Positions 1 through 64,000 of a stretch of DNA of 64,000 nucleotides are shown here, in pieces (position 1 is the stretch's first letter; the number at the start of each line of letters is the position of its first letter). The position numbers and the translations under genes were made by a program. This DNA comes from Rivularia sp. MS3 (lineage in GTDB: Bacteria > Cyanobacteriota > Cyanobacteriia > Cyanobacteriales > Nostocaceae), in assembly GCA_019192545.1 (NCBI GenBank), contig JAHCMI010000009.1, positions 62,001-126,000 of the forward strand. Reading direction: 5' to 3'. The notes under the pieces were generated by a model that had not been told where the DNA came from, did not search any database, and saw only the letters and a program-made list of their open reading frames with translations.

Positions 1-12
1 GTAGCTTCCACA

Positions 13-207
13 ATGGCAAGTGCTATTGGATACGATTCTGAAAATGAAGTTCTACAAATAGAGTTTAATAGCGGTGCAGTCTATCAATATTCGGATATTG
101 ACGAGGATACATGGGAGGATTTATATTCTTCCGATGCGGTAGGCAAGTATTATAACCAATATATAAAAGGTAAATATCAATCTCAACGTATAGACAATTC
201 TTGCTGA
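13..207 (+). CDS. KTSC-domain protein, possibly cut by the window edge
   Basis: Short protein of 64 residues with the pattern of the KTSC domain: an IGYD motif near the start, an EF-x-SG-x-x-Y-x-Y strand pair and a C-terminal YYNQYIKGKY segment. The domain is of unknown molecular function and often occurs as a small stand-alone protein in bacteria. The reading frame stays open upstream to position 1 (V-A-S-T before the first ATG), and KTSC domains usually have a few residues with a serine pair at this point, so the true start may lie outside the window. No ribosome binding site is visible before the ATG. Confidence 0.7.
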   Translation: MASAIGYDSENEVLQIEFNSGAVYQYSDIDEDTWEDLYSSDAVGKYYNQYIKGKYQSQRIDNSC

Positions 208-348
208 AATTGATTTACAAAGAGTTTGAGATACATATATTAAATAAAAAATTTTAAAGTTTCCTGGTGCTACGGCTAATTGCTTTTATGAAGCGGTTAG
301 CCTTTACTTTTAGTCATCAGTTAGCAGCGAGTAGTTAACAGTAAATTT

Positions 349-840
349 TTATGATGTGATATCTTTATTTTCTCTGTAAAAATTTAAATCTCGAATTGAT
401 GATTTTAATAGTTTTTCTTTACTTTTATCATCATTAACTTGTTCTACAATTGCGTCCGTACTGTTCCATTCTAAAGCTCTTAAGACAAGATTTACTGTAT
501 GCAATATGCTCCAAAATTCATCTTTTGAGATAGATGGATACTTTTCTTTAATTTCCTTTGGTACAGTTTCTAATGCTGCTAATTCATAAATGAAGTCGGA
601 AATAAACTCATCTAAATTGTCTATAAATATTCCTTGTCTTTTTCCTGTGCCATATTCACTATCTTTGGATTTTCTGTAGTAAATATTGGTAACGCATTCA
701 AAATTATCTGGAGTATGAGAGCCGTGCAGCAGTAAAGCGGCTGTGATAATATCTGAAATTTCCTTTTCATCTTTTTCGTTAATTTCGTTTAATGATAAAT
801 GAAATAGTTTTTCTATTAAAATTTGTTTTCCGCTGGGCAT
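349..840 (-). CDS. hypothetical protein
   Basis: Mostly helical, charged protein of about 163 residues that I do not recognise. The frame extends upstream to an ATG at 915, adding 25 hydrophobic residues; I prefer the internal ATG at 840 (MPSGKQ) because the extension is compositionally unlike the rest, but neither start has a clear ribosome binding site. No catalytic motif is visible. The gene is convergent with the KTSC gene and divergent from the HExxH gene that begins at 958. Confidence 0.45.
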   Translation of the reverse strand: MPSGKQILIEKLFHLSLNEINEKDEKEISDIITAALLLHGSHTPDNFECVTNIYYRKSKDSEYGTGKRQGIFIDNLDEFISDFIYELAALETVPKEIKEKYPSISKDEFWSILHTVNLVLRALEWNSTDAIVEQVNDDKSKEKLLKSSIRDLNFYRENKDITS

Positions 841-957
841 ATTGACTATATTTAATATTTTGTAGCTACAAATATTGATTATACATAGCAATGGCTTTGA
901 TATAGTTGTTACCATTGATAGGTTTGTATATTTATAATAAATAGTAAAACCTATACT

Positions 958-1398
958 GTGTTAAAGATTACTGCTATTTTTGCTTCATTATTAATTGCTC
1001 AAACTCCTGCTCCATCACAACAATTTTTAGATTTAAAAGCTCAATTAGAAAAACATGGATTTCAGGTAGTGCTTGAATTACCACCAAAGCGGGGAGCTTA
1101 TGGTTTATTAAGCGCAAGTCGTAAAAAAATATGGATTAATCCAGTAGTTTTTGATTTAAATATTGCAAATCCGACTTTAATTCATGAATCCGTTCACGCA
1201 GCCCAAGTTTGTGCGGGTAACGGAAAAATTAAACCATTGGGTTTGAAAATTCAGCCAATTACCAATGCTCGACGGCTTTTTCTACGATATAAAGATACTC
1301 ATCGGCAAGATTTGGAAAGAGAAGCTTATGCTGTACAAACTCAATCTAACAGTTTTGATTTAGCTATGAATCTTTTGAATAAATATTGTAAAAAGTAA
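958..1398 (+). CDS. small HExxH-motif protein with N-terminal hydrophobic segment
   Basis: Protein of 146 residues starting at GTG. Residues 1-15 form a short hydrophobic stretch followed by a proline/serine segment, like a secretion signal or membrane anchor. The core contains L-I-H-E-S-V-H-A-A-Q, the zinc-binding HExxH signature of metallopeptidase-like folds, followed about 50 residues later by a REAYAVQ helix whose glutamate could be the third ligand. This suggests a small zinc peptidase-like protein in the periplasm or membrane; activity is inferred from the motif only. It stands alone, divergent from the neighbouring hypothetical gene. Confidence 0.6.
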   Translation: MLKITAIFASLLIAQTPAPSQQFLDLKAQLEKHGFQVVLELPPKRGAYGLLSASRKKIWINPVVFDLNIANPTLIHESVHAAQVCAGNGKIKPLGLKIQPITNARRLFLRYKDTHRQDLEREAYAVQTQSNSFDLAMNLLNKYCKK

Positions 1399-1559
1399 GG
1401 GAATGGGGCATGGGGGATTGGTAGTTGGTAATTGGAAATTTTAATAAAAGGTAAGAAGAGCGTGAATTCTGAGATAATAGCGGGCAAGATGCCCCGAATT
1501 TTGGGGGTAAGAACATCTCACCCCTCAAATTCTCTTCGCACCACAAGAGTAAGTTTTAC

Positions 1560-2672
1560 TTAAGAAACACCTCCACCTGCTGATTCAATCAAGACTCCGG
1601 GCTGATATCCGTAGGGGCGATCGCCAACTGTTGCACCTCCATGAATCATTCCTTGAATCTGAGCATCAAAAAAGGTGTAAGGAAACTGTGAAGAAGGTTT
1701 ACTAACGCTTTCCAAACGATTTGCAAACTCTGGGGGAATGTCAAAATCCAAGGCTTTAAGATTGTCTTCAAGCTGCGATAACTTAGAAGCACCGACAATT
1801 ACCGACGCAATACCGGGGCGATTTACCGTCCAATTTACGGCGACTTGTGCCATGCTGTGCCCTACTTCCTTGGCTACAGTTTCTAATTCTGCAACAATTT
1901 TCCAATTTCTCTCACTTATCTTTTTAAAAGCTGGATTATCAACATCGCGAGTTGCATCGAGTCTGCCTTCTCCAGAGAATCCACCTTGGCTAGGCTTGTA
2001 TTTACCGCTCAAAAGTCCGCTAGCTAAGGGACTCCATACCATAGTGCCCATTCCTAAATTTTGTCCGAGGGTGATAAATTCTCGTTCGATGTTACGCTCA
2101 GCCAAAGAGTATTCTAACTGTAAAGCCGAAATTGGCTCATAGTTGCGGTATTCCGCAATAGTCTGCGCTCTTGCTGCATACCAAGCAGGTACATCGCTTA
2201 AACCAATATGCCTCACTTTTCCCGCACGCACTAAATCATCCAAAGTACGCATCACTTCCTCAGCAGGAGTAACTTTATCCCAGGTGTGGAGAATATATAA
2301 ATCGATGTAATCAGTTCCCAAACGCTTTAAAGAACCTTCCACAGCCCGCATGATATTTTTACGTCCATTTCCTCCGGCGTTAGGGTTTCCCGGTTCAACG
2401 TTGTAGCTGAATTTGGTGGCAATAACAAGCTTATCGCGTAGATTGCCTTCCTTGGTAAACTTTCCTAACCAAGTTTCGCTGGTGCCATTCGTGTATAAAT
2501 CTGCCGTATCGATAAAATTACCACCAGCATCGACATAGGTATTAAACATTTGGCGAGCGATATCTTCATCCGCACCCCAACCCCATTCGGTACCGAAAGT
2601 CATGGTTCCCAGAGCAAGACGACTGACGCGCAATCCAGTACGTCCGAGAGTATAGTAAGTGTTAAGTGGCAT
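1560..2672 (-). CDS. aldo/keto reductase
   Basis: NADPH-dependent oxidoreductase of the aldo/keto reductase family, 370 residues, a TIM barrel predicted to be cytosolic. The catalytic tetrad can be read directly: D55 and Y60 in the D-T-A-D-L-Y motif, K87 in ATK, and H129 in Y-I-L-H. Later conserved segments include the GLSD motif and the nucleotide-binding region near the C-terminus (V-I-V-G-A). The physiological substrate is unknown. The gene is monocistronic. A pair of 10-bp direct repeats 21 bp apart lies 68-98 bp upstream and a similar pair precedes the SDR gene at 7853, so a common regulator is plausible. Confidence 0.92.
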   Translation of the reverse strand: MPLNTYYTLGRTGLRVSRLALGTMTFGTEWGWGADEDIARQMFNTYVDAGGNFIDTADLYTNGTSETWLGKFTKEGNLRDKLVIATKFSYNVEPGNPNAGGNGRKNIMRAVEGSLKRLGTDYIDLYILHTWDKVTPAEEVMRTLDDLVRAGKVRHIGLSDVPAWYAARAQTIAEYRNYEPISALQLEYSLAERNIEREFITLGQNLGMGTMVWSPLASGLLSGKYKPSQGGFSGEGRLDATRDVDNPAFKKISERNWKIVAELETVAKEVGHSMAQVAVNWTVNRPGIASVIVGASKLSQLEDNLKALDFDIPPEFANRLESVSKPSSQFPYTFFDAQIQGMIHGGATVGDRPYGYQPGVLIESAGGGVS

Positions 2673-2739
2673 GAATTAATAATTCCCTGTATGTTTTGGT
2701 TTTATTTTAATTAATTAGTGGGGTAGGTTGATAGTAAAT

Positions 2740-2770
2740 TCTTGCCGAGTTATATCAAAATCTTGCCGAG
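2740..2770. promoter_or_regulatory. direct-repeat operator candidate upstream of the aldo/keto reductase gene
   Basis: TCTTGCCGAG occurs at 2740-2749 and again at 2761-2770, a spacing of exactly two helical turns (21 bp). The site sits 68-98 bp upstream of the reductase start on the minus strand. A related pair is at 7997-8027. Direct repeats at 21 bp are typical of AraC/XylS-type regulator sites; no such regulator is in the window, so the regulator is inferred. Confidence 0.5.
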
Positions 2771-2817
2771 GTTGGGAAATATATAAAAGTAAAAGCTATA
2801 AAATTCAAGATTGCAAA

Positions 2818-3339
2818 ATGGATTTAAATGATTGGGTGAACATTGCCAAAGAAGTAGGAGCTATAGGTGAGAATGGTGATGAATGCAGTTCCAGTACAAT
2901 GGCTCGCGAAGCAATAGAGATTCTTCTAGGAAAAGACAATTTAAAAGAAGCTGTTAGATATTATGTAGCTCATAAACCAGGAAGCGAATTACTTAGAAGC
3001 CTGCTTTGGCAATTATATCCTTACAGCGCAATGGAAGAATGCTATAGAATTTTTAATGAATCAAGTAATTTAGATGAAAAAATCGATGCTATTGAATTAC
3101 TTCGTGTTGTTGCAGATAAACGTGTATTAAAATGGGTTCCCGATTTTTTAGAGCATGAAAATACTGGTATTCAAAATTGGGGAATTGGTATTGTAGATCA
3201 ATTACTTTTTTCTCATCTTTGTGACGATGAAGATGTGATTGAGATATTAGATAAAGCTAGAAATCATTCTAGTCAATATGTGAGAGAGAAAGCTGAGTTA
3301 ATATATTTGACTTTGGAAGATTTGGAAGAGGTTGATTGA
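2818..3339 (+). CDS. HEAT-like helical repeat protein
   Basis: Acidic, all-helical protein of 173 residues from the ATG at 2818. Segments such as A-I-E-L-L-R-V-V-A-D-K-R-V-L-K and I-L-D-K-A-R-N-H-S-S-Q-Y-V-R-E-K-A-E resemble paired HEAT helices, which usually mediate protein-protein contacts. The frame is open upstream to a TTG at 2728, but that extension would run through the direct-repeat operator of the divergent gene and is basic and cysteine-rich, unlike the rest, so I reject it. Function unknown; an immunity or scaffold role is possible but not shown. Confidence 0.6.
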   Translation: MDLNDWVNIAKEVGAIGENGDECSSSTMAREAIEILLGKDNLKEAVRYYVAHKPGSELLRSLLWQLYPYSAMEECYRIFNESSNLDEKIDAIELLRVVADKRVLKWVPDFLEHENTGIQNWGIGIVDQLLFSHLCDDEDVIEILDKARNHSSQYVREKAELIYLTLEDLEEVD

Positions 3340-3754
3340 TAAAAAAATATTTTCTGTAAATACAACTTAATCTGTATAAATTTGGTATTACACATAAAAT
3401 TTTTTAGATTTGAAATGATATTTAGTCCTATTTATCTCGTATACTGCGTCAGTGTTAATATCGCTAGGGAATGTAATTCCCTGGCTAAAAGCAGAAGTCC
3501 TATAAATAGTACTGAGTATAAATTTTAGTCTACTTAAGTAGACTTTTGATATTAGCTCGGGGTTTGCAACCCCGAGCGGTGTTGATAATTGTGTAAAAAA
3601 TCAATGTGAACTACCAAAATTACTTTCTTAAATAGTTTATAGAAAATGCTGCTGAAGATGGGGATATTATTTTACTTTCATCTAATTAAATTGCTTGACA
3701 TATGTACCAAATAAAGCTGAATAATAAGTTTTAATCGGCTATTAAATAATTTTC
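3340..3754. repeat. intergenic region with paired-hairpin repeats
   Basis: No gene is seen. The region holds two copies of a dispersed two-hairpin repeat. One, on the minus strand (about 3460-3510), includes AGGGAAT-GTA-ATTCCCT at 3466-3482. The other, on the plus strand, has an 18-bp perfect palindrome at 3527-3544 and a 10-bp stem with a TGC loop at 3555-3577. The same architecture recurs at 6893-6942 and, degraded, near 9771-9820. Confidence 0.7.
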
Positions 3755-4606
3755 ATGAAAAGAGATTCGATTTTTTACAAAATATTTCAACAATCACCTA
3801 CCTTTCTGTTTGAATTAGTACCGAATCCTCCCGAAAATGCTGACAGCTACAGTTTTGATTCCGTAGCTGTAAAAGAGCCTAAATTTGAAATTGACGGAGT
3901 ATTTCTACCACCGCAAAGTGATGGTGCTGGAGTGGTATATTTTGTAGAAGTTCAATTTCAAAAAGACGAGCAGCTTTACGAGCGGTTGTTTGGAGAATCC
4001 TTTCTATACTTTTACCGTAACCGCAAAAGATTTAGTGATTGGCAAGCGGTGGTGATTTATCCATCCCGTAATATAGAACAAGGTGATAGCCATCCCTATC
4101 GTGCATTAATCAGTAGCAATCAGGTAAATCGTATATATCTGAATGAATTGGGAGATATTCGAGAATTACCTCTGGGTTTGGGATTGATGGTACTTACTAC
4201 TTTACCAGAACAGCAAGCACCTGAAGAAGCTAAGTACCTATTAACCAAAACCCGTGAAGAAGTACCTTCATCATTGAATCGCGGCATAATAGATTTAATT
4301 ACGACGATAATGGTGTACAAGTTTGAAGAATTAAGCCGAGTAGAGGTGGAAGAAATGTTAGATATCACTTTACAACAAACAAGGGTTTATCGAGAAGCGA
4401 AGGAAGAAGGGAAAGAAGAGGGAGAACAAGAAGCAACTTTAAGATTAGTCATGCGACAATTAAACAAGCGCTTCGGAGAACTTTCTCAAGAAATACGTTC
4501 TTCGATTTCTAATTTACCTTTATCTGCTTTAGAAAATCTCAGCGAAGCTTTGTTAGATTTTAATAGTATTCGCGATTTAGAAGTTTGGTTAGAAGCCCAA
4601 AATTAG
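3755..4606 (+). CDS. Rpn/DUF2887-type PD-(D/E)XK nuclease-like protein
   Basis: Protein of 283 residues matching cyanobacterial DUF2887 proteins of the recombination-promoting-nuclease/putative-transposase superfamily. The N-terminal start (R-D-S-I-F-Y-K-I-F-Q) is typical. A nuclease-like core follows with an aspartate in E-I-D-G-V-F and E-V-Q-F-Q, the expected D...ExQ pattern of PD-(D/E)XK enzymes. The C-terminus (from about residue 225) with R-L-V-M-R-Q-L-N-K-R-F-G resembles DUF4351. The middle EAKEEGKEEGEQE segment is the usual charged linker. Such genes are multicopy in filamentous cyanobacteria. Cellular role unknown. Flanked on both sides by hairpin repeats. Confidence 0.8.
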   Translation: MKRDSIFYKIFQQSPTFLFELVPNPPENADSYSFDSVAVKEPKFEIDGVFLPPQSDGAGVVYFVEVQFQKDEQLYERLFGESFLYFYRNRKRFSDWQAVVIYPSRNIEQGDSHPYRALISSNQVNRIYLNELGDIRELPLGLGLMVLTTLPEQQAPEEAKYLLTKTREEVPSSLNRGIIDLITTIMVYKFEELSRVEVEEMLDITLQQTRVYREAKEEGKEEGEQEATLRLVMRQLNKRFGELSQEIRSSISNLPLSALENLSEALLDFNSIRDLEVWLEAQN

Positions 4607-4637
4607 AGGGAGCATCCCAATTGTGCAAAAAACCCTC

Positions 4638-4750
4638 AGACTAGAAGTCTGGGGCTACAGTTACAAAGCCCACGAAGGTGGGCTTCGAGTTTTCTTAGCC
4701 CACGAAGGTGGGCTTTGTTTGTATAGCCGCACCCTTATAGGGTGTCGGGT
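4638..4750. repeat. cluster of short hairpin repeats
   Basis: Several short inverted repeats follow the nuclease-like gene: AGCCCAC-GAAG-GTGGGCT occurs twice (around 4667-4684 and 4697-4714), a CAGACT/AGTCTG stem precedes them, and a GCACCC/GGGTG stem follows. A further copy of the AGCCCAC stem is at 63438-63455. No coding potential. Confidence 0.65.
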
Positions 4751-4899
4751 AAATTATTTGTTCAAAATTGGGATGCTCCCAAATTAGAATATTTTAGTTG
4801 TTCTAATTTGTAAAATAGAACTTTAGAGAATCGTCGAAGAAGCTAAAATTACTTTTTAGCATTTTCGGCGAATTCATATTTGTAATACACTCAATTATT

Positions 4900-6243
4900 A
4901 TGAGCAAATGGAAATCCTATCTCTACGCGATTCTACCTCATCCCACTGAAGCTAAAATTTTAATGCTATCGAATAAAACTGGTTGTTCGTTACCTCATGT
5001 TTGTGTAAATGATGATTTAGAATGCGATGATATTCCAGTTATTAAGAAAGAATTCGAGCAAAGACTTGGTATTTCGGTAAATATTTTATATTGCGCTAAT
5101 AATTATTACGATAAATCTAAGCGTAAAATTCACTGTATATATGTGCTTGAGTCAAATGATTCTATTGAAAAATTAAAAGAAGGTTCTTGGACAGATTTAG
5201 AAACTTTGAGAAACTTATCTTTGAAATTACCAGAGCATAAATCGGTTATTGAAGAATATTTAACGGAGATTGAAAACAATAAAATACCGAAATTACGTCC
5301 ACCTTGGGCTAAAACGGGTTGGTTTGATTCTGCAAGTCAATGGATTAACGAGCAATTATTAGATTTAAATTACCAACAACTTTCTCCAGTGGAATGCATT
5401 AAAACCTGGGGAATTTCTTGTATATTGCGAGTTCGTACAAATCATGGAAATCTTTATCTAAAAGAAGCTTCTACACTACCGCTTTTTTGTAATGAACCTG
5501 TAGTTACTAAAGAATTAGCAAATTTATATACAGAATATATTCCAACTGTTCTTAGTATCAATTCCGAGCGTCACTGGATGTTATTAGCTGATTTTGGAGA
5601 ACCTATTGGTAGAAAATCACCTGTCAAGATTAAAAAAGATGTTTATCGTTTGCTCGCTCAAATACAAATTAAATCAGTTGAGCATATTGATAATTTATTG
5701 GATGTCGGATGTTTAGATAGACGTTTGGAAAACTTAGCAAGTCAAATTGATGCTTTATTTGACGATGAAACTATTTTATCTCAATTGAAGGAAGCCGAAA
5801 TTAAGCAGTTACAGACACTTGCTCCACATTTGAAAAACTTATGCTCTCAACTCGCTGAATATAAAATTCCTCAAACATTAGTTCACGGTGATTTACATTT
5901 AGGAAATGTCGCTTTAAATAACAATAATTACCTTTTATTTGATTGGACTGATAGCTGTATTGCTCATCCTTTTTTTGATATGTTTTTATTTTATTTTGGT
6001 CGAAACAACATACCTTTTCTATCACCGGTAAAAGCTATCCGGGATGAATATTTAAATCAATGGACAATTTATGAATCAAAATCCCGCGTTTTAGAAGCGT
6101 GGAAATTAGCTAAACCTTTATGTGCTTTACATCATGCGGTTACATATCAACATATTAGTAACTGTTTGGAAGATAGAGAAAAACAGTTATTTAGTAAGGC
6201 TTTAGGTAATTTTTTACGAGAGCTTTTGAAGTGTAAATTATAA
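4900..6243 (+). CDS. phosphotransferase-fold (APH family) protein with N-terminal Nudix-like region
   Basis: Protein of 447 residues. The C-terminal two thirds is an aminoglycoside-phosphotransferase/choline-kinase fold: the catalytic loop V-H-G-D-L-H-L-G-N lies at 328-336 (D331 as base, N336 as metal ligand) and the metal-binding D348 follows in F-D-W-T-D. The N-terminal ~125 residues look like a degenerate Nudix-type domain (an L-Y-A-I-L-P strand, a helix-rich middle) but lack the GX5EX7REUXEE box, so hydrolase activity is unlikely. The substrate could be a small alcohol or sugar; resistance to antibiotics is not implied. The broken gene at 6252 starts 8 bp downstream and was probably co-transcribed. 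Confidence 0.75.
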   Translation: MSKWKSYLYAILPHPTEAKILMLSNKTGCSLPHVCVNDDLECDDIPVIKKEFEQRLGISVNILYCANNYYDKSKRKIHCIYVLESNDSIEKLKEGSWTDLETLRNLSLKLPEHKSVIEEYLTEIENNKIPKLRPPWAKTGWFDSASQWINEQLLDLNYQQLSPVECIKTWGISCILRVRTNHGNLYLKEASTLPLFCNEPVVTKELANLYTEYIPTVLSINSERHWMLLADFGEPIGRKSPVKIKKDVYRLLAQIQIKSVEHIDNLLDVGCLDRRLENLASQIDALFDDETILSQLKEAEIKQLQTLAPHLKNLCSQLAEYKIPQTLVHGDLHLGNVALNNNNYLLFDWTDSCIAHPFFDMFLFYFGRNNIPFLSPVKAIRDEYLNQWTIYESKSRVLEAWKLAKPLCALHHAVTYQHISNCLEDREKQLFSKALGNFLRELLKCKL

Positions 6244-6251
6244 TTTGATAT

Positions 6252-6824
6252 ATGAAAAATTACAAAGACATTTACGAGATATTAGATGATTTAAGAAAGC
6301 GTCCAGCTATGTATTTAGGTAGCAATAAAAGCAATAAATCTTTTACTGCTCTAATTGCCTTTTTGTCAGGATTGCAATTTTCACGATTAGAATTTGCCAA
6401 AATGTATGATGGCAATCCTCGTTTCAGTGAATTCAATCGTTGGATTCCGCGCAAAATTGGTGGAATGTCATCACAAATGCCTTGGGAATGGATGATTGAA
6501 GAATGGGGAAATGAAAAAGCTTTTGACAAGTTTTTTGAGTTACTTGATGAATATCGTAGTTGTAAAAGCGTTTGTTTATCTAGAGCTATTATTCGGAATC
6601 ATAAGCCAACATTTTTTCAAATTATTAATGGCTAACGAGTTCAATCGGAGAAACCTTTAGAGCTTTGTATTGCTCAATTTGCACCTTCAGAAGTTTACTA
6701 TTTGCTTGAAATTTATACATGGAGACAAGATAAGTATTTTCCTTATCAAAACTCTATTGATGAAGTTAAAGAAGTTGCTCTTTCTCAATAAGGAGTTGCA
6801 AAAAATGAATGGTTTGATTTTTAA
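6252..6824 (+). pseudogene. hypothetical gene interrupted by two in-frame TAA codons
   Basis: The first open segment (6252-6635, 127 residues) begins M-K-N-Y-K-D-I-Y-E-I-L-D-D-L and contains a R-K-R-P-A-M-Y-L-G motif known from a family of uncharacterised bacterial proteins. It ends at a TAA (6633-6635), yet the same frame continues for 51 protein-like codons (E-V-Y-Y-L-L-E-I-Y-T-W-R-Q-D-K) to a second TAA (6789-6791) and then for ten more codons (K-N-E-W-F-D-F) to a third TAA (6822-6824). Both internal stops are one C-to-T change from CAA (Gln). This looks like recent decay of a gene of about 190 codons; the first segment alone could still be expressed. It sits 8 bp after the phosphotransferase-like gene. 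Confidence 0.6.
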
Positions 6825-6892
6825 TTTTTAAGATGAGCATCGAAATTCAAGCCCTTACTACAGTCACGCCAGCATATAGCGATCCGATTATT

Positions 6893-6942
6893 AGTCTATT
6901 TAAATAGACTTTCGCTATTAGCCAGGGAATTGCATTCCCTGG
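6893..6942 (+). repeat. two-hairpin dispersed repeat
   Basis: An 18-bp perfect palindrome (6893-6910, AGTCTATTT and its complement) is followed after 11 nt by CCAGGGAAT-TGC-ATTCCCTGG (6922-6942). It is the same architecture as 3527-3577 but with different, compensating stem bases. It lies just downstream of the convergent SDR gene. Confidence 0.75.
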
Positions 6943-6965
6943 AGGATGTAGGCGCAATCGAACTA

Positions 6966-7853
6966 TTACCCCAACCCACCACCATCAACGCTAAACTCAC
7001 CCCCAGAAACATAAGAAGCATCATTAGAAGCCAACCACATCACTAAATCCGCAACTTCTTGTGGTGTGCCAACACGTTTAGCAGGGTAAGGTGAAACTAA
7101 TTCTTCTTCAGTTACTTCCCACTGTTGCTTAACTCTGTCCAACATTGCAGTATCAATTGCTCCAGGTAATACTGCATTAACACGAATATCTTTACCGTAT
7201 TCTTGAGCCGCTGCTTTAGTCATGTGGATTACTGCGGCTTTACTGGCTCCATAACCGACTATGTTAGGAAAAGCACGTTTACCGCCGATGCTTGCCATGT
7301 TGATAATTGCACCGCTTCCGGCTTTTAACATATAGGGAATTTCGTATTTCATTCCTAGAAAAACTCCGCGAGCATTGGTACTCATCAAATCATCGAATTC
7401 TTCAACTTTAGTATCGGCGATCGCCTGGGGTGGATAATCAACTCCAGCATTATTAAAAGCAATATCTAAACCACCGTATTTAGTAACGCAAGCATCGACA
7501 AAAGCTTTAACTTCTTCAGTTTTACGAACATCAGCTTTCATGTAGGTTGCTTCTCCAGCAGCATCGCGGATTTGCTGCTTTACTTGCTTTCCCAAATTCT
7601 CGCGACGGCCGCAAAAAAACACTTTCGCGCCTTGCTGGGCAAAGGATTTAGCTGTTTTTTCTCCAATTCCGGAGGTTGCGCCGGTGATTAAAACTACCTT
7701 GTTTGCAAACTTTGCTCCTGGCTTTGGATTATTAGCTTGAGGTGCAACGGGTTTTTTGTTATCAGCATTTGCAGCGTTTTTTGTATAAATTGCACCTGCT
7801 GCAACTCCTGCGGCTCCCAATCCTGCTAAAATTTGACGGCGACTTTTACTCAT
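6966..7853 (-). CDS. SDR-family oxidoreductase with a twin-arginine signal
   Basis: Short-chain dehydrogenase/reductase of 295 residues. The N-terminus M-S-K-S-R-R-Q-I-L-A-G-L-G-A-A-G is a twin-arginine (Tat) signal, so the enzyme is probably exported folded with its cofactor to the periplasm or thylakoid lumen. The Rossmann motif TGATSGIG is at 57-64, NNAG at 134-137, catalytic S188, and Y-G-A-S-K with Y201 and K205. The C-terminal G-G-E-F-S-V-D-G-G-G ending is typical of classical SDRs. The substrate is unknown. The upstream direct-repeat motif is shared with the aldo/keto reductase gene. Confidence 0.9.
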   Translation of the reverse strand: MSKSRRQILAGLGAAGVAAGAIYTKNAANADNKKPVAPQANNPKPGAKFANKVVLITGATSGIGEKTAKSFAQQGAKVFFCGRRENLGKQVKQQIRDAAGEATYMKADVRKTEEVKAFVDACVTKYGGLDIAFNNAGVDYPPQAIADTKVEEFDDLMSTNARGVFLGMKYEIPYMLKAGSGAIINMASIGGKRAFPNIVGYGASKAAVIHMTKAAAQEYGKDIRVNAVLPGAIDTAMLDRVKQQWEVTEEELVSPYPAKRVGTPQEVADLVMWLASNDASYVSGGEFSVDGGGLG

Positions 7854-8164
7854 GATTATTATTTATTTCTAATGTGCTTATATTACTAATTAACGGTATT
7901 AAGAAGGATTGCGAAAATCTATAGTGTTGATGTATCTCCTGTGTTTCGTTTGTTAAATCTAATGTAGAGAATTTACCGTTGAAACTGATACTATATTCTT
8001 GCCCAGTAATATCAAAATCTTGCTTTGATGATGTAATACTGCTAATTTTCTGAGACAAATGAAATGTAGCAAAGCTGCCGTTAAGCCCCAGGTTTTGAGA
8101 TTGCTTCATTTCGCTGAGCCGCACGCTTTGCGTGAACCTTCTATTCGCAATGACAAATTACAAT
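7854..8164. other. upstream region of the SDR gene
   Basis: No convincing gene. A 92-codon minus-strand frame (7846-8124) overlaps the SDR start by 8 bp but has no recognisable domain and contains the operator-like repeat, so I treat it as non-coding leader. The region carries the direct-repeat pair 7997-8027. Confidence 0.5.
7997..8027. promoter_or_regulatory. direct-repeat operator candidate upstream of the SDR gene
   Basis: TCTTGCCCAG at 7997-8006 and TCTTGCTTTG at 8018-8027 are 21 bp apart, about 145-175 bp upstream of the SDR start. Over 29 bp (7995-8023) the sequence matches the site at 2738-2766 at 27 positions. Both sites precede minus-strand oxidoreductase genes. Confidence 0.5.
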
Positions 8165-8283
8165 TTAAGTAAGTGGGCACAAGTAAACCGAGCTATGTAA
8201 CAAGACGTAAATTACCCTCAAACCCTTATTGCTACTCGTTACTTTCTTGCCCTAATTACGATTTTCAACTCCCACCTACTTAA
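8165..8283. mobile_element. MITE-like element, copy 1
   Basis: A 119-bp segment bounded by imperfect 13-bp terminal inverted repeats: TTAAGTAAGTGGG at 8165-8177 and CCCACCTACTTAA at 8271-8283 (one mismatch). The interior next to the left end is homologous, in opposite orientation, to the element at 35703-35851, sharing strings such as CTATGTAAC and ACCCTCAA at matching positions. It has no coding capacity. Confidence 0.6.
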
Positions 8284-8296
8284 TATGCACCAATAC

Positions 8297-9760
8297 TTAT
8301 GTCAAACCTTCCACTAATTGCTTGAAATTCCGAGCAAATATTTGTTGATTATACTTATCTAATTCTTCCTGGTTTCTCGAATAACTAAGTCCTGTCATTG
8401 TAACTTTTTGAACGTATTCTATCGACGGACGACGTATATTTTCGTATTTAATAAACGCTTCTCTAACTGCAAGTTCATTGTTCAATTGATTTGAAGATGC
8501 AAGATTAGCAACAAGCTCGGTAATAATTAATGCATCTTCAAAGCCTTGATTCACCCCCTGAGCGGCAAAAGGAGGCATTCCGTGGGCTGCATCACCGATT
8601 AATACGACTTTACCGTCATGCCAAGGTGGTTGTAAATTGCCATATTTTTTGGTGTGTAGGTTAGCAGTTTCGGGAAATGGTAAAGAATCTGAAACAGCAG
8701 CGCGGTGAATATAGTAAGTACGATGCTTCATGTTTTCTGGTTTTGATAACCGTACTAACTGTTTGATAGCTTGGGGAAAGTTATATTTTTCTAGCTGTTG
8801 TATAGTTAAATCGATTCGAGAATCTGCTTGTAATTTATTGGCTGCTATAGCAATATGGATAACATATATAAATTGACCTGGTTTTCCAGCTAATAGAATT
8901 ATTTTCGGAGGCTGTTCGGCAACAGAATTTCTCCAATCTACATCTGAAGTAATAGTTACTATTGGTGATTTTTGTAAAAACTTTTCTTGTAATTCTGTTT
9001 GGATATCATCGGGAATATCAGCTACCTCCGAGCAAACTATAGCTGCATATCCAGAATATTCAGGATGAGAGAAAACTTGATGATTGGTATTTTTATAAAT
9101 CTGTTTGCGAATGGTGGAATTTATCCCATCAGCCGCAATAACTAATTTAGCTTTAAAAAACTTTTTCTCTACCGATTCTGTACTTTTATTTATATTTTGA
9201 CTTATATTTGCGGACTTTATCGGAGTATTTTGTGCTTCCGGATTCCAATGTGCGTAGGGATTATTTTCTACCGTCATATCCGAGACACAATCAACTCGAA
9301 GGCATTCGTTTTCCGATTCCCAAACAACGTCAACACATCGATGATTGGCTTTGACTTGTTGTGGAGGAATTAAATTCCTTAAAGCTGTTTGTAAATCAAA
9401 CCAGGATACAGAAATTCTACCTTCACCATAGTTTTCAAACCATTCGTTAAAGTCTAGGGAGATGGAACGTATTTTTTCTCCTTGTAAATTTCTCACAAAC
9501 CATTTGGGTAAAGTCTGAGAAGAACTTTCTGTATTAGTAACAGTTTTTGCAGTCTTTATTACTTCTTCGTAGGCTTGCTCATTTAAATATTTTAAAGCTT
9601 TTAATCCATTGGGAAGAACATCCACACCTTGACCAACCTTACGAAAGGCTTTAGTTTGATCTAGAACTAGAATATTTTCTATCCCGCGCTGACGCAAACC
9701 ATTGGCTGTTGCCAATCCAACGGGGCCAGCACCGATTATAATTACATCATAAATATGCAC
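8297..9760 (-). CDS. FAD-dependent aromatic-ring-hydroxylase-type monooxygenase
   Basis: Flavoprotein monooxygenase of 487 residues in the PHBH/UbiH-like superfamily. The N-terminus carries the ADP-binding fold I-I-I-G-A-G-P-V-G-L-A (GxGxxG at residues 10-15). The middle has L-V-I-A-A-D-G-I-N-S, the DG motif that contacts FAD and NAD(P)H, and the C-terminal third has V-L-I-G-D-A-A-H-G-M-P-P plus A-A-Q-G-V-N-Q-G, the GD motif that binds the FAD ribityl chain. It likely hydroxylates or epoxidises a small aromatic or isoprenoid compound; the substrate is not evident. A low-complexity insert around residues 175-200 is unusual. The gene is single, with a degenerate hairpin repeat just upstream. 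Confidence 0.88.
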   Translation of the reverse strand: MHIYDVIIIGAGPVGLATANGLRQRGIENILVLDQTKAFRKVGQGVDVLPNGLKALKYLNEQAYEEVIKTAKTVTNTESSSQTLPKWFVRNLQGEKIRSISLDFNEWFENYGEGRISVSWFDLQTALRNLIPPQQVKANHRCVDVVWESENECLRVDCVSDMTVENNPYAHWNPEAQNTPIKSANISQNINKSTESVEKKFFKAKLVIAADGINSTIRKQIYKNTNHQVFSHPEYSGYAAIVCSEVADIPDDIQTELQEKFLQKSPIVTITSDVDWRNSVAEQPPKIILLAGKPGQFIYVIHIAIAANKLQADSRIDLTIQQLEKYNFPQAIKQLVRLSKPENMKHRTYYIHRAAVSDSLPFPETANLHTKKYGNLQPPWHDGKVVLIGDAAHGMPPFAAQGVNQGFEDALIITELVANLASSNQLNNELAVREAFIKYENIRRPSIEYVQKVTMTGLSYSRNQEELDKYNQQIFARNFKQLVEGLT

Positions 9761-10093
9761 AATAGTTAACCAGGCAATGTAATTCCCTGTCTTACAGCAA
9801 AAGTCCTCCTGAGAAGACTGAAAATATTTGACATGAACTTATTTTTTATATTCTCACGTTCATCTAAAAAGATTAAGTTTAGAAACAATTGTTTGCAAAA
9901 CAAGAAGATTTTAGCGGCGATCGCCTGGATGGAATCGGGGCAAAGTGCGATAAATAATAGTTTTCAGGCTTTGTCAATAAAGCTCAAAAGCTACCTATAA
10001 AGGTACTATCATAGTTTCAAGATTTGTTTAATAATGATTTTTGGTACTCAAACGGTTGCAAAACAAACAATCTAAAATCTAAATTCTAAAATT
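9761..10093. repeat. intergenic region with a degraded two-hairpin repeat and AT-rich heptamer-like repeats
   Basis: A degenerate, inverted copy of the two-hairpin repeat lies at about 9771-9820 (AGTC..GACT and CAGGGAAT..ATTGCCTG when read on the minus strand). A GCGATCGC octamer lies near 9916. The last 25 bases before the ABC gene are tandem AATCTAAA/AATTCTAAA-like units directly abutting its GTG start. Confidence 0.5.
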
Positions 10094-11077
10094 GTGCTGA
10101 CACAAGACGATTTGATTATTTCTACGTCAAACCTGACAAAAAGCTACGGTAAAAAAATAATTCTTGATAAATTAAATTTAGCCGTACCTCGTGGCTCAAT
10201 TTGCGGTTTTCTCGGCCCTAATGGAGCGGGGAAAAGTACTACTATCAAATTATTATTGGGACTAGTAAAACCCAGTAGTGGTAAAGGTACAATTCTAGGT
10301 AAAAATATTGTCCGCGATAGCGTTAGTATTCGGGAACAAGTTGGTTTTTTAGCTCAAGAGCCGCGCTTTTATGGTTATTTAACTGCTCGGGAAACATTAC
10401 GTTTTGTGGCTTCTTTCTTTTTTAAAGGTTCTAAAAATCAAATTGAAAGTAGGATTGATGAAATTATTTATATTGTAGGTTTAGATGGTAAAGCTAATCG
10501 TCCGGTTAAGGGTTTTTCTGGAGGCGAGCGTCAGCGTCTCGGCATTGCTCAAGCTGCGATAAATGACCCAGAATTGATTATTCTTGATGAACCCGCCTCT
10601 GCTTTAGATCCATTAGGAAGACGCGATATGTTACAAATTATCGAAGGTTTTCGCGGCAGAAGTACGGTATTTTACTCAACCCATATTCTTGATGACGTGC
10701 AACGAGTAAGTGATATGGTGGTGATTCTGAATAAAGGTAAATTAATTGCTCAAGGAAGTATTCAAGAATTACTAGCAGGAAACCGCAGTCAATTTCATTT
10801 GACTCTCAGAGGTGACGGATTAGCAATAGTAAATAAACTAAACAATATACCTTGGATTCAAGCTATTAACATTGAACCTGGATTTCCCGATGTTAATAAT
10901 AATAAAACAAGTAAACTGCATGTTAATGTCACAAATCCAAATACAGCAGAAAACGAACTTTTACGTTTAGTAATGTCAGATAGTGAAACTGTTGTCACTG
11001 AATTTGGACGCACATCATACGAACTAGAAGATATTTTTGTCGATTTAGTAGAGGGAGAAACCACAAATGCTCGCTAA
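10094..11077 (+). CDS. ABC transporter ATP-binding protein
   Basis: ATPase subunit of 327 residues of an ABC-2 type exporter, starting at GTG. Walker A G-P-N-G-A-G-K-S-T lies near residues 42-50, the signature F-S-G-G-E-R-Q-R-L-G near 144-153, Walker B L-I-I-L-D-E-P-A-S-A-L-D-P near 165-177, and a switch histidine in Y-S-T-H-I-L-D-D. The C-terminal ~90 residues form the extra domain usual in ABC-2 ATPases. The permease gene overlaps its 3' end by 11 bp, indicating translational coupling. The substrate is unknown. Confidence 0.92.
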   Translation: MLTQDDLIISTSNLTKSYGKKIILDKLNLAVPRGSICGFLGPNGAGKSTTIKLLLGLVKPSSGKGTILGKNIVRDSVSIREQVGFLAQEPRFYGYLTARETLRFVASFFFKGSKNQIESRIDEIIYIVGLDGKANRPVKGFSGGERQRLGIAQAAINDPELIILDEPASALDPLGRRDMLQIIEGFRGRSTVFYSTHILDDVQRVSDMVVILNKGKLIAQGSIQELLAGNRSQFHLTLRGDGLAIVNKLNNIPWIQAINIEPGFPDVNNNKTSKLHVNVTNPNTAENELLRLVMSDSETVVTEFGRTSYELEDIFVDLVEGETTNAR

Positions 11078-11840
11078 AACCTCTTCAAATATTTTGATGC
11101 GCGGTTTTTATCCCATTTTTAGAAAAGAATTAGTTCGTAAGTTTGGAAATAAACGCTGGGTATCGCCTTTAGTGGTTTGGATATCAATATCGGCAGTGCC
11201 CGCAATTTCTTTGGTTACAGCCGGTGCTTCATCACTATCAGCAAATCAAGGTATTGCTTTATTGTCGCTTTTTTTGTGGCTGGGTACCTTCCCAATGTCC
11301 ATTGGAACTGTTGTAATTAGCCAAGGTGCGATAATTGAAGAAAAATTAACCCAAACCCTGCTATGGATTTGTTCTAAACCTTTATCTGCTTCGGCTTTGA
11401 TTTTAGGCAAATTTGCTGCTTATGCTGTTTTTATTGCTGTCATAGTTTTAGGCGCTCCTGCAATTACAGTTGGTATTGCGGCAGTGGTTTTCGGAATCAG
11501 TCTAAATTCTTTTTTTGGCTATCTTGGCAGCGTCGCCATAATTTATTTACTGTTAATGTTTATTCTGGCGTTAACTTTAATGTTAGGAACCTTTTTTCAA
11601 AGAATTAGCTCGGTTACAGGAACAGCTTTCATTATTTATATTAGCGGAGCTAGTTTAAGTACTAATGAATACTTAAAGCAAATTGAACCCTATAGTTTTG
11701 CAGCATTGCAGAGTTATGCCGTTGAAGCTGCTGCCGGTAAATTTCAAGTACAAGCTTTAATTGCGATGGGAGTTACTTTTTTATTCATCTTGATGTTTAT
11801 ATTTGTAGCTTCTTGGCAGATGAAACGATATGAATTTTAA
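11067..11840 (+). CDS. ABC-2 type transporter permease
   Basis: Integral membrane protein of 257 residues with about six hydrophobic segments, the pattern of ABC-2/NosY-like permeases. Its ATG at 11067 lies inside the ATPase gene, preceded by GAGGGAGAAA as ribosome binding site, so the two genes form an operon and a full exporter (one ATPase, one permease, each probably dimeric). The N-terminal cytosolic helix (F-R-K-E-L-V-R-K-F) is typical of the family. Confidence 0.88.
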   Translation: MLAKTSSNILMRGFYPIFRKELVRKFGNKRWVSPLVVWISISAVPAISLVTAGASSLSANQGIALLSLFLWLGTFPMSIGTVVISQGAIIEEKLTQTLLWICSKPLSASALILGKFAAYAVFIAVIVLGAPAITVGIAAVVFGISLNSFFGYLGSVAIIYLLLMFILALTLMLGTFFQRISSVTGTAFIIYISGASLSTNEYLKQIEPYSFAALQSYAVEAAAGKFQVQALIAMGVTFLFILMFIFVASWQMKRYEF

Positions 11841-12520
11841 ATAAGTGGGTATGCCTTAATTATTTGTGTCCGAAGCGTTAGCGCAGCCTGTTCGATAGGA
11901 CATCCTACAGCGAAACTGAATGCTTCGTTTTACTTTTTTCAACTTGCAATGACAAACACACAATTAATTTTGCCCAAGCACTTAGCTACTGATTAAAAAA
12001 GATAGTTTGTTCTCGAATAGGTTTTAGCAAAGACTTTATTAATACTATCAAAATTAGGCTAAGAATTAAAAGATATTAATCATATAATATAACTATATAA
12101 ATTACAAGCGATACATTTTTTTACATTTATATGAGTTCATCAGTATCAAATTAGTTGATATTAAACAGCTAGACATTAGAAATCTTAATTGATTGTATAG
12201 AGTAAATAGCAGACAGTTTTTTTATCGCCTAACTGCGCTGAAAGTACTATTAAATAAGACTTTTACGAATTTTAATTTAATATGCCAATGAATTATTTAT
12301 AGCTAAGATTGAAAATACTTTTGTTACAGAAAATACATCTTAATTCTGTTTGACTTTTACGGCATTTTGATTGTATAAATATTTTTAGCGGAACAAAAAA
12401 TTTATCTCAGTATACATAGATTGCAATTTCTTGAATAGTGATTGTATTAGCTTCTATTACTTACCTTTTCAAAAGCTCCACAAGAAACTCTTTCATGCTT
12501 AATTACTGGGAGTTTTTTTA
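11841..12520. other. intergenic region, AT-rich
   Basis: No gene recognised. Contains short inverted repeats with GTCCGAAGCG and CGAAACTGAATGCTTCG segments (about 11870-11935), related to sequence inside the MITE-like element at 35703. The ~500 bp before 12521 is very AT-rich and presumably holds the promoter of the first secreted-protein gene; a GGGAG ribosome binding site lies 8-12 bp before its start. Confidence 0.4.
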
Positions 12521-14347
12521 ATGTCTAAAAACGAATCTGAAGAAATGAAGAATTTACCAATAATCACGATTCAAGGTACACCAGAAGTAATTTCAGAATC
12601 GAATCAAACTCCCCAATTTGCAACTATTTCTCTTTCACAACCAGCACCTGCTGGAGGATTACCGATTGATTATATTTTCACAGCAGAAAATAATGCTGTT
12701 GTAGGCGAAGATTTAGTAGTAGATTTAGATGCAAGTACAAATATTGTCAGCCTTGAACCTTCAGCTGATGGTATTGGTGGAGTTGTCACCATTGCAGAAG
12801 GAGCAACCACTGCAACCGTGGTAACACTTCCGCTTGTTGATAAAGATAGCGATGAAGAAGTTTTAGGTGTTCAACTCACTCAAGCTGAAGGTTTTGATAT
12901 TGACTCTAACAAAAATAGCTTTGTAGTAAAAATCGTTGATGAGAAACCAGTTATTAAGTATTCGGGTGGTCCAAATCTAATTTCTGAGTCAGAACAAAAT
13001 ACCGCAACTGCTTCTATTTCACTCTCTCAACCCGCTCCTAGTGGAGGGTTAGCGATTGATTATATATTTACCTCAGAAGATACTGCCGTAGTTGGTGAAG
13101 ATTTAACTGTAGACTTAGAAGCGAGCCAAAATATTGATAGTTTAACTTTTACACCCGACGGCACGGGTGGAGTCGTTACTATAACTGAAGGTGCTACAGA
13201 AGCTACTGTGGTAGTGCTTCCTGTTGTTGATAACGATACTGATGAAGAAATTCTTAACGTTCAATTAACCAGTGCCCAAGGTTACAATATCGACTCTGAA
13301 GTTAACAACTTTTTCGTTAAAATCGTCGATGAGAAACCAGTTATTAAGTATTCTGGTGGCCCGAATCTAATTTCTGAGTCAGAACAAAATACCGCAACTG
13401 CTTCTATTTCACTCTCTCAACCCGCTCCTAGTGGAGGGTTAGCGATTGATTATATATTTACCTCAGAAGATACTGCCGTAGTTGGTGAAGATTTAACTGT
13501 AGACTTAGAAGCGAGCCAAAATATTGATAGTTTAACTTTTACACCCGACGGCACGGGTGGAGTCGTTACTATAACTGAAGGTGCTACAGAAGCTACTGTG
13601 GTAGTGCTTCCTGTTGTTGATAACGATACTGATGAAGAAATTCTTAACGTTCAGTTAACCAATGCTCAAGGTTACGATATCGACTCTGAAGTTAACAACT
13701 TTTTCGTTAAAATCGTTGATGATTTACCTGAGCCAAAATATAATCTTGTTTCTGGTACTTCCGGTGATGATTTATTAATTGCAGGAATCGACTTTGATGC
13801 TGTTGGTAATACCATCTTTACTGGTGCTGGTGATGATGAAGTGGATTTATTTGGTGGAAATAAAAATCGCGTTAATGCTGGTAGCGGCAATGATGTTATC
13901 TATGTAAGCAGCAAAGATAGAGTTTTTGGTGGTGCAGGTGATGACGAATTCGATGCTACTGACGGGATGGGTAAAAATCGCATGTCTGGTGGTATAGGTA
14001 ATGATGTCTTTTACCTTGGTAAAAATGACCGGGCTTTTGGTGGTAAAGGTAAAGATAAATTCTTTGTTCAATCTGGTGGTGGGAATATCCTATTTGGTGG
14101 TAAGGGTTCAGACGAATTCTGGATTGTTAATCAGGAAATTTCCCAATTTCCAAATACCATCGTTGATTTCGAGGTTGGTAATGATGTAATTGGTATTTTG
14201 GGTAGTTCAAGTTTAGGTATTGATACTTCTACTTTGAAACTAAATGAGGTTGATAGTAATACTGAAATTGCTTTTTCCGGTAAAATATTGGCTATCTTAA
14301 ATGGTGTAACTGGTTTAGATATCGAAACAAGCATTGTACTTGCTTAA
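12521..14347 (+). CDS. Calx-beta repeat protein with C-terminal RTX-like secretion module
   Basis: Predicted secreted calcium-binding protein of 608 residues without a signal peptide. Three Calx-beta-type units of about 130 residues (roughly 12-140, 141-270, 271-400) each carry A-x-I-S-L-S-Q-P-A-P-x-G-G-L and end in V-K-I-V-D. From about 405 follows an RTX-like region with G-A-G-D-D-E, G-S-G-N-D-V, G-G-A-G-D-D-E and similar turns, then a conserved end I-V-D-F-E-V-G-N-D-V-I-G-I-L-G-S-S-S and L-N-G-V-T-G-L-D-I. The same end is found in the proteins at 15308, 17173, 20542 and 24299, and I infer that it is the type I secretion signal. Units 2 and 3 are nearly identical in DNA (period 390 bp). Confidence 0.85.
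   Translation: MSKNESEEMKNLPIITIQGTPEVISESNQTPQFATISLSQPAPAGGLPIDYIFTAENNAVVGEDLVVDLDASTNIVSLEPSADGIGGVVTIAEGATTATVVTLPLVDKDSDEEVLGVQLTQAEGFDIDSNKNSFVVKIVDEKPVIKYSGGPNLISESEQNTATASISLSQPAPSGGLAIDYIFTSEDTAVVGEDLTVDLEASQNIDSLTFTPDGTGGVVTITEGATEATVVVLPVVDNDTDEEILNVQLTSAQGYNIDSEVNNFFVKIVDEKPVIKYSGGPNLISESEQNTATASISLSQPAPSGGLAIDYIFTSEDTAVVGEDLTVDLEASQNIDSLTFTPDGTGGVVTITEGATEATVVVLPVVDNDTDEEILNVQLTNAQGYDIDSEVNNFFVKIVDDLPEPKYNLVSGTSGDDLLIAGIDFDAVGNTIFTGAGDDEVDLFGGNKNRVNAGSGNDVIYVSSKDRVFGGAGDDEFDATDGMGKNRMSGGIGNDVFYLGKNDRAFGGKGKDKFFVQSGGGNILFGGKGSDEFWIVNQEISQFPNTIVDFEVGNDVIGILGSSSLGIDTSTLKLNEVDSNTEIAFSGKILAILNGVTGLDIETSIVLA
12941..13720 (+). repeat. 390-bp tandem duplication inside a coding region
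   Basis: Positions 12941-13330 and 13331-13720 are nearly identical direct repeats of exactly 130 codons. The few differences seen are mostly silent (for example TTCGGGTGGTCC versus TTCTGGTGGCCC), implying a recent duplication or homogenisation of one Calx-beta unit. Confidence 0.9.
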
Positions 14348-14361
14348 TTTGCAAAATATAC

Positions 14362-14386
14362 AAAGACGTAGCAGTGCTACGTCTTT
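14362..14386. terminator. hairpin terminator candidate after the Calx-beta/RTX gene
   Basis: AAAGACGTAGC, loop AGT, GCTACGTCTTT: an 11-bp perfect stem starting 15 bp after the stop codon. Related hairpins follow the genes ending at 20022, 23808 and, degraded, 26755. Confidence 0.65.
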
Positions 14387-15307
14387 ACGTTTAAAAGTAT
14401 TTAGTAGTAATAAAGAGTCTAAATTTACACTCTTGTTTCCTACTCGTATTTTCCTGTTCTCTACTAGTAGTCCGTCAAGCGAACTTTGCCCGATAATTGT
14501 TTTTGCTACTTGCTACTTCCTTGTTTCACCCAGCAATGTTGGCTCCCTCTAGTACTAGCTACTGCTTATAAACGAAACAAGACATTAATATTGTTTCCGT
14601 TTGTATCGGAATTATTTTAATTTCCTCTTCTTCTTATTCTCTGTGTACTCTGTGTCTCTGCGGTTTTTTTAATTTCGGCGCAACCGGAATTGATATAACA
14701 AGAAGAAAGGTTGAGCGATAATGCATATAAAAAATGCACGCGATCGCGCTGCGCCAAGACGATTTTAACTGTAAGTTCTTCTTCGGCTCAAACTCTCTTC
14801 CTTGTTCCCTGATAAATCTCTATTTACTACTGTTTAATTAATATCTCAAGTGTAAAATAGCCATTAAATTAAACATATATTCTAAAGTATCTCAGATTAC
14901 AATATAAATAAATGTTCGCAAAAACTTTAAAGTCAATAATATCATGTTAGCTGAGGTTTATCAGCTAGATAATATAAGTTTGTTCTGATTAAAAAAGTAA
15001 AAAAAAGATTGAGAACAACAAGCCTATAATTCTCTAAACTCTTTGTACAGCTAAGTTTTTTAACTGTTTTATGATATTCAAATAACTATGTGTAGTAAAT
15101 ATTGCCTGTAGTATTTGCAAGAAAAAATACATGTGATTATGCTTGACTTTTATGATGAAATAAGTGTATAAAATATTTAATTGTAGCCGAATAAAATTTG
15201 AGATTATATCGGTTTTAGATTCTTAATAGCATCTGCCTTGCCTAAAAGATTTGCACTTATCAGCTATTAGGCACCTGTCCATGCTTTACTATTAGGAATA
15301 ATTTTAA
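14387..15307. other. long AT-rich intergenic region
   Basis: About 920 bp without a supported gene. Around 14640-14700 it has a TCTCTGCGGTTTTTTT segment and a CAACCGGAATTGATATAA segment, both of which recur near 28460-28500 and 28640-28670 next to the insertion sequence. The last ~400 bp is AT-rich upstream sequence of the next gene. Confidence 0.4.
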
Positions 15308-16573
15308 ATGTCTCATCAAAGTTTTGCTCATGTAAAGAATTATCCAAACGTTTCTTTACCGGAACAATTTCCTCAAGATATTTCAACTTCCTTTTCAGAA
15401 TCATTACTCTCTGAAAAATTGTCGATTGATAATAAAATTGGCAATAAAACTAATGGCGCTGTAAAAATTGTATCGGATGCAGCAGATGATGAAACTAAGA
15501 ATGCTTTGATATCTCCGATAGTTGATAAAAACATCGATGAAAAAATTTCTGATATTGACAGAAAAACTCCTGTCACCCCAGGCTCCATCGTTTCACGGCG
15601 GAATAACGGTGACTTAATAAAAATTGAAGGCATATCAGAAAATTTTACGTCGAAAAAAAATCCTAAAATAGAAAAAATTTCTCTTTCTCAACCAACATTG
15701 CGTAGAAATGGAAATTATAATATGGCATCTGCATCTGCAAGCGTAAGAATTGTAAACTCTGCCAATATTGTTGATAAGAAAGTCACAAAATCTGCGGGTG
15801 TTAAACCAACTCAAGCGACAGATTCTCAAGATGTGAAAATCGTCGATGATTTACCAGTTATTAATCTACCGGAAATACTAAAAATAAATTCTGAAATAAA
15901 ACAGGTTCCTCAAATTTCTAAAAATACTATTCCACAAACAGAACTTGTTAATAAATTAGCTATTGATATTTCGACTAATGAAGTTATTTCTAGTATTAAT
16001 CACTTCTCTAATAATCAGAGATTTTCAGAAAAAAAGATTGATGATTTAAATAAAGGCAAATCAAATCCTCTCTCTGAAAAACCTAACGATGTATTAATCC
16101 TAAAGACAAATTTTGATGAGATTAATAATTATCCTGATGATAGTAGTAACGATGATTCTATCAAGGTAAATATCAAAAATAATCTTCAAAATGGCATTGT
16201 TGCTAGTCCTGATGATAAGCAATTCGATAATCTGTTCTATCTTGGTAAGAACGAACATGTTGTTGGTAGCGAAGCTAACGATAAATTCTTCGTTCAATCT
16301 GGTGGTGATAATGTTCTATTTGGTGGTAAAGGTTCGGATGAATTCTGGATTTTTAACGGAGAAGTTCCTGAATCGGCAAATATCATAGCTGACTTTGAGG
16401 TTGGTAACGATATAATTGGCATTTCTGGTAGTTCGAGTTTGGGTATTAACGCTTCGACTTTAGATTTGCTCGAAGTTGATGGTAATACAGAAATCATTCT
16501 GGAAAATCAGACGCTGGCTGTTGTTTACGATATGACTGCTTCGGACATTAACAGCAGTATCGTATTTATTTAG
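15308..16573 (+). CDS. eroded paralogue of the Calx-beta/RTX secreted protein
   Basis: Protein of 421 residues. Its last ~120 residues closely match the C-terminal module of the 12521 protein (F-F-V-Q-S-G-G, L-F-G-G-K-G-S-D-E-F-W-I, F-E-V-G-N-D-I-I-G-I-S-G-S-S-S). The N-terminal 290 residues are lysine/asparagine-rich and keep only scraps of the Calx-beta units (K-I-S-L-S-Q-P, V-K-I-V-D-D-L-P-V-I). The RTX turns are reduced in number. It may still be secreted, but the passenger part looks decayed or rebuilt by internal rearrangement. The start ATG is at the same relative position as in its neighbour, after a 960-bp gap. Confidence 0.7.
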   Translation: MSHQSFAHVKNYPNVSLPEQFPQDISTSFSESLLSEKLSIDNKIGNKTNGAVKIVSDAADDETKNALISPIVDKNIDEKISDIDRKTPVTPGSIVSRRNNGDLIKIEGISENFTSKKNPKIEKISLSQPTLRRNGNYNMASASASVRIVNSANIVDKKVTKSAGVKPTQATDSQDVKIVDDLPVINLPEILKINSEIKQVPQISKNTIPQTELVNKLAIDISTNEVISSINHFSNNQRFSEKKIDDLNKGKSNPLSEKPNDVLILKTNFDEINNYPDDSSNDDSIKVNIKNNLQNGIVASPDDKQFDNLFYLGKNEHVVGSEANDKFFVQSGGDNVLFGGKGSDEFWIFNGEVPESANIIADFEVGNDIIGISGSSSLGINASTLDLLEVDGNTEIILENQTLAVVYDMTASDINSSIVFI

Positions 16574-17172
16574 TCGTAATTTTATAAATTTGTGAATAAT
16601 TATATTGCCGTCATATTTGTTGAGGATGTGGCTATATATGACTTTTCGGTTAGATGCAATTTAGTCTTAATCTCTCTTTCCTGCAAGGGGAGAAGCTTTT
16701 ATTTTTATTCCCTTTCCCTTGCTCTTATGGTGCTGGGGGTTGGGTTTTTCATATATTAAATCAACTCGCTTCCCTCGAAGGAAGAAGTTTGAGAGGACTT
16801 GGCTATGGGCTTGAAACTTCCACCAAGTCGCTGTCGTCGTTGAATGAGGCTTGTATCCGGGGCAGAAGTGAGAAGATATAAAGCTCTGCTCATCTTCTTG
16901 CTCCCGTCTTCTTCCTTCTTCCCTGAAGCTCGAAGAGCTTCGGTCAAATAACTTTGTTAATGTAATCTTGAACGCAAATTAACACCGTTTTAATTTTATA
17001 TTCTTAATCTAATAGCAGCGATAATTATTAACCTTAATAGTCTAGTAATTTCCTAGCGTTATTAACAGCAAAATCCGAACATATGCTTTTACCTCCTTTT
17101 TGAAAAAGCCAAGGAGACGAAAAAGTATGTTTAAATATTCGCTACCTTAAATACATCAAAAGGAATATATAA
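16574..17172. promoter_or_regulatory. intergenic region with PHO-box candidate upstream of the GDPD gene
   Basis: Four 8-mers with an 11-bp period lie at 16956-16996: GTTAATGT (16956), CTTGAACG (16967), ATTAACAC (16978) and TTTAATTT (16989). This is the form of the cyanobacterial PHO box (consensus near CTTAACCT with 3-bp spacers) bound by the PhoB/SphR response regulator. The array is about 175-215 bp before the GDPD start. The first part of the gap (16574-16940) has open frames but nothing gene-like. Confidence 0.5.
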
Positions 17173-20022
17173 ATGGCGGTTAAATTAACAGGATTCGCAT
17201 CGTTACCGGCCGATACTTTTGCGGAAGGTTCTCCCGCAGGTGCTGATATTTCTGCCAACAGACGTACTGGACCTTTTGAAGGGCAGCCAGTTCAAGGCTT
17301 TAGTGGAGTTCAGTTTGCTCCTGGCAATAATAATTCTTACTGGTTCTTATCAGATAATGGTTTTGGTAATAAAAATAATAGCTCCGATTATCTATTGCGG
17401 ATTTATCAGTTAGATCCCGATTTTAAAAAAGCAAACGCAGGCAATGGAACTATTGAGGTTGAAAAGTTTATTCAACTTTCCGATCCCGATAATTTGATTC
17501 CTTTCGATATAGTTAATGATGATTCCCCGCAACGGTTTTTAACTGGTGCGGATTTTGATATTGAATCTTTTGTAATTGCTAACGACGGCTCGATTTGGGT
17601 AGGGGATGAGTTTGGCCCATTTTTACTTCACTTCGACTCGACGGGAAAGTTGATTGAAGCGCCGATTGCAACTCCAAATTTAGCTACAAGCGATGAACCT
17701 GTAGTTCGTTCTCCCCAAAATCCCGAAGTACTTTTCAACACCCTCGATGGAAAACCACCCTTAGTTATAGCTCACCGTGGTGCTAGCGGGGAATTACCAG
17801 AACATACTTTGGAAGCTTATCGCCGCGCTATTGTTCAAGGTGCTGACTTTATCGAACCGGATTTAGTAATTACTAAAGATGGGGTGCTAATTGCACGTCA
17901 CGAACCAATGTTGGATGATACTACTAATGTAGCTGAGGTATTTGGAGAGGAGCGTAAATCCACAAAAATTCTTGATGGAGAGGAAGTAACGGCTTATTTC
18001 GCTGAAGATTTTACTTTAGCTGAAATCAAACAGTTGCGAGCGGTTCAGTCTCGGGATTTCCGTAGTGATGAGTTTGACGGTGAATTTGAAATTCCTACTT
18101 TTCAAGAAGTTATCGAACTAGTACAGCAACAAGAAGCGGAAACCGGGGAAAAAGTTGGAATATATCCGGAGACAAAACACCCGACTTATTTCGATAATCA
18201 AGGTTTATCTTTGGAAGAGCCGTTAATTCAAACTTTGCAATCAACTGGCTTTACCGACTCGGACAGAATTTTTATTCAGTCTTTTGAAGTTGCCAATCTT
18301 CTAGACTTACAAAATAATCTGCTTCCGGATGCTGATTTATCAGATTTACCTTTAGTGCAGCTTTACGGGGATGTGGAAGACGAGTTTATCAACGAAAACG
18401 GGGGTGGTTTTTCGGTACCTTACGATATTGTCGCGAATTTTAGCAATCCCGATTTTGATGAAGCTGATGCAAAAGCTATTTATGGCGATTTTGTGAGTGT
18501 AGTTCCCGATTTTGGTAAAGATGTCACCGGTGATGGAATTCCGGATACGACTTATCAAGATTTAGCCACCAAGGAAGTCTTTGATTACATCGGTGAAACC
18601 TACGCTGAAGGTGTTGGCCCTTGGAAAAACAGTTTTGTGTTAAGGGAATCTATAGATAATCCCGTCGATGCAAATGGTGATGGAAATGCACAAATCACCA
18701 CCCAACTCACCGGAGAAATTCGTCCTTATGTGGAATGGGCGCATGATGCGGGTATGCAAATTCATCCCTACACTTTAAGAAATGAAGAACGCTTCCTGAC
18801 TTTAAACCCCGACGGTACCGTGCAAACTCCTGAAGGTGAATTCGAGCAGTTTATCGAATTAGGTGTGGATGGTTTCTTCACCGATTTCCCCAAAACTGGA
18901 AGAATTGCCCTCGATCGAGAAATTGTCCCCTCAAATCTTCCTGCATCTCGCGGTTTTGAAGGAATGGCTTTTAGTCCAGACCGCAAAACCTTATATCCTT
19001 TATTAGAAGGTGCTGTGGAAGGAGACCCATCAGATGCTTTAAGAATCTATAAGTTTGATGCCACAACTAGTAACTACACTGGTTTAGTTGGTTTCTATCA
19101 AACCTCAGTTCCCGGTCATGCAATCGGTGATTTCGCTCCTATCAACGATTCAGAATTTTTAGTGATAGAGCGTGATGGGAACCAAGGTGATGCAGCCCAA
19201 TTCAAGAAGATTTTTCAAGTTGATATTACCAAGGTAGACGAAAACGGTTACGTTGAGAAAGAAGAAATAGTCGATTTATTGAATATCCAAGACCCCAACG
19301 ATTTGAATAGTGATGGTGAAACTACTTTTTCATTCCCCTTTGTTACCATCGAAGATGTTTTAGTTATTGACGAAAACACAATTTTAGTCGCGAACGACAA
19401 TAATTATCCCTTTTCCACCGGACGCGATGAGGGTATCGATAATAATGAAGTCATCCTCCTAGAGTTAGATAAACCTTTGGATTTAGACCCCCGTTTAGGT
19501 AGAAGTGTGATGGAGAACGAAGAATCTAAGCTAATTTCGGGTAGCGGCGATAAAGATTTATTTATTTCTAGAAGCAACTTCGAGGGTGATAATAACATCC
19601 TCTTTGCTGGTTCTGGTGATGATGAGATTGATTTAGCTTTTGGTGGCAGCAACAACCGAGTTGATGCTGGTAGCGGAGATGATATAGTTTACCTCGGCAA
19701 CAAAAACCGCGTACTCGGTGGTAAAGGTAACGATAAATTCTTTGCATCCGGCGGTGATAACATCATATCTGGTGGCGGAGGTGCAGACCAATTTTGGATT
19801 GTCACCGGAGAAATTGCCGACTCTAAAAACACCATCGTTGATTTTGAAATTGGCAGCGACGTAATTGGTATTTTGGGTAGTTCGAGCCTCGGTATCGATG
19901 CAAATACCTTAATGCTCAAGGAAATCAATGGCAATACTGAAGTTAATTTCAACAATCAAACTTTAGCAATGCTTAACGGCGTGACTGGTTTAGATATTGA
20001 CACCAGCGTTGTATTTGCTTAG
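17173..20022 (+). CDS. secreted glycerophosphodiester phosphodiesterase nested in a phytase-like propeller, with RTX-like module
   Basis: Protein of 949 residues without signal peptide. Residues ~1-185 and ~590-775 look like the two halves of an esterase-like-phytase beta-propeller (F-S-G-V-Q-F-A and G-F-E-G-M-A-F-S-P-D are cognate strands). Between them, ~195-580, sits a complete GlpQ-type GDPD: A-H-R-G-A-S-G with H201, E228-P-D230, and R-H-E-P with H243. The GDPD would release glycerol-3-phosphate from glycerophosphodiesters; the propeller might act on phosphoesters. The C-terminal ~165 residues are the RTX-like module shared with neighbouring proteins. A PHO-box array upstream supports induction by phosphate starvation. 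The enzyme most likely acts outside the cell after type I secretion. Confidence 0.88.
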   Translation: MAVKLTGFASLPADTFAEGSPAGADISANRRTGPFEGQPVQGFSGVQFAPGNNNSYWFLSDNGFGNKNNSSDYLLRIYQLDPDFKKANAGNGTIEVEKFIQLSDPDNLIPFDIVNDDSPQRFLTGADFDIESFVIANDGSIWVGDEFGPFLLHFDSTGKLIEAPIATPNLATSDEPVVRSPQNPEVLFNTLDGKPPLVIAHRGASGELPEHTLEAYRRAIVQGADFIEPDLVITKDGVLIARHEPMLDDTTNVAEVFGEERKSTKILDGEEVTAYFAEDFTLAEIKQLRAVQSRDFRSDEFDGEFEIPTFQEVIELVQQQEAETGEKVGIYPETKHPTYFDNQGLSLEEPLIQTLQSTGFTDSDRIFIQSFEVANLLDLQNNLLPDADLSDLPLVQLYGDVEDEFINENGGGFSVPYDIVANFSNPDFDEADAKAIYGDFVSVVPDFGKDVTGDGIPDTTYQDLATKEVFDYIGETYAEGVGPWKNSFVLRESIDNPVDANGDGNAQITTQLTGEIRPYVEWAHDAGMQIHPYTLRNEERFLTLNPDGTVQTPEGEFEQFIELGVDGFFTDFPKTGRIALDREIVPSNLPASRGFEGMAFSPDRKTLYPLLEGAVEGDPSDALRIYKFDATTSNYTGLVGFYQTSVPGHAIGDFAPINDSEFLVIERDGNQGDAAQFKKIFQVDITKVDENGYVEKEEIVDLLNIQDPNDLNSDGETTFSFPFVTIEDVLVIDENTILVANDNNYPFSTGRDEGIDNNEVILLELDKPLDLDPRLGRSVMENEESKLISGSGDKDLFISRSNFEGDNNILFAGSGDDEIDLAFGGSNNRVDAGSGDDIVYLGNKNRVLGGKGNDKFFASGGDNIISGGGGADQFWIVTGEIADSKNTIVDFEIGSDVIGILGSSSLGIDANTLMLKEINGNTEVNFNNQTLAMLNGVTGLDIDTSVVFA

Positions 20023-20029
20023 ACGAAAT

Positions 20030-20060
20030 TATAGAGACGTAAAGTAATTATGTCTCTATA
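20030..20060. terminator. hairpin after the GDPD gene
   Basis: TATAGAGAC at 20030-20038 pairs with GTCTCTATA at 20052-20060 just after the stop codon. It looks like a diverged member of the GAGACGTAGC hairpin family found after other island genes. Confidence 0.45.
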
Positions 20061-20392
20061 AATCAATCAAAAATAGCAAAATATTTGATTATTTTTTATC
20101 AAAAAATAAATTATTTATTAAATAACAGTTATTCATTTCTACAGCTAACATATTAGCTTTAAATATTGCTATAGCTTGCTCGATAACAGCATTATCGGTT
20201 TTTTTTATCAATTATATATAAGTCATATCTAATTGCCAAATAAGTTCTTAACCTCTGGCAATCAAAACATTTGACGTAAAACAACAGCATAATTAGTATC
20301 TTTTTTATTTATAACATAATTATTCAACTTATCTTTAAAATACTTCCGCAGTAAGAAAAAATATTTTTCAATATCTAATAAGCAAAAATAAA

Positions 20393-20433
20393 CTTTACTC
20401 ATTTTTAACCTAGATTTAACTCGATAATAAGTA
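20393..20433 (+). promoter_or_regulatory. PHO-box candidate upstream of the tandem AP-fold gene
   Basis: Repeated 8-mers at an 11-bp period: CTTTACTC (20393), TTTAACCT (20404), TTTAACTC (20415) and a weaker AATAAGTA (20426). The second unit is one base from the PHO-box consensus CTTAACCT. The array ends about 110 bp before the start codon. The rest of the gap 20061-20541 is AT-rich with no gene. Confidence 0.6.
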
Positions 20434-20541
20434 TTTAAAAACAGTTTCTATATATCTTGTAGTTATAGCTTCAATTGTGCCAAGTAAGATTTATTACTTG
20501 TCAGTCAACAATTAAAAACTCATAGGCATTTTATAAAAAAT

Positions 20542-23500
20542 ATGAAGACGGGTAATCACGTTATTTTCGTTCACCCAGATGGAACTAGTCCATCTCACTA
20601 TGCGATCGCCAGATTTGTCCAAGAAGGTCCTGATGGCAGATTGAACTGGGACAAATTGGAAAATGCTGGAGTCTACCTGGGTCATATGGAAGACCAGCTT
20701 GGTGGAACTTCCAATGGTGGTGCAGTGACTCATGCAACTGGTGCTAAAGTCTATGCAGAATCTTTCGGTTTAGAGGAAGACGGTTCTGAAATTACTCCCT
20801 TATCGGGTAAAACTGGTAAAACCATCGTCCAGGAAGCAGTTGCAGCTAACAAAGTGACCGCACTAGTACAGTCTGGAGCAATTTACGAACCAGGTACTGC
20901 TGCATTTGTCGCTCAAGTTGGTGAGACAGTTGATGAACAAGGAAATCGTATTCCTCCCCGTGGAAGAACTGGTGATATTACAAAGCAAGTAATTGAATCT
21001 GGAGTTGATTTTATCCTTGGTGGTGGAGAAGCAGCACTTCTACCCGAAGGTACCGACGGTTTTCACGGTAGTGCTGAAGAACTCGACGAACTTGGTTCTC
21101 GCTTGCAACGTCCCGATGAAAATTTAATCGAATTAGCCGAAAAAAATGGTTATACCGTAGTTTATACAGAAGAACAACTTAACGATTTACTAGATTCCTC
21201 AAAATACCCCGAACCACCAACTAAAGTTTTGGGTGTATTCGCTCCCATCCATACCTTTAACGACCGTCCGGAAGAAGTTTTACAAGAGAGAGGACTACCT
21301 TTATATCTGGAAACTGCTCCAACAATCGGTGAAATGCTCGCGGTCACTCAGCAGTTAATGGAGCAGCATCCCAACTTTGATAACGGTTCCATAGCAATTG
21401 TGGAAGAAGAAGGAACCGACAATTTTGGTAATAACAATAATTCTTCGGGAACCCTCGAAGCTATGATTCGGGGTGATGCAGCAATTGGGGAAGCCCTCGA
21501 ATTTGTTGATAAATATCCCAATACTTTAGTAATAACTGCTGCCGATAGCGATGCCGGTGGTTTAGAAGTACGAGACCCCCTCGAATCTGGAGAACCTGTA
21601 GGCACAATCAACGCCAATCCTACTACCGAACCCCGTCCCGTACCTCTTGACGGTGTAGATGGTGCCAATACTTTACCGTTTACTGCTGCACCTGATGCCA
21701 ATGGAGATGTATTTAACTTCGGTATAGGTTGGGTTGGTACTCCTGATTTTCCCGGTGCAATTGTTTCTAAAGCTTCGGGATTAAATGCAGATAAACTCCC
21801 TGCCACGGTAGATAATACCGGGATATATGAGTTGATGTATGAAACCTTATTCGACACCGAACTAGAATCCCGCGTCCCCGCACCGACACCTGCACCGGAA
21901 GCCACGAAAGATACAGGAAACGTCATCTTTATTCATCCCGACGGTACCAGTCCTTCCCACTTTATGGCATTGCGGAATATTGAAGAAGGTCCCGACGGAA
22001 GGCTCAACTGGGATAAAATGTCTAATGCCGGTGTATATCTAGGACATATGGAAGACCGATTAACGGGTACTTCCAACGGAGGAGCAGTAACTCACGCCAA
22101 CGGAGTCAAGGTATTTAACGAATCCTTTGGTTTAGATAAGAATAATAATCAGATAACTCCGGCTTCCGGTAAAACCGGATTTACGATATTAGAAGAAGCG
22201 ATCGCCGCCGGAAAATCAACTGCTTTGATTCAATCTGGTGACTTAGGAGAACCGGGAACCGCCGCCTTTGCTGCTGCAACTACAAACCGTGACGGTGACG
22301 ATATCCGCGCTCGCGATAAAGCTGCCGAAATCATCGAACAGGTAATCCGCTCGGGAACCGATGTAATTATGGGTGGTGGTGAGCTATATATGCTACCCAT
22401 CGGTACGACGGGATTCCACGTTACCCCAGAAATTGACGCTTCCGAAACTCGTCCCGAACGTCGTCCCAGCATCAATTTGATTGAACTAGCTGAGTCTTTG
22501 GGTTATACCGTGGTATATACCGAAGACCAAATGAACGAAGCTGTAAATAGCGATAATCCTCCTGAAAAGCTGCTTGGTGTATTCTCTGCTGACGATACCT
22601 TTGACGATCGCACTGAAGAAGAACTTGGTTTAAATACCGATACACCATTACCTTTATACGTTGAAACGGCACCCACCGTAGCAGAGATGCTTGATGCATC
22701 TTTGAAAATAATTGAAGATGATCCAGATGGATTCTTTGCAGTAGTTGAGGAAGAAGGTACCGATAACTTCGGTAATAACAACAATGCAGTCGGTACAATT
22801 GAAGCCATGCGTCGTGCAGATGCAGCGATTGGGGAAGCCATAGATTACATCGACAATCAAGACCCCAACACGCTTTTAGTTACCGCCGCAGACAGCGGTG
22901 CGGGTGGACTAGAAGTATTTCAATACAAACCTTACGACCGTCCCAACGGTAATTTTGATGAAGATAATCCCGAATTATCGTCTCAGCCAGAAGTTCCTTT
23001 TATCAACGTTAATCCTACCATTGAAAGAGACGATGTTAATTACCTCGATGGTGTTGATGGAAGTACCGCAAGCGAGGAAAATCCTTGGGTACCATTTTCA
23101 GCAAAAGATAGTCTCGACGGAGAAATGGGTAACTTCGGTATCGGTTGGGTAGGTACTCCCGATGTTCCCGGTAGCATTGTTGCCAAAACCTACGGAATGA
23201 ATGCCGAGGAATTACCCAGCACCGTAGATAATACCGGAATATACGACATTATGTATAAAACGCTGTTTGGTATTACACCAGAAGAAGCAGCAGAACAACA
23301 GCAAACAGAAATTAATTTAGTTTCTGGAACTGGTGAAGATGATATTTTAGTTGCTGGAATTGACTTCAAAGGTAACCGAAACAGCGTATTTACTGGCGCT
23401 GGTGACGATGAAATCGATTTAGCATTCGGTGGAAGTAAAAACCGCGTTGATGCTGGAAGCGGCAATGATGTAATTTACTTAGGAAATCAAAACCGCGTAC

Positions 23501-23808
23501 TTGGTGGTGCTGGTGATGATAAATTCTTTGCATCCGGTGGTGGTAATATCATCTCTGGTGGTGCAGGTGCAGATCAATTCTGGATTGTTACCGGAGAAAT
23601 TGCTGACTCTAAAAACACCATCGTTGATTTTGAAATTGGTACCGATGTAATTGGTATTTTAGGAAGTGCAAGTTTAGGAATTAATGCTAGTACTTTAGAA
23701 TTGACTGAAATGGATGGTAATACTAAAGTTGCATTTGGCGAAAATACTTTAACAATGCTTAACGGCATTACTGGCTTGGATATTGATACCAGCTTTGTAT
23801 TTGCTTGA
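20542..23808 (+). CDS. tandem two-domain alkaline-phosphatase-fold protein with divergent active sites and RTX-like module
   Basis: Protein of 1088 residues: two homologous AP-superfamily domains (about 1-445 and 455-915) and a C-terminal RTX-like secretion module (about 920-1088). No signal peptide: the first AP strand (V-I-F-V-H-P-D-G-T-S) starts at residue 7. The metal aspartates are kept (D13, D293, D335; domain 2 D741, D784), but the histidines of canonical APs are replaced: N297 and N745 stand where H would follow D by four residues, and S336 and S785 replace the H after the TAD aspartate. The usual D-S-A nucleophile motif reads T-S-N-G-G (S57-N58; S511-N512), and the W-S-H-H motif is absent. 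Both halves share the changes, which argues for a distinct conserved family rather than decay. Activity is uncertain. A PHO box lies upstream. Confidence 0.82.
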   Translation: MKTGNHVIFVHPDGTSPSHYAIARFVQEGPDGRLNWDKLENAGVYLGHMEDQLGGTSNGGAVTHATGAKVYAESFGLEEDGSEITPLSGKTGKTIVQEAVAANKVTALVQSGAIYEPGTAAFVAQVGETVDEQGNRIPPRGRTGDITKQVIESGVDFILGGGEAALLPEGTDGFHGSAEELDELGSRLQRPDENLIELAEKNGYTVVYTEEQLNDLLDSSKYPEPPTKVLGVFAPIHTFNDRPEEVLQERGLPLYLETAPTIGEMLAVTQQLMEQHPNFDNGSIAIVEEEGTDNFGNNNNSSGTLEAMIRGDAAIGEALEFVDKYPNTLVITAADSDAGGLEVRDPLESGEPVGTINANPTTEPRPVPLDGVDGANTLPFTAAPDANGDVFNFGIGWVGTPDFPGAIVSKASGLNADKLPATVDNTGIYELMYETLFDTELESRVPAPTPAPEATKDTGNVIFIHPDGTSPSHFMALRNIEEGPDGRLNWDKMSNAGVYLGHMEDRLTGTSNGGAVTHANGVKVFNESFGLDKNNNQITPASGKTGFTILEEAIAAGKSTALIQSGDLGEPGTAAFAAATTNRDGDDIRARDKAAEIIEQVIRSGTDVIMGGGELYMLPIGTTGFHVTPEIDASETRPERRPSINLIELAESLGYTVVYTEDQMNEAVNSDNPPEKLLGVFSADDTFDDRTEEELGLNTDTPLPLYVETAPTVAEMLDASLKIIEDDPDGFFAVVEEEGTDNFGNNNNAVGTIEAMRRADAAIGEAIDYIDNQDPNTLLVTAADSGAGGLEVFQYKPYDRPNGNFDEDNPELSSQPEVPFINVNPTIERDDVNYLDGVDGSTASEENPWVPFSAKDSLDGEMGNFGIGWVGTPDVPGSIVAKTYGMNAEELPSTVDNTGIYDIMYKTLFGITPEEAAEQQQTEINLVSGTGEDDILVAGIDFKGNRNSVFTGAGDDEIDLAFGGSKNRVDAGSGNDVIYLGNQNRVLGGAGDDKFFASGGGNIISGGAGADQFWIVTGEIADSKNTIVDFEIGTDVIGILGSASLGINASTLELTEMDGNTKVAFGENTLTMLNGITGLDIDTSFVFA

Positions 23809-23845
23809 TATTTGATTGATAGTTGCGTTGTTTGTGTAATGTTAG

Positions 23846-23868
23846 GAGACGTAGCACTGCTACGTCTC
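23846..23868. terminator. hairpin terminator candidate
   Basis: GAGACGTAGC, loop ACT, GCTACGTCTC: a 10-bp perfect stem 37 bp after the stop of the tandem AP-fold gene. It belongs to the same family as 14362-14386. Confidence 0.55.
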
Positions 23869-24192
23869 TACATAACTAATCATTTAATAGTCAAAAAATC
23901 AAATGCAGAATACAAAACTTATTATTGACTTTAATTTGAACTAAAATTATTGGCTTTAATAATCAATTTTAGATTACTAACATCAGTATAATTTTCAAAA
24001 TTTTAAATCTTCATTCATATCAATAATGCATACAAGTGTCAATACATTTATTGGTTTAAAAGCTTACCATATAAGCATCTTAATAAAAATGCGACTGATT
24101 TATTAACATAAAAAAATTATTTTATTTAAAATCCCTAAAAAAAAGTCAAATATAAACTTAATTTTTGTAAATTAATCGAATATTTATAATCA

Positions 24193-24222
24193 TTTAACAC
24201 AATCTTAAACTTAGGTTCATAC
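24193..24222 (+). promoter_or_regulatory. PHO-box candidate upstream of alkaline phosphatase 1
   Basis: TTTAACAC (24193), CTTAAACT (24204) and GTTCATAC (24215) are spaced 11 bp apart and end about 75 bp before the start codon. The rest of the gap 23869-24298 is AT-rich with no gene. Confidence 0.6.
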
Positions 24223-24298
24223 TCTAAGATAAGCAATACTAATTAACTGTATTCCCACCTAAAAAGCTACAAAAAATATACATAGGCATTTAACTACA

Positions 24299-26755
24299 AT
24301 GGCTAAAAACGTCATTCTTATGATTGGTGATGGTATGGGCTGGGAAATAGCTCGTGCTGCGGCTATTCAAAAACAAATTACTCAAGGTAAAACTGGTGCA
24401 ACTCTCACCGATTTTTATACTGAAGGTAAAGGTACGGGATTAAGTTTCCAGGAATTAGATAAGTATGCGATCGCAACTACTAGCGGAACTTACATAGATG
24501 GAGACAAAAGTAATTCTGCATTAAAAGGCGATACTCTCGAACGGGAAACTGGTGTTGCAGTTGTTCGTGAAGGATTTGATTCGGAAAACTTGCCTGGTGA
24601 AGATGCTGACGGAGAATTTGAGCCTGCCCAAGTAATCGGTTTCTTCCCCGAACTACGTGAAGGTAGTATTGCGCCAATTTTAGACGAATTTGACCCCAAC
24701 TTTGACGAAAGACCAATATTTGCAGAAAACGAAGATGGGGAACTTATACAAGTAGGTGGATTCCTTAATGCTTACGACACTAGCAAAGGTCGGGATTTGC
24801 CTTGGTTGAAAGATGAAGATCCCGACTATCCCAAAAACCTTTTTCCCGACTCTGCAAATACTGCGACTACTTTATATTCGGGAATTAAAACCTACTCTGG
24901 TGCCATCGGTGTTGACATCTATGAAGATGATATTCAAACCATTGGTCAAAAAGCCAGAGAACAAGGTAAATCATTTGGTGTAGTCAGTTCCGTTCCTTTC
25001 AACCATGCGACTCCTGGCTCTGCTGTTGGTAAAGTCAGCCAGCGGAATAAGTTAACCACAACTTCCAGAGTCGAAAATTTTAAAGTTGCTTTAAATGAAA
25101 ACGGCGTACCTCTTCACGAAGAACATGGTGATGGTTCTCACGAAGGCGAACCCGTATTTGAATTAGATGAAAATGGCAACAAAATTCTCATTGAAGATGA
25201 TAATATTCTCTACCAAATCCTTAACGAAACTCAACCAGAATTAGTTCTTGCTGGCGGACATCCAGATGGTCGCGGTGATGAGCGCTACATGGATTTGGAA
25301 ACTTTAGAAAAGCTGCGTAATGGTGAAACTGTTTATACTTTTACCGAGCGCGGTGAAAATGCTGCGGAAACTCTAGCAAAAGTTGCTTCAGAAATAGACG
25401 TTGAACAAGGGGAAAAACTATTTGGTCTTTATGGTGCTAGAGGACAAGGTGGAAACCTACCTTGGAGTACTGCCAACGGTGACTACAGTAACGCTGGTTT
25501 AAGCAGTCGTTTGGATACGGTACGTCCATTAGAAGAAGGAGAAACCGACGAAGAATTTATTGCTTCCGAACAAGATGCGAATCCTACTTTAGCTCAATTA
25601 ACCGAAGCAGCTTTAGACGTTCTCGGAGATGACGAAGATGGTTTTTGGGTTTCTATCGAAGGTGGTGATATTGACTGGGCTGCTCACGACAACAACCTAG
25701 ACAATATGATTGGAGCAACTTTGGATTTTGCAGATTCAGTAGAAGTTGTTCAGAATTGGATTGAGGAAAATGGCGGTTATGAAGAAAACCTACTTATAGT
25801 TACAGCCGACCACGACCACTATCTAACTTTAAACGAAGACTTCCCCGAACTATTGCGCGAAAAAGGTGCAGAAGCTCTGACTACTGCTGTTGATGACAAT
25901 GGTAACGTTTTAGCGACTGAAGTTGACCAAGCTGGTGTAGCTTTAGAAGAACCGCGAAAAATTGATAACCTCGATCCAGAAGCATCCGGACATTATTGGG
26001 GTAGTAATCCCGATGTTAAAGTAGGTTGGTCGCATCATACTACAATTCCCGTTCCCGTATATTATCAAGGTGCCGGTAGCGAATTTTTAGATAATTCTGT
26101 AGGTAAAGGTTTTGAGCAATATGGCTTTGAAGTACCAGGTATTGAAGGTTTAATCGACCAAGTTCACATTGCACAAGCTCAATTTGCTGCCTTTGAAAAT
26201 AAAAATATACCTGATACACCCGATACACCTAGCTCCGGTTCAGATAGTAATACACCTACTTTAGTTCCAGGAACAACAGAAGCCGATACTTTAATTGCAG
26301 GTATTGACTTCAAAGGAAATGGTAATACTATTTTTGCTGGTGCTGGAGATGATGAAATTGATTTAGCATTCAGTGGTGGAAGTAAAAACCGCGTTGATGC
26401 TGGCAGCGGCAACGATATAATTTATTTGAGCAACCAAAACCGCGTACTTGGTGGTAGTGGTGACGATAAATTCTTTGCAACCGGTGGTGGTAATATCATG
26501 TCTGGTGGTGCAGGTGCAGATCAATTCTGGATTGTCACCGGAGAAATTGCTGACTCTAAAAACACCATCGTTGATTTTGAAATTGGTACCGATGTAATTG
26601 GTATTTTAGGTAGTTCGAGCCTCGGTATTGATGCAAATACCTTAATGCTCAAGGAAATCAATGGCAATACTGAAGTTAATTTCAACAATCAAACTTTAGC
26701 AATGCTTAACGGCATTACTGGCTTAGATATTGATACCAGCTTTGTATTTGCTTGA
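24299..26755 (+). CDS. secreted alkaline phosphatase with RTX-like module
   Basis: Canonical PhoA-type alkaline phosphatase of 818 residues that hydrolyses phosphomonoesters. All key residues are visible: D11 in G-D-G-M-G, nucleophile S185 in P-D-S-A-N-T-A-T-T, F-N-H-A-T-P-G-S, E454-G-G-D-I-D459-W-A-A-H463, D504-H505 in T-A-D-H-D-H, and H579-H580 in W-S-H-H-T-T. It is longer than E. coli PhoA because of acidic inserts. There is no signal peptide; residues ~640-818 are the RTX-like module, so export by a type I system is expected. The AP domain is closely related to that of the protein at 31440, which carries a different C-terminus. A PHO box lies upstream. Confidence 0.93.
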   Translation: MAKNVILMIGDGMGWEIARAAAIQKQITQGKTGATLTDFYTEGKGTGLSFQELDKYAIATTSGTYIDGDKSNSALKGDTLERETGVAVVREGFDSENLPGEDADGEFEPAQVIGFFPELREGSIAPILDEFDPNFDERPIFAENEDGELIQVGGFLNAYDTSKGRDLPWLKDEDPDYPKNLFPDSANTATTLYSGIKTYSGAIGVDIYEDDIQTIGQKAREQGKSFGVVSSVPFNHATPGSAVGKVSQRNKLTTTSRVENFKVALNENGVPLHEEHGDGSHEGEPVFELDENGNKILIEDDNILYQILNETQPELVLAGGHPDGRGDERYMDLETLEKLRNGETVYTFTERGENAAETLAKVASEIDVEQGEKLFGLYGARGQGGNLPWSTANGDYSNAGLSSRLDTVRPLEEGETDEEFIASEQDANPTLAQLTEAALDVLGDDEDGFWVSIEGGDIDWAAHDNNLDNMIGATLDFADSVEVVQNWIEENGGYEENLLIVTADHDHYLTLNEDFPELLREKGAEALTTAVDDNGNVLATEVDQAGVALEEPRKIDNLDPEASGHYWGSNPDVKVGWSHHTTIPVPVYYQGAGSEFLDNSVGKGFEQYGFEVPGIEGLIDQVHIAQAQFAAFENKNIPDTPDTPSSGSDSNTPTLVPGTTEADTLIAGIDFKGNGNTIFAGAGDDEIDLAFSGGSKNRVDAGSGNDIIYLSNQNRVLGGSGDDKFFATGGGNIMSGGAGADQFWIVTGEIADSKNTIVDFEIGTDVIGILGSSSLGIDANTLMLKEINGNTEVNFNNQTLAMLNGITGLDIDTSFVFA

Positions 26756-27033
26756 TATTTGATTGATGGTTGCGTTGTTGGCGTGATTGTGGAGGCGTAG
26801 CAGTGCTATGTCTCTACACAACTAAATCATCAAAATCTTGTGGGATGGGCATCCTTGCCCGTCTAAATATACTTCACCAATATGAAATGTGTTGTAATTA
26901 TAATTAAATCTCAAATTGAATTTGGGTTACGACGCATTTCTACACTTTGTTTGAGCATAAAAATTATTTTTGCGCCTAACCCAACCTACAAACTACAAAC
27001 TACGAAGCCTTAAACAAAAAGCCCCCTTTTTTA
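26756..27033. other. intergenic region between phosphatase gene and insertion sequence
   Basis: The first ~25 bp continue the near-identity with the downstream flank of the tandem AP-fold gene (23809-23833). A degraded GGCGTAGCAGTGCTATGTC hairpin follows near 26790. Around 26920-27000 a GGGTTACGACGC and a GCGCCTAACCC segment form an imperfect long inverted repeat common in cyanobacterial spacers. Confidence 0.4.
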
Positions 27034-27192
27034 ACTTACATCTTGCATCTAACCCAGTAAACCCTGAAAAGCAAAATAAAGGGTATCAAAATGTAACCAT
27101 AAATGAAGTGTATTAATTAAGTACAGCGAAGTTATTTATAAACTTAAATCCTAGTATTATTACATAATATTTTTTTTCAAATTATCTAAGAT

Positions 27193-27221
27193 GCAGCGAT
27201 GATGCTTTTCATCATCGCTGC
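27193..27221. repeat. perfect hairpin inside the insertion sequence leader
   Basis: GCAGCGATGATG, loop CTTTT, CATCATCGCTGC: a 12-bp perfect stem between the left repeat and the transposase start. It could block read-through transcription into the transposase gene. Confidence 0.5.
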
Positions 27222-27339
27222 GGTGCGATACGCGAAGCGTCGCCCTTCGGGCTATCGCCAATTTTAAATAACGGATTTGCTTTGAAAGTAGAAAATGTGA
27301 GAGAAAGGGCGTGAAATATCGAATTTTTAAAGCAATCAA

Positions 27340-28455
27340 ATGCTTGCCCACGCCCAAGAGCTAGTCTACACCCTCAAGGAATTGATGCCTACGCAATACC
27401 AGAAAGATAATCTTGAAACAATGCTGGGATTATTTTTAGAAGCACAAGGACATCCATTACCAGAACACTCGAAAACAAAATCTGCTAGTGCTTTGAGTCG
27501 ATTTTTAAATCTTAACTCATGGTCAACACGGAAGATAATTCGTGAAATTCGCACTAAAATATTAGAGGTAGTTTTAAAAGCTTTGTATGAAGAAAGCAGA
27601 GGGCGTAGACCGTTTTTACAAGTAATTGTTGATCTTACTACCCTTGAAAAACGAGGTAAGTTTAAAGATTTTGAGCATTTAATCTCAGTTTATAACGGTA
27701 AAAGAGGATTACACTTAGTAGTACTATATCTGGTTGTTGGAAAGTGGCGAATTCCTTGGAGTTTCAAAGTTTGGAGGGGTAAGGGTACACCTTCACAAGC
27801 ACAATTGGGGCTGAAATTAATTAAAGCTTTACCAAAACTATTGACCAAACACTTTCAGGTGATGATTTTAGCTGATACAGCTTTTGGTAGCATAGATTTT
27901 TTACATGGTATCCGCAAGCTTAAATATCATGCTATCACAGGTCTTTCTATTAGCCGTAAGTTAGTTGATGGAAGAGTTTTAAGGCATTTGCACAAACAAG
28001 GACAACAGGTGCATTTAGTCGGTTTAGATTTTCCTGTTACTGTAGCTTGGTATTATCTCAAACGAGAAAACGGAAGACTCGAAAAAAGATTTGTTTTATC
28101 GACCTTACCTTTAAAAGCTAGCACAATTAAATGGTGGGGAAAACGTAGATGGCAGATTGAGGGGTGGTTTAAAACTGCAAAACATCGTTTTGGTTTACAT
28201 CGTTTTGGTCAAAAAACTTTAATCGGAATGTATCGTTGGCTAATTCTTTCTTTTATTGCTTATTTTATAGTCCATTGGACTTACTTATCAACTCAGTTGC
28301 CATTGCCACCTGATTGGGGCGAAGCTGCTCAAACTGCCCTTGAATCTTTTTTCTGCTCACAAGTTGTGTCTCTTCTTTTACTTAACATTGACCGATTAAT
28401 TCCTCTTGCACGTAGTTGTGGTTTTGACATCCAAATTTTCAGGTGCAAGATGTGA
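27340..28455 (+). CDS. IS4-family DDE transposase
   Basis: Transposase of 371 residues. The DDE triad can be placed at the aspartate of V-D-L-T-T-L, the aspartate of I-L-A-D-T-A-F-G-S, and the glutamate of R-R-W-Q-I-E-G-W-F-K-T-A-K-H, which is the Y/W-x2-E-x-W-F-K signature of IS4-like elements. The frame is intact, so the element may still be active. The N-terminal part (L-K-E-L-M-P-T-Q-Y-Q-K) is a DNA-binding-type helical region. The ORF ends within the right terminal repeat. Confidence 0.88.
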   Translation: MLAHAQELVYTLKELMPTQYQKDNLETMLGLFLEAQGHPLPEHSKTKSASALSRFLNLNSWSTRKIIREIRTKILEVVLKALYEESRGRRPFLQVIVDLTTLEKRGKFKDFEHLISVYNGKRGLHLVVLYLVVGKWRIPWSFKVWRGKGTPSQAQLGLKLIKALPKLLTKHFQVMILADTAFGSIDFLHGIRKLKYHAITGLSISRKLVDGRVLRHLHKQGQQVHLVGLDFPVTVAWYYLKRENGRLEKRFVLSTLPLKASTIKWWGKRRWQIEGWFKTAKHRFGLHRFGQKTLIGMYRWLILSFIAYFIVHWTYLSTQLPLPPDWGEAAQTALESFFCSQVVSLLLLNIDRLIPLARSCGFDIQIFRCKM

Positions 28456-28457
28456 GT

Positions 28458-28704
28458 CTGTGCCCTCTGCGCTCTCTGCGGTTTTTTTCATCCGTTAATA
28501 AACTACCACATTAATTTTGAGGGGTGAAGCGAAGCGCAACCCAACATCCGAGTTGGGTTACACTGCGTTTCACCCACCCTACAAATTCTATTGCTTTACC
28601 CTTGATAACTTATGTGGTGGAGTACTAATAGGGTTTTTCAATAATTCCGGTGTAACCGGAATTGATATAAGGATGAGGGAGTTAACCCCATATTTCAAAG
28701 TTAA
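28458..28704. repeat. intergenic inverted repeat
   Basis: At 28519-28575 GGGTGAAGCG and CAACCCAAC pair with GTTGGGTTA and TTTCACCC, a long imperfect hairpin typical of dispersed cyanobacterial spacer repeats. A TCTCTGCGGTTTTTTT string (near 28480) and an ACCGGAATTGATATAA string (near 28650) are shared with 14640-14700. Confidence 0.5.
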
Positions 28705-30630
28705 TTAAGCAAGAGCAAAATTATCTACACTCAAACTATCAGAATTCAGATTTTGTAAAATCGCTATATCCGAACCATCAAAAGCGATTAGAGTATTTTG
28801 ACCGTTTTGGGTAATATCAATATCTTCAAACCCAACACCTAAACCAGAAATATCAATTAAATCATCATCAACCTTGAAATCAACGATTTTATCCGTACCT
28901 TCATTTAGTTTCAGCACAAATACATCCTTACCAACGCCACCATTGAGACTATCATCACCCAAACCACCTGTTAGAGTATCATTACCAGCATCACCCCAAA
29001 TTTGGTCATTGCCAGCGTCACCGAAAATCATATCGTTACCAGCTTTACAACCAATGCGATCGCTACCCATTCCACCATAAATAGTGTCATTTCCTCCAAT
29101 ACTTCCACCACTTGAACGATTATTTAAATCCCCTCTTAAAACATCATCACCACCTTGTCCAAAAATTAAATCATCACCCAATCCCCCAGCTAAGGTATCG
29201 TTTCTATCTTCACCAGCAAGAGTATTATCTGCTTTATTCCCTACCATGACATCGTTTTCTTCTTTAACTACATCGCCATAACGCAAAAAATTAAGCAAAT
29301 CATTGAATTCGTCTTGATTCGATGGGTTATCAATCAACTCAAAAAACTTTTCTTCGTTTACAGCCTCATAATTAAACTCTGCAAGTGTATTTTCATTAGT
29401 AGCTAAAGCAATTAAATCAGCTTTGTTATCAATTCCATCAATCGCATCAATCAAACCATCAACAAAATTGCTGTCAAAAGAATTAAATAATGCTTCCGGA
29501 GTTATATTATTTGTTTCACCGAATAGAGTTTTACTAACAGCAGAGAATATAGAATCGGTAGGCAATATAACAGCTTGAGAATCTATCTGATTTACGAAAA
29601 CAGTAATGGTTGTATCGCTTTCGGGGAAATATCGCATTTTACTGATATAGCCAAAGGTTCCGCCATCGTGCCCCCAATTTTCTCCCCAAGGGGTTGGTTC
29701 TTCGTATACACCATTACCATATTGACTACCTACTTCTACTTCCCCTTCGTCAATACTTGACCATGAAAGCATGTTATTAATACTTTCAGGTTTTAATAAT
29801 TTGCCGCTAAATAACGCATCGCTAAAACGAGCTACATCTTTGCTATTGGAAACAATTCCACCATCACTTAAGGTTGAAGCAAGAGAAGAAAAGCTATCCC
29901 TAGTATCTTCATAAATACCATCTGCACCCAAACTTCCATCTTCCCCAATCAAATCTCCGTAACCCCTAACGAATCTTTCATCTGGGATGTCGTCTCCAAC
30001 AAAATAAGTGTTGTCTAATCCCAGAGGTTCTAAAATTAAACGATTCACTTCATCTTGATAAGAATTACCTGTAGCAGCTTCAATCAACATTCCTAACAAA
30101 AGGTAATTAGTATTGGAATAGAAGAAAGATTCTCCAGGTGCGAAATAAGCATCTTCTCCCGAAACATAATTTTCCAGAATCGCTTCGCGACTTCTATCGA
30201 TATCTGCACCGTTAAACACTGCTAATTCATCTATGGCGAATTGAGGGTTACTTGTATAGCTGAAAATACCGCTAGTATGATTCAATAATTGCTCAACGGT
30301 AATTTCTTTAGCATTGGAGATATTCGCGATAGTAGAATCTGGCAGCCATTTATCTAAAGTATCTTGCAAACTAAGCTTTTGTGCTTCCACTAATTTAAAG
30401 ATAGTTGCACCCGTAAATGTTTTACTGACACTACCTATCTTAAATAAATCATCTGGATTCATAGATTTCTCAGTCTCCAAATTAGAAACCCCACTCGCAC
30501 CGTACCAAGTTCCTTCAGGGCTGATAATACCAACAGTGACACCAGGTATTTCCATAGTTTGTACTGCTGAATCGATAGTTGCTTGTAACTGTTGAGCTAA
30601 ATCGGAAGAAATATTGTTATTCATGTTCAT
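28705..30630 (-). CDS. secreted beta-lactamase-fold serine hydrolase with RTX repeats
   Basis: Protein of about 641 residues from the ATG at 30630 (an AAGGA lies just upstream; the frame is open back to 30660). Residues ~10-360 form a class C beta-lactamase/DD-peptidase/esterase fold: S-V-S-K supplies the SxxK nucleophile motif, Y-S-N the YxN motif, and G-H-D-G-G the HxG motif. Such enzymes are more often esterases or D-aminopeptidases than antibiotic-hydrolysing enzymes. From ~465 there are classical RTX nonapeptides (G-G-L-G-D-D-L-I-F, G-D-A-G-N-D-Q-I-W) and a serralysin-like end (I-V-D-F-K-V-D-D-D-L-I-D-I-S). No signal peptide; type I secretion expected. It is the only large minus-strand gene in the island. 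Confidence 0.87.
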   Translation of the reverse strand: MNMNNNISSDLAQQLQATIDSAVQTMEIPGVTVGIISPEGTWYGASGVSNLETEKSMNPDDLFKIGSVSKTFTGATIFKLVEAQKLSLQDTLDKWLPDSTIANISNAKEITVEQLLNHTSGIFSYTSNPQFAIDELAVFNGADIDRSREAILENYVSGEDAYFAPGESFFYSNTNYLLLGMLIEAATGNSYQDEVNRLILEPLGLDNTYFVGDDIPDERFVRGYGDLIGEDGSLGADGIYEDTRDSFSSLASTLSDGGIVSNSKDVARFSDALFSGKLLKPESINNMLSWSSIDEGEVEVGSQYGNGVYEEPTPWGENWGHDGGTFGYISKMRYFPESDTTITVFVNQIDSQAVILPTDSIFSAVSKTLFGETNNITPEALFNSFDSNFVDGLIDAIDGIDNKADLIALATNENTLAEFNYEAVNEEKFFELIDNPSNQDEFNDLLNFLRYGDVVKEENDVMVGNKADNTLAGEDRNDTLAGGLGDDLIFGQGGDDVLRGDLNNRSSGGSIGGNDTIYGGMGSDRIGCKAGNDMIFGDAGNDQIWGDAGNDTLTGGLGDDSLNGGVGKDVFVLKLNEGTDKIVDFKVDDDLIDISGLGVGFEDIDITQNGQNTLIAFDGSDIAILQNLNSDSLSVDNFALA

Positions 30631-30663
30631 AAATTCCTTGTACAAAAATGATGTAGACATGTT

Positions 30664-30909
30664 TTATGGAAACAGCATCGTTGCTTTCACTTTCAAGCCT
30701 TTTTCATCCGAAGTCACAAAAGTATATACAACAGTATCATCGCTAGGAATACAAGCAGGCAAATGTATACTTAAACCAGACGGTAGTTCCAAAGCGATGT
30801 CATTGATTAAAGGCTTAAATATATTTGCGAGTTCTCCATGTACCGAGGCAATGTCAGTAAAAAAGTTGGCAGACAATACCCAAATACTTGCAAATAAATT
30901 AGTCTTCAT
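30664..30909 (-). CDS. small hypothetical protein, possibly truncated
   Basis: An 81-residue frame just upstream of the hydrolase gene on the same strand. The middle (A-L-E-L-P-S-G-L-S-I-H-L-P-A) followed by V-V-Y-T-F-V-T-S-D-E-K-G-L reads like a folded domain rather than a shadow, but it stops abruptly and I cannot name it. An opposing plus-strand frame overlaps it. It may be a gene remnant. Confidence 0.3.
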   Translation of the reverse strand: MKTNLFASIWVLSANFFTDIASVHGELANIFKPLINDIALELPSGLSIHLPACIPSDDTVVYTFVTSDEKGLKVKATMLFP

Positions 30910-31287
30910 TTTCCTCTGATTCTTCTTATCTAATAAGACTCTTTAGTAAGTTAACTTTAGATATTCATGTTTCAATATTGTCTATGGTCATACATATTTA
31001 TGACTAAAGTCACCATAGGTTATTTACTTTATCTATATCTCAAATAATTAATCTTGAAGCGGATGAATAAATATTTACTAAAGAATAAATACAGATAACA
31101 AATGAAAGAAATATAATATCCCCTGAATCTCTTACCCAAACTTAGGTTAATAAAAGTCTGCGAATTCAACCTACCTTCGATGGCTTTGTGTCAACAACCC
31201 CACTGCCGGGAACAAAGCAAATAACCACTGTCTCGTAAATCAAAATTTTCATTATGCAGCAGTTGAAAAACAAATTAAATTCATATT

Positions 31288-31317
31288 TTTAAACTGTATT
31301 TAATATTTATTTAACTA
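31288..31317 (+). promoter_or_regulatory. PHO-box candidate upstream of alkaline phosphatase 2
   Basis: TTTAAACT (31288), TTTAATAT (31299) and TTTAACTA (31310) are spaced exactly 11 bp apart, about 125-150 bp before the start codon. The match to consensus is weaker than at 20404, but the period is the same. The rest of the gap 30910-31439 is AT-rich without a recognised gene. Confidence 0.45.
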
Positions 31318-31439
31318 GGTAATGAAACACTTATTAACAGTTGAATCAGTATTTATTCGGAGAAAAGTATTCTGAATAACTAGCGACTGCTTTTATTTTC
31401 AAGCCGGATATAAATACTTAAATAGGGGAATTATCACCA

Positions 31440-33851
31440 ATGGCTAAGAACGTCATTATCATGATTGGGGACGGTATGGGCTGGGAAATGGCTCGTGCTG
31501 CTGCAATTCAACAGCAAATTAATGATGGTGCAGAAGGTAACACTTTAAGCGATTTCTATACTGAAGGTACTGGAACTGGTTTAAGCTTCCAGGAGTTAGA
31601 TGGTTATGCAATTGCGACTACCAGCGGAACCTATATCGATGGAAGTAAAAGCAATTCTGCATTAAAAGGTAATACTCTTACACGTGAAACTGGTGTTGCA
31701 GTTGTTCGTGAAGGATTTGAACCAGAAAATCTGCCCGGTGAAAATGCCGACGGAGAATTCGATCCAGCACAAGTACTTGGGTTTTTCCCGGAAGAACGCG
31801 AAGGTAGCATTGCGCCTATTTTAGGCGAATTCGACCCCGGTTTCGATGAAAGTCCAGTATTTGCAACAAATGCAGATGGAGAACTAGTTCAAGTCGGCGG
31901 ATTCCTTAATGCTTATGACCTTGACAAAGGACGTGATGTACCTTGGGAAGAAGATGAAGATCCAGACTATCCCAAAAACCTTTTCCCTGACTCTGCCAAT
32001 ACTGCCTCTACTTTATATTCTGGAGTTAAAACCTACTCTGGTGCAATCGGTGTTGATATCTACGAAGATGATATTCAGACCATTGGAGAAGTAGCTAGAG
32101 AACAAGGGAAATCCTTTGGTGTTGTTAGTTCAGTTCCTTTCAACCATGCTACTCCCGGTTCTGCGATTGGTCACGTCTCTCAGCGTAATAAGCTAACTGC
32201 AACTTCCAGAGTCGAAAACTTTGAAGTCGTATTGGATGAAAACGGCGTACCCCTTCACGAAGAACACGGTGATGGTTCTCATGAGGGCGAACCCGTATTT
32301 GAACTTGATGAAAATGGTAATCCGATTCCCGTTAAAGACGACAACATCCTTTTCCAAATCCTCGAAGAAACTCAGCCAGAAGTAGTTCTAGCTGGCGGAC
32401 ATCCCGATGGTCGTGGTGATGAGCGCTACATGGATTCGGAAACTTTAGAAAAGCTACGTAATGGTGAAACTGTTTACACTTTCACTGAAAGAGGTGAAAA
32501 TGCTGCACAAGTTTTAGCAGATACCGCAGCAGAAATTGACGTTGATGCAGGGGAAAAATTATTCGGTCTTTATGGTGCTAGAGGACAAGGTGGAAACCTT
32601 CCTTGGAGTACTGCAAATCGTGATTATAGCAACACAGGTTTAAGTAGTCGTTTGGATGCAGTACGTCCTTTGAAAGAAGAGGAAACTGGCGAAGATTTTA
32701 TTGATTCTGAAGTCGATGCAAACCCCACTTTAGCAGAATTGACATCTGCTGCTTTAGATGTACTCGGAGACGACGAAGATGGTTTCTGGGTTTCAATCGA
32801 AGGTGGTGATATTGACTGGGCTGCTCATGACAACAACCTAGACAATATGATTGGTGCAACTTTGGATTTTGCTGATTCAGTAGAAGTTGTACAAGATTGG
32901 ATTGCAGAGAATGGTGGTTATGAAGAAAATTTACTTATAGTCACTGCCGATCACGACCACTATTTAACGCTCAACGAAAACTTCCCCGAATTGCTCCGCG
33001 AAATGGGTGCAGAAGCTCTCACCACTTCAGTTGACGAAAATGGTAACGTTTTAGCTACTGAAGTTGATAATAATGGTGTAGCTTTAGAAGAACCCCGAAA
33101 AGTTGATAATCTTGATCCAGATGCATCAGGACATTATTGGGGCAGCGATCCAGAAGTTAAAGTGGGCTGGTCGCATCATACTACAATTCCCGTTCCTGTC
33201 TATTATCAAGGTGCAGGTAGCGAGTATTTAGACAATGCTATAGGTGAAGGTTTCGAGCAGTATGGTTTTGACGTACCTGGAGTCGATGGCTTAATCGACC
33301 AAGTTCACATTGCACAAGCTCAGTTTGCTGGTTTTGCATTCGATGTTCCAGTCACAGAAGCAGAAGAAAACGAAGGATTTAAAGATAACTATCTTGACTG
33401 GAGTGGTTTCAATGGTGATGTAGAAGTAACATACACTATCAGCAGAGAAGCTGATTTCGATAATAACGTTTACTTCTATTCTGTTGATGATATGACAGGT
33501 GCTATTGCTGGAGTAGAAGCTGGAACTGACGATTATTTAGAAGCTGTACTAGGTAATATCATTACTCCTGCATTATCAACTACCGATGATAATCAAGAAA
33601 CTGGAAAGTTAGTTAATATGGAAGCCGGTAGCATTATCGGTACAATGATTATTGCTGACGGTACCTTAGAAGATGCACAAAACGATGATGCAAGTGTTTA
33701 CTTCTCATTTGGTAGCAGCAATGATGGTTTTGACCATATTAGACTTAAAGAAGGTACAAACAACGTACTAGAGTATGAAGACTTACCTAGCGGTGGTGAT
33801 GCGGACTTTGATGACTTGAAAATTGAATTTACTGGTTTTAAAAGCATGTAA
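31440..33851 (+). CDS. secreted alkaline phosphatase with DUF4114 C-terminus
   Basis: PhoA-type alkaline phosphatase of 803 residues, a close paralogue of the 24299 product over residues 1-~640, with every catalytic motif kept (G-D-G-M-G, P-D-S-A-N-T-A, E-G-G-D-I-D-W-A-A-H, T-A-D-H-D-H, W-S-H-H-T-T). Similarity ends after V-H-I-A-Q-A-Q-F-A; instead of the RTX-like module it has a DUF4114 domain (about 655-803) ending G-G-D-A-D-F-D-D-L-K-I. DUF4114 also terminates the proteins at 36602 and 46352, and its D-rich loop suggests calcium binding. No signal peptide; type I secretion inferred. A PHO-like array is upstream. Confidence 0.92.
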   Translation: MAKNVIIMIGDGMGWEMARAAAIQQQINDGAEGNTLSDFYTEGTGTGLSFQELDGYAIATTSGTYIDGSKSNSALKGNTLTRETGVAVVREGFEPENLPGENADGEFDPAQVLGFFPEEREGSIAPILGEFDPGFDESPVFATNADGELVQVGGFLNAYDLDKGRDVPWEEDEDPDYPKNLFPDSANTASTLYSGVKTYSGAIGVDIYEDDIQTIGEVAREQGKSFGVVSSVPFNHATPGSAIGHVSQRNKLTATSRVENFEVVLDENGVPLHEEHGDGSHEGEPVFELDENGNPIPVKDDNILFQILEETQPEVVLAGGHPDGRGDERYMDSETLEKLRNGETVYTFTERGENAAQVLADTAAEIDVDAGEKLFGLYGARGQGGNLPWSTANRDYSNTGLSSRLDAVRPLKEEETGEDFIDSEVDANPTLAELTSAALDVLGDDEDGFWVSIEGGDIDWAAHDNNLDNMIGATLDFADSVEVVQDWIAENGGYEENLLIVTADHDHYLTLNENFPELLREMGAEALTTSVDENGNVLATEVDNNGVALEEPRKVDNLDPDASGHYWGSDPEVKVGWSHHTTIPVPVYYQGAGSEYLDNAIGEGFEQYGFDVPGVDGLIDQVHIAQAQFAGFAFDVPVTEAEENEGFKDNYLDWSGFNGDVEVTYTISREADFDNNVYFYSVDDMTGAIAGVEAGTDDYLEAVLGNIITPALSTTDDNQETGKLVNMEAGSIIGTMIIADGTLEDAQNDDASVYFSFGSSNDGFDHIRLKEGTNNVLEYEDLPSGGDADFDDLKIEFTGFKSM

Positions 33852-34473
33852 TTCAATGCAGGAACGCCGGTTTATTTGAAATTACCTAAATTTTCATATA
33901 CTCGGTTTCTTAGTAATTGTCCGGGTGTAGATTCTTTTCCCCCTTTATTAAGGCAAAAAGGGGGCGTAGATTTTCTTCCCCCTTTATTGCCGTGCTGTTG
34001 CTGTGACGGGAACCCATTAAAATTTTTTCGCTCTTATAATTTTCAATGGCAACCCTGTAACACTTCGATGAATTTTTGACGTAGCAATAAAGTTTATAGT
34101 GTCACGCACTAGCCAATTATCATGACATATGACAGTTGCGGTCATTCCTAAAAATATATGAAATATACCAATAGTGTGACAGGTTTACCGTTTAAGAAGA
34201 TACAAAAATATCTAAAAAAATATTAATAAGTATTGTCGATTACCGATTTATAGCTTTAATTGAGTTTAATTAAAGACTTTGCTCCGACTATTTCTGTTCG
34301 TTGCTTTTTTTAAGTTAGGACTTACGCAATTGTCATAATATCTGGTTGGTGCGTGACACTGAATACCTGAAAACTACGTTCAAAGTTAATCAAAGTGTCA
34401 CAGCACCCTACGAGGAAATGTGCCGGTTGCGGCCATTCCTATAAGTAAAGATACACAAATATGCATCGTCAAT
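33852..34473. repeat. intergenic region with GTGTCACGCAC-type and TTGCGG-type repeats
   Basis: Contains GTGTCACGCAC (about 34098) and its complement in TTGGTGCGTGACAC (about 34346), the latter within a segment that is repeated at 61321-61365. Two copies of a GTTGCGGYCATTCCTA string occur near 34130 and 34425, similar to the right arm of the inverted repeat at 48331. Two PHO-like 8-mers, CTTTAATT (34254) and TTTAATTA (34265), are 11 bp apart. Confidence 0.45.
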
Positions 34474-35640
34474 ATGACTAATCAAAATCATCAGAGCATC
34501 ACAAACATTTCCTTCCAAAGCGAAGTAAGTTCTCGAACTGCTTTAAATACCCAATTCACCGACTTCATTACATTCGGTGATAGTCTTGCAGATGTTGGTA
34601 ACTTATATATCACTACTCGCTCGACTAATCCAACTCCACCATCCCCACCTTACGCTGATGGGCGCTTCTCTAACGGTGAATTAGTACCAGAAATAATTGC
34701 CAAAGAATTAGGTTTATCAGCTTCTACTCCTTCCTTAGCTGGTGGAGATAACTATGCATTCGGAACAGCAGAAACTGGTTCTGGCTTTTCTGATGAAGGG
34801 CTACCAAATGTTGGGGAACAAATCAAAGCATACTTAAATATAGATGCACCTGCTAAAGGTGATATTTTCTTTATCACTGCTGGTTCAAATAATTTCTTTC
34901 CCGATATAGATGAAGAAATAATACCGGATAATATCGCAACACCTGCAAGCGTGTTAGAAGGATTAACCGAAAATATTACCACCTTAGCGGATGCGGGAGC
35001 AAAAAATTTCATTATTCCTAATATTGCCTTATTAGGTTCGCTTCCATATGCAAGAAATCAAGGAATTAGCGATGCTTTAAATAATGCATCAACTGAATTT
35101 AATTCTTTACTAGATAGTAAATTAGATGACCTTGAAAATGAATTAGCAATCAACATTATTGAATTAGATGTGAATAGTGAAATTGCTCAAATTCAAGCAA
35201 ACCCCAGCGCTTTTGGCTTAACTAACGTTACCGAAACAGCTTTAAATACAGAAACTTTAAATGTCGTACCTAATCCCAACGAATATTTTTGGTGGGATGA
35301 ATTCCATGCGACAACTGCTGTTTCAAGTTTAGTTGCTCGAGGTGTAATGGACGAGATTCCTAAAAATACAGTGGGATTCTCAGATACTGAAAGTTCTCCT
35401 TATTTCCCTGGGGTTCAAAGTGTATCAATATCATACGATGACTATGAAACTAGTTACTCAATTGCTTACTCTACAGAAAATCTCAGCAATGATACATTTA
35501 ATTTTGGGGCTACAAACGAATACTTGAATGACTTTGCTATCGGTGAAAGCAGCAACATGTTCTGGTTCGCAGATACCGAGCAAAAAAACATATTTGAAGA
35601 GATTGAGAATAGTTTATTTGTTACACAAGGTTACTTCTAA
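34474..35640 (+). CDS. SGNH/GDSL-family esterase
   Basis: Hydrolase of about 388 residues from the ATG at 34474 (the frame is open back to a GTG at 34420, but that stretch overlaps a dispersed repeat). SGNH blocks are clear: F-I-T-F-G-D-S-L (nucleophile S37), a glycine block in A-F-G-T-A, G-S-N-N as block III, and W-W-D-E-F-H-A-T with the D-x-x-H pair. It resembles thermolabile-hemolysin/lecithinase-type GDSL enzymes that release fatty acids from phospholipids. It lacks a signal peptide and its last ~80 residues match neither C-terminal module of the island, so the export route is unclear. Two PHO-like repeats lie upstream. Confidence 0.85.
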   Translation: MTNQNHQSITNISFQSEVSSRTALNTQFTDFITFGDSLADVGNLYITTRSTNPTPPSPPYADGRFSNGELVPEIIAKELGLSASTPSLAGGDNYAFGTAETGSGFSDEGLPNVGEQIKAYLNIDAPAKGDIFFITAGSNNFFPDIDEEIIPDNIATPASVLEGLTENITTLADAGAKNFIIPNIALLGSLPYARNQGISDALNNASTEFNSLLDSKLDDLENELAINIIELDVNSEIAQIQANPSAFGLTNVTETALNTETLNVVPNPNEYFWWDEFHATTAVSSLVARGVMDEIPKNTVGFSDTESSPYFPGVQSVSISYDDYETSYSIAYSTENLSNDTFNFGATNEYLNDFAIGESSNMFWFADTEQKNIFEEIENSLFVTQGYF

Positions 35641-35702
35641 TTCTTAGCTTGGATAATTTACCATTATTTTCATTAATTACGTTGAAATCATTTTCAAGCT
35701 GT

Positions 35703-35851
35703 AAGTAAGTCGGCGTTAAAAAATCAAGGTATGTCCGAAGCGAGTGGAACGAAGTGAAACGAAGCATTCACCGAAGGTGTGGATCATCGCAATAGATTGA
35801 GGGTTGTTTACATTCCGTTACATAGTTCTGTTTATTTGTGCCGACTTACTT
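35703..35851. mobile_element. MITE-like element, copy 2
   Basis: A 149-bp segment bounded by perfect 12-bp inverted repeats, AAGTAAGTCGGC at 35703-35714 and GCCGACTTACTT at 35840-35851. Its right part, read on the minus strand, matches the left part of the element at 8165-8283. No coding capacity, consistent with a non-autonomous element. Confidence 0.65.
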
Positions 35852-35865
35852 ATATATATATAAGG

Positions 35866-35900
35866 AGTATCTAGAAAACTATTTTCTAGATACTTTTTTA
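35866..35900 (+). terminator. intrinsic terminator
   Basis: AGTATCTAGAAAA (35866-35878), loop CTA, TTTTCTAGATACT (35882-35894) followed by six T. A 13-bp perfect stem with U-tract, about 225 bp after the esterase stop codon and immediately after the MITE-like element. Confidence 0.8.
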
Positions 35901-36601
35901 TGTTAACAACAAAAATAAAACACCTTATTTAAATTAATCTTTATCGCTATACAATTACTTCAAAAATATTTCACGAATATTTCATAAACTAAATATAACA
36001 TTTAAGTATTTAACTATACTATTTACCAGTATATTTTTGTCAGTAACGCTACGATTATGATAATTTACGCTAAACTATAATACATTATGATTTTATATTA
36101 GCTTTCAAACAAAACTGCTTTTATATATTGCTAAATAAAAGTAGCGACACCTGCTAGATTATCGCCGTTCAAAAAACTAATATATTCTAAATTCTATAGA
36201 TAATAGCTGATAATTAAAGACTAATAGAGTATATTTACCTAAATAAAAGTAGGATTAGTCAAACCAATCCTACATCAAAAAGCCCTCAGAAAAATTATCT
36301 TATACTGCAAAAACCCCTTACAGTATTGCAATTAATCTATCAGGATTTTAGCTAAACAAATCAAATAAGTATGTTTACTAAAAAACAAATTAGTAATTAA
36401 TTCATAATTGATTCACAATCATCTATTCTTCAAATTTAGTTAATCTTTATGCGATTAAAAATTCAGAATTTCATGATTCTAAAGTCTCACGCTTTGCTCC
36501 ACCTTGCTTGATGCGGCAATAAAAAATAAATGAAAACTGGGTGCCAACATCTACTGACTTCAATTGTGTTCCGCTACATATTCTTTTATTGAACAGTAAA
36601 A
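35901..36601. other. AT-rich intergenic region
   Basis: About 700 bp with no supported gene or clear repeat beyond A/T runs; presumably the promoter region of the CAP-domain protein gene. Confidence 0.4.
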
Positions 36602-38830
36602 ATGGCAAATCCAAATGCGAAAGAGCAGTACATGCTCGAATTGATTAACCGAATGCGAACGAATCCGGAGGCTGAATACGATTTATTAGTTGATTTTAGT
36701 AATGAAGATATTAAGAGCGCTTTAAATTATTTCAACGTCAACTTAGATGCGTTGAAATCTCAATGGAATCAGCTTCAAGCTGCACAGCCAGTAGCTTGGT
36801 CAAATCAATTACATGATTCCGCTGTTACTCACAGCAAGTTAATGATTGATAATGATAAACAATCACATAATTTACCTAATGAACCGAACTTAAGCGATCG
36901 CATTCGTAATACTGGTTATGAATATACAACCGTAGCAGAAAATATCTACGCTTACGGAAGTTCGGTTTTTGAAAGTCACGCAGCTTTTGCTATCGATTGG
37001 GGAAATGATGCCAATGGAATTCAAAGCCCCCCCGGACACCGTAATACTATTATGTCTAACAGTTTTCGGGAAGTTGGAATAGGTATTTTAGTAGAAGATA
37101 ATCGCAGTACTAATGTAGGCTCATTACTGACTACACAACATTTTGCTAACAGTCAAAAACTAGCAGCAAGCGATACATCTTGGCTGCTGGGTACTGTATT
37201 TCGCGATGTCGATAACAATGATTTTTACAGCATTGGTGAAGGGCTGAGCGATATTACTGTCAAACTTAGCGGTATTAGTAACCCAAATTTCAATACCTCA
37301 ATTCAAACTTTAAGCGCTGGTGGATATCAAACTTTATTATCTCCCGGAGAATATCAAGTAGAGTTTGTTCGAGATAAAAAAATTCTTCAAACCGAGAAAG
37401 TCACTATAGACGATGAAAACGTCAAGGTAGACTTAATGATAGACGGTAAAACATATCAATTAGATAAGGGCAAGCGAGACGCACACTATAATCCAGGAAA
37501 CGGGGATGCACTAATATTCAACACTTACACTGCCGATACTCAATATCAAACTATCGATTTTATTTCGGTGGGTTTATCAAATTTAGGTAATCCATCAAAA
37601 GTTTTTCTCTATCAGGATAAAGATAGCGACAGACAACCTGATAGCCAAGAGAAAATCTTAGAAGTAGATACTAAACTTTTAGACAAACAGGGTTTTGCCC
37701 ATATTCCGATTCAACCTACAAAAGTAGAAAATACGTTTTTTGTCGGCGCTTTATACGAAAGTCAAAACAATAATCCTACATGGATTCCTGTAGATAACGA
37801 TTTATCGGCAAACTTATCTTGGATAGCTGCGAATGAGTCTAATGATTTAGATTTAAATAATTTTTCTCCTACTTTATTAGCAGAAAAAAATTGGCTATTA
37901 CATGCTAGTTCATCAGACAGTCGAGAAGTAAAGATTACACCCAATATTCCGAAGGTAAATATTCAAGCAATCGATGATGCAGCCAGCGAAGCAGGAGATA
38001 GCGCAACTTTCACTATCAGCCGTACTGCGGAAACATCCACCCAGCTAACAGTTAAATACACTCTTTCCGGTAGCGCAGAATCCGGAAGTGACTATCAAAA
38101 TATTTCTGGAAACGTTATTATCCCCGCAGGCTCAACATCAGCAAACGTCACAATTATTCCTATTGATGATGCTGAGATAGAAGCTTCAGAAAGCGTAATC
38201 CTAACTTTAAACGAGAGTAATAACTACACTATTGGCAATAGCACCGCTAGAATGACTATTTCCGATAACGATAATCAAACTAGCCCTATCGAACCACCAA
38301 AAGTAAACATATCTGGTAACAACAAACCAGATATAGGTACCAAATTGCAAAAAAGTAGCAATATCGAATTAATTGACTTCACAACTGAAACAGGAACAAT
38401 AAAAGCTTCCGTCGAAGTTACTCGCGATGCAGAGTATGACAACCTGGTTGGTTTTTATGCAGTTAATGATGCTAACGGTGGAATTAAAGTTAACGATGAA
38501 ATTATTAATCCTGGCGATTCAAGATACAAGCAAGCAGCTTTAGAAAACCGAATTACCAGTCTTGAATTGCTGCATACTGATAACCGAGGAGAATTTAACG
38601 GCACATTTGAAAGTGGAAGTATATTTGCTCCTTTCATCATCGCCGATGGCAATTTAACTGATGCTCTTAGCAACAATGCAGAAGTTTACTTCGCATACCA
38701 AGGTGCTAACAGCGATAACTTCGATCACATTCGACTAATCGATGACAACAAATTTGGTTTTGAAGATTTAGCTGGAGGTGGAGATAAAGACTATAACGAT
38801 TTGATTATCGATATAGATTTTACCGTCTAA
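36602..38830 (+). CDS. CAP-domain secreted protein with SdrD-like, Calx-beta and DUF4114 domains
   Basis: Protein of 742 residues without signal peptide. Residues ~10-190 form a CAP/SCP domain: M-L-E-L-I-N-R-M-R at the start, H-S-K-L-M, A-E-N-I-Y and G-H-R-N-T-I-M are the conserved histidine/glutamate motifs. Next come an SdrD/CNA-B-like domain (L-L-G-T-V-F-R-D-V-D-N-N-D, ~195-285), a poorly recognised beta region to ~450, a Calx-beta unit (~455-560), and a C-terminal DUF4114 (~590-742) ending G-F-E-D-L-A-G-G-G-D-K-D-Y-N-D. It is probably an adhesive or matrix-associated exoprotein stabilised by calcium. It belongs with the type I secreted set by its C-terminus and position. Confidence 0.85.
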   Translation: MANPNAKEQYMLELINRMRTNPEAEYDLLVDFSNEDIKSALNYFNVNLDALKSQWNQLQAAQPVAWSNQLHDSAVTHSKLMIDNDKQSHNLPNEPNLSDRIRNTGYEYTTVAENIYAYGSSVFESHAAFAIDWGNDANGIQSPPGHRNTIMSNSFREVGIGILVEDNRSTNVGSLLTTQHFANSQKLAASDTSWLLGTVFRDVDNNDFYSIGEGLSDITVKLSGISNPNFNTSIQTLSAGGYQTLLSPGEYQVEFVRDKKILQTEKVTIDDENVKVDLMIDGKTYQLDKGKRDAHYNPGNGDALIFNTYTADTQYQTIDFISVGLSNLGNPSKVFLYQDKDSDRQPDSQEKILEVDTKLLDKQGFAHIPIQPTKVENTFFVGALYESQNNNPTWIPVDNDLSANLSWIAANESNDLDLNNFSPTLLAEKNWLLHASSSDSREVKITPNIPKVNIQAIDDAASEAGDSATFTISRTAETSTQLTVKYTLSGSAESGSDYQNISGNVIIPAGSTSANVTIIPIDDAEIEASESVILTLNESNNYTIGNSTARMTISDNDNQTSPIEPPKVNISGNNKPDIGTKLQKSSNIELIDFTTETGTIKASVEVTRDAEYDNLVGFYAVNDANGGIKVNDEIINPGDSRYKQAALENRITSLELLHTDNRGEFNGTFESGSIFAPFIIADGNLTDALSNNAEVYFAYQGANSDNFDHIRLIDDNKFGFEDLAGGGDKDYNDLIIDIDFTV

Positions 38831-39777
38831 AAAGATAGCAGTTTTAACTTCGGTAAAATACATCTTGTGGGATGAAGATAATAACAAGCAGGAAGTTATT
38901 GTTTCCCTTCAAGTTCAACCAACATGCAGGGAACCTTTATCTCTTATATCCTTCGGGCAGACGCAATACCTACGGTACGCTTCGTCAAGATTAGTTTTAG
39001 CAGTGAAAACTTATAACTTAACTTGCCTATATCAGTCTAGAAATTGTAATACGGTGAAATATAACTATTTCACAACATTAGTTACTAAGTTTTAAATTTC
39101 AGTGTTTTTCTTGTTTGCTTCAAAGAAATAATGCTAACTAAATCATCGTCAATTAGGACGTATGTATTTATATATTAAATATTAACGATATTTATTTTCA
39201 CCAAATTATAATACTAATTTCTTAATAACCCGACTATTTACTTAACATATATCAGAATAAATACTGATAGCTTCAATTATTCAACGGTTACTCTAATAAA
39301 ATACAGGAATGTAACCGAAAAACTAGCTAATTGTGACTATAAAGACCATAAAGCTCCATCTGTCAAGCCAAATTTTGCGGTTTTTATTATTTAAATTCAT
39401 TGTTTAATCAGTCATGAGCGTAGTTTGTTAGACTTGCTTTGATTTTTAATCTAGTCAACCAGCCTATATCTATTTTTAACAACGGTTAAACTATTAAATA
39501 TATTAGCTTTTACACAATTATGGTCAAAATGCTTACTCATATATTATCAATACCCTTGGCAAACATAAGATTTTTTCACTACTATATTTTTCAGTAATTA
39601 CCCGAATGGCATATGTTCCCAAATCTAGGTATTAATAACATTCAGCAGTCACGAGTAAAATTAAGTAAATGTTGTCTTTTATCCTTTATTAACCTTACTG
39701 TAGCTTGTTAATAACTTCATGGACATACTTTGATTGAAACAATTTATGACAGGGGCAACCCGAATGATACTGATATT
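38831..39777. other. AT-rich intergenic region before the secretion genes
   Basis: About 950 bp. A 76-codon plus-strand frame (38865-39095) has no protein-like features and I reject it. No strong hairpin or known motif is seen. The PPIase frame is open back to a TTG at 39730. Confidence 0.4.
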
Positions 39778-40536
39778 ATGACCGCACTTTTACAAATCGG
39801 CGATCGCACTATTAATGTTGATGAGATTCTTCCACTGCTCAAGCAGTACGGAATGCTGCCTCAGCTACTAAGAGAAATAGTTATTGATGAGGCGACTACC
39901 TCTATTTCGCTCTCAGAAGAAGAAGTAACAGAAGCGTATAAACAATTTTATCAGCAACAGCAGCTAGGAAATGAGGAACAATTGCAAGCTTGGTTAAAAT
40001 CCCGTGGCTTGGAACGAGAACAACTAGATTATTTAGTAACTCGTACTCTTAAGTTAGAAAAATTTAAACAAGATACTTGGGGAGCAAAGGTAGAGCCATA
40101 TTTTCTTCAACGCAAGGAAAAGTTAGACAAAGTCATTTATTCTTTGATTCGGGTAAATGATATTGCTGTTGCTCAAGAATTATACTTCCGCGTTCAAGAA
40201 AATGAGCAGCCCTTTGCAGAACTCGCCCGCGAATATTCAAAAGGTCCGGAAGCCCAAACAGGCGGATTAATTGGCCCGGTAGAGTTAGGAGTGCCCCATC
40301 CGGTTTTAGCAAAGATGTTGCTCAAATCTCAACCTGGGCAGGCATTGCCCCCAACTCGTCTGGGGGATTGGATTTTAATCGTCCGCTTGGAACAATTCCT
40401 TCCCGCTCAGTTAGACGCAGCGACACATAAGCGATTGCTAAACGAGCAATTTGAAAGTTGGCTGCAAGGAGAAATATCTTCTGCAATCAAAAACGGGCAG
40501 CTATCGGCAGATAAAGATGATTCTACAGAGGGGTAA
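39778..40536 (+). CDS. parvulin-type peptidylprolyl isomerase of the type I secretion cluster
   Basis: Protein of about 252 residues from the ATG at 39778 (M-T-A-L-L-Q-I-G), which fits the usual start of such cyanobacterial proteins; the frame extends to a TTG at 39730. A SurA-like N-terminal helical region precedes a PpiC/parvulin domain (~120-225): A-x-E-L-Y-F-R-V, F-A-E-L-A-R-E-Y-S-K-G-P, T-G-G-L-I-G-P-V and L-P-P-T-R-L-G-D-W. There is no signal peptide, so it may act in the cytosol on unfolded substrates before export. The exporter gene follows after 240 bp. Confidence 0.82.
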   Translation: MTALLQIGDRTINVDEILPLLKQYGMLPQLLREIVIDEATTSISLSEEEVTEAYKQFYQQQQLGNEEQLQAWLKSRGLEREQLDYLVTRTLKLEKFKQDTWGAKVEPYFLQRKEKLDKVIYSLIRVNDIAVAQELYFRVQENEQPFAELAREYSKGPEAQTGGLIGPVELGVPHPVLAKMLLKSQPGQALPPTRLGDWILIVRLEQFLPAQLDAATHKRLLNEQFESWLQGEISSAIKNGQLSADKDDSTEG

Positions 40537-40744
40537 TTCTATTTCAAATTTTAAATTTTGGATTTTGGATTGGAATTTAAACAGTACAAATTAAAAATGT
40601 TAACTATGTTTATTTTTCATCCCGTTGAAAAAATAACAAACAAACAACCTATGCCATGTTTTATTGCCTGCATTTTTCTGTAAGCTCCTATACATTACTA
40701 CAGTAAATAATCCAAAACCCTAGATAGTTGCTCCCCAATATCGT

Positions 40745-40776
40745 AATGTTCTCAAAATTCAAAATCCAAAATTCAA
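40745..40776 (+). repeat. AT-rich tandem repeat abutting the exporter start codon
   Basis: TTCAAAATCCAAAATTCAA-type units run straight into the ATG of the ABC exporter gene, leaving no normal ribosome binding site. A similar array precedes the GTG at 10094, and a related A/T segment follows the PPIase gene. Confidence 0.5.
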
Positions 40777-43700
40777 ATGACTTATACAACAACTAATATC
40801 CAAGAATTTTTAGCAGGGATTGTTCCTTTTAACCAGCTACAACCGGGGAGTATGGCAAAGCTTTTAGAAAAAGCACAGCTGTACCGCTACCGGATGGGAC
40901 AGGTTATTTTGGCAAAGGAAAAAATGCCCGCTCAAATATCAATTCTTTTTTCCGGGCAAGTACGCTTACTTGGTTACGAGCCTCAAACCCAAATACCTGT
41001 AACTTTGGAAAGACTCCAGCCCGGAGAAGTTATGGGTTGGCTAGAAACAGTACGGGGAGTACCTGGCTCTACTGCTATAGCTTCAACGGAAGTTATATGT
41101 ATTAATATTGATGCTGCTGAGTTTCTGGCTTTATTAGGTCAGGATGAAAATTTTAGTAAATATTTTTATAATCGTGCGGGAATAGTTGAAGTATTTGAAT
41201 TACTGTCGAAACAACTCAGACAGCAAGCAAACAACCAGTTAATTTTACATGCATCAAATTGTGCTAATACCAAAGAATTAGCGCTAAAAGTTTTTGATAA
41301 CGTACAAATTGTTAACCTAACTACTAGCGATAGAGCTAAGCAATTAAGTTCCGATTATCATTGGTTAGTCAGTGGAGGAACTGTTTCCCCCGAATTAGTC
41401 GGCAATCATTTTGATGTAGATGAATCTTTACCAAAAGGAAGTCGGGTTCGTTTGTTGGGAATACAAGCCAACATATTTTCCCCATCAGAAACTTTATTGC
41501 CAGATACTACAGAAGAGGTACAGCAAGCGGATATCGCCGAGGTAATTCCGCCTGGTGGTTCTTCAACAACATACGATGATATTCCTTACGCACCCGCAGA
41601 GCCTCCGGAAGCCGAATATGATAACGGATACAACAACAAGTCTGCTGCTGCGAATAAGTACCCCCACGTGCGCGGTAGCGGTTCAGTAAATGCTATTTTG
41701 GCTTGCTTCCACATGTTGAGTAAGCATCTAAATATGCCTTTCCGTAAGGAAGTTATTCGCAAAGTATTAGTTAACCAGCAGAAACGCACGGGTTCTTTAT
41801 CATTACAACAATGTGGAGCCGTAGCCCAGTTAGTTGGTTTGAGACCGCAATTAATTGGCGTACCCCCAAGCGCATTAGGAAGAATTGAACCCCCTGCAAT
41901 TGTCCAATGGCAAGATAGCTTTGCCGTACTTTACGAAATTAGTCCTAAAACAATAGTAGTTGGCGTACCAGAATCGGGAATCTTAAGTCAGCCAACTTCA
42001 GATGTCGCCCAAGTACTGCTTCAATCTCAACCTCAAAGCGAAGAACAACAACAAGAAGCTATCCCCGTGTTGCTGCTGCAAGCCACCGAAGAAACACCAC
42101 AGCAAAAATTTGGATTAAGTTGGTTTTTACCTTCATTAAATAAATATAAAGGCGTACTCGTAGAAGTATTCATCGCTTCCTTCTTCTTCCAGTTGTTCGG
42201 TTTAGCGAACCCCCTTGTAACTCAAGTCATTATTGATAAGGTAATTAACCAGAACAGTCCGGATACTTTACAAGTTCTTGGTGTATTCCTACTGGTGATT
42301 GCAGTTTTTGAAGCAATACTTGGTACTATTCGGACTTACTTATTTGTAGATACGACAAACCGTATCGATTTAGCTCTGGGTTCGGAAATTATCGACCATT
42401 TACTGCGCTTACCACTACGTTACTTTGAAAAGCGACCCGTAGGTGAACTAGCCACTCGGGTTAACGAATTAGAAAAAATTCGTAGCTTTTTAACGGGAAC
42501 TGCTTTAACAGTGGTCTTAGATGCGGTTTTTTCCGTTATCTACATCATAGTGATGTTTATTTATAGCTGGATACTGGCTCTCGTAGCTCTAGGGACATTG
42601 CCATTATTCGCGATGCTCACCTTCTTTGTTTCTCCCATCGTCCGCAGACAGCTACGGCATAAAGCAGAGCGCAACGCTCACGCACAATCCCACTTAGTAG
42701 AGGTTTTGTCGGGTATCCAGACAGTTAAAGCGCAAAATATTGAATTACGCTCTCGCTGGCAATGGCAAGAACGTTACGCTCGTTATGTCAGTGCTGGCTT
42801 CAAAAACGTACAGACTTCTACTGCTGCTGGTTCTACCAGTGGTTTTCTCAATAAGCTTTCCGGTTTACTCGTACTTTGGGTAGGAGCTTATTTAGTATTA
42901 GACGGTAAACTCACTTTAGGACAGTTAATCGCTTTCCGCATCATAGCCGGTTATGTAACTTCTCCTTTATTACGTCTTACTCAGTTGTGGCAGAACTTCC
43001 AAGAAACTGCTTTATCTTTAGAACGCTTGAGTGACATTATCGACTCGCCCCAAGAAGCTAGCGAAGAAGATAAAGGTAACATTCCCATGCCGATGATTGA
43101 AGGAGCCGTCAAATACGATAACGTTTCCTTCCGCTTCAAACCTACCGGCCCAATGCAGCTAAATAACATTAACTTGGAATTTCCGGCTGGGGTATTTGTC
43201 GGTGTCGTCGGACAAAGTGGTTCTGGTAAAAGTACGTTGATGAAACTGCTACCGCGTCTTTATCCTTTAGAATCCGGGCGCATTCTTATTGACGGTTACG
43301 ATATCAACAAAGTAGAACTTTACTCGCTACGGCAGCAAGTAGGTATTGTGCCACAAGATACCTTACTTTTTGAAGGCTCAGTACAGGAAAATATCGCCCT
43401 TAATTATCCCGATGCTACCCCAGAGGAGATTATCGAAGCAGCTAAAATTGCAGTGGCCCATGAATTTATCATGGATTTGCCGAATGGTTACAATAGTAGA
43501 GTAGGCGAACGAGGTAGCGCTTTATCCGGTGGACAGCGTCAAAGAGTCGCAATTGCCCGTACAATTCTACAAAATCCGCGCTTATTAATTCTTGATGAAG
43601 CTACCAGCGCTCTCGACTATGAGTCCGAACGTCAGGTATGCTTGAATTTAGCAGAAGCCTTTAAAGGGAGAACTGTTTTCTTTATCACGCATAGATTAAG

Positions 43701-43833
43701 TACAATCCGCAATGCCGACATTATTTTAATGTTAGATAAAGGTTATGTTGTAGAACAGGGAACCCATCAAGAATTAATGTCGCTCAAAGGGCGCTACTAT
43801 TGCCTGTATCAACAGCAAGAAGCACAAATTTAA
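40777..43833 (+). CDS. type I secretion ABC exporter with cNMP-binding and inactive C39-like domains
   Basis: Exporter of 1018 residues. An N-terminal cyclic-nucleotide-binding-like domain (~1-140) is followed by a linker, a C39-like domain (~290-420), a transmembrane domain (~450-750) and an ATPase domain. In the C39-like domain the D-C-G catalytic motif reads G-S-V (S303 for Cys) and the histidine motif reads W-Q-D-S-F, so it should not cleave leader peptides; this suits RTX substrates with uncleaved C-terminal signals, as for HlyB. ATPase motifs: Walker A G-Q-S-G-S-G-K818-S-T, L-S-G-G-Q at 916-920, Walker B L-L-I-L-D940-E941, and I-T-H-R-L. It most likely exports proteins such as those encoded at 12.5-38.8 and 46.4 kb. 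Confidence 0.9.
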   Translation: MTYTTTNIQEFLAGIVPFNQLQPGSMAKLLEKAQLYRYRMGQVILAKEKMPAQISILFSGQVRLLGYEPQTQIPVTLERLQPGEVMGWLETVRGVPGSTAIASTEVICINIDAAEFLALLGQDENFSKYFYNRAGIVEVFELLSKQLRQQANNQLILHASNCANTKELALKVFDNVQIVNLTTSDRAKQLSSDYHWLVSGGTVSPELVGNHFDVDESLPKGSRVRLLGIQANIFSPSETLLPDTTEEVQQADIAEVIPPGGSSTTYDDIPYAPAEPPEAEYDNGYNNKSAAANKYPHVRGSGSVNAILACFHMLSKHLNMPFRKEVIRKVLVNQQKRTGSLSLQQCGAVAQLVGLRPQLIGVPPSALGRIEPPAIVQWQDSFAVLYEISPKTIVVGVPESGILSQPTSDVAQVLLQSQPQSEEQQQEAIPVLLLQATEETPQQKFGLSWFLPSLNKYKGVLVEVFIASFFFQLFGLANPLVTQVIIDKVINQNSPDTLQVLGVFLLVIAVFEAILGTIRTYLFVDTTNRIDLALGSEIIDHLLRLPLRYFEKRPVGELATRVNELEKIRSFLTGTALTVVLDAVFSVIYIIVMFIYSWILALVALGTLPLFAMLTFFVSPIVRRQLRHKAERNAHAQSHLVEVLSGIQTVKAQNIELRSRWQWQERYARYVSAGFKNVQTSTAAGSTSGFLNKLSGLLVLWVGAYLVLDGKLTLGQLIAFRIIAGYVTSPLLRLTQLWQNFQETALSLERLSDIIDSPQEASEEDKGNIPMPMIEGAVKYDNVSFRFKPTGPMQLNNINLEFPAGVFVGVVGQSGSGKSTLMKLLPRLYPLESGRILIDGYDINKVELYSLRQQVGIVPQDTLLFEGSVQENIALNYPDATPEEIIEAAKIAVAHEFIMDLPNGYNSRVGERGSALSGGQRQRVAIARTILQNPRLLILDEATSALDYESERQVCLNLAEAFKGRTVFFITHRLSTIRNADIILMLDKGYVVEQGTHQELMSLKGRYYCLYQQQEAQI

Positions 43834-43865
43834 AGGTCAAAGGTTTAAGGTTAAAGGTCAAAGGT
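43831..43865 (+). repeat. heptameric tandem repeat starting at a stop codon
   Basis: Five 7-bp units, TAAAGGT, CAAAGGT, TTAAGGT, TAAAGGT and CAAAGGT, start with the TAA stop codon of the exporter gene. Degenerate units continue to about 43882. Short tandem heptamers of this kind are known in heterocystous cyanobacteria. Confidence 0.8.
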
Positions 43866-43962
43866 TGAGGAGTGAAAGGTTAATTTATAGCTTCTAATCC
43901 TAGTTCTTAAATCTTATACTTCCGTCCTCCCGTCCTCATAACTCCTAACTTTTTTAATTCCC

Positions 43963-45513
43963 ATGACTCAACTCAACGGTAATCTTAACGGTAAGAATTC
44001 TGGGCAATCTGTACTTCCTGGATTGGCAAAAACTCCCCAAGATTCTATTCATCAAAAAAATGGTAGATCCCATATCCCTGAATTTGACCAACCCGTGATT
44101 TTACGGCGATCGCCAATGCTATCGCGAGCGGCGTTATGGAGTATTCTGGGTGTAACTGTATTTACAATTTCCTGGGCCTACTTTTCCAAAATTGACCAAG
44201 CGATCCCCGCTCAAGGACAGTTAGAACCCCAAGGAGCCGTTAGAGAAGTACAGGTTCCCGTCAACGGTATGGTAGAAAAGGTTTTTGTCAAAGATGGGCA
44301 GCGAGTTAAAAAGGGAGACGTACTTTTAAATCTCGACCATGCAGGTGCTGAAGCCGAGCTTGTAACAGCCCGAAAAGTTCGCGAGGCTTTGAAACTAGAA
44401 AATCAGTTTTATCGCAGCTTGTTCGGCGGTTCTGGTGTTTCTTCTCCCGTAGCTTCAGTTAAAGTGCCTCAAGAAATGGCAAGGTTAGCACAAAGCCGAA
44501 GTGCTTTGTTACAAGAAAATCAATTTTATAGAGCGTTGTTGAGCGGAAATGCTAATGGTGCAAATCTAACCGGAGAACAGCAACTACGTTTATTTTCCAG
44601 CCGACAGGAACTACAAACCCAAGCCGCTCAAATTAAGTTAGAACAAGCTCAATTACAACAACAATTAGCCCAAACTAAGGAACGACTTGATAATTCCCGA
44701 AACGTTTTAGCTATCAACCAAAAAATCCTTAAGAGTTTAGAAAATTTGAATACAGAAGGTGCAATTCCTCGCTTGCAATACTTGCAGCAACAGCAGGAAG
44801 TTAACAACCGCAAAAGTGAAGTTGCTCAATTAGGTCAAGAAATACAGCGTTTAAGATTAGCGATTACTCAAACCGGTCAGCAATTACAAAATGCTTTATC
44901 AACTTCTGCAAAAGATACATTAACTCAAATTGCAGATAACCAAAAACGTATTGCTGAAATCGACAGTCAAATTAATAAATCAATAGTTGAAAACGAAAAG
45001 CGAATTGCTGAATTAGATGGTCAAATTAAACAAGCTAAATTAACCAGAAAATACCAAGTTGTTAGAGCTCCAGTAGATGGTGTTGTATTTGACTTAAAAG
45101 CCAGCAATCCTGGATATGTAGCCAACACCACCGAACCCGTCCTGAAAGTGGTACCCGAACAATCACTGATGGCTGAGATATTTATAACTAACAAAGATAT
45201 CGGCTTTGTTAAGGAAGGAATGCCAGTTGATGTTAGATTTGAAAGTTATAACTTCAGTGAATTCGGCGATATTAAAGGTACTCTTGTATCTGTTGGTAAA
45301 GATGCCTTACCCCCAGATGAGATTTATCCTTACTATCGTTTTCCGGCTCAAGTAGAGTTAAATAGACAAACTCTCTCGGCAAACGGAAGACAATTACCGC
45401 TTCAATCGGGCATGTCCGTTACAGCTAATATCAAGACGCGGGACAGAAGTATCTTGAGTATATTCACCGACAAATTTACCAAAACAGTCGAAAGCGTCAA
45501 ATTTGTTAGATAA
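43963..45513 (+). CDS. HlyD-family membrane fusion protein
   Basis: Periplasmic adaptor of 516 residues for the type I exporter encoded 129 bp upstream. A cytosolic N-terminus is followed by one transmembrane helix (~58-78, A-L-W-S-I-L-G-V-T-V-F). A biotinyl-lipoyl-like half (V-P-V-N-G-M-V-E-K-V-F-V-K-D-G) precedes long glutamine-rich coiled coils (~140-360), then the second lipoyl half (V-R-A-P-V-D-G-V-V) and a beta-barrel domain. It would bridge the exporter to an outer-membrane TolC-type channel, which is not in this window. The cluster order PPIase, ABC, HlyD is a recurring cyanobacterial arrangement. Confidence 0.92.
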   Translation: MTQLNGNLNGKNSGQSVLPGLAKTPQDSIHQKNGRSHIPEFDQPVILRRSPMLSRAALWSILGVTVFTISWAYFSKIDQAIPAQGQLEPQGAVREVQVPVNGMVEKVFVKDGQRVKKGDVLLNLDHAGAEAELVTARKVREALKLENQFYRSLFGGSGVSSPVASVKVPQEMARLAQSRSALLQENQFYRALLSGNANGANLTGEQQLRLFSSRQELQTQAAQIKLEQAQLQQQLAQTKERLDNSRNVLAINQKILKSLENLNTEGAIPRLQYLQQQQEVNNRKSEVAQLGQEIQRLRLAITQTGQQLQNALSTSAKDTLTQIADNQKRIAEIDSQINKSIVENEKRIAELDGQIKQAKLTRKYQVVRAPVDGVVFDLKASNPGYVANTTEPVLKVVPEQSLMAEIFITNKDIGFVKEGMPVDVRFESYNFSEFGDIKGTLVSVGKDALPPDEIYPYYRFPAQVELNRQTLSANGRQLPLQSGMSVTANIKTRDRSILSIFTDKFTKTVESVKFVR

Positions 45514-45551
45514 TCAGTTAAAATTTAATTTTTTTTTAATACATAATGACT

Positions 45552-45587
45552 AAATTCCATCTCATAGTAGTAAATGAGATGGAATTT
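45552..45587. terminator. hairpin after the HlyD gene
   Basis: AAATTCCATCTCAT at 45552-45565 and ATGAGATGGAATTT at 45574-45587 form a 14-bp perfect stem with an 8-nt loop, 38 bp after the stop codon. There is no long T-run after it, though one precedes it. Confidence 0.6.
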
Positions 45588-46351
45588 AACTGTAATTGTA
45601 AGCAAACAATAAACTTTCTGCAAAGAAATAAAATATATATGTTATTTTATTTACTATCTATTATTTTAGATTAGTGTGTATAAGTAAGTTTACTAAGTAG
45701 TGTTCCCCTCTTCTCCTGTAAGCGGAAAGAGTTGAATTCATCTCTTGCAAAAACATAAATACGCATAATGGTAGAAAAATTAAAATAAGATTATTTCTAC
45801 CCAAAAAGTAAAATTACATGCTCTACTTCTAATACGTGTTGTCTTAACTAGTTAGTTTATAGCGAATTAGCACAACATTTCCGGAGCATATAGCAAACAG
45901 ATTGTATTGCTCTATTGCAGCTTACTGAAACTCAAGCGAGTTGAAATGCTATTAAACCCTTACCTTTAACTATTGCCTACGAATGCATGGTAATAGGTTA
46001 GTTTCTGGCTAACTAATACTTTTTAAAACAACAGTTAGCAATTTACTTTCAAGGAAAATCTTTGCGGTTTTAACTATTTTGTGCAGCTCGCATCAGATGA
46101 ATTTCAGACATCAGTTATAGAGTCAAACTCTCTAAACTGTTGCAGCATAGGGCTGCTGAAAATCCGGATAGTTTTTACAGAAAAGGGAACATCTGCAAAA
46201 TAATATCTTCAGAAAGTAAAAAGAATGCATTCTTGAGAAAACTTCAGTTACCGTAAACTGAATTTTCTACATGTAGCATAACACAGCAATATTATTTTGA
46301 AGTGCATCTGTCTCAAGAAATAATTTTTTAATAACAACAAAAAAAAGGAAG
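45588..46351. other. AT-rich intergenic region
   Basis: About 760 bp with no supported gene. It ends in an A-rich stretch with AAAAGGAAG as ribosome binding site directly before the VWA protein gene. Confidence 0.4.
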
Positions 46352-48070
46352 ATGAAAATGCTTGATTTGGAAAATGTAAACCCATACGATGATGCCCAAT
46401 ACAACTTTGCTTATTTAATTGACGTATCAGATAGTGTCGGTGAAGATACGCTTAAAGATGCCAAGGATGCTTATATACAGTCGATTCAATCTTTGATAGA
46501 TAGAGGCATTGCAGATGTTAGTGAATTTGCAGTAATTCCATTTGGCTCTGATGCATCTCTTCATGGGGCGTTAGATGCTACCGAGGCAATTTCAAAAATT
46601 AAAAGTTTGTCTGGAAAGAATGGTTTTACTAATTTCAATGCAGCACTTGAAAAAGCAAATCAATTTTACTCTCAGGTGCCTAGTGGAGGGCAGAATATAG
46701 TCTATTTTCTCTCTGATGGATATTCAACCATAGGAGGAAGTTTTAAAGAATCGGCAGATGCTTTACACAAGGTAGCTGATGTTCGAGCTTACGGTGTTGG
46801 AGCCGCACAAATCCAAGATTTGAGAATTATAGATTCAAACGAACCAGTGATAGTCAATAAAGCATCACAATTAGCCAGTCGATTTGTCGATGATATGGGT
46901 GGTTTAGTTGCTGATAAATCTCAAAATACCGATTCTCAAGGCGGTGGAAATGAGGAGATTGAAGTTGCCTCGGCTCCTGTAAATGAAGCTGTACAACAGA
47001 ACTCATCAGATACCAAAAACGAACCACATCTAGGAACACCGAAAGAAAATCTAGTTGATGATTCCGTTTCGCAAACCCCAACAACCTCTATCAAACCAGG
47101 GATTGACAATAGAGACAATTTAGGCGTAGGTGGCAATATAGATGGACTCATTGATGCAGAATTACCCATCGTAAATGTTGAAGATGTTTCCATCGAAGAA
47201 GGGGATATCGGAACCAGTATGGCTCAATTTGTGGTTAATTTATCTTCACCCGCTACCGAAGAGATCCAGTTTTCTTACCAAACTGTTGATGGAACCGCAA
47301 CTTCTGGTTCTGATTACAATCAAGCATCTGGACAAATTACAATTCCCATTGGCGAAACTAAAGCAGAAGTTGACATTATAGTCAATGGCGATCGCGAGAT
47401 TGAGTTAGATGAAGAATTTACCCTGAATCTCAAAAACTTAACTTCAGCAACTTTTGCAAACAATCAAACAGAATATAACAAAGTTGCCGTTATAGAAAAC
47501 GATGATGTTGCTCAAAGTTCAGCAATTATTCCCCAAAATGAAGCTCAAAGTCCCCCATTAGAGGACAATACAAGTCTTCTTGAAGGGAATTTAATGGATT
47601 TACAATCTTTTACAGATGAGGTAACAATAAACTTCACCGTAGACAGAAAAGCAATATATGACAATACTGTCGGATTTTACAAAATCAATGACATAGAAGG
47701 TACCATTACAGACCCCGTAACTGGAGAGGAAGTCAAACCAAGTGATGGAGAAGCTTATGCAAAATTAGCAATCGAGCTTCGAGAAAAGGGACTTGAATTC
47801 AGCGTCGGGGAGAATCAAAGTTCCATTACTAGCGAAGACAGTCTCTTAGGAGGGATTTTGTACGCTCCGTTTATTGTGGCTGATGGTGAAATTGACAGCC
47901 TTGAAGGAGATTTCAGTCAGGTTTTCTTCTCGTTTGCTCAAGCTAACTCCGATAAAGCCGAGCATATTCGCTCTTTAGGCAACAATACTTTTGGCTTTGA
48001 AGATATGTTGAATGGTGGCGATAATGACTTCAACGATATCATTATCCAAACTGAGGTTAAAACTATTTAA
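46352..48070 (+). CDS. VWA domain protein with Calx-beta and DUF4114 domains
   Basis: Protein of 572 residues without signal peptide. Residues ~15-185 form a von Willebrand factor A domain with a complete MIDAS: D24-V-S26-D-S28, the threonine of N-G-F-T-N, and the aspartate of F-L-S-D-G-Y-S. A polar linker follows, then a Calx-beta unit (~268-390, V-D-G-T-A-T-S-G-S-D-Y) and a C-terminal DUF4114 (~415-572) ending G-F-E-D-M-L-N-G-G-D-N-D-F-N-D. It is likely an adhesion or matrix protein secreted by the adjacent type I system. A GGAAG ribosome binding site precedes the start. Confidence 0.87.
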   Translation: MKMLDLENVNPYDDAQYNFAYLIDVSDSVGEDTLKDAKDAYIQSIQSLIDRGIADVSEFAVIPFGSDASLHGALDATEAISKIKSLSGKNGFTNFNAALEKANQFYSQVPSGGQNIVYFLSDGYSTIGGSFKESADALHKVADVRAYGVGAAQIQDLRIIDSNEPVIVNKASQLASRFVDDMGGLVADKSQNTDSQGGGNEEIEVASAPVNEAVQQNSSDTKNEPHLGTPKENLVDDSVSQTPTTSIKPGIDNRDNLGVGGNIDGLIDAELPIVNVEDVSIEEGDIGTSMAQFVVNLSSPATEEIQFSYQTVDGTATSGSDYNQASGQITIPIGETKAEVDIIVNGDREIELDEEFTLNLKNLTSATFANNQTEYNKVAVIENDDVAQSSAIIPQNEAQSPPLEDNTSLLEGNLMDLQSFTDEVTINFTVDRKAIYDNTVGFYKINDIEGTITDPVTGEEVKPSDGEAYAKLAIELREKGLEFSVGENQSSITSEDSLLGGILYAPFIVADGEIDSLEGDFSQVFFSFAQANSDKAEHIRSLGNNTFGFEDMLNGGDNDFNDIIIQTEVKTI

Positions 48071-48633
48071 TTTGTTCGCCCTTCTGTGTGTTTTTGGCTA
48101 TGCTGCTAGAGTTTGATACCCTAATTTAAAATTTTGCTAACTGTTTCGATTTTAGAACTCTGATTTTGATAACACCTTAACCCTTCTTTTTCAACAGGAA
48201 GGTACTAAATTTATTTTTTTGAATCATCTGAAGTCAATTGATTGTTATTAATGGAAGTTAGGAAACAATATTGACTATCATATTTAATCAGGAATAGCCG
48301 CAATTGTCACGTATCAGCAGAGTATATGAAAATTGCGGCTATTCCAAAATCAAACAAACTCATTATATAAACAATCTGAATAATTGATAAGACTTTCATA
48401 GAGTTAAAATCTGATTTAATTGTATTGCAAATTGCTTTTATAAAACAAAGAAATAAATTCCCATCGAAAAAAAACAATTTTCTTATTTAAGTATTGCTGC
48501 AAACACAATTTCAATATTTTTACATCTAATATATACCTGCATCCATATTATTACTTATGAAATCGTTGCTGCGCGCATCACCTCATAAGTAAATAGTTTG
48601 ATATTTTATCTCAACTAAGAATCAGTAAAAGTT
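48071..48633. repeat. intergenic region with a 15-bp inverted repeat
   Basis: GGAATAGCCGCAATT (48291-48305) and AATTGCGGCTATTCC (48331-48345) are a perfect 15-bp inverted repeat with a 25-nt centre. Its right arm resembles the TTGCGG-type strings near 34130 and 34425. No gene is seen. Confidence 0.6.
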
Positions 48634-49362
48634 ATGAATAAAACAATACAAATACAGGAATTAGCAATAGCTATTACAGCCAAGAATCTGAATCCTAATG
48701 TTGTCAACTTTGATTTTTTAAAGTATAGCAACATCATTTCATCGGAATGGGAATTAGCACGTAAACCAGTTTATACAAGAAACCTGACACAACTTATATT
48801 CAAAAATGGTATTGCAATTGTAGTACAACCCACAAGAGTTGTTTTTGCTCAAGCCACCGATGGAAGAGAGATTCAAGAATTACAAATTTCGCAATTAGCA
48901 TCTAGTTATATAGAGAAGTTACCCAATATTGAATACCAAGCAGTAGGAATTAATCCTAAAGGCTTTGTAACTTTTACAGAATCAAATGACGCTACCAACT
49001 ATTTATCAAAGAATCTACTTGCATCCGGAGAATGGCGAGAATTTGGTAGTACTCCAGTCAAAGCTGCTATTCAATTAGCTTATACTTTAGAAGAATCTCA
49101 GTTTAATTTGACAATCAACGAAGGATTGCTACAAATTTCATCAGAAAAGTCCGTACCAGCAATCTTATTTTCCGGTAATTTTAATTACAATATTTACGGC
49201 GATGAAGTCCAAACTCGTTTACAACATTTGAATCAAATTATTCATAATTGGAAAAATGATTTAGAAACTTATAAAGAACTTATTAATAATAAATTTCTCT
49301 CTTCTAAAATGAATAATCAAGATTTGATTCCTTTCGGCGTACCAATTTCTCCATCCTTATAG
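48634..49362 (+). CDS. hypothetical protein
   Basis: Protein of 242 residues with mixed alpha/beta character (strands such as G-I-A-I-V-V-Q-P-T-R-V-V-F-A) and no signal peptide or membrane segment. The pattern resembles proteins that score a quadratic-like N-terminal domain and a helical tail, but I cannot assign a family. It stands alone between two hairpin-containing gaps, downstream of the secretion region. The ATG at 48634 has no strong ribosome binding site. Confidence 0.55.
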   Translation: MNKTIQIQELAIAITAKNLNPNVVNFDFLKYSNIISSEWELARKPVYTRNLTQLIFKNGIAIVVQPTRVVFAQATDGREIQELQISQLASSYIEKLPNIEYQAVGINPKGFVTFTESNDATNYLSKNLLASGEWREFGSTPVKAAIQLAYTLEESQFNLTINEGLLQISSEKSVPAILFSGNFNYNIYGDEVQTRLQHLNQIIHNWKNDLETYKELINNKFLSSKMNNQDLIPFGVPISPSL

Positions 49363-49802
49363 AATTTTATCTACTTTTTCATCTATAAGTCGTAGGAAAG
49401 ATAGATGTCAAAAACTCTTTGTTTCAGAAAAACCGGGTTTCTTAAATCTTACAAATGATTTCGGAATGCTATAGTTAACGATAAAATCGTAAAAATGCAG
49501 ATTCTGGCAAACCCGGTATTACTTAAAATACTGGGTTTACTTATTTGTTGTAAAAATTTTCAATTTTGATGATTCTGGTTTAGCTAAAGCCTTTTAAATT
49601 AGTAGAAGTTATGGAAGCTCGATATTTAAAATACTTAAGTTTTAATTCTATGGGAGCATTTACAGCCATATTATGTTTCATTTGTCTCTCTTAAGCAATT
49701 TTACGGTTCTCAGATAAAATCTTTACTAGATATAAAGGAATACATACCTTTTTTCACATCGGTATTAGCTAGGATGCCCTGTCTACCTACTTCAAACGAG
49801 CT
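49363..49802. terminator. intergenic region with terminator-like hairpin
   Basis: AAACCCGGTATT at 49509-49520 pairs with AATACTGGGTTT at 49527-49538 (one G-T pair). It probably terminates transcription of the hypothetical gene. No other feature is seen. Confidence 0.5.
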
Positions 49803-51080
49803 ATGACTGTTACGCTGACTAAATACCCCGCACCATTGTTGAATAAAATTGGCATTTATGTTTGCCAAGCAGTTATTTATATTCAGCAACAGCAACCAGA
49901 GTTATTACTCGATAAATACAGGAGCATATCTTGGCGGGATAACAGCAATCAACAGCGTCTGAAGACAAAATTAATAGAAGTAATTGGTAATCCTGGAGAT
50001 TGGGAATCATTAGTTAATCGTGTAGAAGGATTTATTCATACCTTACTAGTATCTAATTCCACAAATACTCCTGTCTTAATCAAATTACAGGAAAAAATTC
50101 GTCATTTAAACCCCGATACCGTTGAAGAATCAAACTCTTCTAATGAAAAACAAGATAAAAATTCTTCTGCATTGAATCAACAGGAAGCTTTAGCGACACC
50201 AGATAAACAAGATATTGCACAAAATCAACCTGACAATAACTCTACAAAATCAAGCCAGGAAGAAGATTTATCTCAAGCTAACGAACAAAATGTCCCTGAA
50301 AATAATCAAGATGTAAATTCTGCAAATACGCAAATCGATGAACAAGAAGCCAATCATCAGCATAGTGCCATCGCAGCATTAATTATAGATGCAGAAAATA
50401 CGCAAATTACCACAGAAACAGAACAATTTTTAACCAATTTTTCCACTAGCCCCATTCAAATCAAAATAGCCTTTGCAAATTGGCAGAATATGGGTAGCAA
50501 AGATAGTGATTTCCACCACCGCGAATACGACTTAATACATGTTCCTTGCGGTAAAGATAATGCCGATAGAAAAATTATCGCCTTTGGCTCGACAATTGAT
50601 AAATATTTTCCCAAAGTCAAAGAAGTCTTACTATGTGCTTCGGATAATGTCATGAACAGCTTATGCAGTTGTCTGCAACACAAAGGTTTAACTGTTTATC
50701 AAGTTAGTCAACATGCAAGCAATTTGACTATTTTAGATGGAAAAACCAATGATACTCATAATCACATCATTTTACCTTCAATAGAAAAACTTCTGTGTCA
50801 GATAAAAGAGATAATTGAAGAACAAATTACCGATAGTTCAAATCAATGGATAAAGCTCTCCAAAATCTGCAAACTATTTAAAGAAAAGTATAGCTTTGGT
50901 ATAAACAAAGTGGTATCCCATCATCTTCCGGGTAACAATGTCAAAAATATTTTTGTCAATCAGCCTGAGTTCGTACTTCATCAAATACCGGAACATCCAG
51001 AGTTATATGTTACTTTGTTCAAGATGCCTACTGTGCAAGATACGGACGATAATTCTTCATTAGGCATTAGCGAACAGTAA
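49803..51080 (+). CDS. NYN-domain ribonuclease-like protein with C-terminal LOTUS (OST-HTH) domain
   Basis: Protein of 425 residues. The N-terminal ~105 residues form a small helical domain, followed by an acidic, glutamine-rich linker (~110-185). The NYN (PIN-like) domain begins at I-I-D196-A-E-N and continues with G-K-D-N-A-D-R-K-I and L-L-C-A-S-D-N, giving the acidic residues expected for a metal-dependent nuclease. The last ~100 residues (W-I-K-L-S-K-I-C-K-L-F-K-E-K-Y) resemble a LOTUS/OST-HTH RNA-binding domain. The combination suggests RNA processing or decay in the cytosol; the target is unknown. Confidence 0.75.
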   Translation: MTVTLTKYPAPLLNKIGIYVCQAVIYIQQQQPELLLDKYRSISWRDNSNQQRLKTKLIEVIGNPGDWESLVNRVEGFIHTLLVSNSTNTPVLIKLQEKIRHLNPDTVEESNSSNEKQDKNSSALNQQEALATPDKQDIAQNQPDNNSTKSSQEEDLSQANEQNVPENNQDVNSANTQIDEQEANHQHSAIAALIIDAENTQITTETEQFLTNFSTSPIQIKIAFANWQNMGSKDSDFHHREYDLIHVPCGKDNADRKIIAFGSTIDKYFPKVKEVLLCASDNVMNSLCSCLQHKGLTVYQVSQHASNLTILDGKTNDTHNHIILPSIEKLLCQIKEIIEEQITDSSNQWIKLSKICKLFKEKYSFGINKVVSHHLPGNNVKNIFVNQPEFVLHQIPEHPELYVTLFKMPTVQDTDDNSSLGISEQ

Positions 51081-51222
51081 CATAATTATTCCATAACTCA
51101 CTTTCTTCAACAAATTTAGAGAAAAAATAACTATTTCTTGCTTAAGAGTGAATTGAAAAATCGGCAAAAAAGGCAAAATTAACACCAGACAAGCCCTTAT
51201 AGTGCCTTTTTCTTCAATCAAA

Positions 51223-52296
51223 ATGAGAATTGCTTACGTTCACTTCTATGTTGAAGATGCCAAAACTTGGTGTGACTGGTTTGTGCATCATCTTAATTTT
51301 CGTAGATTAGATATTGATATCCTAAACCGTAATTTTACCGTTAGTGTAAATACAGATTCTCATACCGCTACGGAGGTAGTTACAAGCGGTGTCGTTTGCT
51401 TTGTGCTGTCTTCACCAATGTCTTCCATTAGCCCAGTAGCTAAATATCTAAGCCAACACCCACCAGGGGTTGTAGATGTCGCATTCGAGGTAGACAATTT
51501 ATCCGCGATAATTGCTACAGCCAAAGCTCATGGCATCAAGTTTATACAACCCCCAATGCAGTACAAACAAGAGAAAATTTCCATCAACCAAATTAAGCTA
51601 ATGGCTTGGGGGGGGCTTACACATACTTTATTGCAAAAACAATTTATACAGAATGCTATTGAAGATGATTCCTCTAATGCTTTTATCCAAGCAATCGATC
51701 ATATAGTCTTAAACGTTCCTATCGGAGATTTAAAGCCTGCTGTTAGTTGGTACCAAAACATTTTAGGTTTTCGCGAGCAGCAGAAATTTAATATTCAAAC
51801 TGAGTATTCTGCTTTACACTCCCAGGTAATGGTTTCTCCTGATGGCAGGGTACAACTACCAATTAACGAACCTGCAACTGCTAACTCTCAGATACAAGAA
51901 TTTCTTCACGCTAACCAAGGTGCAGGAATTCAACATATTGCTTTACAAACCAGCAATATCATTAGTAACATAGCTGAATTTCGCAGCCGTGGAGTTTCTT
52001 TTTTACCTATTTCTCAAAGCTATTATTCCCATTTACATAAGCGAACAAATTTACCTCTTCAACCAAACGAACTCACAAAAATTGCCAAACAAGAAATTTT
52101 AGTAGACTGGAATCAAGATTATCCTAATGCTTTACTTTTACAGATTTTCACACAACCTATTTTTCCTCAACCAACTTTTTTCTTTGAGTTTATAGAGCGT
52201 AGACAATGCGCTCAAGGTTTCGGAGAAGGTAACTTCCGCGCTTTATTTGAAGCAATGGAACTCGAACAAATCAAACGTGGAAGCTTACAAGTTTAA
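51223..52296 (+). CDS. hppD: 4-hydroxyphenylpyruvate dioxygenase
   Basis: Fe(II)-dependent dioxygenase that converts 4-hydroxyphenylpyruvate to homogentisate, the head-group precursor for tocopherol in cyanobacteria. The iron ligands are visible: the histidine of A-I-D-H-I-V-L-N, the histidine of G-I-Q-H-I-A-L, and the glutamate of F-F-F-E-F-I-E-R. The G-F-G-E-G-N-F-R-A-L-F-E end is diagnostic. Length is about 357 residues from the ATG at 51223 (M-R-I-A-Y-V-H-F); a GTG at 51202 would add seven residues and cannot be excluded. Confidence 0.92.
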   Translation: MRIAYVHFYVEDAKTWCDWFVHHLNFRRLDIDILNRNFTVSVNTDSHTATEVVTSGVVCFVLSSPMSSISPVAKYLSQHPPGVVDVAFEVDNLSAIIATAKAHGIKFIQPPMQYKQEKISINQIKLMAWGGLTHTLLQKQFIQNAIEDDSSNAFIQAIDHIVLNVPIGDLKPAVSWYQNILGFREQQKFNIQTEYSALHSQVMVSPDGRVQLPINEPATANSQIQEFLHANQGAGIQHIALQTSNIISNIAEFRSRGVSFLPISQSYYSHLHKRTNLPLQPNELTKIAKQEILVDWNQDYPNALLLQIFTQPIFPQPTFFFEFIERRQCAQGFGEGNFRALFEAMELEQIKRGSLQV

Positions 52297-52318
52297 AATT
52301 TGTTTTGACAGCTAATTT

Positions 52319-52340
52319 ATCCCTCTTCTTTAAGAGGGAT
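52319..52340. terminator. hairpin after hppD
   Basis: ATCCCTCTT, loop CTTT, AAGAGGGAT: a 9-bp perfect stem shortly after the hppD stop codon. No T-run follows. Confidence 0.5.
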
Positions 52341-52496
52341 AGAAAGTTAAAAAAGTTTTTTAGATTTTTTCTTTAACAGAAAATATTTTTTGTAAACTTA
52401 AATCGAAATAGAAAATTGATTTACTTATTAATGTTTACGATTGCTAGCTGGCAACAATTGCGATATTTTGTAAATGCACTTTAATTATTATTTTTA

Positions 52497-53177
52497 ATGA
52501 TAAGAATTATTACAGATTTTGACGGACCGATTAGTGATGTTTCCGAGCGTTATTATCAGGTTTATCTACTGTGTCTGGAAAAAAATCGCCATCCAAATCA
52601 ACAAATACGAACGCTTTCCAAACAAGAATTTTGGGAATTGAAGCGCTCGCGCATCCGGGAGAAACAAATAGGTATTATGTGTGGTTTAGACGAAACGCAG
52701 GCAGAAAATTTTGCTCGATTGCGGAAACAAACCGTACATACGCAGCCATATTTTGAGCTTGATACTTTAGCTAAGGGTGCCATAGAGGCTTTATCAAAAG
52801 CACAACAAGCTGGGATTGATTTGGCGGTAATGACTATGCGCCGAGTAAGAGAATTAGAATATGCTTTAGAAAAATTTAATTTATACGATTATTTTCCAGA
52901 AAATCGCCGTTATTGTCTTAGTAATGACTACGTCAAAACTCGTGATATAGATGATAAACCTCTACTTATGCAACGTGCATTAAAAGAGTTGCCGCCTGTA
53001 GAAAATACTTGGATGGTTGGGGATACAGAAGCTGATATAGCTGCGGCCAAAAAATATGGTGTCAAATCAATTGCAGTAGAATGCGGAATTCGCGATCGCG
53101 CTCAACTTGAAGTCTATAGCCCAGATATGTTTATGAAAAATTTGATAGAAGCTGTTAATTTTATACTTAAAAGCTAA
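52497..53177 (+). CDS. HAD-superfamily hydrolase
   Basis: Phosphatase-like protein of 226 residues. HAD motif I is I-T-D7-F-D9-G at the very N-terminus, motif II the threonine in V-M-T-M-R-R, and motif IV V-G-D-T-E-A-D-I-A-A-A-K-K-Y-G. A helical cap domain lies between motifs I and II, as in phosphoglycolate-phosphatase-like enzymes. Likely a cytosolic phosphatase of a small metabolite; substrate unknown. The frame starts directly at motif I, confirming the start. Confidence 0.85.
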   Translation: MIRIITDFDGPISDVSERYYQVYLLCLEKNRHPNQQIRTLSKQEFWELKRSRIREKQIGIMCGLDETQAENFARLRKQTVHTQPYFELDTLAKGAIEALSKAQQAGIDLAVMTMRRVRELEYALEKFNLYDYFPENRRYCLSNDYVKTRDIDDKPLLMQRALKELPPVENTWMVGDTEADIAAAKKYGVKSIAVECGIRDRAQLEVYSPDMFMKNLIEAVNFILKS

Positions 53178-53287
53178 GAGCATTTAATAGACATCAAAAT
53201 TATCAATAAAAAATGGGTTTAAGGGAATTAATTATAATGTCGGAGCTATAACTACCAACTAAAGATTCCCTATTTTCCCAGCAAAAC

Positions 53288-53914
53288 TTATTTAAGAAAA
53301 CTGCAAATTAGCCACAATAATACAAAAGTAACTACAGTGGCAAACTGGTTAGTCGTAAAATTCGCAGATTGTAACTGTTGTACAAGGGGGCTAGCAATCA
53401 GCCCGCCAACTATCAAACCAACTATCAAACCGACTAAAGTTAATAAAGCTGCTCTGCCAAATCTACTTTCCTTACGATTTAGAAAATAAATACTTACTCC
53501 AACCCCAAGTACTAACATCAATTGTAAAACCTGGTCGCCTCCGCTTCTATAAAATAAGCTATTGGCACTTAAACCAAGATACCAAACTCCGGGTATAACT
53601 ACATCAAGAGTACTGGGCTTGTCTACCATCCGTTGCAGCCATGCAGGTGACTGTTGTTTCGGAACGGGGCTGACATCGGGAGCTACCTGCTCTCTACGTT
53701 CGGGAAAGCGAATGCGTTCGGGTACTTTAATTTTTCCTTCTTGGCGCATCCGCAAGCGGTCCATCAATACAGCATCATAAGCTGCTTCAATCATTTCAAG
53801 ACGCTGACTATCACCACTATATTGTTCTACTAGGCGATCGCGTGTATCTTGAATTTCTTCAAAGCTAGCATCTTCTGATACCCCAAGTTTTTCATAGGGA
53901 TTTTGGTCGCTCAT
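53288..53914 (-). CDS. CPP1-like J-domain membrane protein
   Basis: Protein of 208 residues of the CPP1-like (chaperone-like protein of POR1) family of cyanobacteria and plastids. The N-terminal ~60 residues form a J-like domain without the HPD motif (N-P-Y-E-K-L-G-V-S-E-D-A-S-F-E-E-I). After a proline-rich linker the C-terminal half has four hydrophobic segments. In plants the relative stabilises protochlorophyllide oxidoreductase; a similar thylakoid role here is inferred. Convergent with the HAD gene. Confidence 0.85.
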   Translation of the reverse strand: MSDQNPYEKLGVSEDASFEEIQDTRDRLVEQYSGDSQRLEMIEAAYDAVLMDRLRMRQEGKIKVPERIRFPERREQVAPDVSPVPKQQSPAWLQRMVDKPSTLDVVIPGVWYLGLSANSLFYRSGGDQVLQLMLVLGVGVSIYFLNRKESRFGRAALLTLVGLIVGLIVGGLIASPLVQQLQSANFTTNQFATVVTFVLLWLICSFLK

Positions 53915-54619
53915 GGGAGTTAATTACTTTAGGCTCAATCGGCAGCAGTTTGTTATAACAAACTATTTTATGATTTATTTTGGTAGAAACCAATATTATT
54001 GCAGTCTAATTTAAGAGTCTTACCTAGATATAGCTATAATACTTGCCATGATTGGCGCAAGTAATTCTCACTAATAGTAACTTTAACATATCGCAATAAC
54101 TCCGTGTATCCCCTCATGCCGTTGAGCAATAAGGGCTTTACTCTAGAATTTGAGATAAAAACACAAAAAGTAAACATCTTTTATGAAAAAATTAAAATTT
54201 GTGTTTTATTTAAAGCAGCTATATTTCTAAGATAGAAAATTTGTTGCCGTAAACCCCTTCTTCTTTTTGTGCCGTTTAATCGCATATAGATTTAAAATTG
54301 ATAGCGTTTAAATTTTTTGTAACTTGAAGTAAGCAGTTTTCTAGTTTAATCTTCAAGTAACGAACTTGGGTGTTGGAATATCTATAATTATTAGATATTC
54401 TCGCAAAGGAAGAGGAGCATTGCTGCTTCATACTCAGGGTTGCATAAAAGATAAGATTTTTGTTCTTCAAGCCGCGACTCCAAGATATGCATCAGTATGT
54501 CTAATGGAAAAACCGGTTACGAGAGCTTTAGCATTGTAGATTATTTTTGCCCAAATGCGGATATCCGCGCCTTAAGGGCGCAAGCCGCTTGTAAATCCTA
54601 TGAATTTTTTTGCAAAGTG
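53915..54619. other. divergent intergenic region
   Basis: Separates the CPP1-like gene and the response regulator. The response-regulator frame is open upstream to 54497, but that stretch includes a GC-rich repeat-like segment (CCTTAAGGGCGCAAGCCGC) and is not protein-like, so I treat it as leader. No RNA gene recognised. Confidence 0.4.
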
Positions 54620-55345
54620 ATGGTCATGGCTCCCACTGCCAAGATTCTTGTAGTTGACGACGATCCTGCCGTTAGAAATTTAATTCAACGTTTCTTGATG
54701 AAGCAGAGCTATCAAGTGGAAGCTGCCGAAGATGGCAAAACTGCTTTAGCTCTATTCGAGCAATTTAACCCAGATTTGGTAATTTTAGACGTTAATTTAC
54801 CAGATGTAATCGGGTTTAACCTTTGCCAAGAAATGCAGAGTCGTAACGGTGTTTTTGTTTTAATGCTGACTAGTCGTGCGGACGAAGCCGATAAAATTCG
54901 CGGCTTTTCCAAAGGTGCTGACGATTATCTCACTAAGCCTTTTGGTTTAGGGGAATTAGAAGTCAGAGTCGCAGCCATTCTGCGCCGTCAGCGCGTTGTT
55001 ACCACAGCGGAACAAAAGCGCTTGGTTTTTGAAAAATTGATGATAGATCCCGTCCGAAGAGAAGTGTCGCTTAACAATTTGCCAGTTCCCTTGACTGCAT
55101 TGGAGTTTGACTTACTGCATTTTCTAGCCAGTCACCCCGGTAGAGTTTGGCGACGTGCCGAACTCATTCAAGAGGTATGGGATTATGAATATGTAGGCGA
55201 CCAAAGGGTTGTAGACGTACATATAGGTCAAATTCGTAAAAAGATTGAAGCTGATGCGGCTCAGCCTGCTTTAATTCAGACGGTACGTGGTGTTGGCTAT
55301 AAATTTGAATGTCCGGCTCCAGCCCAACAACCTGAGAAAGTTTAG
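54620..55345 (+). CDS. OmpR/PhoB-family response regulator
   Basis: Two-component response regulator of about 241 residues from M42 of the longer open frame (M-V-M-A-P-T-A-K-I-L-V-V-D-D-D). The receiver domain has the acidic triad D-D-D, the phosphorylation site D57 in L-V-I-L-D-V, the threonine/serine position in M-L-T-S-R, and the K of L-T-K-P-F. The C-terminal winged helix (from ~140) ends in V-R-G-V-G-Y-K-F, typical of OmpR-type DNA-binding domains. No histidine kinase gene is adjacent. It is not clearly the phosphate regulator, so I give no symbol. Confidence 0.88.
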   Translation: MVMAPTAKILVVDDDPAVRNLIQRFLMKQSYQVEAAEDGKTALALFEQFNPDLVILDVNLPDVIGFNLCQEMQSRNGVFVLMLTSRADEADKIRGFSKGADDYLTKPFGLGELEVRVAAILRRQRVVTTAEQKRLVFEKLMIDPVRREVSLNNLPVPLTALEFDLLHFLASHPGRVWRRAELIQEVWDYEYVGDQRVVDVHIGQIRKKIEADAAQPALIQTVRGVGYKFECPAPAQQPEKV

Positions 55346-55352
55346 TAAAACG

Positions 55353-55371
55353 GGAGGTTAAACCTCCTTTT
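55353..55371 (+). terminator. intrinsic terminator of the response regulator gene
   Basis: GGAGGTT, A, AACCTCC followed by TTTTA, 8 bp after the stop codon. A short, stable stem with a T-run. Confidence 0.7.
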
Positions 55372-55946
55372 ACGTATTCTCTAATTACTATTTGCCGCTT
55401 CGTTATCAAAATTTGACATTGCTAATTCAATGTTAAAAATAGATAAAGCGGTAAGTTATCCACAGAAGTTTTCTGATTCAAAATATCATCTATGTGTCAG
55501 GATATCTTTACAATGTCCGTATCGTTTTTATAAAAAGCGAGATTTTAGACCCAAATATTAAGCTTATTAGTTATTAATTAATTAAGTTTTATTATTTTTT
55601 GAATAGAAAATAATCAAAAATGCAATTTCTGAAAATTGAATTTTGATGAAAAGGACATTAGTTTGATTTTAACATTTTATTTAGTTAATAAACCCGGCTG
55701 TTAAAAGACCGGGTTTTTTCTATTGCGGATAGGGAATTAATGCTAAATCAAAACTCTAGATAATGTTTTCGTAGGTTTTACCTAGATATGTAACAGATAA
55801 CCGAATCATTTTTGTAGACTCACTTCCTGACACTCACAAATTGTAAAATTTATATCTTTGGTGACAATAATTTCGCTTGCTCATGTTCGTAAGATTCTTG
55901 CTTCAGAGTGGGAGATATGACGGCTTTTACTGCTCGATACTTTCTG
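55372..55946. ncRNA. intergenic region with an orphan terminator, possible small RNA
   Basis: AACCCGG (55691-55697) and CCGGGTT (55709-55715) followed by TTTTTC form a strong intrinsic terminator about 345 bp after the response regulator stop, where no coding gene ends. The response regulator has its own terminator at 55353, so a small RNA transcribed rightward through 55400-55720 is possible. This is an inference from the terminator only. Confidence 0.3.
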
Positions 55947-56144
55947 CTAGCAATGGTGAAACAATGTTTCTAAATAAACGCGGGCTGCTTGGCGATCGCT
56001 GTCCCCATTTTGAAGCAGGAACAAAGATAAAGCAGCAGTTAGTACTCGATCTTGATCCCAGTCTGGATGAGTTTCCAAATAATTCTTTAAAGATTCGTGA
56101 AGTGCTTCGGGAACTACTGCATATAGGCTTACTGTGGCGCTCAT
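55947..56144 (-). CDS. DUF2811 family protein
   Basis: Cyanobacterial protein of 65 residues recognised by its sequence: H-E-S-L-K-N-Y-L-E-T-H-P-D-W-D-Q-D-R followed by A-A-L-S-L-F-L-L-Q-N-G and D-S-D-R-Q-A-A-R-V-Y-L-E-T-L-F. An AGGAG ribosome binding site lies just before the ATG. The plus-strand frame across the same bases (55877-56146) is a shadow. Function unknown; the fold is probably a small ribbon-helix-like helical protein. Confidence 0.85.
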   Translation of the reverse strand: MSATVSLYAVVPEALHESLKNYLETHPDWDQDRVLTAALSLFLLQNGDSDRQAARVYLETLFHHC

Positions 56145-56620
56145 AATTCTTCTCCTGAAAATCGGGCTATTAAAGGCAAATACGGACGATCCTAGACCTT
56201 GACGCTAAACACAGTCGGAAATAAAGCTTACTTATGTCCGGCGTAAAGACATCAGCGAACTGCAATATTACATAAGTTTGTGGGTTGACGAAAAAATCTT
56301 GTCGCATCATTTTGCGCTAAAGAGGGGTAGGTTTGTCAATGATGCGAAATGTTACGAGGTCACGTATAAAAGTTTATTGTCTACGGAATAATAAGGGTTA
56401 GACAATGATTATTGTAACAATATTTTACAATAACTAAGTCCTTTTATTCTGAACTGTATCTAATTAAAATCCCCAGCTACATATTCTAAAGCCGATTTAA
56501 ACGTAGAATACTTGTGGAAAACTCTAATAATGCCTGTGGAAATCCTGTGGAATCAGTGAGGAAAATTTAAGGTAATGATAAGAATTACAAAAATACTATT
56601 TAAGGTTGACCGTTTTGCGA
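56145..56620. other. divergent promoter region
   Basis: About 475 bp between DUF2811 (minus) and the MFS gene (plus). No gene or strong hairpin seen. The MFS frame is open back to a TTG at 56606. Confidence 0.4.
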
Positions 56621-57886
56621 ATGAAATCCTTTCTCCGTAAGCATTTACCAACTATCGATACTCAGATTTGGATTTTAGCAATCGGTAGATTGTTAAGCGA
56701 AGTGGGTACGGGTTTTACTTTGTTTTATGCTCCCATTTTCTTCGTCAATCAAATTGGTTTGTCAGCAACTACTGTTGGTATAGGTTTAGCAAGTCATTCA
56801 ATCTCAGGGGTTGTTGGAAGGATTCTAGGAGGTTCTTTAACCGATTCTCAGTTGTGGGGCCGTCGCCGTACTTTATTGCTTTCAGCAGCAATTTCAGCGA
56901 TTGGCTCTTTAGTTTTAGCCGCAACTCACGATTTTGTCACTTTAGTTATCGGTAATTTAATAAATGGTTTAGGTATTGGTTTGTATTGGCCTGCGACTGA
57001 AGCTGTTGTCGCCGATTTAACCAATAACGAGAATCGCCGTGAAGCATTCGCTATCACAAGATTTGCAGACAATATTGGTTTGGGCTTAGGAATAGTTTTA
57101 GCAGGAGTTTTAGTCACAAGTACTGCGAATTATCGCTTGCTATTCATCCTTGATGGATTGTCGTTTATCGTATTTTTTGGGGTTATTTATATTGCAATTA
57201 AGCAAAATCGCGATGGTGCTAATGCCAATTCAAATCCAGTTGGGCAGCAATTTGCTTCTTGGATAGCAGCTTTAAAAGATAATCGTTTACTGATATTTGT
57301 TGTAGTAAATATTGTTTTTACTACCTACATCTCTCAATTACACAGCACTCTTCCACTTTATTTTAAGAATTTTGTTCCGGTTGATGAAGTACAAAAAGGA
57401 TTTGTTGAAACAACTATCAGCGCACTTTTTACCTGGCATCTGATAGTGGCGATAATCACGCAATTACCTGTTGCTCGGTTGATGAAACGTTTATCTCATT
57501 CTGTAGCCCTTAGTATTTCGGCTTGTTTATGGGCAATCGGTTTTATTTGTATTTGGGTAACATCTTTTTCGCTTTCTTATTCAATATTTTGGGCTGCACT
57601 CGCATTATGCTTGTTTGCTTTGGCTATCGTTTCTTATACTCCATCAGCCGCAGCTTTAGTCAGCGAAATTGCTCCAGTTGATAAGCGCGGTATTTATTTT
57701 TCAATCAATTCGCTTTGTTGGGCTGCTGGCTATTTTATTGGTCCTCCTTTAGGAGGTTGGGTGTTAGACCAATCTCAATTTGTTATCAATAATTTTTGGT
57801 TAAGCTTGTCTGCAAGTATTGTTTTTACAATTCTTGTTTTACGCTACTTACACCGTTCTCTTTCTAATCTAAGTAGCTCATCGTAA
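56621..57886 (+). CDS. MFS transporter
   Basis: Major facilitator superfamily protein of about 421 residues from the ATG at 56621. Twelve hydrophobic segments can be counted, with the loop 2-3 motif G-R-I-L-G-G-S-L-T-D and G-R-R-R-T typical of MFS motif A, and an A-D-N-I-G-L-G-L-G motif like antiporter motif C. It probably exports a drug-like or metabolic compound in exchange for protons; the substrate is unknown. It is monocistronic. Confidence 0.9.
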   Translation: MKSFLRKHLPTIDTQIWILAIGRLLSEVGTGFTLFYAPIFFVNQIGLSATTVGIGLASHSISGVVGRILGGSLTDSQLWGRRRTLLLSAAISAIGSLVLAATHDFVTLVIGNLINGLGIGLYWPATEAVVADLTNNENRREAFAITRFADNIGLGLGIVLAGVLVTSTANYRLLFILDGLSFIVFFGVIYIAIKQNRDGANANSNPVGQQFASWIAALKDNRLLIFVVVNIVFTTYISQLHSTLPLYFKNFVPVDEVQKGFVETTISALFTWHLIVAIITQLPVARLMKRLSHSVALSISACLWAIGFICIWVTSFSLSYSIFWAALALCLFALAIVSYTPSAAALVSEIAPVDKRGIYFSINSLCWAAGYFIGPPLGGWVLDQSQFVINNFWLSLSASIVFTILVLRYLHRSLSNLSSSS

Positions 57887-58455
57887 TATATTGAGGCTAT
57901 ATTTGCAGCCAGTTAAACCAAGTCTCAATCTAAAGGGCATGGATTATCACAATAATCCTATGGATTTTAAGTTTGTTGCATAATTAGATTTATTAATGCC
58001 CGTTTACTTAGTCTTTGATTTAGTTTATTAATTTGTTTTCATTTTTATTGAATTTATAACTAAAACTGAAAAATGCAAATTGATTTTATTTTTCTATTTT
58101 TGAATTAAAAGTTTTGTTTTTTCGATATTGGATTGATTATTAAAACATAATTTATGATACTATTATTATAATAGTAATCTGTAAGCAAATAAAAATTTTA
58201 CTAATATTTCTATTCTATGAATAGGTTATCATGAAAATCCACGCAAATAACCTTTGTTAAAAAAATTGACGCAAGAAAAATTGAGTATTCCTGATTTTAT
58301 TGGCAATGATGAAGCACAATAGGAGGATATTCAGCTTTGATAAAAGACAACGAAAATATAGCAATCCTTAATATGTCCTATTCGTGCATTATCATAAAAA
58401 GTTTTGAATCATTAATAAGTAATGACTCAAAACTAGCGAAAAGAATATATAAACA
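57887..58455. other. AT-rich intergenic region
   Basis: About 570 bp. An AGGAGG lies near 58320 before a 49-codon TTG frame that runs into the antisense of hisIE; its sequence is not protein-like, so I do not call it. No repeat family recognised. Confidence 0.35.
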
Positions 58456-59103
58456 TTACTTTCGTCTTTCTTGTAGCTTGCGATAAACAGATTTCAAATC
58501 CACACGATGATGAGCTAAAGCTACTAAAGTATGGTAAAGCAAATCCGCGACTTCACCAGCGATCGCGCTGGCATCATCATCTTTACAAGCCATAACCACC
58601 TCAGCAGATTCCTCACCAATTTTTTTCAAAATCTTATTATCACCACCTGCAAATAACTTACAGGTGTAAGAATCATCGGTAGGATTGTCGCGTCTGTCGG
58701 ATATTACGTCAAATAATTGTGACAAAGTATCCGCAGGAGGGGGAACCACCTTGCTATCGATTTGGTGAAAACAACTTCTTTCCCCAGTATGGCAGGCAAT
58801 GTCTCCTACTTGTTCGACTGCGATCAAAAGAGCATCGCTATCGCAGTCGTAACGGATACTGCGAACGTGTTGAATATGTCCGCTGGTGGCTCCCTTATGC
58901 CACAATTGCTGACGAGAACGGCTCCAAAACCAAGTTTCACCAGTATCTAAAGTCTTGGTTAAAGATTCTTTGTTCATCCACGCCATCATCAAAACTGTGC
59001 CATCTAAATAATCTTGAATTATAGCTGGCACCAAACCTCGTTCGTCGTAGCGAATTTGATCGACGGGAATAGAGTTTTGCGAATCTGTTACAGAAAAAAA
59101 CAT
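58456..59103 (-). CDS. hisIE: bifunctional phosphoribosyl-AMP cyclohydrolase / phosphoribosyl-ATP pyrophosphatase
   Basis: Catalyses the second and third steps of histidine biosynthesis. Length 215 residues. The cyclohydrolase half (~1-125) shows [14 protein letters not shown]-x-G-A-T-S-G and Y-D-C-D-S-D-A, with C-H-T-G-E-R-S-C-F as zinc-binding region. The pyrophosphatase half (~130-215) has [16 protein letters not shown] and the D-L-L-Y-H helix. The HisI-HisE fusion is usual in cyanobacteria. The gene stands alone, as his genes are scattered in this group. Confidence 0.95.
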
Positions 59104-59512
59104 ACCAGCTAGATACCGCCCTTTACTAAGAATGATTCATAAATTCACGATATCATTCTCTATGGTGTATCTTTACGGGATGTTTTTACTCTATGCTTAC
59201 TAAATATCTTAAAGAACAACGTTTCTTTGCATAGCAGAGTGCATTCTCAATGCACTTAAAGCTACTCGATGAGCTTTAAGAGCTTCACCGTACCAATGGA
59301 TAGCCGAGTTGAAAGCTGCCCGACAAACATCTTGAACAGCCGACTAATAGCGATTGCGAATCTCAATACGGCAAATCCTGATTTGATTTACATAACATAT
59401 TGTTATTTTTTAGGGTACGCCCTTTTCAGCTAATTTACTAGGATATAAGTTTGAAGCAGTATTAGCCCCTATCTGAAGATAGACCATTATAATTAGACTC
59501 TAGGAGACAACC
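59104..59512. other. intergenic region between hisIE and hemL with a possible gene remnant
   Basis: On the minus strand 59209-59343 is a protein-like open segment (A-A-F-N-S-A-I-H-W-Y-G-E-A-L-K-A-H) ending at a TAA. Upstream it runs into an in-frame TAG at 59344-59346, beyond which R-I-E-I-R-N-R-Y continues in the same frame. No start codon is available. It looks like a degraded small gene. Confidence 0.35.
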
Positions 59513-60811
59513 TTGGTAAATACAACGATTAAAACTACCAAATCACAAGAAATCTTTTCAGCAGCTCAAAGCTTAATGCCGGGAGGAGTTAATTCTCCTG
59601 TTCGTGCTTTTAAATCTGTCGGCGGACAGCCCATTGTGTTTGACAGAGTGAAAGGAGCTTATGTTTGGGATGTAGATGATAATCAGTACATAGATTATGT
59701 TGGAACTTGGGGACCTGCAATTTGTGGTCATGCCAATCCCGAAGTTATCGCCGCACTGCATTCTGCTTTAGAAAAAGGCACTAGTTTCGGTGCCCCTTGT
59801 GCGTTAGAAAATGTTTTAGCAGAAATGGTTATCGATGCCGTTCCTAGTATTGAAATGGTAAGATTTGTTAATTCCGGAACGGAAGCCTGTATGGCTGTGT
59901 TGAGACTAATGCGAGCTTTTACCAAAAGAGATAAGATTATCAAATTTGAAGGCTGCTATCACGGACACGCCGATATGTTTTTGGTAAAAGCAGGTTCTGG
60001 AGTAGCGACTTTAGGTTTACCAGATTCTCCAGGGGTTCCTTCGTCTGTTACCAAAAATACTCTAACCGCACCCTTCAACGATTTAGAAGCCGTAAAAGTA
60101 CTATTTGAAGAGAATCGCGATCAAATAGCTGGTGTTATTTTAGAGCCAGTTGTAGGAAATGCTGGTTTTGTTTCTCCAGATGCTGGTTTTTTGGAAGGAT
60201 TGCGCGAAATAACTCACGAACACGGCGCATTATTAGTGTTTGATGAAGTAATGACTGGTTTCCGTATCTCTTACGGTGGCGCGCAAGAAAAGTTTGGCGT
60301 TACTCCTGACTTGACCACTTTAGGTAAAATAATCGGAGGAGGTTTACCAGTAGGAGCTTATGGTGGTCGCCGAGATATTATGTCTATGGTGGCACCCGCA
60401 GGGCCAATGTATCAGGCCGGAACTTTAAGTGGTAATCCTTTAGCAATGACTGCGGGAATCAAGACATTGGAATTGCTGCAAAAGCCAGGTACTTACGATT
60501 ACCTAGAACAAGTTACTAAAAAATTAGCTGATGGCTTGATAGAAGTTGCTCGCGAAACTGGTCATGCTGCTTGTGGAGGAAATATTAGCGGCATGTTTGG
60601 TATGTTCTTTACGAAGGGTCCGGTTCATAACTATGAGGACGCTAAAGCCTCCGATACAGCTAAGTTTGGGCGTTTTCATCGCGGAATGTTGGAACACGGT
60701 ATTTATTTAGCACCTTCCCAGTTTGAAGCTGGTTTTACTTCTATAGCTCACACAGAAGAAGATATTGAGCGAACCTTGCAGGCTGCACGAGAAGTTATGT
60801 CTAGCTTGTAG
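59513..60811 (+). CDS. hemL: glutamate-1-semialdehyde 2,1-aminomutase
   Basis: PLP enzyme that makes 5-aminolevulinate from glutamate-1-semialdehyde, the first committed tetrapyrrole precursor for chlorophyll, haem and bilins. Length 432 residues, matching the family. Diagnostic [12 protein letters not shown] near the N-terminus, N-S-G-T-E-A, and the PLP lysine K272 in [10 protein letters not shown]. The start is TTG at 59513, with AGGAG 8 bp upstream; no ATG or GTG is available before the conserved region. A strong hairpin follows the gene. Confidence 0.97.
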
Positions 60812-60848
60812 AGGTAGTCGCAGCCTAATTAAAACTAAAATATTCAGC

Positions 60849-60876
60849 AATCCCGTCTAATTTCTTAGACGGGATT
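60849..60876 (+). terminator. hairpin terminator after hemL
   Basis: AATCCCGTCTAA, loop TTTC, TTAGACGGGATT: a 12-bp perfect stem 37 bp after the stop codon. It lies between convergent hemL and the metallothionein gene and could serve both. Confidence 0.65.
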
Positions 60877-60901
60877 AATCGCATTGAGAAATAATATCGC
60901 T

Positions 60902-61069
60902 TTACTCACTACAACCACAACCACTATGTCCGCAACCTGCTGTGGTTTGATGACCGTCAGCGCAGGCTTCCGAACAATAGTGCTTGCCATCTTTGTTAAT
61001 CGCGGTTCCTACTTCCACAATACACAAGCATTTATCACAAGCACACTTCATTAAATCTACAGCAGGCAT
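60902..61069 (-). CDS. SmtA-type metallothionein
   Basis: Small cysteine-rich protein of 55 residues, too short for usual gene lists but clear from its sequence. It has K-C-A-C-D-K-C-L-C-I-V near the N-terminus, H-Y-C-S-E-A-C-A-D-G-H in the middle and G-C-G-H-S-G-C-G-C-S at the end: nine cysteines and four histidines in the arrangement of cyanobacterial SmtA/BmtA zinc metallothioneins. It binds a zinc cluster and buffers Zn/Cd in the cytosol. GGAG lies 12 bp before the ATG. An SmtB-like operator is 47 bp upstream; no smtB repressor gene is next to it. Confidence 0.9.
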   Translation of the reverse strand: MPAVDLMKCACDKCLCIVEVGTAINKDGKHYCSEACADGHQTTAGCGHSGCGCSE

Positions 61070-61115
61070 AATTTTTAATCTCCAAATAAATAATTTTCAA
61101 AAACAATTGAATATC

Positions 61116-61129
61116 TGAACGGATATTCA
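61116..61129. promoter_or_regulatory. SmtB/ArsR-type operator candidate
   Basis: TGAACGGATATTCA is a 6-2-6 imperfect inverted repeat that closely resembles the SmtB recognition sequence of Synechococcus (TGAACA-GT-TATTCA). It sits 47-60 bp upstream of the metallothionein start, where a zinc-responsive repressor would act. Confidence 0.65.
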
Positions 61130-61712
61130 TATACATATTACCATATATAGCAATCCGTTTGAATTTTTGAAAATAGGTAGGATGCGTTGTAGAGCGAACG
61201 CACCATAGTATAAGGTTTTTGGAGCGTTAGACTCCGTCGTAAACACCTACAACTACTTCATTTCTTATCTCCTATCGGACAGGTTGCGCTAACAATAGTC
61301 AAACTGGATTCCTATATTTGTAGGACTTACGCGATTGTCTGGTGGATTGATTGGTGCGTGACACAATAAGTTGATGTATTTTTCGGTTAACTATCCGGTA
61401 AATAGTGAGTCGAATTATAAATTAGGCAAACACAACGATAAATTTATAGTTTTGAATCCTTAGACTTTCTAAAGCCCTCAACAAAACTGTGGCTTTACCT
61501 AAATTTTGATTAAATATTATTATTAAGCACAAATTCAAACATGAAGAAAAGTCCGTATTATCACTATAGACTATAGAAATATTGCTTAAACTTTAGAAAC
61601 TCTTCAAAACTAATCCAGCAATTTGCACCTAGCATTCTATAATTCATACTCCAATAATAGAAATAGAGTAATTGCTCCCCGTTATTATTTTTTTGTAGCG
61701 AGTTGACAGTGC
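61130..61712. repeat. intergenic region with dispersed repeats
   Basis: A GGACTTACGCGATTGTC segment (about 61322) followed by TTGGTGCGTGACAC (about 61350) is shared with 34316-34362. Near 61180-61290 are degenerate GTAGGATGCGTTGTAGAGCG-type spacer repeats. No gene seen. Confidence 0.45.
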
Positions 61713-63329
61713 ATGAGCTACTGCTTAAATCCGAACTGTCCCAACCCAGAAAACTTGCCTTTTAGTGAGCGATGTCAATCTTGTGGGGCGCGAATATTGT
61801 TGCGCGAACGTTACCGGGTTACTAAATCCCTTGGTCAAGGTGGCTTTGGAGCGACCTTTCTCGCACAAGATGAAGCTTTGCCGGGGGAACCAAGTTGTGT
61901 AATTAAGCAACTACGTCCTTCGGGAACTGCACCCCATGTTTTGCAGATGGCACGGGAATTATTTGAGCGAGAAGCCGTAACCCTGGGTAGGATTGGGAAT
62001 CATCCCCAAGTTCCACGTCTATTAGATTATTTTGAAGACCGCGAACATTTTTATTTAATACAAGAATACGTTCATGGTTCGACTATACAGCAGGAGGTAA
62101 AACACAGCGGAGTTTTAACTGAGGCAGGAGTCAAGCAGTTTTTGAGCGAAATTTTGCCATTACTGCAATATATTCATTCTCAGAAAGTGATTCACCGCGA
62201 TATTAAGCCCGCAAATTTGATTCGTCGTGCCCAAGATGCCAGATTGGTACTAATCGATTTTGGTGCTGTAAAAAATCAAGTTAATCAAACAGCAGCAATG
62301 CAGTCAGGGCAAACAGCGCTAACTGCTTATGCTATAGGTACTCCTGGTTTTGCACCTCCGGAACAAATGGCAATGCGTCCGGTTTACGGAAGTGATATTT
62401 ATGCCCTAGGAATTACATGTATATATTTACTTACTGGTAAATCTCCCAAGGATTTAGAATACAATCCGGCAACTGGTGAAGTAATGTGGCAACAAATGGT
62501 ACATGCTAGCGATCATTTCGCGCAGGTACTGGCAAAAATGATGGATGTGTCGATTCACAACCGGTATCAGTCGGCGGATGAAGTACTTAGAGCTTTGGAG
62601 ATGGAACCTTACTTAGATAGTTTGGCTTCCGGTTTAGCAGCTCCATCAAATATTGGTGGTAATCCTAAGACTTCGACAGGTGTTGTTGATGGTACTGCTG
62701 CAACCAACAATTCTTCTACTAGTTTTTCTAGTGCTGGAGTAGCTCAAGTAGCAGCAGCTATTCGAGCCAGAAAAGCTAAGGCTGCTTCGAGTACTGCTGT
62801 ACGAACTCGAAAAACTAATAATCGCGTCTTTACACCAAAAACAGCAAATTCCGCATCGAATTCAAGAAAATCTTATTCTCAAAAATCAAAAGCACAGCGT
62901 CGTTTAAATTCGGAAAGTTTATTAACAGCTTATTTAAAAGGAAGACGTGATTTTGCTTTGCATAATCTAAGCTTACTAAATTTACAAGGCTCCGATTTAT
63001 CAGAAACAAATTTTCATTCTTCTAAGCTTGAAAAAATTAACCTCCAAAATGCCAATCTCTATAATAGTGACTTCGGACGAGCTAATTTAAATAAAGCTAA
63101 TTTAAGAGACGCTAATTTAAGTAAAGCTTACTTCAACCATGCGGACTTAGAATTAGCAGACCTTCGAGGTGCCGACCTCAGCTATGCTCATCTAAGTAAT
63201 GCTAATCTTCGTGGAGCCAATTTGTGTGGAGCTAATTTAACGGGAGCAAAAATAACTCCCGAACAGTTAGCTTTAGCTAAAACAAATTGGATGACTGTAA
63301 GACCTAATGGAAGAAGAGGATTATTATGA
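61713..63329 (+). CDS. Ser/Thr protein kinase with N-terminal zinc ribbon and C-terminal pentapeptide repeats
   Basis: Protein of 538 residues. Residues 1-25 hold a CxxxxC...CxxC zinc ribbon (M-S-Y-C-L-N-P-N-C and C-Q-S-C-G). The Hanks-type kinase domain (~33-295) has G-Q-G-G-F-G-A-T-F, the lysine of C-V-I-K-Q-L, H-R-D163-I-K-P-A-N-L, D182-F-G, and G-T-P-G-F-A-P-P-E-Q. A basic linker (~300-405) leads to pentapeptide repeats (~415-520: A-N-L-N-K, A-N-L-R-D, A-D-L-R-G) that form a right-handed quadrilateral helix. This architecture is typical of cyanobacterial signalling kinases; targets are unknown. The ATG at 61713 opens the zinc ribbon, fixing the start. Confidence 0.92.
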   Translation: MSYCLNPNCPNPENLPFSERCQSCGARILLRERYRVTKSLGQGGFGATFLAQDEALPGEPSCVIKQLRPSGTAPHVLQMARELFEREAVTLGRIGNHPQVPRLLDYFEDREHFYLIQEYVHGSTIQQEVKHSGVLTEAGVKQFLSEILPLLQYIHSQKVIHRDIKPANLIRRAQDARLVLIDFGAVKNQVNQTAAMQSGQTALTAYAIGTPGFAPPEQMAMRPVYGSDIYALGITCIYLLTGKSPKDLEYNPATGEVMWQQMVHASDHFAQVLAKMMDVSIHNRYQSADEVLRALEMEPYLDSLASGLAAPSNIGGNPKTSTGVVDGTAATNNSSTSFSSAGVAQVAAAIRARKAKAASSTAVRTRKTNNRVFTPKTANSASNSRKSYSQKSKAQRRLNSESLLTAYLKGRRDFALHNLSLLNLQGSDLSETNFHSSKLEKINLQNANLYNSDFGRANLNKANLRDANLSKAYFNHADLELADLRGADLSYAHLSNANLRGANLCGANLTGAKITPEQLALAKTNWMTVRPNGRRGLL

Positions 63330-64000
63330 TTTAAAATCGTTAAAATCAAGCAATAAATCATTTTATTTCAATTAAAATCATTCTAAGTTGTGAAATATTT
63401 CACGAATACCATTTCTTTACAAAGATGCCCCGAATTCAGCCCACGTAGGTGGGCTTCGTTTGAGTAGCCCTACTCTTTCAAAGTGAGGGCGATTAGCGCA
63501 GCCTCATACAGAATTGGTATAGCAATAAATTATGCGTAACTTATTCAGCTAACCGAAAACTAAAAAAACAACCCTGCAAACTGGTTGTTTCAAAAATTAG
63601 TTATTCAGCTTTTATTATATATATCATGCTGATTTACCAATGAATTTTATAATACAAAATATGGCGTTGCTGGATTGACAGGCGGAATATATATTTCTCT
63701 CTCATAGTATGCTCTTTAAATCTTTTAATTTTAGATAAATTTTAATTATCTTTTCCAAGCTTAGGAGTTAAGAAACTACTCATACTTTTAATCAGCAACG
63801 CCTAAAATATTTTGCGAACATTTTTTTAGTTCGGATTCCTCTACAATGATTTCTTTGGTTTTCAAAGTTATTGTAGAGGAATTTTTATGCATGAGGAATT
63901 TAAAAGTATTTATTTAATTGAGTATTCTATACTTAAATTCTTGTGAATTTTTACCTTAATAAATAGCTTGTGCAGATTCATTTAATCGCTTATTGATATT
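63330..64000. repeat. 3' intergenic region with hairpins
   Basis: AGCCCAC-GTAG-GTGGGCT at 63438-63455 is a member of the repeat seen at 4667-4714. ATTCCTCTACAAT (63835-63847) and ATTGTAGAGGAAT (63870-63882) form a perfect 13-bp stem followed by TTTTT, an intrinsic-terminator-like structure with no gene ending before it; it may be a leader attenuator or terminator for something transcribed from about 63600. No gene is supported to the window end. Confidence 0.45.

What the first reader, a model, noticed from the sequence alone, without database searches (positions are those of the whole stretch)
16956..33851. Phosphate-starvation exoenzyme island with PHO-box-like arrays before four genes
A GDPD/phytase-like protein, a tandem AP-fold protein and two canonical alkaline phosphatases lie close together. 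All lack signal peptides and carry C-terminal secretion-type modules. Upstream of each are 8-mers resembling CTTAACCT at an exact 11-bp period (16956/16967/16978/16989; 20393/20404/20415; 24193/24204/24215; 31288/31299/31310). The sequence shows the periodic repeats; PHO boxes of this form are known for the cyanobacterial SphR/PhoB regulator. I infer a coordinated phosphate-scavenging secretome.
Basis: partly seen in the sequence, partly recalled or inferred. Interest (0 to 1): 0.85.

Follow-up and report, generated by a model that had tools for sequence, protein, structure and literature searches.

The report
Phosphate-starvation enzyme island with exporter
A cyanobacterium carries a block of genes for secreted enzymes that probably strip phosphate from organic matter, beside genes for a likely export machine and with matching phosphate-starvation switches in front of several of them; one enzyme is a double alkaline phosphatase whose usual zinc-holding histidines have been replaced.

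Summary
With a matrix from published cyanobacterial Pho boxes, the arrays at 20393 and 31288 rank first and second in the window. Orthologues support the tandem-phosphatase array (35 of 79 named loci score 12 or more at 11 bp, 1-3 of 79 at other spacings, 14 of 356 control genes) and the GDPD array (10 of 13 genomes at 11 bp, at most 2 of 13 otherwise). The array at 24193 is not distinguishable from chance. A strict pattern is not enriched genome-wide. The island is larger than reported: a HlyB/HlyD type I exporter lies at 40777-45513, preceded by a fifth, weaker array whose core is kept in the genus. Three cargo proteins share a C-terminal RTX-like module that seems to recombine between genes. 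The most unusual part is the tandem phosphatase: nucleophile Ser and acidic metal ligands are kept, but His331 is Asn and His370 is Ser in 185 of 185 domains, and the His412 position is probably Asp. Best reading: SphR/PhoB-controlled phosphate scavenging through a type I exporter. Expression, export and activity were not tested.

The parts
16956..16996 (+). four Pho-like boxes at 11-bp period before the GDPD gene
   Evidence: TTAA-type cores kept in G006 and G005; GDPD upstreams of 13 genomes, window included, 10 of 13 at 11 bp
17173..20022 (+). GDPD domain inserted in phytase-like domain, C-terminal RTX-like module, 949 aa
   Evidence: phytase-like part without the insertion in G052
20393..20422 (+). 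three Pho-like boxes before the tandem phosphatase
   Evidence: rank 1 in window; aligned in the window and four same-genus relatives, a further one scores 18.0; 79-locus test
20542..23808 (+). tandem alkaline-phosphatase-fold protein with replaced zinc-ligand histidines, C-terminal RTX-like module, 1088 aa
24193..24222 (+). octamers at 11-bp period before alkaline phosphatase 1; not shown to exceed chance
   Evidence: orthologue in G006 10.9, p 0.100, in a nearly identical upstream region
24299..26755 (+). alkaline phosphatase 1, usual zinc ligands kept, RTX-like module, 818 aa
28705..30660 (-). beta-lactamase-fold (serine hydrolase/esterase-like) protein with RTX repeats; no Pho-like array in 5 of 5 genomes scanned
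31288..31317 (+). three Pho-like boxes before alkaline phosphatase 2
   Evidence: rank 2 in window; shuffle p 0.002; a related gene in G005 scores 18.1
31440..33851 (+). alkaline phosphatase 2, DUF4114 C-terminal module, 803 aa
34420..35640 (+). GDSL lysophospholipase-like protein; Pho-like arrays before its larger homologues in G001 and G004, not in the window or G005
36602..38830 (+). CAP + Calx-beta + DUF4114 protein
39677..39717 (+). four weak Pho-like boxes at 11-bp period before the exporter genes
   Evidence: TTAACC core aligned in 8 of 8 same-genus genomes; not significant in the window alone
39730..40536 (+). PPIC-type peptidyl-prolyl isomerase, first gene of the exporter group (start codon uncertain)
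40777..43833 (+). HlyB-type type I secretion permease/ATPase with cyclic-nucleotide-binding domain
   Evidence: TIGR01846 752.8 bits, cut-off 725.55
43963..45513 (+). HlyD-type membrane fusion protein
   Evidence: TIGR01843 244.4 bits, cut-off 208.65
12521..14347 (+). weak Exo_endo_phos match with a related C-terminal module; possible further cargo
   Evidence: upstream array not significant
15308..16573 (+). unknown N-terminal part with a related C-terminal module; possible further cargo
   Evidence: no array

Best explanation
A Pho-regulon island. When phosphate runs out, the SphS/SphR (PhoR/PhoB-type) pair activates genes carrying tandem 8-bp Pho boxes at 11-bp period: GDPD-phytase, tandem phosphatase, alkaline phosphatase 2 and, more weakly, the isomerase-HlyB-HlyD exporter genes. 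The exporter recognises the C-terminal modules and moves the enzymes, which lack signal peptides, in one step to the outside, where diesters, monoesters and perhaps phospholipid pieces are hydrolysed and the phosphate is taken up. Shown: sites, conservation, domain make-up, synteny. Inferred: binding, induction, export by this exporter, and enzyme activity.
For: Array statistics and spacing specificity; box cores 13 of 15 columns invariant against 2 of 6 linker and 62 of 130 other columns in five genomes; exporter gene families over their cut-offs; gene order shared with G005, G001 and G003 including the exporter; exporter array aligned in six genomes, one of them Calothrix sp. NIES-4101, where the exporter genes lie about 4 kb from the tandem phosphatase, and TTAACC core kept in 8 of 8 same-genus genomes; regulator-kinase pair; high-scoring 'control' genes near tandem phosphatases include what look by eye like a PstS, large endonuclease/exonuclease/phosphatase-like proteins and a PhoX-like protein. 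In Synechocystis a PhoB-controlled cluster is reported to hold a type I secretion gene and an RTX gene, and mutating any of three TTAA cores reduced or abolished binding (PMC11126600, passages read).
Against: The array at 24193 is not above chance. The exporter array is not significant in the window alone; in the window and in G004 the best-scoring site lies elsewhere, about 310 nt upstream. 44 of 79 tandem-phosphatase loci score under 12, and the three picocyanobacterial-type loci L169-L171 score below zero. The strict pattern is not enriched in the genome. None of nine PstS-like genes of this genome has a significant three-box array. An isomerase homologue occurs in 58 of 60 genomes, and in G006 the 98% identical isomerase gene lies about 0.9 Mb from the phosphatases, so the exporter is not tied to this cargo everywhere. 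The regulator scores below the PhoB cut-off (241.6 against 296.2 bits).
Confidence: 0.8

Rival explanations
1. The arrays are AT-rich background; the genes cluster for another reason and are not Pho-controlled.
For: AT-rich upstreams; strict pattern not enriched genome-wide; 24193 not above chance; 44 of 79 orthologous upstreams score under 12.
Against: Spacing control: 35 of 79 at 11 bp, 1-3 of 79 at each of eight other spacings; 14 of 356 controls. GDPD 10 of 13 against at most 2 of 13. The beta-lactamase-fold gene inside the island lacks arrays in 5 of 5 genomes.
Confidence: 0.07
2. The boxes are bound by another OmpR-family regulator rather than SphR, for example the RpaB-like regulator at 54497 in the window.
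For: A regulator of the same family lies in the window, best model RpaB, below its cut-off; the genome has many matches to the PhoB model. Direct repeats are typical of the whole family (recalled).
Against: The boxes fit the published SphR profile and lie before phosphate genes across many genomes.
Confidence: 0.1
3. Pho control is real, but the exporter at 40777-45513 is a general housekeeping exporter and the enzymes leave by that or another route; the neighbourhood says little.
For: An isomerase homologue is found in 58 of 60 relatives (the ABC and HlyD genes themselves were not searched there); separated from the phosphatases in G006.
Against: Synteny in three same-genus genomes and neighbourhood in Calothrix sp. 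NIES-4101; Pho-like array before the exporter genes.
Confidence: 0.3

Closest known systems
Cyanobacterial Pho regulon and SphR boxes (PMC1906773; section 6 with Table 1 and passages read)
   Same: 8-bp boxes, 3-bp linkers, at least three copies, before phosphatase and pst genes
   Different: Here the set includes several RTX-tagged enzymes and probably the exporter genes, clustered in one place
PhoB-controlled type I secretion/RTX cluster of Synechocystis (PMC11126600; passages read)
   Same: PhoB control of a cluster with a type I secretion gene and an RTX gene
   Different: There the RTX protein is described as exotoxin-like; here the RTX-tagged cargo looks like phosphatases and a diesterase
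GDPD plus phytase protein of Nodularia spumigena, nsp6490 (PMC3610870; passages read)
   Same: GlpQ-type and phytase domains in one protein
   Different: Two GlpQ domains there, one here; 'pho box' does not occur in that paper's main text
Escherichia coli alkaline phosphatase PhoA (PDB 1alk and others)
   Same: Fold, nucleophile Ser and acidic metal ligands in the tandem protein
   Different: Tandem, His331 to Asn, His370 to Ser, His412 probably to Asp, no signal peptide, RTX-like tail
PhoX and Psip1 (PMC11098088; abstract, part of the introduction and passages read)
   Same: Alkaline phosphatases found in cyanobacteria that need iron and calcium rather than zinc
   Different: Beta-propeller folds; the tandem protein has the PhoA fold

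Membership tests
Cyanobacterial SphR/PhoB Pho-box promoters | at least three 8-bp boxes with 3-bp linkers matching the published profile | tested here: met
   20393 and 31288 clearly, 16956 with orthologues; 24193 not
Cyanobacterial SphR/PhoB Pho-box promoters | conserved before orthologous genes | tested here: met
   tandem phosphatase and GDPD; not shown for 24193; for 31288 only one related gene, in G005, scores 18.1
Cyanobacterial SphR/PhoB Pho-box promoters | binding by SphR and induction on phosphate depletion | not testable with these tools
   needs footprints and transcripts
RTX type I secretion cargo - GDPD protein | C-terminal RTX repeats and no N-terminal signal peptide | tested here: met
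   PF00353 29.2 bits, cut-off 23; leader judged by eye
RTX type I secretion cargo - the three phosphatases | C-terminal RTX repeats and no N-terminal signal peptide | tested here: inconclusive
   phosphatase 1: 20.3 bits, below cut-off; tandem protein: serralysin-model match 26.6 bits and 80-86% identity of its tail to the others; phosphatase 2: DUF4114 instead; leaders judged by eye
Type I secretion system | HlyB-type ABC protein and HlyD-type adaptor together | tested here: met
   TIGR01846 and TIGR01843 over cut-off
Type I secretion system | TolC-type outer-membrane partner | tested here: inconclusive
   one TolC-like match in the genome, 138.6 bits, cut-off 225.15
Zinc alkaline phosphatase (PhoA) - tandem protein | AP fold with Ser nucleophile | tested here: met
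Zinc alkaline phosphatase (PhoA) - tandem protein | His331, His370 and His412 as zinc ligands | tested here: not met
   Asn 185 of 185, Ser 185 of 185 (profile alignment); at the His412 spacing Asp 184 of 185, one gap
Zinc alkaline phosphatase (PhoA) - genes 24299 and 31440 | all zinc ligands present | tested here: met
   24299: alignment to solved alkaline phosphatases through His370, His412 by reading; 31440: 84-86% identity to it and reading

The most novel reading that the evidence does not exclude
The tandem phosphatase belongs to a widespread cyanobacterial branch of the alkaline-phosphatase fold whose metal site has been rebuilt with oxygen ligands (Asp, Glu, Asn, Ser in place of three histidines), so that it works with calcium, magnesium, manganese or iron instead of zinc, as a single-chain fused pair of the usual homodimer, secreted under phosphate starvation in zinc-poor water.
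Probability: 0.35. Interest if true: 0.75.

Novelty: new variant of a known kind. Interest (0 to 1): 0.5.

Why it matters
Phosphate scavenging helps decide where cyanobacteria can grow. A regulated block of exoenzymes with its likely exporter is a ready test bed for how one secretion system serves several enzymes through a shared, recombining tail. A PhoA-fold phosphatase without the zinc histidines would add to PhoX and Psip1 a further route round zinc, and surveys that count every PhoA-type sequence as zinc-dependent would need correction.

Tried and rejected
First upstream scan read minus-strand loci in the wrong orientation; redone. The first 79-locus comparison put some starts on a neighbour (L178, L181, L159, L151) and gave an impossible position for L207; redone, where starts are still assigned automatically. 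In one search, 105 genes overlapping hits of island proteins were kept apart from the 356 controls (45 of those 105 score 12 or more), but that set includes tandem-phosphatase genes themselves and proves nothing separately. In the GDPD test 8 of 21 loci were left out because the aligned start lay inside a longer frame; on all 21, 10 had shuffle p of 0.05 or less. L009 and not L008 was taken as the SphR candidate because L008's best model is NblR, although L008 scores higher with PhoB. For alignment A2, 62 of 72 usable loci were given to the aligner. Psip1 was considered as the identity of the tandem protein and rejected: different fold. The first alignment had no conserved residue in its His412 column; the Asp reading rests on equal 11-residue spacing to a Gly, and the profile alignment does not reach it. 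The positions of Asp153, Thr155 and Arg166 are placed differently by the two alignments and are not used. No inverted repeats of 16 bases with 15 or more matches were found in the stretches tested round the transposase gene at 27340. Paper searches bearing on novelty. In the titles and abstract beginnings shown I saw no tandem or histidine-replaced PhoA-type protein; several lists were cut (20 of 40, 15 of 29, 10 of 391), and most subscription journals are not held.

Full report
Observation. The window (G000:C153:62001-126000 of a 9.19 Mb genome) is from a cyanobacterium, by its relatives. Named members of its GTDB genus include Plectonema cf. radiosum LEGE 06105 (G001) and Richelia sp. UBA3308 (G004), recognised by equal contig lengths, and Calothrix parasitica NIES-267 (G005), recognised by position and a contig length that differs by 100 bases. 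All 13 octamers are at the stated places with 11-bp period. A matrix from published sites (27 of 30 rows of Table 1, PMC1906773) ranks 20393 first (19.1) and 31288 second (17.8) among all three-box sites on both strands of the window; 24182/24193 come seventh/fourteenth and 16967 eighth.

Beyond chance. Upstream of the tandem phosphatase in 79 named loci the median best three-box score is 10.9, with 35 of 79 at 12 or more; for 356 other genes of the same loci the median is 2.7, with 14 of 356 (Mann-Whitney p 3e-21, the loci being related and so not independent). At any other period from 8 to 16 bp only 1 to 3 of 79 reach 12. For GDPD genes 10 of 13 genomes, window included, reach 12 at 11 bp and at most 2 of 13 otherwise. 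In five same-genus genomes box cores keep 13 of 15 columns, linkers 2 of 6, and the rest of the 160 nt 62 of 130. Against this: the array at 24193 scores higher at a 14-bp period (15.1) than at 11 bp (12.4); 44 of 79 tandem-phosphatase loci stay under 12; the three loci L169-L171 (Aphanothece, Synechococcus, Cyanobium) score below zero; and the strict three-box pattern gives 7 hits in the genome against 10 for its reversed control.

The island. Pfam and NCBIfam show a GDPD inserted in a phytase-like domain, a tandem alkaline-phosphatase protein, two alkaline phosphatases, a beta-lactamase-fold hydrolase, a GDSL lysophospholipase-like protein and further DUF4114 proteins, with a PPIC isomerase, an HlyB-type ABC exporter and an HlyD adaptor. 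Gene order is shared with G005, G001 and G003 including the exporter, and in part with G004; G006 keeps the GDPD, phosphatase 1 and tandem-phosphatase genes and has the isomerase elsewhere. Within 10 kb or less of the tandem phosphatase a GDPD domain is found in 25 of 79 named loci, many of them short contigs.

The exporter's promoter. Four weaker boxes at 39677, 39688, 39699 and 39710 precede the isomerase gene. The window's copy is not significant, but the array aligns in six genomes, the TTAACC core is kept in 8 of 8 same-genus genomes, and 9 of 30 genomes reach 12 at 11 bp against 0-3 at other periods, not always at the same place. The beta-lactamase-fold gene in the same island has no array in 5 of 5 genomes.

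Shared tail. The last 125 residues of GDPD protein, tandem phosphatase and phosphatase 1 are 80-89% alike within the window, while phosphatase 1's tail is only 77% like that of its G006 orthologue, although the whole proteins are 91% identical. This points to gene conversion or swapping of the tail between cargo genes. The GDPD tail, in contrast, is still most like its G006 orthologue (92%).

The tandem phosphatase. The two halves are 56% identical. In 185 domain sequences (179 distinct; some genomes are counted twice) Asp51 is kept in 182 and Ser102 in 183, the rest being gaps, and Glu322, Asp327 and Asp369 in 185; His331 is Asn and His370 is Ser in 185 of 185; Asp101 is Thr in 178. A profile alignment agrees for Ser102, Glu322, Asp327, His331, Asp369 and His370. 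The two alignments disagree on the Asp153/Thr155/Arg166 region, so nothing is claimed there beyond an invariant Glu nearby. The His412 equivalent, by equal spacing to a Gly, is Asp in 184 of 185, with one gap (tentative). Histidines 11 and 64 of the window protein are conserved at other places (182 and 183 of 185), so a different histidine site is not excluded. Strong conservation argues against a dead enzyme, but activity is not known.

Mechanism. SphR activated by SphS would bind the arrays and switch on enzymes and exporter; the exporter would move the tagged enzymes out, calcium would fold the RTX-like tails, and phosphate would be freed outside. A candidate regulator-kinase pair is present (L009). 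Precedent: a PhoB-controlled cluster with a type I secretion gene and an RTX gene in Synechocystis (PMC11126600, passages).

Verdict.

Noticed in passing
window 27340-28455: DDE transposase gene between phosphatase 1 and the beta-lactamase-fold gene; no flanking 16-base inverted repeats found in the stretches tested.
   Followed up: partly
window 54497-55345: OmpR-type response regulator, best NCBIfam model RpaB but below cut-off; two moderate Pho-like arrays on the minus strand at 55333 and 55419.
   Followed up: no
L193 2617-9370 and L197 3135-9378 (minus strand): Giant proteins (about 2,080-2,250 aa) that look by eye like endonuclease/exonuclease/phosphatase plus a DUF4114-like end, near the tandem phosphatase, with strong Pho-like arrays (21.8 and 18.2).
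   Followed up: partly
G001:C226:22426-28914 and G004:C154:16344-24506: Homologues of the GDSL gene lie in open frames of over 2,100 aa with Pho-like arrays (18.6 and 15.7) upstream.
   Followed up: no
G005 strip position about 64146-64697, that is G005:C1 about 219146-219697 (L120): A piece 87.5% identical to the DUF4114 tail of phosphatase 2 lies at the syntenic place; no phosphatase domain was matched beside it.
   Followed up: partly
L001 (G000:C114): Single-domain member of the same histidine-replaced phosphatase family with a lipoprotein-like N-terminus (by eye); weak array upstream (7.2, p 0.25).
   Followed up: partly
L018 (G000:C127), upstream of a PstS-like gene: Two pairs of Pho-like boxes in 11-bp phase separated by one poor box; not significant as a three-box array.
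   Followed up: no
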